Positions 1-25,253 of a stretch of 25,253 bases of DNA are shown piece by piece. The stretch comes from a virus: IMG/VR virus record IMGVR_UViG_3300033153_006481, positions 1 through 25,253 of that record; one strand, given 5' to 3'. Numbering within the stretch: position 1 is the first letter of the stretch; every line of letters starts with the position of its first letter. The notes under the pieces are model-generated. The model saw only the letters and a program-made list of their open reading frames with translations, searched no databases and was not told where the DNA came from. Position numbers and translations under genes: made by a program.

Positions 1-1
1 T

Positions 2-2644
2 TCCAGCAAAGGGATGGGCGGCAAACAGAAGGGAATGTGGGCTGGACCTAAAGCTCAGGGAGCAGACCTTGACGCATTGGCTGATGCCAAAGAGATGAAA
101 GCTGGCGGTGCCAGCAGGGACCAGATTAAGAAGCATACTGACTGGGTTGAGCTGAAAGAGGGTGACTGGGTGTACAACATCCCGGACACCGGTTTTAAGT
201 CTACAGAGAGACTTGACGCACTTCAAACACATAAAGATGATATAGCCGGATTGGAAAGTCAAAGACTACACACCATGGACCTCTATAACGATGGTCTTAT
301 TACCTTAGACGATTTGAAAGTTGATATGGCCGATTTCAGTGACCGCATACGCACCATGAAAATGAATACGCCGTCAGTAGCGGGTAAGTTCGGTGACTTC
401 TTCGGGCATGACAAAGGTTTCGCTGCATACCCTGAACTGGCTAATGTACCGTTCACTCTGGATAAGCTGGAAGGGACAGCTCAAGGGATGTATACACCTA
501 TGAGAAGCCGGAACCATGGTATTCAGGTAGACCCATCCTCTGATGTCACCTCTGTGGCAGCACACGAAGGTCTGGCGCATGCCGTACAGGATATTGAGGG
601 TAGAGTAGGCGGCTCAAATCTTGAGGCGGCCAGACTATATAACGAAAAGAAAATTGGAGAGGTCGAGAAACAAATAGCAGACAGTCGAGGGTCAGCTGAG
701 TACAAGCAGGCCCAGACAGATGCCAGAGAGGAGCTTCTGGGGGACCGTGAGTATGGTTCCTTGAGCTTTGCTGAGCGCTCAGAACTCCAAAAGGATGCCC
801 GGGACATTGCTCTTACGAAGACTGGCACCAACAAGCTCATAGAGGAGAGGCAGAAGCTGGAGGACACATCAGATTTTGCCACCTACCAGAAAGATTGGGG
901 TGAAGCAGAAGCTCGTGACGTCCAAGACCAGCTGGAAGACATCCGTATTATGGAAGATATCGATATGCCAGAGGCAGATATCGATGAGGTTATCAAAGGC
1001 GGTGCTCTGCGGTTTGACCGGCCCTTTGACGAGCTTATAGACATAACAGGGACGCTGGGTTCCAAGTCCAGCAGAAGCATGAGTGCCAAGAAACCCCGTG
1101 AGTCAGCGCAGCAGGCCAAAGATTCGGGTAAATGGCACCCGCTCGGGTCCAAGAAGTTACCTCAGTCTATCGACGACTACACCAGAAAAGTGGATAACGA
1201 CCCCAACGTACCGGAGTCCTTTGAGCCTGACTGGGATGAGTTAATTAAGAACAAAACGACCCTGCTGTCTGCAACAGGGGATAGGTCTCAGTATGGAGGC
1301 AAGGTCACTGAAGCAGGCGGAATACCCCTAGAGAGCCCGGTAGAGCTTGAGGGTGGCATGGATTTCATGAAGCGTAAAGACGCAACATGGGCCTCTGATA
1401 AAGGCCGCATAACCTCCATTCAGGACAGAGTCAAAGGGCAGCAGGCACGGGGTCGTGACCCTGTCATGGCTTATTCAGCAATGGGTCATGACCCCACAGA
1501 TTTCAATAAGATGACCTCTGATACCTTCTTTGAGATGATGAAGGGCGGTAACGTATCCAAGACCAAGATGGAGCAGTTTGACCGGGCTATGCGTAAGCTG
1601 GAGCCCCGGTGGCAGGGGATGAATGACCCTATGAGTTCTGAGCTGTTCCACAGAGTTGGTGATGTGCGTAAAAAATTCATGCAGGTAGCCAATAGCAAAG
1701 ACTTTCAACGGTTTTTCCCGGACCAGAATGCAGCACGTTTTGCAGTCACAGAGCCATCCCTGATGAATGTCCCAGTAGGCCAGTCAGGTCAGGCCATGTC
1801 ACACACTACCGGTAACATCCTTGAGAACCCTGACGTGGGCCATAACACCTATAACACGATGCTGGAAGCAGGCCGTGGCTATCAGGGCGGTATTGAGGGA
1901 GGCATGCCAAGCAAGGACTTCTGGCGTGACTGGACGGCACAGCGTCGGGCCAACCCCCTAGATAAAGGGGAGCAGTTTGATGCCCGCTCTATGGACCTTG
2001 GTGGTGCGACTCAGGATGTCGATGCAGCCTATGTGGAGGGATTGACCAACAGAGCTGAAGAGATTCGGCAGGGTGCGATTGACCCCACAAGCCCATACCT
2101 ATCCTCACCAAAAATTCGTGAAGGGCATGTCGGGCGTCATGGAGAAGCAATACCAGAAAATATAATAAAGAAAATTGATGAGACTGGGGGAGCAAGTGTC
2201 AACCCTGTGTCAGGAGCCCCGGTAGAGCGCGAAGGTTTTATGGTAGCATCAGAGCCCAACACAAATACCGGGCTAAACTCTATCATGCAAAATGCAACCC
2301 CAGAGGACCTCAAGGGCTATATGCAGGAGAACGCTCCATACTATGCTCAGCCGGGTAAGAAAATGGGTGCATGGAAACAGGGGGACGACCTGTATGTAGA
2401 ACCTGCTGAACAGATACTGGATTATGATGAAGCCATGAAATTTGGTAAAAAGACAAACCAGATAGCAGGGTTCGACTTAAACAAGTACCCTGAGTTCGAG
2501 GAGACCACAAGCCATAAGTTTCCTGCAGCGGGTCAGGAGTTTGACATAATGCCAGACGCAGCAACACTCAAAGCCAGAGCAGACGCCAAGCGCCAAGAGC
2601 TAATGCAATGGCTATTCAACATACAACAGAGGTTTGAACCATGA
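2..2644 (+). CDS. Large polyvalent-type phage protein, 3' part (zincin-like domain)
   Basis: The reading frame is open at the left edge, so this is the C-terminal part of a longer protein; residue numbers count from the ATG at 14. Residues 7-60 match a block common in phage polyvalent proteins (WAG..A..ADLDAL..A..M..G...I...T.W, then a W-rich strand). Residues 140-310 look like the zincin-type domain of these proteins: a YPEL strand, then H184-E185-G-L-A-H189 followed by AVQDIEG, and GEAEAR at 296-301 as the usual third-ligand helix. Residues 418-530 carry another recurrent block (GDRS, G-IPL-SPVELEGG, ATWASDKG, YSAMG). Residues 790-835 resemble a C-terminal block (GAWKQGDDLYVEP, NQIAGFDL). 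Polyvalent proteins are usually packaged and delivered with the DNA, and the position just before the scaffold fits a virion protein. One extra residue sits between the two His, so protease activity is doubtful. The stop overlaps the next ATG (ATGA). Confidence 0.72.
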   Translation, partial: SSKGMGGKQKGMWAGPKAQGADLDALADAKEMKAGGASRDQIKKHTDWVELKEGDWVYNIPDTGFKSTERLDALQTHKDDIAGLESQRLHTMDLYNDGLITLDDLKVDMADFSDRIRTMKMNTPSVAGKFGDFFGHDKGFAAYPELANVPFTLDKLEGTAQGMYTPMRSRNHGIQVDPSSDVTSVAAHEGLAHAVQDIEGRVGGSNLEAARLYNEKKIGEVEKQIADSRGSAEYKQAQTDAREELLGDREYGSLSFAERSELQKDARDIALTKTGTNKLIEERQKLEDTSDFATYQKDWGEAEARDVQDQLEDIRIMEDIDMPEADIDEVIKGGALRFDRPFDELIDITGTLGSKSSRSMSAKKPRESAQQAKDSGKWHPLGSKKLPQSIDDYTRKVDNDPNVPESFEPDWDELIKNKTTLLSATGDRSQYGGKVTEAGGIPLESPVELEGGMDFMKRKDATWASDKGRITSIQDRVKGQQARGRDPVMAYSAMGHDPTDFNKMTSDTFFEMMKGGNVSKTKMEQFDRAMRKLEPRWQGMNDPMSSELFHRVGDVRKKFMQVANSKDFQRFFPDQNAARFAVTEPSLMNVPVGQSGQAMSHTTGNILENPDVGHNTYNTMLEAGRGYQGGIEGGMPSKDFWRDWTAQRRANPLDKGEQFDARSMDLGGATQDVDAAYVEGLTNRAEEIRQGAIDPTSPYLSSPKIREGHVGRHGEAIPENIIKKIDETGGASVNPVSGAPVEREGFMVASEPNTNTGLNSIMQNATPEDLKGYMQENAPYYAQPGKKMGAWKQGDDLYVEPAEQILDYDEAMKFGKKTNQIAGFDLNKYPEFEETTSHKFPAAGQEFDIMPDAATLKARADAKRQELMQWLFNIQQRFEP

Positions 2645-2916
2645 CATCGAACGCACAATTAGAAGACGAGCTGTATGAGGCCAGACAGGCCAAGCGGCTC
2701 AGAAAAGATTTCCTTGGAGATTTTTTCCGGGATAAAGAGGCCCAGATTTTGGACCTTATTAAAGAGCTTCCACTGGGGTCAACTGATGCCTTAGTGAATG
2801 CGCACCACCAGCTGAAAAGTTTGAACGCCCTTCAGATGGAACTACAAACTGTGATTAACACAGGCAAGATGGCTGACGTCGAGAAGCAGCAAGCCCTTGA
2901 CAAAGCTGATAACTAA
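2641..2916 (+). CDS. Small helical protein upstream of the scaffold
   Basis: A 91-residue, highly charged, mostly helical protein with no signal peptide or membrane span. Its ATG overlaps the stop of the preceding large gene (ATGA), which suggests translational coupling. Short proteins of this general pattern (helical N-terminus, a central PLGSTDALVNAHHQLKSL-like stretch, a GKMA near the end) occur beside capsid genes of podovirus-like phages, but I know of no established function. Its place between the polyvalent gene and the scaffold suggests a head assembly or packaging accessory; this is inference from position. It ends 26 bases before the scaffold ATG. Confidence 0.75.
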   Translation: MTSNAQLEDELYEARQAKRLRKDFLGDFFRDKEAQILDLIKELPLGSTDALVNAHHQLKSLNALQMELQTVINTGKMADVEKQQALDKADN

Positions 2917-2942
2917 ATTAATAATGAGAGAGGAAGTACCCA

Positions 2943-4046
2943 ATGAGTAACGAAGACCATTCCACCCTTGAGGCGAACGTCGGCGACCCCATTGATGATA
3001 TTGCAGCCCTATTAATGGGTGGTGATGATTCTGGTGGCGAAGGCGAAGCTGACCCCACCAATGAACAGACACCTGCAACACCAGACACTGAAGATGATGA
3101 CGGCGCTGAAGAGCTACCTGACGAATCTACCGATGGTGATGATGATGTTGACGAGTCTGATGAAGAAACTGATGAAGCTGATGAAGCTGCTGATGGCGTA
3201 GACGATGAGTCCTTAGCCAAGATGTTAGGCATTGATGAGAGCCAACTATCCGTACTGGACGATGGTGGATTCAAGATTAACCTCAAGATTGATGGTGAAA
3301 ATAGCCAGATGTCTTTAGCAGATGTGATTAAGATTAATCAGACAGAAGGCAGCCTGACCAATAAATCAAAAGCCTTTGCAGACGACCGCAAAGCCTTTGA
3401 TGATGCAGTGGTTGCCAAAGCAACCGAGATTAAAGAAACTTTACAGCGCAACCAGCAGCTCACACAGATGCTGGAGCAGGAACTCATGGCGGAGTTTGAA
3501 CACGTCGAATGGGCTGACCTGCGACAATTTGACCCTGCTGAGTGGTCTGCAAAGCGACAGGAATTTGGTACCAAGTATCAGCGCGTTCAGCGAATGAAAC
3601 AGGTACTGGAAAGCCAGTCTACTGAAGCGGACGAAGTAGCTCAGAAAGAGTTCAAAGCTAAAGAGCAGGTATATCTTAAGGGTCAGTGGGACTCTATGTT
3701 GAATAACAACCCCACATGGTCCAATAAGGCAGCTTATGCCAAAGATATGACCGCTATAAGAGACTTTGCCAGCGAGGCCTATGGGTTTGGCGACGAAGAC
3801 TTTAAGCACGTCACTGACTCCCGGACGATAGAAATGGCGAAAGATGCCATGGCTTTCCGAAAAGGACAAAAAGCTGGGAAGAAAAAATTAGTCAAGGTGC
3901 CAAGAGTACAGAAGAGGGGTGGCGTGAGAAAAGTCGCCAAGCTCTCTAAATTAGACAAATTAACTAGAGCGGCTAAGACAGCTTCTGGAGCAGCAAAAAG
4001 AGATCTTCAGACTGACGCAGTCGCCGAACTCCTAATGGGTGGATAA
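2943..4046 (+). CDS. Capsid scaffolding protein
   Basis: A 367-residue protein directly upstream of the major capsid gene, the usual scaffold position. Residues 15-95 are extremely acidic and low-complexity (Asp/Glu runs). Residues 105-240 are predicted helical with coiled-coil character (many Gln, Glu, Lys). Residues 305-352 are strongly basic (several Lys/Arg clusters), a common arrangement for the capsid-binding end of phage scaffolds. The first and last structured segments end in nearly the same peptide, IAALLMGG (20-27) and VAELLMGG (360-367). A clear ribosome site (AGAGGAAG, 2930-2937) precedes the ATG. Scaffolds organise coat subunits in the procapsid and then leave or are cleaved. The role is inferred from composition and neighbours, as scaffolds diverge quickly. 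Confidence 0.8.
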   Translation: MSNEDHSTLEANVGDPIDDIAALLMGGDDSGGEGEADPTNEQTPATPDTEDDDGAEELPDESTDGDDDVDESDEETDEADEAADGVDDESLAKMLGIDESQLSVLDDGGFKINLKIDGENSQMSLADVIKINQTEGSLTNKSKAFADDRKAFDDAVVAKATEIKETLQRNQQLTQMLEQELMAEFEHVEWADLRQFDPAEWSAKRQEFGTKYQRVQRMKQVLESQSTEADEVAQKEFKAKEQVYLKGQWDSMLNNNPTWSNKAAYAKDMTAIRDFASEAYGFGDEDFKHVTDSRTIEMAKDAMAFRKGQKAGKKKLVKVPRVQKRGGVRKVAKLSKLDKLTRAAKTASGAAKRDLQTDAVAELLMGG

Positions 4047-4047
4047 C

Positions 4048-5106
4048 ATGGCTACAACAGCAGCACTAGCATCGTCCGACTTAAAATCAGCACTTGTAGG
4101 TGGCTTGATTCGTGAAGATGTAATGAACAAAATCTGGGATATTAGCAAAATCCCTCTTCCTTTCACAGACATGGTTGGTTCGGGTACTGCCAAAAATGAA
4201 TACAAAGAATGGACCCAAGATGAGCTGGCGCAACCAGACCTGACCAATGCGGTTGGTGATGGTGCAGATGCTTCAGGTAATGATACCAAGCTCGGCAATC
4301 GTGTCGGTAACCATCACCAGATTTCTGATAAGGTGGTCGAGGTTACCTTCCGTTCTAATGCATCCAACACAATTGGTCGTGCAAAAGAGCTGAGCTATCA
4401 ATTGATGCGTCGACAGCAAGAGTTGCGCCGTGACGTTGAGGCAATGGCCTTGAATAACCAAGCGTCTGTAGCAGATGATAATGCTAATGATGTGGTCGGT
4501 AAAGCAGGTGGCTTGCCCACATGGCTAACCACCACCTATGATGATGGCGGCGGTACTTCCGGCGGTTTCGATAAAGCTGGCGGCGGCACCACAGTGACTA
4601 CCGCTCGTATCCCGGGCGCTGGTCGTGCATTGTCTGAAGTCATGATTCGTGATGCGGTAGAAAGCATCTATGAAGAAGGTGGAGACCCTACCAAGATGAT
4701 GTCCATTCCGGGTATCATTCGTAAGTTCTCTGAGTACCTGTTCACCAGCTCTGCTCGTGTCGGTACCATCATGTCTGACCAAGGCAAGTCCAAAGAAAAA
4801 GCTGCAGCTCTGGGTTCGGTTAACGTCTTCGTTACTGACTTCGGCACTCTGCTTATGGTTCCTAATCGCCTTCAGCAAAAGTATAAAGATGTGAGCACCA
4901 CACTTGATGTGGCTGATGTCTTCATCCTTGACCCTGAGTATCTGTCCTTATGTTACCTGCAAGGTTATCGTACTGATGAACTGGCAAGACTGGGTCAGAA
5001 AGAACGTCGCCAGATGCTGGTTGACTGGACTTTGATTGTGAACACTGAGAAGGCTCACGGCCTTATCGCGGATATTGACCCTACACTAGCAGTAGTATCA
5101 GGTTAA
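4048..5106 (+). CDS. Major capsid protein (SU10/DUF5309 type)
   Basis: 352 residues, starting MATTAALASSDLKSALVGG. The sequence has the features of the DUF5309/SU10-type major capsid family, which is expected to adopt the HK97 fold. It has an N-terminal arm, then a central helix with the family pattern R-AKELSYQL-RRQQELRRDVEA (near residues 112-135), and a C-terminal half rich in beta strands with the motif LDVADVFILDPEYL. An in-frame GTG lies at 4039, but the ATG at 4048 is preferred. It starts like related proteins, follows a GGGTGG ribosome site (4037-4042), and sits one base after the scaffold stop. A hairpin follows the stop. Codon use looks more regular than in neighbouring small genes, as expected for the most highly made protein. 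Confidence 0.88.
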   Translation: MATTAALASSDLKSALVGGLIREDVMNKIWDISKIPLPFTDMVGSGTAKNEYKEWTQDELAQPDLTNAVGDGADASGNDTKLGNRVGNHHQISDKVVEVTFRSNASNTIGRAKELSYQLMRRQQELRRDVEAMALNNQASVADDNANDVVGKAGGLPTWLTTTYDDGGGTSGGFDKAGGGTTVTTARIPGAGRALSEVMIRDAVESIYEEGGDPTKMMSIPGIIRKFSEYLFTSSARVGTIMSDQGKSKEKAAALGSVNVFVTDFGTLLMVPNRLQQKYKDVSTTLDVADVFILDPEYLSLCYLQGYRTDELARLGQKERRQMLVDWTLIVNTEKAHGLIADIDPTLAVVSG

Positions 5107-5126
5107 ATATTTTAATGTGTAAATTC

Positions 5127-5152
5127 AGTATGCCCTGAGGTTGGGGCATACT
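5127..5152 (+). terminator. Hairpin after the capsid gene, probable terminator or attenuator
   Basis: A perfect 9-base-pair inverted repeat (AGTATGCCC / GGGCATACT) with an 8-base loop (TGAGGTTG), 20 bases after the capsid stop. The trailing sequence is only weakly T-rich (TTACCATAATTT), so it may be a leaky terminator or an RNA stability element that sets capsid mRNA above downstream genes. This is the longest gap in the plus-strand block (69 bases); I see no convincing promoter in it. Confidence 0.55.
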
Positions 5153-5175
5153 TACCATAATTTGGAGGGCATATC

Positions 5176-5451
5176 ATGCCAGCAGCAAAACCAGCAGCGC
5201 CACCAGCAGCAAAACCAGCAGCGCCACCAGCAGCAGCAGCAGCGCCAGAGGCACCAGCAGCGCCACCAGCAGCAGCAGCAGCGCCAGAGGCACCAGTAGA
5301 CGCCCCTGCAGTTCAGCCTGCAAAATTCAAGGTTAAGAATATCCACAAAGGTGCTCTCAATCTGGCTAACGGGAAAATTAAACCCGGAGGCGAAGGAATC
5401 GCAACCATTGCCGAATATTCGACATTGTCACAATATATGACGAAAGTCTGA
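5176..5451 (+). CDS. Ala/Pro-rich repeat protein with small C-terminal domain
   Basis: 91 residues. Residues 2-48 are almost only Ala and Pro, built from two repeat types (KPAAPPAA twice, then a 13-residue APPAAAAAPEAP(A/V) unit twice). Residues 49-91 look like a compact beta domain (FKVKNIHKGALNLANGKIKPGGEG, then a short helix). A strong ribosome site (GGAGGG, 5164-5169) precedes the ATG. Position straight after the capsid gene suggests a head-associated accessory such as a decoration or head-fibre protein, with the Ala/Pro part as an extended linker. This is inference; I do not recognise the C-terminal domain with certainty. The stop overlaps the next ATG (TGATG). Confidence 0.72.
   Translation: MPAAKPAAPPAAKPAAPPAAAAAPEAPAAPPAAAAAPEAPVDAPAVQPAKFKVKNIHKGALNLANGKIKPGGEGIATIAEYSTLSQYMTKV
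5185..5298 (+). repeat. In-frame tandem repeats coding the Ala/Pro linker
   Basis: Two perfect copies of a 24-base unit (5185-5208 and 5209-5232) are followed by two copies of a 39-base unit (5221-5259 and 5260-5298) that differ at one base; the two arrays overlap. Both unit lengths are multiples of three, so gain or loss of a copy would keep the frame and change only linker length. Confidence 0.9.
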
Positions 5452-5774
5452 TGGACGAGGTCCTGAGGAGTGATATCCATTATCAGGAGCATACAGGGGT
5501 TCTGACGCATAAGCTGACGCAACCCACTGAGCAACTGATACTTGACCGGAATGCGGACTTACGTCGCAGTAAGGGCATTCTTCGGGACCTCGGACAGGGT
5601 GAGGAAGGGGGTGTGTGGGGCCGACAGGTTGCCAGCATTCCCTTTATTATTTTTGAACAAGCAAAACGTGATGGCTATAACCTGAGCTGTAAAGACCAGA
5701 AAATAGCTGCACAAGAAATGAACCGATTTTTACAGACACCAGCAGGCAAAGCCTGTCTGGTCCAAGGAGACTAA
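5451..5774 (+). CDS. Conserved small phage protein, function unknown
   Basis: 107 residues, soluble, no signal or membrane segment. The pattern Q-x-x-EQLILDRNADLRR (25-38), then a Gly-rich turn, then VASIPFIIFEQAKRDGYNLS (60-79) and a final helix (EMNRFLQTPAGK) resembles a family of small proteins found near capsid or tail genes of many phages, for which I know no proven function. The ATG overlaps the previous stop by one base. The next gene has its own ribosome site. Possibly a head accessory or assembly factor by position only. Confidence 0.7.
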   Translation: MDEVLRSDIHYQEHTGVLTHKLTQPTEQLILDRNADLRRSKGILRDLGQGEEGGVWGRQVASIPFIIFEQAKRDGYNLSCKDQKIAAQEMNRFLQTPAGKACLVQGD

Positions 5775-5775
5775 A

Positions 5776-6045
5776 ATGTCAGGTAAGCTATGTTTTGGTG
5801 GAGTTTTTAATAATGCAGGGGCAGGGCACCTATCAGCCAGTAAAGCTTTTTGTGAGGGCTTGGCATACAGAGCAAAGGGCACTGCTACAAACTTCCCAGT
5901 AACTGATAACCCTCACATATCCGGCTCAGAGGATAACACTTCATGGGCCGCAGGGTGGTTAGTAACTGATAGTGCCACAGGGGGTCAAGTGGGAAAGGGT
6001 GATGCGCCATGTTGTTCTATCCCCCACAATACGATATTAGCGTAA
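5776..6045 (+). CDS. Small protein with RMF/CrpP-like motif
   Basis: 89 residues after a good ribosome site (AAGGAG, 5764-5769). Residues 21-66 show the pattern seen in small proteins related to ribosome modulation factor and CrpP. It has an Ala-rich helix with A..AF.EGLA, then NPHISGSE (45-52), then W57-A-A-G-W61 followed by an acidic residue, close to the NPY...W..GW signature. The C-terminal tail has a CC pair (79-80) and is not part of that motif. Known RMF dimerises ribosomes, and many phage members are uncharacterised. Placed in the head gene island, it may be a virion or host-modulating protein. The similarity is short, so the family call is tentative; the gene itself is secure by spacing and coupling to the next ATG (TAATG). 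Confidence 0.65.
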   Translation: MSGKLCFGGVFNNAGAGHLSASKAFCEGLAYRAKGTATNFPVTDNPHISGSEDNTSWAAGWLVTDSATGGQVGKGDAPCCSIPHNTILA

Positions 6046-6347
6046 TGAAACCGATAATGATGATGCGTACAAGCGGCCTTGCAGGTCCTGCGTATGCAAA
6101 ACATGCAGGAATTAAGGGTCTGAGTAAATCTACCGGTAACGCACATATCCCCGGTCACAAGTCCACTAGGTTTGTCCCTGAAGTTATCGGTTTAACTGAA
6201 GCCGCAGCCATAGCCGCCATTGAAGCAGAAGACTTGGTAGCTAGTAGATTTGGAACCCCGGTTCTAGGGTTGGTCACAATACAGGTCCCTGCGGCAAAAA
6301 CCTCTGTAAGAGAGGGTACAAAAGTAAATTACAGGCTTACTTCGTGA
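6045..6347 (+). CDS. PASTA-domain small phage protein
   Basis: 100 residues. Residues 43-100 match the PASTA pattern: VPEVIGLTEAAAIAAIEA (strand, helix), a middle strand, GLVTIQVPAAKTSVREGTKV, then a final strand NYRLTS. PASTA domains in bacterial kinases and penicillin-binding proteins bind peptidoglycan fragments or beta-lactams. On a phage particle such a domain could contact the cell wall or act only as a structural beta domain. Residues 1-42 are short and basic, possibly an anchoring tail. An upstream in-frame ATG at 6009 exists, but 6045 is preferred because it overlaps the previous stop by one base, the rule in this gene cluster. The end overlaps the GTG of the next gene. Confidence 0.72.
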   Translation: MKPIMMMRTSGLAGPAYAKHAGIKGLSKSTGNAHIPGHKSTRFVPEVIGLTEAAAIAAIEAEDLVASRFGTPVLGLVTIQVPAAKTSVREGTKVNYRLTS

Positions 6348-6517
6348 ATAATATAGCCTTAGAATTACTTACTTTAGAGGACCTGATAAAACTATTTCCC
6401 ACAGTGGTCCTAGTATTGATGGTGACTGCGGCAGGGTTCTTTGCTGCATGGTTTTTAGCATCAAAGCACATTGTTTCATTAAAAGAATTTATTGAATATT
6501 TAAAGAGTTTAAAATGA
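6344..6517 (+). CDS. 57-residue single-span membrane protein
   Basis: The frame starts with GTG at 6344, overlapping the PASTA gene stop (GTGA), and ends with TGA at 6515-6517, overlapping the adaptor ATG (ATGA). It fills the gap between these genes exactly, strong evidence for a real coupled gene. Residues 1-17 are mildly acidic (LEDL). About residues 18-40 form one hydrophobic helix (FPTVVLVLMVTAAGFFAAWF). Residues 41-57 are amphipathic and basic at the end (KHIVSLKEFIEYLKSLK). There is no cleavable signal. Its role is unknown: candidates are a membrane accessory of infection, a small holin-like protein or a virion component. Confidence 0.7.
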   Translation: MNNIALELLTLEDLIKLFPTVVLVLMVTAAGFFAAWFLASKHIVSLKEFIEYLKSLK

Positions 6518-7119
6518 ATTATGATGACATAATAGACCTACTCGCCACATACTCAGACCGAGAGGATGTTGAGGTACTGGACAGACTTGATAAGTTTCTG
6601 CGTATCGCTGAGATTAGGATAGGCAGACTATTGAATGTTGGAAAGATGGTAGCCCTATCTTCAATAACCTTATTAGAGGGTCAGGAATATTATACACTGC
6701 CGCCAGACTTCTCAGGACTACGCTCCATTAAGATGGTTGGGGGTGGGACTAACACCACTCTGCACATGCTGTCCCCTGAGCAAATGGTTTCTGTAGGTAA
6801 CCTCACTACTGCCGGGATTTATTATAATATCATTGGTCAACGGATACAGATATCCCCTATTCAATCGCTGGCTGAATTAGAAATAGCATACTATAGGTTG
6901 ATACCCCCACTAACCGTAGCCAACCCTCAAAACTGGGTATCAGTCTATGCCTCAGACGCGTATATCTTTGGAGGGATGGTAGAGGTTAGTTCGTTTGTTA
7001 AGAACGCTGATGCTGCTAAGTTATGGGATGACAGATTCCTAGACGCCATAAGCAGTATAGAAGATGCCGACAGTCGGGCCAGATGGTCAGGCACACCTCT
7101 ACAAATAAGGACCGGATAA
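6514..7119 (+). CDS. Head-to-tail adaptor protein (SU10 adaptor type)
   Basis: 201 residues. The N-terminal helical part has the recurrent adaptor pattern (DRLDKFLRIAEIRIGRLL, about 23-40), followed by a strand-rich centre with EGQEYYTLPPDFSGLRSI (55-72), a typical segment of podoviral adaptors of the SU10 or P22 gp4 functional class. The C-terminal helices (AYIFGGMVEVSSFVKNADAAKLW and the region after it) also fit. Adaptors form a ring under the portal and join it to the nozzle or tail. The gene lies between head and tail genes as expected. The ATG overlaps the stop of the membrane-protein gene. The stop overlaps the next ATG (TAATG). Confidence 0.8.
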   Translation: MNYDDIIDLLATYSDREDVEVLDRLDKFLRIAEIRIGRLLNVGKMVALSSITLLEGQEYYTLPPDFSGLRSIKMVGGGTNTTLHMLSPEQMVSVGNLTTAGIYYNIIGQRIQISPIQSLAELEIAYYRLIPPLTVANPQNWVSVYASDAYIFGGMVEVSSFVKNADAAKLWDDRFLDAISSIEDADSRARWSGTPLQIRTG

Positions 7120-9167
7120 TGTCTAAACAAGCAGAAAACTGGATAAAAGAAGGTAGTAGCACCTTAGGCGCTGGCGACCTAATATTAACTGGAAATGATG
7201 TCGGGTTTACTCGGTTCAGGGATGCTTTACTGGCCGGTGAAGTGTATTATTCCATTGAGGATGGTACCAATCGGGAGGCGGGTATCGGCCTATTTAACGG
7301 TAGTAATACCATTGCCAGAACACAAGTTCAATCCACACTAAAGATAGGCGTGTTTAATAAATCAAACCCCACTCCGCTAAGCCTATCAGGTTTGGCAATA
7401 GTTTCAGGGTCAATTAATGCAGAAGCATACAAAGCTATCCAGAGTGACATTGCTGCAGGCACCGATAACATAGAGGCCAATGCGGTAAACATTCTGGCTA
7501 ACACAGCGGCCATAGTAGTCAACTCAAACACAATCTCCACCAACACCTCTAACATACAGCAGAATGATGTAGAGATAGCTGCCAATACAACCAGTATTAT
7601 AGTGCTGGAGTCCTCTGTAGGGCAGAATGACACTGATATTGCGAATAATACCGCAGATATTGCGAATAATTCCACAAATATAGACACCCTAAACTCTGAA
7701 GTGTCTCAAAATACTACAGATATTTCAGGTAATACAGATGCCATAGGGATGTTAGATATAGATGTTAGTTTCCGGGAATCAGCGGTCACAGCCTTAGAAA
7801 CCGGGGGCGCAATAACTGGTGCAGGAACAACATCCATTTTAGTGGCTGCAGGCAATGGTGAAATAGTAAACAGCTACTCTGACCCAGAGGCGCAGATAAC
7901 TAAAGAGGTATCGTGGGCAGAGACTACCTTTGACCTGCTGGCCAACGCAGGTATGCCAGTAGCCTCAGGGCTTGGTTTTACTGGTATTGGTGTGGCGAAG
8001 ACGACCTCAGGGGATGGGCAAGGTGTAATAACAGCATACCCTAATGGAACGAGTGATGCTCAGCGACGTTCTGTAATTATTCTAGGTTTTGTAGAGTATG
8101 TTGATAGGGTCATTACTGCAGTAAAATTTGCCCCAATAGTCAGCAATCAAATAGGTAATACTGTACTAGATATTATCAGCTTTATGCCGACTACATCTCG
8201 TCTTAAGGGTCTATTAACAAGGCCCACCGCTATAGGGGATATGACTGTATGGAGGGACATAGGTTCTCTATTTGGCAGTGGTGTGAACTATGAGAATGCG
8301 CTGGATAATCAAAATGTTTTAGCAGTGCCTGCTGATGGGTCTACAACTGAAGGGGTTAACTTCTACCCTTTGCAATATAACGACGGGACTACAATTACAG
8401 ACACTGTTACGAACCAAGTACCAGTTGATGTGTATGAGCCAGATGGCTCAGGCGTTAGTACCATAACTAATAATCATGCTGTGATACATTATTTACTTCA
8501 ATCTTTATCTGGAGTATTTGTTCTATCCTATGGTCAACAAGAGTATGACGACTATGAGACCGCTAAAAGCAACCTGTTTGCCGACCAAGCGTCTCATCTA
8601 TTCCCGGCAGAAACGACTAAGTTTATAATTTTAGCGCAAATGGTAGTATTAAAAGGCACGACCACATGGGGTCTTACTGCAGAAATATTCCCTTTAGGTT
8701 CAGCAGTATCCTCCAGCAGTTCTGGCGGTGAAGCCACTTCAGCTATCAATATTTCATACACTGATATTTACTCTCTAGGTACTAATGTTCAAGCAGCTAT
8801 TGACAGCTTGGCAGCTATTAAACTGACACCAGACCAGAAAGCATCACTGGATGCGGCGAACGCGCCCTCAGCTGCCAATGCATTGGCTACTGTGGGGGAT
8901 ATCCCTTTAGTATCCGGGGTGAATACCGGTGATGAAGTATTTTACTACACTGAGTTAGCAGCGTTTCCGGTCACCGGCAATGCAGGGTACCTCTATGGTG
9001 CTGAGGACACTAACCTACTGTACCGATGGTCTGTTGACCAGTATGTCGCAGTGGGAACCCCTGACACTATAGTAGAGGAGGGCGATAACGTCTCATTATT
9101 AACGAACGATGCAAATTACGCCACGAACGACACTATGGTAGGTTTGGCTATCGTCTTTGGCTCATAG
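7119..9167 (+). CDS. Tail fibre protein with long N@d coiled coil
   Basis: 682 residues from the ATG at 7119, which overlaps the adaptor stop; a longer in-frame start at 7083 would overlap the adaptor gene and is not preferred. Residues 1-103 form the common phage fibre attachment domain (a strand with GVG/GF.RFRDA, then EVYYSIEDGT, then a GIGLFNGSNTIARTQV-like segment). Residues 118-215 are an unbroken heptad run with Ile/Val at position a and mostly Asn at d, typical of trimeric fibres. The middle (about 230-560) is beta-rich with no family I can name. The C-terminal part has fibre-type segments: VSGVNTGDE, then FPVTGNAGYLYGAEDTNLLYRW, then GDNVSLLTNDANYAT near the end. It probably attaches to the tail and carries or supports receptor-binding parts encoded downstream. 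Confidence 0.78.
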   Translation: MSKQAENWIKEGSSTLGAGDLILTGNDVGFTRFRDALLAGEVYYSIEDGTNREAGIGLFNGSNTIARTQVQSTLKIGVFNKSNPTPLSLSGLAIVSGSINAEAYKAIQSDIAAGTDNIEANAVNILANTAAIVVNSNTISTNTSNIQQNDVEIAANTTSIIVLESSVGQNDTDIANNTADIANNSTNIDTLNSEVSQNTTDISGNTDAIGMLDIDVSFRESAVTALETGGAITGAGTTSILVAAGNGEIVNSYSDPEAQITKEVSWAETTFDLLANAGMPVASGLGFTGIGVAKTTSGDGQGVITAYPNGTSDAQRRSVIILGFVEYVDRVITAVKFAPIVSNQIGNTVLDIISFMPTTSRLKGLLTRPTAIGDMTVWRDIGSLFGSGVNYENALDNQNVLAVPADGSTTEGVNFYPLQYNDGTTITDTVTNQVPVDVYEPDGSGVSTITNNHAVIHYLLQSLSGVFVLSYGQQEYDDYETAKSNLFADQASHLFPAETTKFIILAQMVVLKGTTTWGLTAEIFPLGSAVSSSSSGGEATSAINISYTDIYSLGTNVQAAIDSLAAIKLTPDQKASLDAANAPSAANALATVGDIPLVSGVNTGDEVFYYTELAAFPVTGNAGYLYGAEDTNLLYRWSVDQYVAVGTPDTIVEEGDNVSLLTNDANYATNDTMVGLAIVFGS

Positions 9168-9182
9168 ATTGAGGAACATGCA

Positions 9183-10067
9183 ATGTCATTTTTAAATAAA
9201 GCAGAAGTTATCGGGGTAGTACCTAATGTGCTATACACCGTCCCTGCGGGATTCGAGATATCTATACATGGGTTGGTGTTGGATAACCCCTCTGGGATAG
9301 AGGAGGTCATCACAGTTAGCTTATATAATCAGGCTACTGGTCTGACTAATGTTGTTGAAACAGTTATATTGGCAGCGAACTCAGCTTATACTTTAAGTAA
9401 AGCACTCAATCTAACCCAGCAAGATTATATAACTCTGGTTAGTACCGGGGCTGCCACAACCGTCATGGCGAGTGTATACCAGCAATCCTTATCTGGTGCC
9501 AATACAGCCATCGTACTTGTGCCAAGGGGTGCATGGAGCAGCATAGCAACCTATGTCACCCTCGACATGGTGGATAGTGAGGGTTCCTCCTATGTCGCTA
9601 TGTCACCTAACAACAATAGTCAGCCTCCCGGGGTAAACTGGGGTCTGGTAGCCAGTAGGGGCACCATAGGTACTGTTGAACTGATAATCGGCGGTACTAA
9701 TATCGGTGTCGACTCAACAGACCCTGCCTTTCCAGTCATTCACTTAGATACTTCAGTGGTAGTAGAGAGTGTTGTGGTAACTGATAAGTTAAAGGCCATA
9801 GGTGATTTAAACATCAATGTAGCGGCAGCCAATGTACAGACTAAGACTATCTCAGTAGACTCAGTGTTTACATTCTCTGACTGGACTGCAGACGCAAGTA
9901 TCGTGATGCTTGAATTAACGACTGCGGGAACTGAAGTAATAACATGGACTGGGGTCACTTGGGATGAGGGCGCTGCGCCTGATACGGAGACATTTATGAA
10001 GTTAATATTTACCTCTGTCGATGGTGGTACAACCGTACGAGGCTCTTCAATAAAGGTGACCCCATGA
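9183..10067 (+). CDS. Fibre-like virion protein with carbohydrate-binding-like module
   Basis: 294 residues after a GAGGAA ribosome site. Residues 1-101 resemble a beta-sandwich domain found in phage virion proteins (LYTVPAGFEISIHGLVLDN, later AANSAYTLSK and a final strand VMASVYQ). Residues 112-160 match the small type 5/12 carbohydrate-binding pattern: GAWSS, Y124, D-V-DSEGSSYVA, N-rich turn, then W153. Residues 215-294 form a beta domain seen in fibre proteins (VITWTGVTWDEGAAPD, then FTSVDGGTTVRGS). This looks like a modular receptor-binding or decoration protein that recognises a surface polysaccharide. Ligand and exact place on the virion are not shown by sequence. The stop overlaps the next ATG (ATGA). 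Confidence 0.7.
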   Translation: MSFLNKAEVIGVVPNVLYTVPAGFEISIHGLVLDNPSGIEEVITVSLYNQATGLTNVVETVILAANSAYTLSKALNLTQQDYITLVSTGAATTVMASVYQQSLSGANTAIVLVPRGAWSSIATYVTLDMVDSEGSSYVAMSPNNNSQPPGVNWGLVASRGTIGTVELIIGGTNIGVDSTDPAFPVIHLDTSVVVESVVVTDKLKAIGDLNINVAAANVQTKTISVDSVFTFSDWTADASIVMLELTTAGTEVITWTGVTWDEGAAPDTETFMKLIFTSVDGGTTVRGSSIKVTP

Positions 10068-11938
10068 GCAGCCCACTAAAAGAACTATTAGCAGCAAGCG
10101 GTTCCAAGGGCGGAGTGCCTATTGAAGAAATATTCAATGTATACGTATACCAAGGTAATGGTATAGTGTACGACTGTGTCACAGGCCTAGACCTTGTTAA
10201 TAATAAAGGTTTAGTATGGATTAAGCTAAGGTCTGCTGTTGGGTGGCATATACTCACCGATACTCTAAGAGAGGCTACTAACTTTATAAGGACAGACTAC
10301 GCTGATATTGAGGTACATGACGCGAGTACGTTGACATCTTTTAATTCTAACGGATTTAGCTTAGGAAATTCTCCTCAAGTAAATACTAATGGTCAATCTC
10401 ATGTTGCCTACACTTTTATGCCGTCACCTAAATTTTTTAGCATTGTTGAGTATATTGGCGATGGTATTCCCGGGAAAACTATACCTCATACCCTAGGTAT
10501 TGAACCGGGTATGATACAGGTTAAGAGATTAGATGTAGAAGTATCTGAGTGGGCTATATATCACAAATCTTTAGGCGCAACCCAGCAATTGACCTATGAG
10601 AACCCAGCAGCAATTACATCGTCTGTATGGAATGGTACCGAACCAACAAATAAAGAGTTTACAATAGGTGACTCTGCTGCAGTTAATAACGTAGGAGAGA
10701 GATATATAGCATATCTATTTGCTGATAGTGAGGAGCCAGATAGCAATATTGCTTGTGGTAACCTCTCAGTAGATGGGACCGGTATTGCGTCTGTAGAACT
10801 TGGGTGGGAGCCACAGTATCTACTAATTAAAGCATCATCTGAGATTGGTGATTGGTCACTTTTTGATAGTATGAGGGGTATAAATTTTAATAGAACTGAC
10901 GCTTTTCTTGCTCCTAATAATAATTTAGCTGAAGATAGCGCACATAACTTTGTTGATACATACCACTCTGGATTTAGTGTTAGGGATTTTGGTGCTAATA
11001 GAGACCTTATCTACATGGCAATCCGCAAGTCAACGTACCCAGCCCCTAAGAACTCCAGTGAGGTATTTGCTATTGATACCCAAGGTGGCTCCGGAGATGG
11101 TAAATCCCCCGGGTTTAGAAGCGGGTTCATCGTTGATATGATTTTACAAAGACGAGTAAATTCAATCGCTTATACAGATATAGCTCAACGATTGACCCAA
11201 GGCTATAAGCTTCGAACTGGACTAAATAATGGTGAATTTGCTGACACAAATGATAAATTCGACTATGTTAATGGGTTCGGATTAGACCATAGCATAGATA
11301 CTGCAGACTACGCATGGATGTTTAAAAGAGCATACGCATTCTTTGATGTAGTAAACTATGTAGGTGATAATATCGCTGGCAGGGAGATACCTCATAATTT
11401 AGGTGCCAAGCCTGATATGATGTGGATTAAGTCTCGAGAAGCAAACTTAAATTGGGTTGTTTATCTCAATACGCCAGCCATGGGTGCTACTAAAGCAATT
11501 AACCTTGATAATATAGGTGCTGCGTTCAGCACACCACTGGCATGGGATGATACTGAGCCGACAGATACAGTTTTTACTATAGGTAATTGGGATAGACTTA
11601 ACTCTATTGGACATTCTATGGCAGTATACCTATTTGCAACACTGTCAGGTATATCAAAAGTGGGTCAGTACACTGGAAACGGTACCTCTCAGATTATTGA
11701 TTGCGATTTCTTGGTGGGGAGTAAATTCATTATCATACGGACTTTAGAAATAGGCAGTTGGTGGTATGTGGATAGTGCCAGAGGGTTTGATAAGGTACTG
11801 CAGTTAGATGGTGGTGACATTGAGATAACTGTCACAGCTATAGGCACTGATAATTCAGGTTTTACCGTGACTGAAGAAGGTACTCTATCAATCAATACAG
11901 ATGGCGTGGAATATGCATTCTACGCCGTAGCAACTTAA
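10064..11938 (+). CDS. Tail spike/fibre with six DUF7483-like repeats
   Basis: 624 residues made almost wholly of about six tandem domains of 90-100 residues: roughly 24-118, 125-220, 229-322, 335-423, 426-526 and 530-624. The consensus is V-x-Y-x-G-(N/D)-G, then IPH-LG-P, then MIxxK-R-W-V-Y, then a T-EPT--F-IG- segment and a final YLFA-like strand. Repeats 2 and 5 are closest (both have IPH.LG, EPT, FTIG). Repeat 4 has lost most of the signature. This domain is common in tail fibre genes of marine and environmental phages. A short N-terminal helix (residues 1-20) may be the attachment part. The likely role is host recognition. No enzymatic residues are recognisable. Confidence 0.75.
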   Translation: MSSPLKELLAASGSKGGVPIEEIFNVYVYQGNGIVYDCVTGLDLVNNKGLVWIKLRSAVGWHILTDTLREATNFIRTDYADIEVHDASTLTSFNSNGFSLGNSPQVNTNGQSHVAYTFMPSPKFFSIVEYIGDGIPGKTIPHTLGIEPGMIQVKRLDVEVSEWAIYHKSLGATQQLTYENPAAITSSVWNGTEPTNKEFTIGDSAAVNNVGERYIAYLFADSEEPDSNIACGNLSVDGTGIASVELGWEPQYLLIKASSEIGDWSLFDSMRGINFNRTDAFLAPNNNLAEDSAHNFVDTYHSGFSVRDFGANRDLIYMAIRKSTYPAPKNSSEVFAIDTQGGSGDGKSPGFRSGFIVDMILQRRVNSIAYTDIAQRLTQGYKLRTGLNNGEFADTNDKFDYVNGFGLDHSIDTADYAWMFKRAYAFFDVVNYVGDNIAGREIPHNLGAKPDMMWIKSREANLNWVVYLNTPAMGATKAINLDNIGAAFSTPLAWDDTEPTDTVFTIGNWDRLNSIGHSMAVYLFATLSGISKVGQYTGNGTSQIIDCDFLVGSKFIIIRTLEIGSWWYVDSARGFDKVLQLDGGDIEITVTAIGTDNSGFTVTEEGTLSINTDGVEYAFYAVAT

Positions 11939-11947
11939 GGATTAATC

Positions 11948-12586
11948 ATGTATATAAACAATACGAATAACGCTGAGACTAAAAGTTATGCTCAGATTAA
12001 AGCAGATAATCCCGAGGTTAGTCTGCCAGCTCAGCAACTGCCAATAGTGTTAACTATCTGGTATATCATTAACTCTGCAACAAAACCCGACTATGATTCT
12101 GATACGCAAAGACTGGTTTCTGATACACCTGAAAAAATTGGTAATGAGTATTTTGAAGCATGGACTGTTGTAGACATTAGTCAAGGGGAGATGGACTCCA
12201 GTCTATCTGCTGCACAGTCTGCTAAATATATCGAAATATGGAATGAAGCGAGTAGACAGAATGTGGCAGCAGAAGCATCTTTCTTTACTTCCGGCTCTAA
12301 TGGGGTGCGAAACGACTCCAGATTGAGTAAACATAATGCCCGTATTGCGAATAAAAATATTAAAAGCAATAACGGTCAGGGTCAGGGTCAGGGCTCTAAC
12401 CCCGAGGAAGATGAGTTTGTAGAAGCATATAATGACTGCATGGATTGGGAGGTTACCACTAATGCTATTGCAAATGATGCAGAGGATGATGTGGATGCTA
12501 TGGGCACCCCCAGCGAAGTCAATGCCTACGATGCTGTTAATGACCCTCCATGGCAGGAGCCATTTATAGCGCCACTGACTGTATAG
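11948..12586 (+). CDS. Fibre-associated or chaperone-like protein
   Basis: 212 residues behind an AAGGA ribosome site. Residues 1-80 resemble the N-terminal part of tail-fibre assembly or tail proteins (YAQIKADNPEVSLPA, then Y-D-DTQRLVSDTPEKIG, then A-WTVVDIS). Residues 85-125 are helical with many Ser and Asn. A Gln-Gly run (GQGQGQG) at about 142-148 is a flexible hinge before an acidic C-terminal segment. Its position between fibre genes suggests an assembly helper for one of them, or a minor tail component. The function is inferred from weak similarity and position. Confidence 0.6.
   Translation: MYINNTNNAETKSYAQIKADNPEVSLPAQQLPIVLTIWYIINSATKPDYDSDTQRLVSDTPEKIGNEYFEAWTVVDISQGEMDSSLSAAQSAKYIEIWNEASRQNVAAEASFFTSGSNGVRNDSRLSKHNARIANKNIKSNNGQGQGQGSNPEEDEFVEAYNDCMDWEVTTNAIANDAEDDVDAMGTPSEVNAYDAVNDPPWQEPFIAPLTV
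12374..12391 (+). repeat. Three copies of a GGTCAG hexamer
   Basis: Three perfect tandem copies of GGTCAG encode the (Gly-Gln) run of the fibre-associated protein. The unit length keeps the reading frame, so copy number can vary without loss of the gene. Confidence 0.85.
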
Positions 12587-12595
12587 GAGATATTC

Positions 12596-12757
12596 ATGTT
12601 TGGAACTATTGTCTTCGGTATTACGCCCTTCGCTACCTCCGGGGAAGTTACTGACGAAGTATTTAACCCATGGGTTGAGCAGTGTAAATCTGACGATGAG
12701 TGGGAAATATCTGAGAAACCGCTAACCGACGTAAGGAGATGCGAAGATGCCACTTGA
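12596..12757 (+). CDS. 53-residue hypothetical protein between fibre genes
   Basis: An ATG at 12596 follows a good ribosome site (AGGAG, 12586-12590) ten bases after the previous stop. The frame runs to a TGA at 12755-12757, overlapping the start of the next gene by 11 bases. It fills a 160-base gap exactly. The product starts with a hydrophobic stretch (MFGTIVFGITPFA) and continues acidic (VTDEVFNPWVEQCKSDDEWEIS), with a Cys at 30 and 49. The N-terminal stretch is too short and Pro-broken for a confident membrane anchor. I do not recognise a family. Similar very short proteins between fibre genes are often tail components or assembly helpers, but nothing here proves that. Confidence 0.6.
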   Translation: MFGTIVFGITPFATSGEVTDEVFNPWVEQCKSDDEWEISEKPLTDVRRCEDAT

Positions 12758-13406
12758 GTCAACGACAACTATATCCGGGCTTGACGTGCTATGGCCCCTT
12801 AGAAAGGACCCCCACAATCAGGGTGACGACCATTTTCGGCTTGTGAAGTCTGTGCTTAAGGCTACATTCCCCGGAGCAGCTGGAGACGGTTTGAATGGAC
12901 CTGTAGTGGCATCTGAGTCAGACTTTGATAATATCAAAGAATCCCGGAGTAACTTGCAAGCACAGATAGACGTACTTTCCGGGTATACGCCCCCTGAAGC
13001 ATTCCCTCAGGGGACACGTATGGTATTTCACCAAGCGGCTGCTCCTTTGGGGTGGACGACTGATACTTCTGTTAATGACCACATGCTGTATGCATCAAAC
13101 TCAGCAGGAGGGACTGCAGGAACAGACAACCCTACTGTATGTGATAAAGTGGCCAGCCATACGCATCCCGGTGCCACAAACTCAGATGGTGCTCACTCTC
13201 ACGATTTTGATGATGATGGAAACTTTTTTGTGAATGGGTCTAACCCTAACCAACAGGGTGTAGTGGGTGATACGCTCGATAATATGAGATTTGCAGTTAT
13301 AGCAGTAAGTGGAGCCCATGTTCACGCATTTACGACTAGCATTAACTCTGGTGCAGATAGCTGGACCCCTAAACGAGCTAACGTTATTATAGCGGTTAAG
13401 CAGTAA
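12747..13406 (+). CDS. Short tail fibre protein with HxH-containing tip
   Basis: 219 residues; the ribosome site (AAGGAG, 12733-12738) lies inside the preceding small gene. Residues 8-52 show a fibre N-terminal pattern (DVLWPLRKDPHNQGDDHFRLVKSVLKATFPG). From about residue 87 there is a collar/tip pattern: FPQGTRMVFHQAAAPLGWT, and near the end WTPKRANVIIAVKQ, common at fibre C-termini. Three HxH pairs (HTH, HSH, HVH) lie between. In T4 gp12 and gp37 fibre tips, HxH pairs bind metal along a trimer axis, so a trimeric metal-stabilised tip is a fair inference here. The last residues overlap the next ATG (TAATG). Confidence 0.75.
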   Translation: MPLESTTTISGLDVLWPLRKDPHNQGDDHFRLVKSVLKATFPGAAGDGLNGPVVASESDFDNIKESRSNLQAQIDVLSGYTPPEAFPQGTRMVFHQAAAPLGWTTDTSVNDHMLYASNSAGGTAGTDNPTVCDKVASHTHPGATNSDGAHSHDFDDDGNFFVNGSNPNQQGVVGDTLDNMRFAVIAVSGAHVHAFTTSINSGADSWTPKRANVIIAVKQ

Positions 13407-13693
13407 TGGATATTAGGACTACCTGCCCCCTAGGACATCAGTGTGAAGTGTCTAAAGACGGGTATGTTGAGCGGTGTGCTTGGTTTACTGAACTATCGGG
13501 CACAACCGCTGATGGCGATGCTATTGATGATTGGAAGTGTGCTATAGCTTGGCAGCCTATTTTACAAGTCGAGACGTCTATGACAAATAAAGGTCAGACT
13601 GAAGCTATCGAGTCAATGAGAAATGAGAATACTAAGAGGCAAGATGCAGCATTACAAATAGCATTTAATAGAGGTGTATTTCTTGATAAGTAA
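13406..13693 (+). CDS. Conserved four-Cys small phage protein
   Basis: 95 residues with C7, C13, C24 and C45 in a pattern CPLG-x2-CE, RCAW, W-KCAIAW-P, then a helical C-terminus (TEAIESMRNENTKRQDAAL). This combination occurs in a small family found in T7-like and other podovirus-like phages, for which I know no established function. The Cys spacing (5, 10 and 20 residues between) could fit metal or Fe-S binding, or disulphides, but the protein has no export signal. The start overlaps the fibre stop by one base. The 3' end overlaps the next gene. Confidence 0.75.
   Translation: MDIRTTCPLGHQCEVSKDGYVERCAWFTELSGTTADGDAIDDWKCAIAWQPILQVETSMTNKGQTEAIESMRNENTKRQDAALQIAFNRGVFLDK
13670..13674 (+). 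promoter_or_regulatory. Ribosome site that decides the start of the nozzle-like gene
   Basis: AGAGG lies eight bases before TTG at 13683. The alternative GTG at 13674 overlaps this site itself and has no ribosome site of its own, so TTG is the better start. Confidence 0.5.
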
Positions 13694-15248
13694 ACAACTA
13701 TCTATACTTGAAAGTACCGGAGTGAATACTGACGTCGCACCATGGAGCTTACCTGAACCAGATTTTTCAGATGGTAATAACTTTCGCATGGTTAGCGGAG
13801 AAGTGGTTTCCTTTGGCGGATATGAGCTGTGGTCCGAATCCGGGCAGACTCTACACAACGGCTTTACCATGCCTGTAGAGGCAGCCTCAGGACGCTATTG
13901 GATGGTAGGACATAGAAATGGTGTAGTAGCATTCGACGGAGCTCAATGGGTTGATATAAGCAGTGACCAAGCATACAACATGCCTGTGAATAGTGAGCTG
14001 TTATGGGCTGGGTGTTTACTGGGCCGGATACCTATCGTATCTAACCCACTGCACGTTCCTGAATACTGGAATACAGTGTCCTTAGGGCAGCCATTGCAGC
14101 CATTAAATTTTTCCCCCGGAGTGACGTGGGCTGAGGCACATAAGAGTGCTCGAGTATTTCGGTCTCACAAGAGCTTCTTGTTTGCCTTGAATTTACAGGA
14201 AGGCGCGAACGAGCAACCTGACTCATACCGATGGTCGCACCCCGCAGATATTAATGGCTTGCCATTTACTTGGGATGAAAATGACACATCTGCGGTAGCT
14301 GGTATTGCGGCACTGGGAGGTGATGGGGGATCTATCATTGACGGCCGGTCACTGCGTGATGCGTTTGCCATATATTCTGAAAATGCTATTGACATATTAG
14401 ATAGTACCGGGGACCAGTATGTCTGGCGAAGACGGGAACTATCTTCTTCAACCGGATTGATGGCGACCAGTGCGCTGGTAGAGGTGAAGGGTAAACACTT
14501 CTTTCTTGCTGATGGTGACATTGTCATGAATGACGGTCACAATTTGCAGTCGTTGGTGCATAACAGAATCCGTAAACGACTAACAGCATATATGAGTACC
14601 GATTTCTATTCACGGTCCTTTGTAGTAAGGAACGAAACATACAAAGAGATATGGTTCTGTGTTCCTGAGGATGGCGCAGAATATCCCAATACTGCGTACA
14701 TCTACAACTGGAGGGATAATTCTTGGGCCATCCGAGATATTCCGGAAGTGGCCAGTGCTGATTACGGCTATTACAGCAAAACTGTGATTGTGGGTGAGTC
14801 ATGGGATGATTGGGCTGGTGAGTGGGATGAGGGTATTGGCGTATGGAATATGGATACAGAGACCCCCTTATCCAATGCTGTGGTAGGCGTTACGAATGAC
14901 CCTGATAATATTCTATTGCTGGAGCCTAATGTCTCTGTCGAAGATGTAGAGACTGTAATAGAGAGAACCGATTTAGCTCTGGAGGGTCACTCACAAATTA
15001 CTGCACTATCAAGGGTGTACCCGCAGATGCGAGGCCCGGGACCTGTTAAAATAGAGTTCGGGTCGCAGGATATGGCTGGGGGCCCTGTGCGATGGAAGCC
15101 CCCAGTAACCTTCATCCCCGGGGTTAATAGAAAAGTGGATATAAGAACCACTGGTGAGTTATTGGCGTGGCGCATGAGCAGCAAAGGTACCTCAAGCTGG
15201 TCGCTATCCGGGATGCTCCTCGAATATTCTTTGGATGGTTTACGATGA
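13683..15248 (+). CDS. Tail nozzle-like structural protein
   Basis: 521 residues from TTG at 13683 (GTG at 13674 would add three). The first 45 residues match a conserved N-terminal block of large podoviral tail proteins (GVNTDVAPWSLPEPDFSDGNNFRMVSGEVVSFGG), the pattern in which a short leader is followed by 'sDG-N-R--dG---' and a Gly-rich strand. The rest is beta-rich with many aromatic residues and no membrane span. T7 gp12 and P22 gp10 are nozzle proteins with similar openings, size class and position after the adaptor, so a nozzle closing the tail tip is likely. Direct homology to either is not shown here. The stop overlaps the next ATG (ATGA). Confidence 0.62.
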   Translation: MISKQLSILESTGVNTDVAPWSLPEPDFSDGNNFRMVSGEVVSFGGYELWSESGQTLHNGFTMPVEAASGRYWMVGHRNGVVAFDGAQWVDISSDQAYNMPVNSELLWAGCLLGRIPIVSNPLHVPEYWNTVSLGQPLQPLNFSPGVTWAEAHKSARVFRSHKSFLFALNLQEGANEQPDSYRWSHPADINGLPFTWDENDTSAVAGIAALGGDGGSIIDGRSLRDAFAIYSENAIDILDSTGDQYVWRRRELSSSTGLMATSALVEVKGKHFFLADGDIVMNDGHNLQSLVHNRIRKRLTAYMSTDFYSRSFVVRNETYKEIWFCVPEDGAEYPNTAYIYNWRDNSWAIRDIPEVASADYGYYSKTVIVGESWDDWAGEWDEGIGVWNMDTETPLSNAVVGVTNDPDNILLLEPNVSVEDVETVIERTDLALEGHSQITALSRVYPQMRGPGPVKIEFGSQDMAGGPVRWKPPVTFIPGVNRKVDIRTTGELLAWRMSSKGTSSWSLSGMLLEYSLDGLR

Positions 15249-15976
15249 GCCATATTAACATTGAGACTCCGCCAGAGGAGCTATCGGATGCGGTTAAAGA
15301 CTACCTTACCCGACAGTTTGTCAATACGAATATTGCACTGGGACAGTCACAGCATCTTGACCCTATAACGGTTATGCCATATAAGCCGCAAGCCGGTGAT
15401 AGTTACTTCTTTAGCATACCAGTGGAGCCTGACATAGATGAGGCAGGTTTCTGGGGGTATATAGGCTCTGAATGGGTGAATCTACAGAACCTAGGCCCCA
15501 TACCTCTTCCAGTACCAGCATATGGCGGACTTACCACCGATGCCTTGAATGTCATGGACCCGGTAGACCACTCATGGTATACCGTGTATGCGTTCCACAT
15601 TGCGATGCTGGATGAGCCGATAAACATAGTGCAGGATGTAGCCGGTAGCGCACTGGAGATTGAACAGGGCGGAACCTACAAGGTTGACGTTAACCTGACT
15701 ATTAGGCACCTTGCAGAGGAGCCTGCTGAGGGGGTAAGTCCTCGAGTCCTGCGCTGCAGAATATACAACCCTGATACCGGTCAGGAATATCCGTCAGTTA
15801 AGTTTGGCACACCCTCAGGAGCAGATTTGACACCCATGGTTATAGCCGCACAACTGGTAGAGGTGGCCGAGGGAGACAGGTTCGTGGTTCAGATTGGTGG
15901 CGGAATGAGCTATAGTGGCATAACCATAGGTCTCAATGCAGGCCATTTTACTATGATTAAAATATCACAGGAGTAG
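15245..15976 (+). CDS. Virion protein with jelly-roll-like C-terminal domain
   Basis: 243 residues from the ATG at 15245, which overlaps the nozzle-like stop; an upstream start at 15167 would lie inside that gene and is rejected. Residues 1-55 are helical and polar (possible attachment part). Residues 65-95 form a small strand-rich domain with FWGYIGSEWVNLQN. Residues 115-243 have the strand order and turns of a C1q/TNF-type jelly roll: GGTYKVDVNLTIRH, then V--RIYNPDTGQ, then VEVAEGDRFVVQIGGG, then AGHFTMIKIS. Such domains are common at fibre tips and in trimeric virion proteins. This may be a minor fibre or tail-surface protein. Fold assignment is by pattern only. Confidence 0.55.
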   Translation: MSHINIETPPEELSDAVKDYLTRQFVNTNIALGQSQHLDPITVMPYKPQAGDSYFFSIPVEPDIDEAGFWGYIGSEWVNLQNLGPIPLPVPAYGGLTTDALNVMDPVDHSWYTVYAFHIAMLDEPINIVQDVAGSALEIEQGGTYKVDVNLTIRHLAEEPAEGVSPRVLRCRIYNPDTGQEYPSVKFGTPSGADLTPMVIAAQLVEVAEGDRFVVQIGGGMSYSGITIGLNAGHFTMIKISQE

Positions 15977-15986
15977 TGAGAGCACT

Positions 15987-16418
15987 ATGAGTGAGTATAA
16001 AATATCAGTTGTTCCGGCCAATATGATAGAGTGTATATGGTCTATGGTGGAGCCTATACTTAAACGGCCGATTGACTTATCGCATGATGAGGTAACCTTG
16101 GAAGTGGCTAAAGAGGCTCTAATGAGCGGCGGGGTCATGTTAGTAGTCATAACTAAAGAAGCTAAGATTATAGCTATAAATACGTTGGAAGTACGGACTT
16201 TCCCGACAGGCAAGAAGGTATTATACATACCTTTAACTGGCGGGGATGACTTAGATTGCTGGATGGATGAGTTTATAAAAACTGCGACACAAATAGCTTT
16301 AGGTTATGACTGTACGCATGTTAGAGGTTTAGCTGTAAGAGATGGATGGTTGCGTAAATTAAAACATTTAGGCTTTGAGCCTATAAGTACAACTATCGAA
16401 ATGGAGATAGAAAAATGA
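15987..16418 (+). CDS. T7 gp13-like internal virion protein (GNAT-like fold)
   Basis: 143 residues after an AGGAG/GAGAG ribosome region. The pattern is a short N-terminal strand, a long helix (IECIWSMVEPILKRP), a helix EVAKEALMSGGVMLVVI, strands with KVLYIPLTGGDDLDCWMDEF, and the terminal block VRGLAVRDGWLRKLKHLGFE. The last part is the GWxRxLxxLGF pattern of GNAT-like proteins and of phage T7 gp13-type internal virion proteins. Acetyltransferase activity is not assured, as many phage members lack a clear acetyl-CoA loop. The position before the ejection proteins matches the order gp13-gp14-gp15-gp16 in T7. The stop overlaps the next start (ATGA). Confidence 0.7.
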   Translation: MSEYKISVVPANMIECIWSMVEPILKRPIDLSHDEVTLEVAKEALMSGGVMLVVITKEAKIIAINTLEVRTFPTGKKVLYIPLTGGDDLDCWMDEFIKTATQIALGYDCTHVRGLAVRDGWLRKLKHLGFEPISTTIEMEIEK

Positions 16419-17236
16419 GTGGTGGACATAGTAAGTCTGAGTCAGAAAACGAAACTGGCTTTAAACAAGATGTGTGGGGTCCTCAAAGCACTGCACTGAC
16501 ACAGATGTATGGCCAGATGCCGGGGGTATTTAACCAGACTAATACCGGCATACAGAGCTTGACGCCCGGAGCTACTGATTGGATGCAAGGTGTGCAGAAT
16601 CAATCACAACCCTTCTGGCAGCAACAGATGGGTGGTGGCGCTTTCGAGGGCATGGACTTGCAGAAAGATTATAGCAATGCTTTGGCCAGTGGGGGTGGAA
16701 ATGAGCAATGGCTGGACCAGTCAATTATGGGCGGAGAAGGTAATGACTATGCCGATGCTATGAAGGCTAAAATGACTGCAGATGCGACCAGAAACCTTGG
16801 CGGCAATATAGGTATGAACGACCTCAGAGCGTCCAATTTAGGTCAACCCGGCAGCTCACGTCACGGTATGGTAGAGTCTAACTTGTATAAAGACTCGAAT
16901 GACAGATTGATGGATAACATAAACACCATTGGCTACGATACCTTTAAGGATGACCAAGACCGTAAGATGGGTATTGCACGGAGAGCTGATACCTATGACA
17001 TGAATCGACTGAATAATATTTCTGGTATGATGGGACAGCAACAAAACGCTATGCAGGGAGGTTTGGGTTATGGGGGTCAGATGCAGAATTTGGGTATGGG
17101 TCAATTCGCGCCACAGATGATGCCTTGGCAAGCTGCAAATCAGTATGCAGGAACCCTCGGCAGTCCAACAATATTAGGCTCCGGGTCTATGACGGGTTCC
17201 TCAGATAGTAAATCAATGCAAGGGGGTGTGGGATAA
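16415..17236 (+). CDS. Probable internal virion/ejection protein, Gly-Gln-Met rich
   Basis: 273 residues. The N-terminus is polar with KSESENET, followed by a segment rich in Gln, Gly and Met. Residues 130-165 include GNIGMNDLRASNLGQPGSSRHGM, a Gly-Ser-Ser-Arg pattern seen in phage DNA-ejection and internal proteins. The C-terminal third is a flexible Gly/Gln/Met tract. There is no signal peptide or membrane span. It lies directly after the gp13-like gene, so a role inside the capsid or in the DNA-injection apparatus is likely. It is not close enough to T7 gp14 to name. The stop overlaps the next ATG (TAATG). Confidence 0.62.
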   Translation: MSGGHSKSESENETGFKQDVWGPQSTALTQMYGQMPGVFNQTNTGIQSLTPGATDWMQGVQNQSQPFWQQQMGGGAFEGMDLQKDYSNALASGGGNEQWLDQSIMGGEGNDYADAMKAKMTADATRNLGGNIGMNDLRASNLGQPGSSRHGMVESNLYKDSNDRLMDNINTIGYDTFKDDQDRKMGIARRADTYDMNRLNNISGMMGQQQNAMQGGLGYGGQMQNLGMGQFAPQMMPWQAANQYAGTLGSPTILGSGSMTGSSDSKSMQGGVG

Positions 17237-17595
17237 TGGGGGGATTCGCAAGTATGTTTGGGGCCGCATCAGGCGGTGGTGGGGGCATGGGAGATATGTT
17301 TTCAGGCACAGGTGCTGATATGAATAGCTCGTTCTCCACACAACCTAACGGCGGAGGTATGTCAACCGGAAACATGATGGGCCTCATGGGCGGTGGTGGG
17401 GGTATTAAAGACCTTCGCACTAAGGGGCTGGAGTCTTATCGAGATATGAGCCGCGGTGACCTTGGAGGACTAATGGGAATGGTGCTAGGTAACCAAGCAG
17501 GCTCCCGGAACAACATGAACTCTAACCAACAACAGAACCAGCGGTTTGGGTCACCGTATCAAAACCCATATGTAACAGGCTTAATGGGAGTGTAA
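17236..17595 (+). CDS. Gly/Met-rich low-complexity virion protein
   Basis: 119 residues; about 40 are Gly, and Met is frequent. Two poly-Gly patches (GGGGG near 13-17 and 52-56) flank a Ser/Asn-rich region. Residues 57-88 hold the only ordered-looking stretch, with a charged helix (KDLRTKGLESYRDMSRGDLGGLMGMV). The C-terminal part has NSNQQQNQRFGSPYQNPYV, like a disordered tail. The start overlaps the previous stop by one base. Composition resembles the preceding gene and suggests a flexible partner in the same injection apparatus or a spacer inside the capsid. I do not recognise a family. Confidence 0.6.
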   Translation: MGGFASMFGAASGGGGGMGDMFSGTGADMNSSFSTQPNGGGMSTGNMMGLMGGGGGIKDLRTKGLESYRDMSRGDLGGLMGMVLGNQAGSRNNMNSNQQQNQRFGSPYQNPYVTGLMGV

Positions 17596-17597
17596 TT

Positions 17598-18845
17598 GTG
17601 GGATTCTTTCAAGATTATATGGAAGGCATGGCAATGAGGAAGAATCCTCAGCTGCTCCAGCAAAAACTGAGTAATATAGATGCAGACGCTCTCCGAGGCA
17701 CTATGGAGGAGATGTATGGTCAGGAGGCCACACCAGCAAACTACCAGCAGCAGACTGTCGAGACTGAAGGTCCAATGCAGCCGGGGCAGGCCCGGGACTA
17801 TATGCAGATTAACCAGTTGGACCCGGGTGAAGTGCAGGCTCAAGAAGAGGTTGAAGGGTCAGGTCTCTTAGGTTCCTCTGGCAGCCCAGAGGAGTCACGG
17901 TATCTGCAGGCCCAGAAAATTTTAGGCATGTCAGGTCAGGGTGCTGGTATGAAGCAGCAGTCTAACTTGCTTAGCCAGATGCAGAACTCTATTATGAGTG
18001 GCAGTGATGATGGTTTCGGCTATGAGGAGTATGCAGCAGCTAACCCGGAAGAGCGGGCCATGTATGACCGGTATAAGGGTCGGTTTGATTACTCTGGCGG
18101 CGCACAAGACCCCTCTCAGGTGGCAGAGCATAAGTATTATCTGAGCTTGAATGATGCGGGTAAGAAAGAGTATCTGCAGCGTAAGCGGGCGGACCAGATT
18201 GTTGACCAAGGTACTTACAGAACCAATACTCGTACTGACGAACGGTATGATAAGAATATTATTGAATCGAAAATTCAGGAAGGGTATGGTAAGAGTGTTA
18301 GCGATAAACTAGAAGGTTATGCAGACTATAAGAACCAGTCAAGGGATGCTGAATCAGAAGTAGAGAGAATACTGTTTGACTTAGATAACCTTGAAGCCGG
18401 TGCCAACAAATGGTCAACTGGTTGGGGCTCCTTACTGAAAGATATCCCTGAAACAGAGGCACTGGATTGGGAAGAGCAGAAGAAGACTGTCCTATCGGCC
18501 CTTAGTCTGGAAAAAATGCTGGAGCTTAAAGCTGCATCACCTTCCGGGTCAACAGGTTTTGGCGCACTGAACGCGAAAGAACTGGAGGTTCTGCAGACCA
18601 ACCTCGCATCACTTAAAGGTGCTCAAAGTGCCCCTGCTATCCGCAGGAGTATAGGCCGTATCCGTACCCAGATGAAGAAAGTGGGGCGCAATGTCAGAGA
18701 AGACCGCGCTCGAAGTGCCTTGTGGTATAAGAAAAATAGTAAATATCAAGACAGGAATCGTGGGGGTAGGTATGAGGCACCTTCTGCACCTAAAGTGGGT
18801 GATGACCCCGCATTCGAGAAATGGCTTCAGGGCACAGGTGGGTAA
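17598..18845 (+). CDS. Probable ejection protein with conserved helical domain
   Basis: 415 residues starting with GTG at 17598, preceded by GGGAG (17586-17590) at good spacing. Residues 1-130 are helical and Gln-rich, with low-complexity parts. Residues 130-235 are rich in charged and aromatic residues (EEYAAANPEERAMYDRYKG). Residues 265-345 match a recurrent helical segment of phage internal or injection proteins: DIPETEALDWEEQKKTVLSA, then ELKAASPSGSTGFGALNAKE, then LEVLQTNLASLKGAQS. The C-terminus is very basic (residues 345-390) and may bind DNA. Membership in the ejection complex is inferred from position and this segment. Confidence 0.68.
   Translation: MGFFQDYMEGMAMRKNPQLLQQKLSNIDADALRGTMEEMYGQEATPANYQQQTVETEGPMQPGQARDYMQINQLDPGEVQAQEEVEGSGLLGSSGSPEESRYLQAQKILGMSGQGAGMKQQSNLLSQMQNSIMSGSDDGFGYEEYAAANPEERAMYDRYKGRFDYSGGAQDPSQVAEHKYYLSLNDAGKKEYLQRKRADQIVDQGTYRTNTRTDERYDKNIIESKIQEGYGKSVSDKLEGYADYKNQSRDAESEVERILFDLDNLEAGANKWSTGWGSLLKDIPETEALDWEEQKKTVLSALSLEKMLELKAASPSGSTGFGALNAKELEVLQTNLASLKGAQSAPAIRRSIGRIRTQMKKVGRNVREDRARSALWYKKNSKYQDRNRGGRYEAPSAPKVGDDPAFEKWLQGTGG
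18836..18842 (+). promoter_or_regulatory. Ribosome site that decides the start of the last virion gene
   Basis: AGGTGGG lies five bases before the GTG at 18848. An in-frame ATG at 18821 would lie inside the previous gene and has no ribosome site, so GTG is preferred. Confidence 0.5.
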
Positions 18846-18847
18846 CC

Positions 18848-20752
18848 GTGAACAGAGATGATGCATACAGACAGTTTAAGTATGAGCAATATCTTGCAGA
18901 GCAGGCGCAGGCCGAAGCTCCTATGAATATGCCCCCCTCGCAGGCAGCCCCTGCTCCAACTCCAGAGCGTGAGCTGTCTGTGGGTGATGAGATTATCGGG
19001 ACTGCAGCTTCCGCAGGGCAAGGAGCCACCGCTGGCTGGTTAGATGAAATCATGGCTGTACCTATGGCCGGTGCTGCACACTTGATGGGAGATGCTCCAA
19101 AAGGTGAATCAGTTCTTGATACATATTCCAAGATGAAAGACTCTATCAGGATGCGTCAGAAGCAATATGATACAGACAGCCCTATCCTGTCCAACACAGG
19201 ACGATTAATAGGTGGTGTGGCAGGTCTGGGTAAACTCGGTGCTGGTGGTGGTGCCTTGAAGGCAGGACTCACCGGCGGGGCTTATGGCGCAGGAGAGTAT
19301 GCCGGCGCACTGGATGATTGGTCAGATGCAGATATTCAAGATGCTTTGATTCAGACCGGCTTGAGTGCTGGTCTGGGTGCCGGTATGCAGAAGGGGGGTC
19401 AGTTCGTGAGAGATTGGCTTGCCAAGAGACCTGATGCAATCTCCAAGGTACTGCAAAAGCTCAAGACCAGTGTCGGCGCTAATGATGATATGCTTAAAGC
19501 CAGAGCTTCCGATATGGGTCCTGAGGCCTCTCTGGCTGATGTGACTGGTGATGTCGGAGTGGCATTCTCTCAGGGTGCTAGAGGCAGGGGCGGCATGCCT
19601 GCTATTGACGCAGTTGAACGAAATTTACATAAAGTAAATGCCGCTAAAGACCGTATCAAGACAGCCATGGGCAAAGCCACCGGCAAGAAGCGGGGGCAGT
19701 TCTATGAGTCCATGGACGCCCTTAAGACAAATAGAAAACAGAATGCTGAGCGGCTATATGGGGCTGCTCTGGATGAAGGCTCTGTCGTACCTACAAAACG
19801 TATGTTGCATATCTTTGATAATAATCCCATGGTTAAAGATGCTTGGGGTGATGTACAGAATACCTATGCCAAAAATGATTTACCTCTGCCTAAGCTGTTT
19901 GATTATGATGACGCAGGCAAGGCTATATGGACCGGCAAGCGGTTCCCTAACATGAGAGCCACACAAGAACTTAAGTGGGCTATGGATAAGCGCCTGAGAA
20001 CCCTCAGAGGCTCCGTAGACTCCGCAGGTAAGAAAGAGTACAGTCGGGCGATGGATGACTATAAGGATTTCATGGCTGATGTGAACAAACAGAATCCTAC
20101 TTTCAGAAAAGCTAACGCTCAGTACGCCGGTGACTCTGCGATGATTGATGCTCAGGAGATGGGTGTAAAACATGGTTTGGGTGGCGCTCGGGTTGAAGAG
20201 CAAATGGAATATATTAAGGGACTGAATAAATCAGAAAGGGATTCATACTTGCAGGGGGTTATGACTAATACCTATGGAAAACTGGGTGCAAGCCCTGAGC
20301 ACATGATGGGCAATATTAATCAGGCGTCGTCAGAGAATGCACAGCAGGTATTGAATAAACTGGTGGGTAAAGATGCTACTAAAAAGATTATGCAGCAGTT
20401 TAAGTCTGAACGCAGATACCGGGAGGTAGACTCTAAGGTCCGTCAAGGGTCTCAGACTCAGTTAAGAGCGCTATCTGATGAAGCCATGGGTAAGATGGAA
20501 GGTGACCTGCCCATAGAGGAGCTGTCCAGAATAACCGGTCTTAGAGCAGCGACAAAAGTCATTGAAAAGATGTTACCTAAAATGAAGCAGACTGACGCGG
20601 CAGAGCTTGCCAGCATATTGACTAGGCCCGGAGGCGTCGAGGTTGCTATCAAACGCATGACTCAAGGCGGTATGCCCATAGGTCAGGCAGAGAAACTGGT
20701 GGGTCAGCTTATGCGACAGAGTGCCGTTGTTGCACCTACCGTTGGTGATTAA
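18848..20752 (+). CDS. Large internal virion/ejection protein with Gly-rich hydrophobic region
   Basis: 634 residues from the GTG at 18848. The N-terminus is polar and Pro/Ala-rich. Residues 35-55 hold a GDEIIGTAASAGQGATAGWLDEI segment typical of this protein class in phages. A Gly/Ala-rich hydrophobic region follows (about 108-150, LIGGVAGLGKLGAGGGAL and GGAYGAGEYAG), with membrane-insertion character, as in ejection proteins that form a channel. Residues 165-620 are long helices with many charged residues and a coiled-coil look. No lysozyme-type catalytic motif is visible. It is the last gene of the virion block; its TAA overlaps the stop of the opposing helicase gene. Confidence 0.68.
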   Translation: MNRDDAYRQFKYEQYLAEQAQAEAPMNMPPSQAAPAPTPERELSVGDEIIGTAASAGQGATAGWLDEIMAVPMAGAAHLMGDAPKGESVLDTYSKMKDSIRMRQKQYDTDSPILSNTGRLIGGVAGLGKLGAGGGALKAGLTGGAYGAGEYAGALDDWSDADIQDALIQTGLSAGLGAGMQKGGQFVRDWLAKRPDAISKVLQKLKTSVGANDDMLKARASDMGPEASLADVTGDVGVAFSQGARGRGGMPAIDAVERNLHKVNAAKDRIKTAMGKATGKKRGQFYESMDALKTNRKQNAERLYGAALDEGSVVPTKRMLHIFDNNPMVKDAWGDVQNTYAKNDLPLPKLFDYDDAGKAIWTGKRFPNMRATQELKWAMDKRLRTLRGSVDSAGKKEYSRAMDDYKDFMADVNKQNPTFRKANAQYAGDSAMIDAQEMGVKHGLGGARVEEQMEYIKGLNKSERDSYLQGVMTNTYGKLGASPEHMMGNINQASSENAQQVLNKLVGKDATKKIMQQFKSERRYREVDSKVRQGSQTQLRALSDEAMGKMEGDLPIEELSRITGLRAATKVIEKMLPKMKQTDAAELASILTRPGGVEVAIKRMTQGGMPIGQAEKLVGQLMRQSAVVAPTVGD

Positions 20753-22164
20753 CTTTTCCTCCTCCAATAATCCATAATAGCTGACTTAATCGAGGTCTCA
20801 TCGGAGGCCTTACGAGCCAGCGCTTCCCGGACAACCAAGTCGGTCGTATTATCCATAATCAAGCGATGGACCATAACAGGCCGCTCCTGACCCTGACGCC
20901 ACAATCTGGCTATGGTCTGGTCATACAGGTCCAAAGACCAGTTCATGCCATACCAGACAACTATGTGGCCTGCTTGCTGCAGTCTATCCAGTCCATGACC
21001 CAAAGACCCGGGGTGACCTATTAACATGCTCAGTTTGCCTGTGCGGAAGTCCTCAATGGCCTGAGTGGCCTGCTTCTCTGTCAGCTTGGCAGAAAACCAT
21101 ACGGCATTAGGAAATTTTTTCAAGATTTTATGGGCGTCATGCTGGAACTCAAACGCCACAATAATGGGCTCCCCGGCAGACTCCTCGACTATATCCTCCA
21201 GAGCATCCAGCTTAACATCATGTATCTGCTCCCAGTCAGGCTGGCCGGGAGAGGTGTAGATAGCACCATTAGCAAACTGCAAGGTCCGGTTAATCAGGCT
21301 GGCCGCATTGAATACCTCAATCTGTTGACCTGACTCCAGCTGCACCATCATCTCCCGTTCGATATCGTCGTAGGACTCCTGTAGAGCAGGCGGTAGGGTG
21401 AGCATGATATCGTTCGTGAGCAGGTCTGGCATGTCCAGATAATCCTCCGCCGCCATGCTGATGGTGATATCTCCTATGACATTGGCTATGGCTTCAGCCG
21501 CCCCAAAGCCCGGAGCATATCGATATCCCTGTCGGTCAGTCTGAATAAAGTAAGATTGTTTGTAGTGCTCAAAACTGGACCCCAGACGTGCGCCACCATC
21601 GACAACCAGATACTGGCCGAACAGGTCAAGCAGACCATTGCTGGCCGGGGTTCCTGTCAGCCCAATTCTGCGCCGGATAAATGGCAGCATCTTCAGGGCA
21701 GCCTTGCCACGCTCAGCACCCTGCCGGGTCCGGGCGTTCTTCAGCTTGGAAACCTCATCATATATGACCATATCAAAGGGCAAATAGCGGCCCTGTTTCA
21801 GGAATGTTGTTTCCAGATATTTCTGCAGCCAGTTGAGGTTCTCATAGTTAATCAGGTAGACGTTGGCCTGCCGTCGGATAGCCCTCATCCGTTTGTCTGG
21901 GGTGCCATGTATCAGGCTGAACCTTAGCCAGTGGGTGTGGTCCCACTTCTTGGATTCCTGACGCCACACAGTCTGACAAACTCGCAAGGGTGCCACGATG
22001 AGCACAGCCCGTATTTGCAGGGTGTCGAATAGGTCTGTAATGGCTGTCAGGGAGGCAATAGTTTTGCCCAGACCCATGGCTTGATGGAGCATAGACTGGT
22101 CACTCTGTAACAAGTGGTCTACCGTGCGGACCTGATAGTTGTGTAATTCATCCCGTCTTAACAT
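20749..22164 (-). CDS. SNF2-type superfamily 2 helicase
   Basis: 471 residues with the helicase motifs in order. Motif I (Walker A) is MGLGKT at 30-35. Motif Ia is near VLIVAPLRVC. Motif II is DEVS (136-139) instead of the usual DEAH/DEAQ. Motif III is LTGTP (169-173), motif V is GSLGHGLD, and motif VI is QTIARLWRQGQ (416-426). All belong to phage SNF2-type helicases, which couple ATP hydrolysis to movement on DNA, probably in replication, recombination or repair. The start (22164) overlaps the VRR-NUC gene by 17 bases, and a weak AGGGA precedes it. It is the last gene of the minus-strand operon and meets the virion block tail to tail. Confidence 0.9.
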   Translation of the reverse strand: MLRRDELHNYQVRTVDHLLQSDQSMLHQAMGLGKTIASLTAITDLFDTLQIRAVLIVAPLRVCQTVWRQESKKWDHTHWLRFSLIHGTPDKRMRAIRRQANVYLINYENLNWLQKYLETTFLKQGRYLPFDMVIYDEVSKLKNARTRQGAERGKAALKMLPFIRRRIGLTGTPASNGLLDLFGQYLVVDGGARLGSSFEHYKQSYFIQTDRQGYRYAPGFGAAEAIANVIGDITISMAAEDYLDMPDLLTNDIMLTLPPALQESYDDIEREMMVQLESGQQIEVFNAASLINRTLQFANGAIYTSPGQPDWEQIHDVKLDALEDIVEESAGEPIIVAFEFQHDAHKILKKFPNAVWFSAKLTEKQATQAIEDFRTGKLSMLIGHPGSLGHGLDRLQQAGHIVVWYGMNWSLDLYDQTIARLWRQGQERPVMVHRLIMDNTTDLVVREALARKASDETSIKSAIMDYWRRKS

Positions 22165-22456
22165 AGGCTGTCCCTATAATCTTGGCACCATCAATGATGA
22201 GTTTTCCTTCTTTGATATCGTCCATAACAAACACCTTAACCCCATGCTCTCGTATACGGTTAATCTCTCGCTCCTGCCATGGCTCAAGGTCACCATCAGG
22301 AGACTTGAACTCAATCAGGAAGCACTGACCATGTCCGAACAGGATGCGGTCGGGGCCTCCCCTCACTCCTATGCTGTGGTATTTGCGAACAAGGAAGCCC
22401 TGCTCCTCTGCATACTCGCATACTGCGTTTTCAATCTTGGTTTCTTTCTTACCCAT
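22148..22456 (-). CDS. VRR-NUC domain nuclease
   Basis: 102 residues, the size of stand-alone phage VRR-NUC proteins. Key residues are E9 in the first helix (IENAVCEYAEEQG), then G-V-R-G-G-P-D36-R, then E49-x-K51 in LIEFKSPDGDL, then Q61 after W60. Together these form the PD-(D/E)xK-type active site of the family (E...D...ExK...Q). Members cut branched DNA; phage versions are proposed to resolve replication or recombination intermediates. AAGGA lies about 5 bases upstream of its ATG inside the end of the polymerase gene; only one base separates them. It overlaps the helicase gene by 17 bases, so the two are likely made together. Confidence 0.9.
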   Translation of the reverse strand: MGKKETKIENAVCEYAEEQGFLVRKYHSIGVRGGPDRILFGHGQCFLIEFKSPDGDLEPWQEREINRIREHGVKVFVMDDIKEGKLIIDGAKIIGTAYVKTG

Positions 22457-22457
22457 G

Positions 22458-24419
22458 TTAATCCTTAGTATAATGTTTGGTTATAAAGCCCTCTGCCTTA
22501 AGCAGAAGACCCGGAGCCCAGTCAATAGGAACAGCTGCCTGAGCGTTGACGTAGTCCAATACTCCCGGGGCTATCTCACCATCCACTACAGAGATGAACT
22601 CATCATGAATCCGTGCCACGATATGCAGGCCTGTGCAACGGTCTACCCACTCGAAGAGGATGTCCCGGGCCAGCGCTTGAATGATGTTCTCTGTGACACC
22701 TCCTGCATGAGCTGCGATACGCTCCCATGTCGGCTTAGACTTAAACCGGTTAATGCCCATATAGGTGAAGCTCATCTTATCTCCTATGGGGGTATCCCAC
22801 ATCTGCCAGATAGGTTGGAAGTAAGATATGTTACGTCCGCTGGGCAGTCTGATAAACAGGAAGTCGTCCTGCTTGTAGAGGGTCAGTCTATACCCTGAAC
22901 TAGGTTTTCCTGAGGTCAGGGTGTATTCAGTGGCTTTCATGAGCCAGCGCCAGAACGAGGGTATCTCGGGGTAAATTTCCCGGAAGGTATCCACCGCATG
23001 TTGTGCTTCGTCTTGAGTCATCTCGACTCCCATGTTGGCTGCGTATGCTGCCAGACCTTTACCGCCCATCATGTAACCTGCCCCCAATACTGGAGGTTTA
23101 GAAAAATTTCTCTGGAACTTAGTCACGTCACTATAGTCTCGATGGAACAGCTCCATGGCAAAATCTTTATAGGTGTCCATGTTTGCAGCAAAGATGTTAT
23201 TCATTCTGGTACAGTTAGTCAGCCAGCCAAGTACCCGGCTCTCAATGGAGCTGAGGTCAGAAACCACCAGCATCTTACCTGCAGGGGCAGTTATGGCAGC
23301 ACGAACAGTTCTGGCTAAGAAGTCCAGAGGCTCACCCATAACCATGTTAAGCAGTCCAAGGTCTCCATAATAGAGATACTTGATGAGCGTATCCATGTTG
23401 CCCTTGGGTGGGTGCCTGAGGTTCTGCAAATTGACTCCACGGCTGGCATCTCTCTGGGTGCGTGACGCTCCCATGTGGGTGAACATACCTTTGAGGGTGT
23501 TATCCGGGCAGAGCATCTTCTGGATGCTGTTCCACTTGGTTACAGCCGTCTGACTGATGGTCCTCTTTTTCTGTAGGACTTCATGACACAGGGTCCCCAG
23601 CATACCGCCATCAAGTGCGTTGTCCACAGTGGCCGCCTGCAGGTTGGGCAATTTGACCCCATGCATGAGCAGCAGCCACGGCAGCAGCTGTTGTCCTGAG
23701 TTCGGGTTGGCCAGTCCAGTCAGCTTGATAAGGTCCTTCTTTATCTCACTTTTACGCTGAGTTGACATATCAATGGCTCGGTCCACTAGCGCCGGGTCGA
23801 CCGGCATGCCTCGCTCATTCATCTCCTGAGTTAGCTGCCAATAGTGCCACTCCTTTTCTGAGATAGAGTCATACGGTTCCAGCAGCATCCACATCTCACG
23901 CATAGATTCTGTGTCACGAATGCCGTAGGCCTTGAATTTCTCCCAGCCTTCGGGGTCATTCTCCTTGGTCCACCGGGGCACGTTGTGGGATGGTGGCTGT
24001 GGTTTGCAGAAGTGTAGGATGAGCTTCCGGCCCTCCTTAATCTTGAGCTTATCGTCAGCAAGACCTATTTGCTCCCCGATAGCTCCAAGACCTCCTGAGA
24101 AGCCAAGAGAGTATGCTAAGGTGTGGGAATCCATACACTGGTCCCATGGTAAAATAATTTGGTGTTTTTCTTTTAGAAGTCCCCGGTCGAAGGGGATGTT
24201 GGCGGCTATTTTTGTGTAGCGGGGGTCCATTAAATTCTGGACCAGTTGAAAAGGTAACGGGCCATCATTTGCGATATCATGACAGGCCACAGGGCCCTCC
24301 CGGTAAGCCCATGTAATAATCAGGGTCTCAGTGGAAGGGTCCCGCACATATCGTGCAGCCCCTGTTGATTTAATTTTGGACTCAGAGTAGCTCTCAAAGT
24401 CAAAGAACAAGGGCTCCAT
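22458..24419 (-). CDS. Family A DNA polymerase with 3'-5' exonuclease domain
   Basis: 653 residues. The N-terminal exonuclease has D7 and E9 (FDFES), N74-IPFD78 (Exo II) and Y165-GIRD169 (Exo III). The polymerase domain has motif A VVSDLSSIESR (D388, E393), motif B R437-x3-K441-x7-Y449, and motif C H605-D606-E607. All catalytic positions are present, so both polymerase and proofreading activity are expected. It is shorter than bacterial DNA polymerase I and lacks a 5' nuclease domain, like other phage replicative polymerases of this type. A strong ribosome site (AGAGGAG, on the minus strand at 24425-24431) precedes the ATG. It is followed directly by VRR-NUC and SNF2 genes, a replication set. 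Confidence 0.95.
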   Translation of the reverse strand: MEPLFFDFESYSESKIKSTGAARYVRDPSTETLIITWAYREGPVACHDIANDGPLPFQLVQNLMDPRYTKIAANIPFDRGLLKEKHQIILPWDQCMDSHTLAYSLGFSGGLGAIGEQIGLADDKLKIKEGRKLILHFCKPQPPSHNVPRWTKENDPEGWEKFKAYGIRDTESMREMWMLLEPYDSISEKEWHYWQLTQEMNERGMPVDPALVDRAIDMSTQRKSEIKKDLIKLTGLANPNSGQQLLPWLLLMHGVKLPNLQAATVDNALDGGMLGTLCHEVLQKKRTISQTAVTKWNSIQKMLCPDNTLKGMFTHMGASRTQRDASRGVNLQNLRHPPKGNMDTLIKYLYYGDLGLLNMVMGEPLDFLARTVRAAITAPAGKMLVVSDLSSIESRVLGWLTNCTRMNNIFAANMDTYKDFAMELFHRDYSDVTKFQRNFSKPPVLGAGYMMGGKGLAAYAANMGVEMTQDEAQHAVDTFREIYPEIPSFWRWLMKATEYTLTSGKPSSGYRLTLYKQDDFLFIRLPSGRNISYFQPIWQMWDTPIGDKMSFTYMGINRFKSKPTWERIAAHAGGVTENIIQALARDILFEWVDRCTGLHIVARIHDEFISVVDGEIAPGVLDYVNAQAAVPIDWAPGLLLKAEGFITKHYTKD

Positions 24420-24421
24420 AA

Positions 24422-24700
24422 TTACTCCTCTATTTCATAGTCATATGATGTAAGCATAGGTGCCGCCTGTCCTGCAAGTCCTATACTCCCACCATAGTAG
24501 TCCTCTGCAGTGGGGTCACTTGGCCTTACGGACTGTGGCGGTGCTGGTGGTGGTGCTGCTTGCACTGGCACATAGCCATGCTTAGCAGGCAATACTCCAG
24601 AGGCCTTAACATAGCCCCGGCCAAGCTCACTTATAATAAGACCCAGCACTGACTGCAGGTCACTAGAGTGGTTGCACTCTATCGTGATAACTGTTTTCAT
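24422..24700 (-). CDS. Small Pro-rich protein upstream of DNA polymerase
   Basis: 92 residues. The first 35 form a compact-looking strand-helix unit (MKTVITIECNHSSDLQSVLGLIISELGRG), followed by a Pro/Ala-rich linker (VPVQAAPPPAPPQSV, about 45-60) and an acidic C-terminal tail (YDYEIEE). An acidic C-terminus after a Pro-rich linker is reminiscent of single-stranded DNA-binding proteins, which use such tails to contact partners. However, there is no recognisable OB fold here, so I do not call it one. The ATG overlaps the stop of the coiled-coil gene (ATGA). It ends two bases before the polymerase start. Confidence 0.65.
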   Translation of the reverse strand: MKTVITIECNHSSDLQSVLGLIISELGRGYVKASGVLPAKHGYVPVQAAPPPAPPQSVRPSDPTAEDYYGGSIGLAGQAAPMLTSYDYEIEE

Positions 24701-25253
24701 TTCACAGTACCCTCAGGTTTTGCAGTACCCACAGCTCGCTCCAGACCGTTAACTCTGTGGTATAGGCGAGTGGCTCTTTCATCTTGACCCTTAAGCGCAG
24801 CGGAGATAGACTCTTCCGACGCAGCTGCATCAGTCTCTAACGCGCCGATACGTTCTCTGTGGATACTTAATGCGGATTCTGAAGCACTTTTCTCCTGTTG
24901 CAATCGAGAGAGTGTGCGCTCTAAGTTATCTATGCGGCTACGCTGGCTATCCTGTCTCTTTTCGAGAGCCATATCTGTCTTCCGCATATTATCCACAGAA
25001 ACATTTATGCTATTTATGGCACCATCCAAGTTGTTTGCACGAATATGCTGGCCATCTTGTCTCTTATCGATAAGATTAAGCTGCTTGTGCAAGTCCCCAA
25101 CCCCCACATCTACTTCTGTAACCTGCTCATCCATGGTGGTCATACGGTCCCGCTGGCCGGACAGCTGGGAGTCAATGGTGCTGAGTTTTCTGAATGCCAT
25201 GTCAAGGCCATCTTGCATGTTGTCGATACGCTCATCCTGTTTGGCTATAGTAA
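24697..25253 (-). CDS. Coiled-coil protein, 5' part beyond the window
   Basis: The frame is open at the right edge; an internal ATG at 25218 would give 173 residues, but codons upstream to the edge continue the same repeat pattern, so the real start is probably outside. The protein is nearly all helical heptads with repeated short units such as KQDERIDNMQDG, KRQDGQHIRANNLDG and KRQDSQRSRIDNLER, ending with DERATRLYHRVNGLERAV. It has no membrane span or catalytic motif. As the first visible gene of the replication block, it may be a structural or assembly factor, but position alone does not say. The stop overlaps the next ATG (ATGA). Confidence 0.65.
   Translation of the reverse strand, partial: TIAKQDERIDNMQDGLDMAFRKLSTIDSQLSGQRDRMTTMDEQVTEVDVGVGDLHKQLNLIDKRQDGQHIRANNLDGAINSINVSVDNMRKTDMALEKRQDSQRSRIDNLERTLSRLQQEKSASESALSIHRERIGALETDAAASEESISAALKGQDERATRLYHRVNGLERAVGTAKPEGTVK

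Follow-up and report, generated by a model that had tools for sequence, protein, structure and literature searches.

This work finds that two palindromic words, GATC and CCWGG, are nearly or wholly missing from a 25,253-base stretch of phage DNA (the window, that is, the whole stretch analysed here), that both were removed synonymously by selection on the DNA word, and that the double loss is lineage-specific, being restricted to one small clade. This loss probably represents the elimination of Type II restriction sites, with host enzymes whose presence and identity we infer from the missing words.

Loss of two words from the window

The record is a virus fragment of 25 kb from an uncultured phage, whose major capsid protein (PF17236, E=9e-65) and adaptor (PF24175, E=1e-28) place it among phages with an SU10-type capsid; judged here solely from its gene content, it appears to be podovirus-like (short-tailed). 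The genes recognised in the window are the following.

14..2644, + strand, large polyvalent-type protein with an LPD23 domain, 876 aa (PF18838, E=1e-11); frame open to the left edge
2943..4046, + strand, head scaffolding protein (phrog_3927, E=2e-23)
4039..5106, + strand, major capsid protein of SU10 type (PF17236); the marker used for collecting relatives
6514..7119, + strand, SU10-type head-tail adaptor (PF24175; phrog_2941)
10064..11938, + strand, putative tail protein with DUF7483 (PF24299, E=1e-71)
13674..15248, + strand, virion structural protein (phrog_3287, E=7e-86)
18821..20752, + strand, putative internal virion protein (phrog_5880, a family of unknown function; the role is suggested by position)
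20749..22164, - strand, SNF2-type helicase (PF00176, E=4e-19; phrog_62)
22148..22456, - strand, VRR-NUC nuclease (PF08774, E=3.5e-5; phrog_93)
22458..24419, - strand, DNA polymerase family A (PF00476, E=6e-19; phrog_17)

An overlapping contig from another record (L001) shows that the gene at 14..2644 lies directly downstream of a large ORF (L001 1760-4189) in portal position, and tRNA and Rfam scans of the window gave no match.

By direct count GATC occurs twice, at exactly the two places given in the preliminary description of this DNA.

1..25253, entire window, with GATC depleted (2 sites) and CCWGG absent (0 sites), by word counts, Markov models and codon shuffles
4002..4005, first of the two GATC sites, in AGATCT context, within the scaffold protein gene; shared by the overlapping contig L001
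14329..14332, second of the two GATC sites, in GGATCT context, within the virion structural gene

The maximal-order Markov model of the window predicts 75.5 GATC sites, which gives a ratio of 0.026 and a Poisson P(<=2) of 4.8e-30, and the shortage is uniform, with 0-1 site per 5 kb against 12.5-16 expected. The remaining 4-base palindromes range from 0.38 (CTAG) to 1.42 (CCGG) of expectation, CTAG and CGCG (0.42) being moderately depleted; the count is thus far from expectation and the depletion is not shared equally by many palindromes, as had been anticipated. The preliminary description had, however, taken GATC as the sole avoided word and expected a ratio below about 0.1 for it only, which holds among 4-base words and fails once CCWGG is counted. 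The loss of CCWGG, found by a degenerate-palindrome scan, is equally complete, with no site in the window against about 80 in Markov simulations, 76.8 under the order-2 model and 61.4 under the maximal-order model. Both words fall within the limits of site elimination adopted from PMC6286503 (observed/expected <0.1, with >15 sites expected), GATC at 2/75.5 and CCWGG at 0/61-77, and no other palindrome among those screened with at least 12 expected sites fell below 0.1 of expectation, barring words that contain GATC. Together, the two missing words are those methylated by Dam and Dcm in enterobacteria.

Codon-level signs of selection

When synonymous codons were permuted across the 27 genes, with the proteins and the pooled codon usage held fixed, 87.9 +- 7.1 GATC sites (z = -12.2; minimum of 500 shuffles, 66) and 58.2 +- 6.2 CCWGG sites (z = -9.4) were expected. 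Composition, codon usage and protein sequence are rejected as the cause because the window deviates so far from these codon-preserving shuffles, and the earlier view that composition does not explain the GATC scarcity is borne out.

The choice of codons indicates how the words were removed. For GATC, Asp before C is encoded by GAC 96 times and by GAT once, yet GAT is commoner than GAC before A or G, and Ile after a G-ending codon never uses ATC (0/81). For CCWGG, Gln between C and G is always CAA (16/16, CAG 0), Leu between C and G is never CTG (0/51), though CTG is common elsewhere, and Pro before GG is CCC or CCG in all 25 cases. Moreover, where non-avoiding relatives have GATC at codon pairs encoding identical amino acids, none is retained in the window (0/175 relative-by-site comparisons, whose cells are not independent, the relatives being akin), while ATAT, ACGT, TTAA, AGCT, CATG, GTAC and GCGC are retained at 26-47% in the same comparison; low retention (3-4%) is also seen for a few further words, TCGA and GGCC among them.

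Mutational bias, composition or codon usage, for example 5mC deamination at CCWGG, has next to no chance of being the explanation. The deamination product CTWGG/CCWAG does stand at 1.22 of expectation, but the other one-step neighbours are similar or higher (TCWGG 1.39, GCWGG 1.36, ACWGG 1.20), and with one-step neighbours raised about equally, 5mC deamination was rejected for CCWGG. Furthermore, deamination has no action on GATC, the codon-preserving null fails for both words, and near relatives have normal counts.

Distribution among relatives

Using the capsid protein as query, 70 relatives were gathered and a capsid tree was built. The overlapping contig L001 is 99.3% identical to the window over 9.5 kb and extends it leftward, and its extra 4.5 kb hold no GATC against 17 expected. 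It has one CCWGG, at 5407, which may be an artefact of assembly or of an indel, because it is placed where the match between L001 and the window ends (the alignment breaks at L001 5406-5410). The nearest relative, L002 (79% capsid identity), is likewise devoid of both words (GATC 0/65, CCWGG 0/56). Relatives at about 70% capsid identity have mostly 0.6-1.2 of the expected GATC and 0.55-1.6 of the expected CCWGG, and exceptions among them are few, such as L006 with CCWGG at 0.29.

Elsewhere in the family the two words were lost independently, and in the window clade jointly. L019 (G012) has GATC 0/95 together with GGCC 0/78; in the pair L070/L043, G034 has GATC 0/88 with normal CCWGG and L043 has GATC 2/14; and the L034-L042 group and its kin have CCWGG at 0-0.1 with normal GATC. 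On the capsid tree, GATC elimination requires at least three changes, in the window clade, in L019 and in the pair L070/L043. The simplest account of these is three gains, although a combination of fewer gains with losses is formally possible. Within one phage family, site elimination is therefore gained lineage by lineage, among relatives that retain about 70-80% capsid identity.

Protection of the relatives by a Dam or Dcm methylase of their own was also considered, and none was found: PF02086 (MethyltransfD12) and PF01555 (N6_N4 methylase) had no match in 34 related records, and PF00145 (C5 methylase) none in 13, all of these records being fragments. Since no member of the D12, N6_N4 or C5 families turned up in the related records searched, the normal counts of some relatives are not just a matter of their carrying a methylase. 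The window proteins scanned with Pfam likewise include no methylase.

Candidate agents, hosts and known parallels

Based on these findings, we propose that hosts of the window lineage cut phage DNA at GATC and CCWGG. The likeliest agents would be two host Type II restriction-modification systems, encountered together or in turn, the GATC system of the DpnII/MboI kind and the CCWGG system, CCWGG being the EcoRII/MvaI site, of the EcoRII/MvaI kind. Each lost site would reduce the chance that an injected genome, presumably unmethylated, is cut, and with the sites nearly gone the phage could be passively immune without a methyltransferase of its own. This restriction reading is favoured because the loss is synonymous, site-specific and confined to a clade, and because other lineages of the family lose other words. 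Among nearly 4000 viral genomes surveyed, the ratio was <0.1 in 7.1% of the site-phage pairs for orthodox Type II enzymes, other enzyme types showed elimination in <0.5% of pairs, and elimination was found mostly in non-temperate phages (PMC6286503); GATC is given as a site of orthodox Type II enzymes (PMC4687349). Some points count against this reading. As the records are fragments, a methyltransferase gene may lie in a part that is missing from them. CCSGG, which differs from CCWGG in its middle base, is overrepresented (82, against 30.5 in codon shuffles and 60.2 under the Markov model), an excess that site removal explains only partly, and MutH can select against GATC too.

The role of MutH leads to a reading, which we regard as unlikely, wherein host Dam/MutH mismatch repair nicks or cuts unmethylated GATC and a separate, EcoRII-like enzyme drove out CCWGG. 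GATC counter-selection is known in enterobacteriophages from Deschavanne and Radman (1991), as cited in PMC5014478 and PMC4687349; phiX174 lacks GATC (PMC5014478), T7, from a Dam+ MutH+ host, retains GATC at 6/141, and several of the nearest named homologues of window genes belong to gammaproteobacterial phages. However, mismatch repair should affect GATC alone, whereas CCWGG stands at 0 against about 58-77, so that a second, separate agent is demanded for it. Phages whose hosts we take to be of the Dam/MutH type are only partly depleted of GATC (Cronobacter Ss1 0.31, Vibrio VA-RY-3 0.34, MZH0603 0.56, phiEco32 0.42), T7 (0.04), which is not a relative, being the sole exception among those compared. 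In addition, the GATC-free G012 also lacks GGCC, a word that mismatch repair does not read. MutH counter-selection could therefore add to the loss of GATC, not to that of CCWGG. Of the host agents initially suggested for GATC, selection as such is supported and a restriction enzyme favoured, while Dam/MutH by itself is disfavoured by CCWGG and by the GGCC loss in G012.

It is still less probable that methyl marks rather than cutting were avoided, Dam/Dcm-type methylation acquired in one host exposing the phage to modification-dependent nucleases (DpnI-like, McrBC-like) in another. The missing words are exactly the enterobacterial Dam and Dcm words, as in T7, there are enzymes, such as PcaRCII, that cleave 5mC within CCWGG contexts (PMC8989522), and GATC falls below expectation in every one of the 46 phages from hosts with DpnI-like enzymes (PMC6286503). 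Against this, elimination by modification-dependent enzymes is seldom seen apart from GATC (PMC6286503), and other family members lost GATC and CCWGG separately. There is accordingly a slim chance that T7 and the window, unrelated in build, converged on a methyl-mark-free genome by avoiding methylation between hosts.

Some phages encode site-specific nucleases against host DNA, and a phage might shun the site of its own enzyme. For the window this is very improbable: the only nuclease recognised is the VRR-NUC protein, and the scanned parts of G012 and G034 gave only HNH, PD-(D/E)XK and repair-type nucleases among the 25 families listed, families that do not fix specificity.

The host was also sought through sequence relatives. 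Neither the polymerase nor the helicase found relatives in single-protein scans, and a genome-contig scan gave five loci, which belong to genomes or MAGs from four groups, Fermentibacteria, Omnitrophota, Tropicibacter and Paraglaciecola, and so disagree on the host group, those in MAGs possibly being misbinned. When window positions 1-19900 were compared as DNA with 369 genomes from the class to which the Paraglaciecola MAG belongs, nothing usable for the host emerged; the matches were almost confined to a stretch of low-complexity Ala/Pro sequence (about 5178-5300) and, in the Paraglaciecola MAG, to the capsid gene, and an exact match of 24 bp (7968-7991) had no obvious CRISPR repeats on inspection by eye. 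The gammaproteobacterial clue from the named homologues is weak, because the DUF7483 protein has its relatives in Roseobacter, Pelagibacter and cyanophages. For such metagenomic phages, the set of missing words is itself a readable record of host restriction enzymes and hence a clue for host assignment.

With restriction as the preferred reading, the window is a clear new example of the strategy of Escherichia phage T7 and not a new kind of system; what it adds is the loss of CCWGG, proof at the level of codons, the confinement to particular lineages of a single family and a pairing like that of T7. The parallel with T7, drawn earlier from GATC only, proves stronger than was then known, as both losses are common to the two phages: by the same method T7, a virulent podovirus of similar size, has GATC 6/141 and CCWGG 2/83. 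T7 differs in that several 6 bp words are also missing from it and in carrying Ocr, whereas the capsid encoded in the window is of SU10 type and the gene order there is unrelated. The window also resembles the site avoidance described by Rusinov et al. (2018; PMC6286503), namely orthodox Type II words at <0.1 with >15 expected in a dsDNA phage, except that its host enzymes are putative. In phiX174 (PMC5014478) GATC is wholly missing, too, a lack that is tied there to mismatch repair; phiX174 is, however, a small ssDNA phage, and in the window CCWGG is missing as well, a loss beyond the reach of mismatch repair. Finally, phiEco32 and DSL-LC05 share with the window the elimination of CCWGG (2/82 and 1/106, respectively), but GATC is only partly depleted in the former (0.42) and near normal in the latter (0.82).

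CCSGG excess and differences from an overlapping contig

Across the window (1-25253), CCSGG is in excess, with 82 sites versus 30.5 expected from codon shuffles, and CCWGG is absent (0 sites). Because the CCSGG sites are distributed across all three frames, the removal of CCWGG accounts for only part of this excess.

The sole CCWGG of L001, an overlapping contig from another record, falls at its positions 5397-5410, where it departs from the window (889-927). This mismatch, together with the interruption of a long ORF in L001, suggests an indel or an assembly error. An Ala/Pro-coding low-complexity repeat at window 5178-5300 also differs in length between the two.

Word losses in other phages and a methyltransferase gene pair

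RGATCY is nearly missing in the moderately GATC-depleted phages L100, L101, L027 and L032 (observed/expected: 0/35 in Cronobacter phage Ss1 and 2/40 in Vibrio phage VA-RY-3, both among L100 and L101; 0/12 in L027; 1/13 in L032), and this near-loss is a context effect inside GATC.

In the relative G012 (L072, L073), GATC and GGCC are both wholly absent and CTGCAG, GCATGC and GRCGYC close to absent, the kind of pattern that selection by several restriction systems would leave. Other words are eliminated in phiM5 (L099; GANTC 0/152) and ctXG6705 (L103; CTNAG 0/155, CCWGG 0/38, GGCC 0/19).

The Omnitrophota MAG G036 (L108, L110) carries two D12-type methyltransferase genes about 2 kb apart, a layout similar to that of DpnII-type systems.

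Possible protein-based antirestriction

The gene at window 14-2644 codes for a large protein of LPD23 type.

Thiohalocapsa phage L097, a distant relative, has a gene annotated as DarB-like antirestriction beside its portal gene; by this analogy, the LPD23 protein could possibly provide a second, protein-based antirestriction layer.
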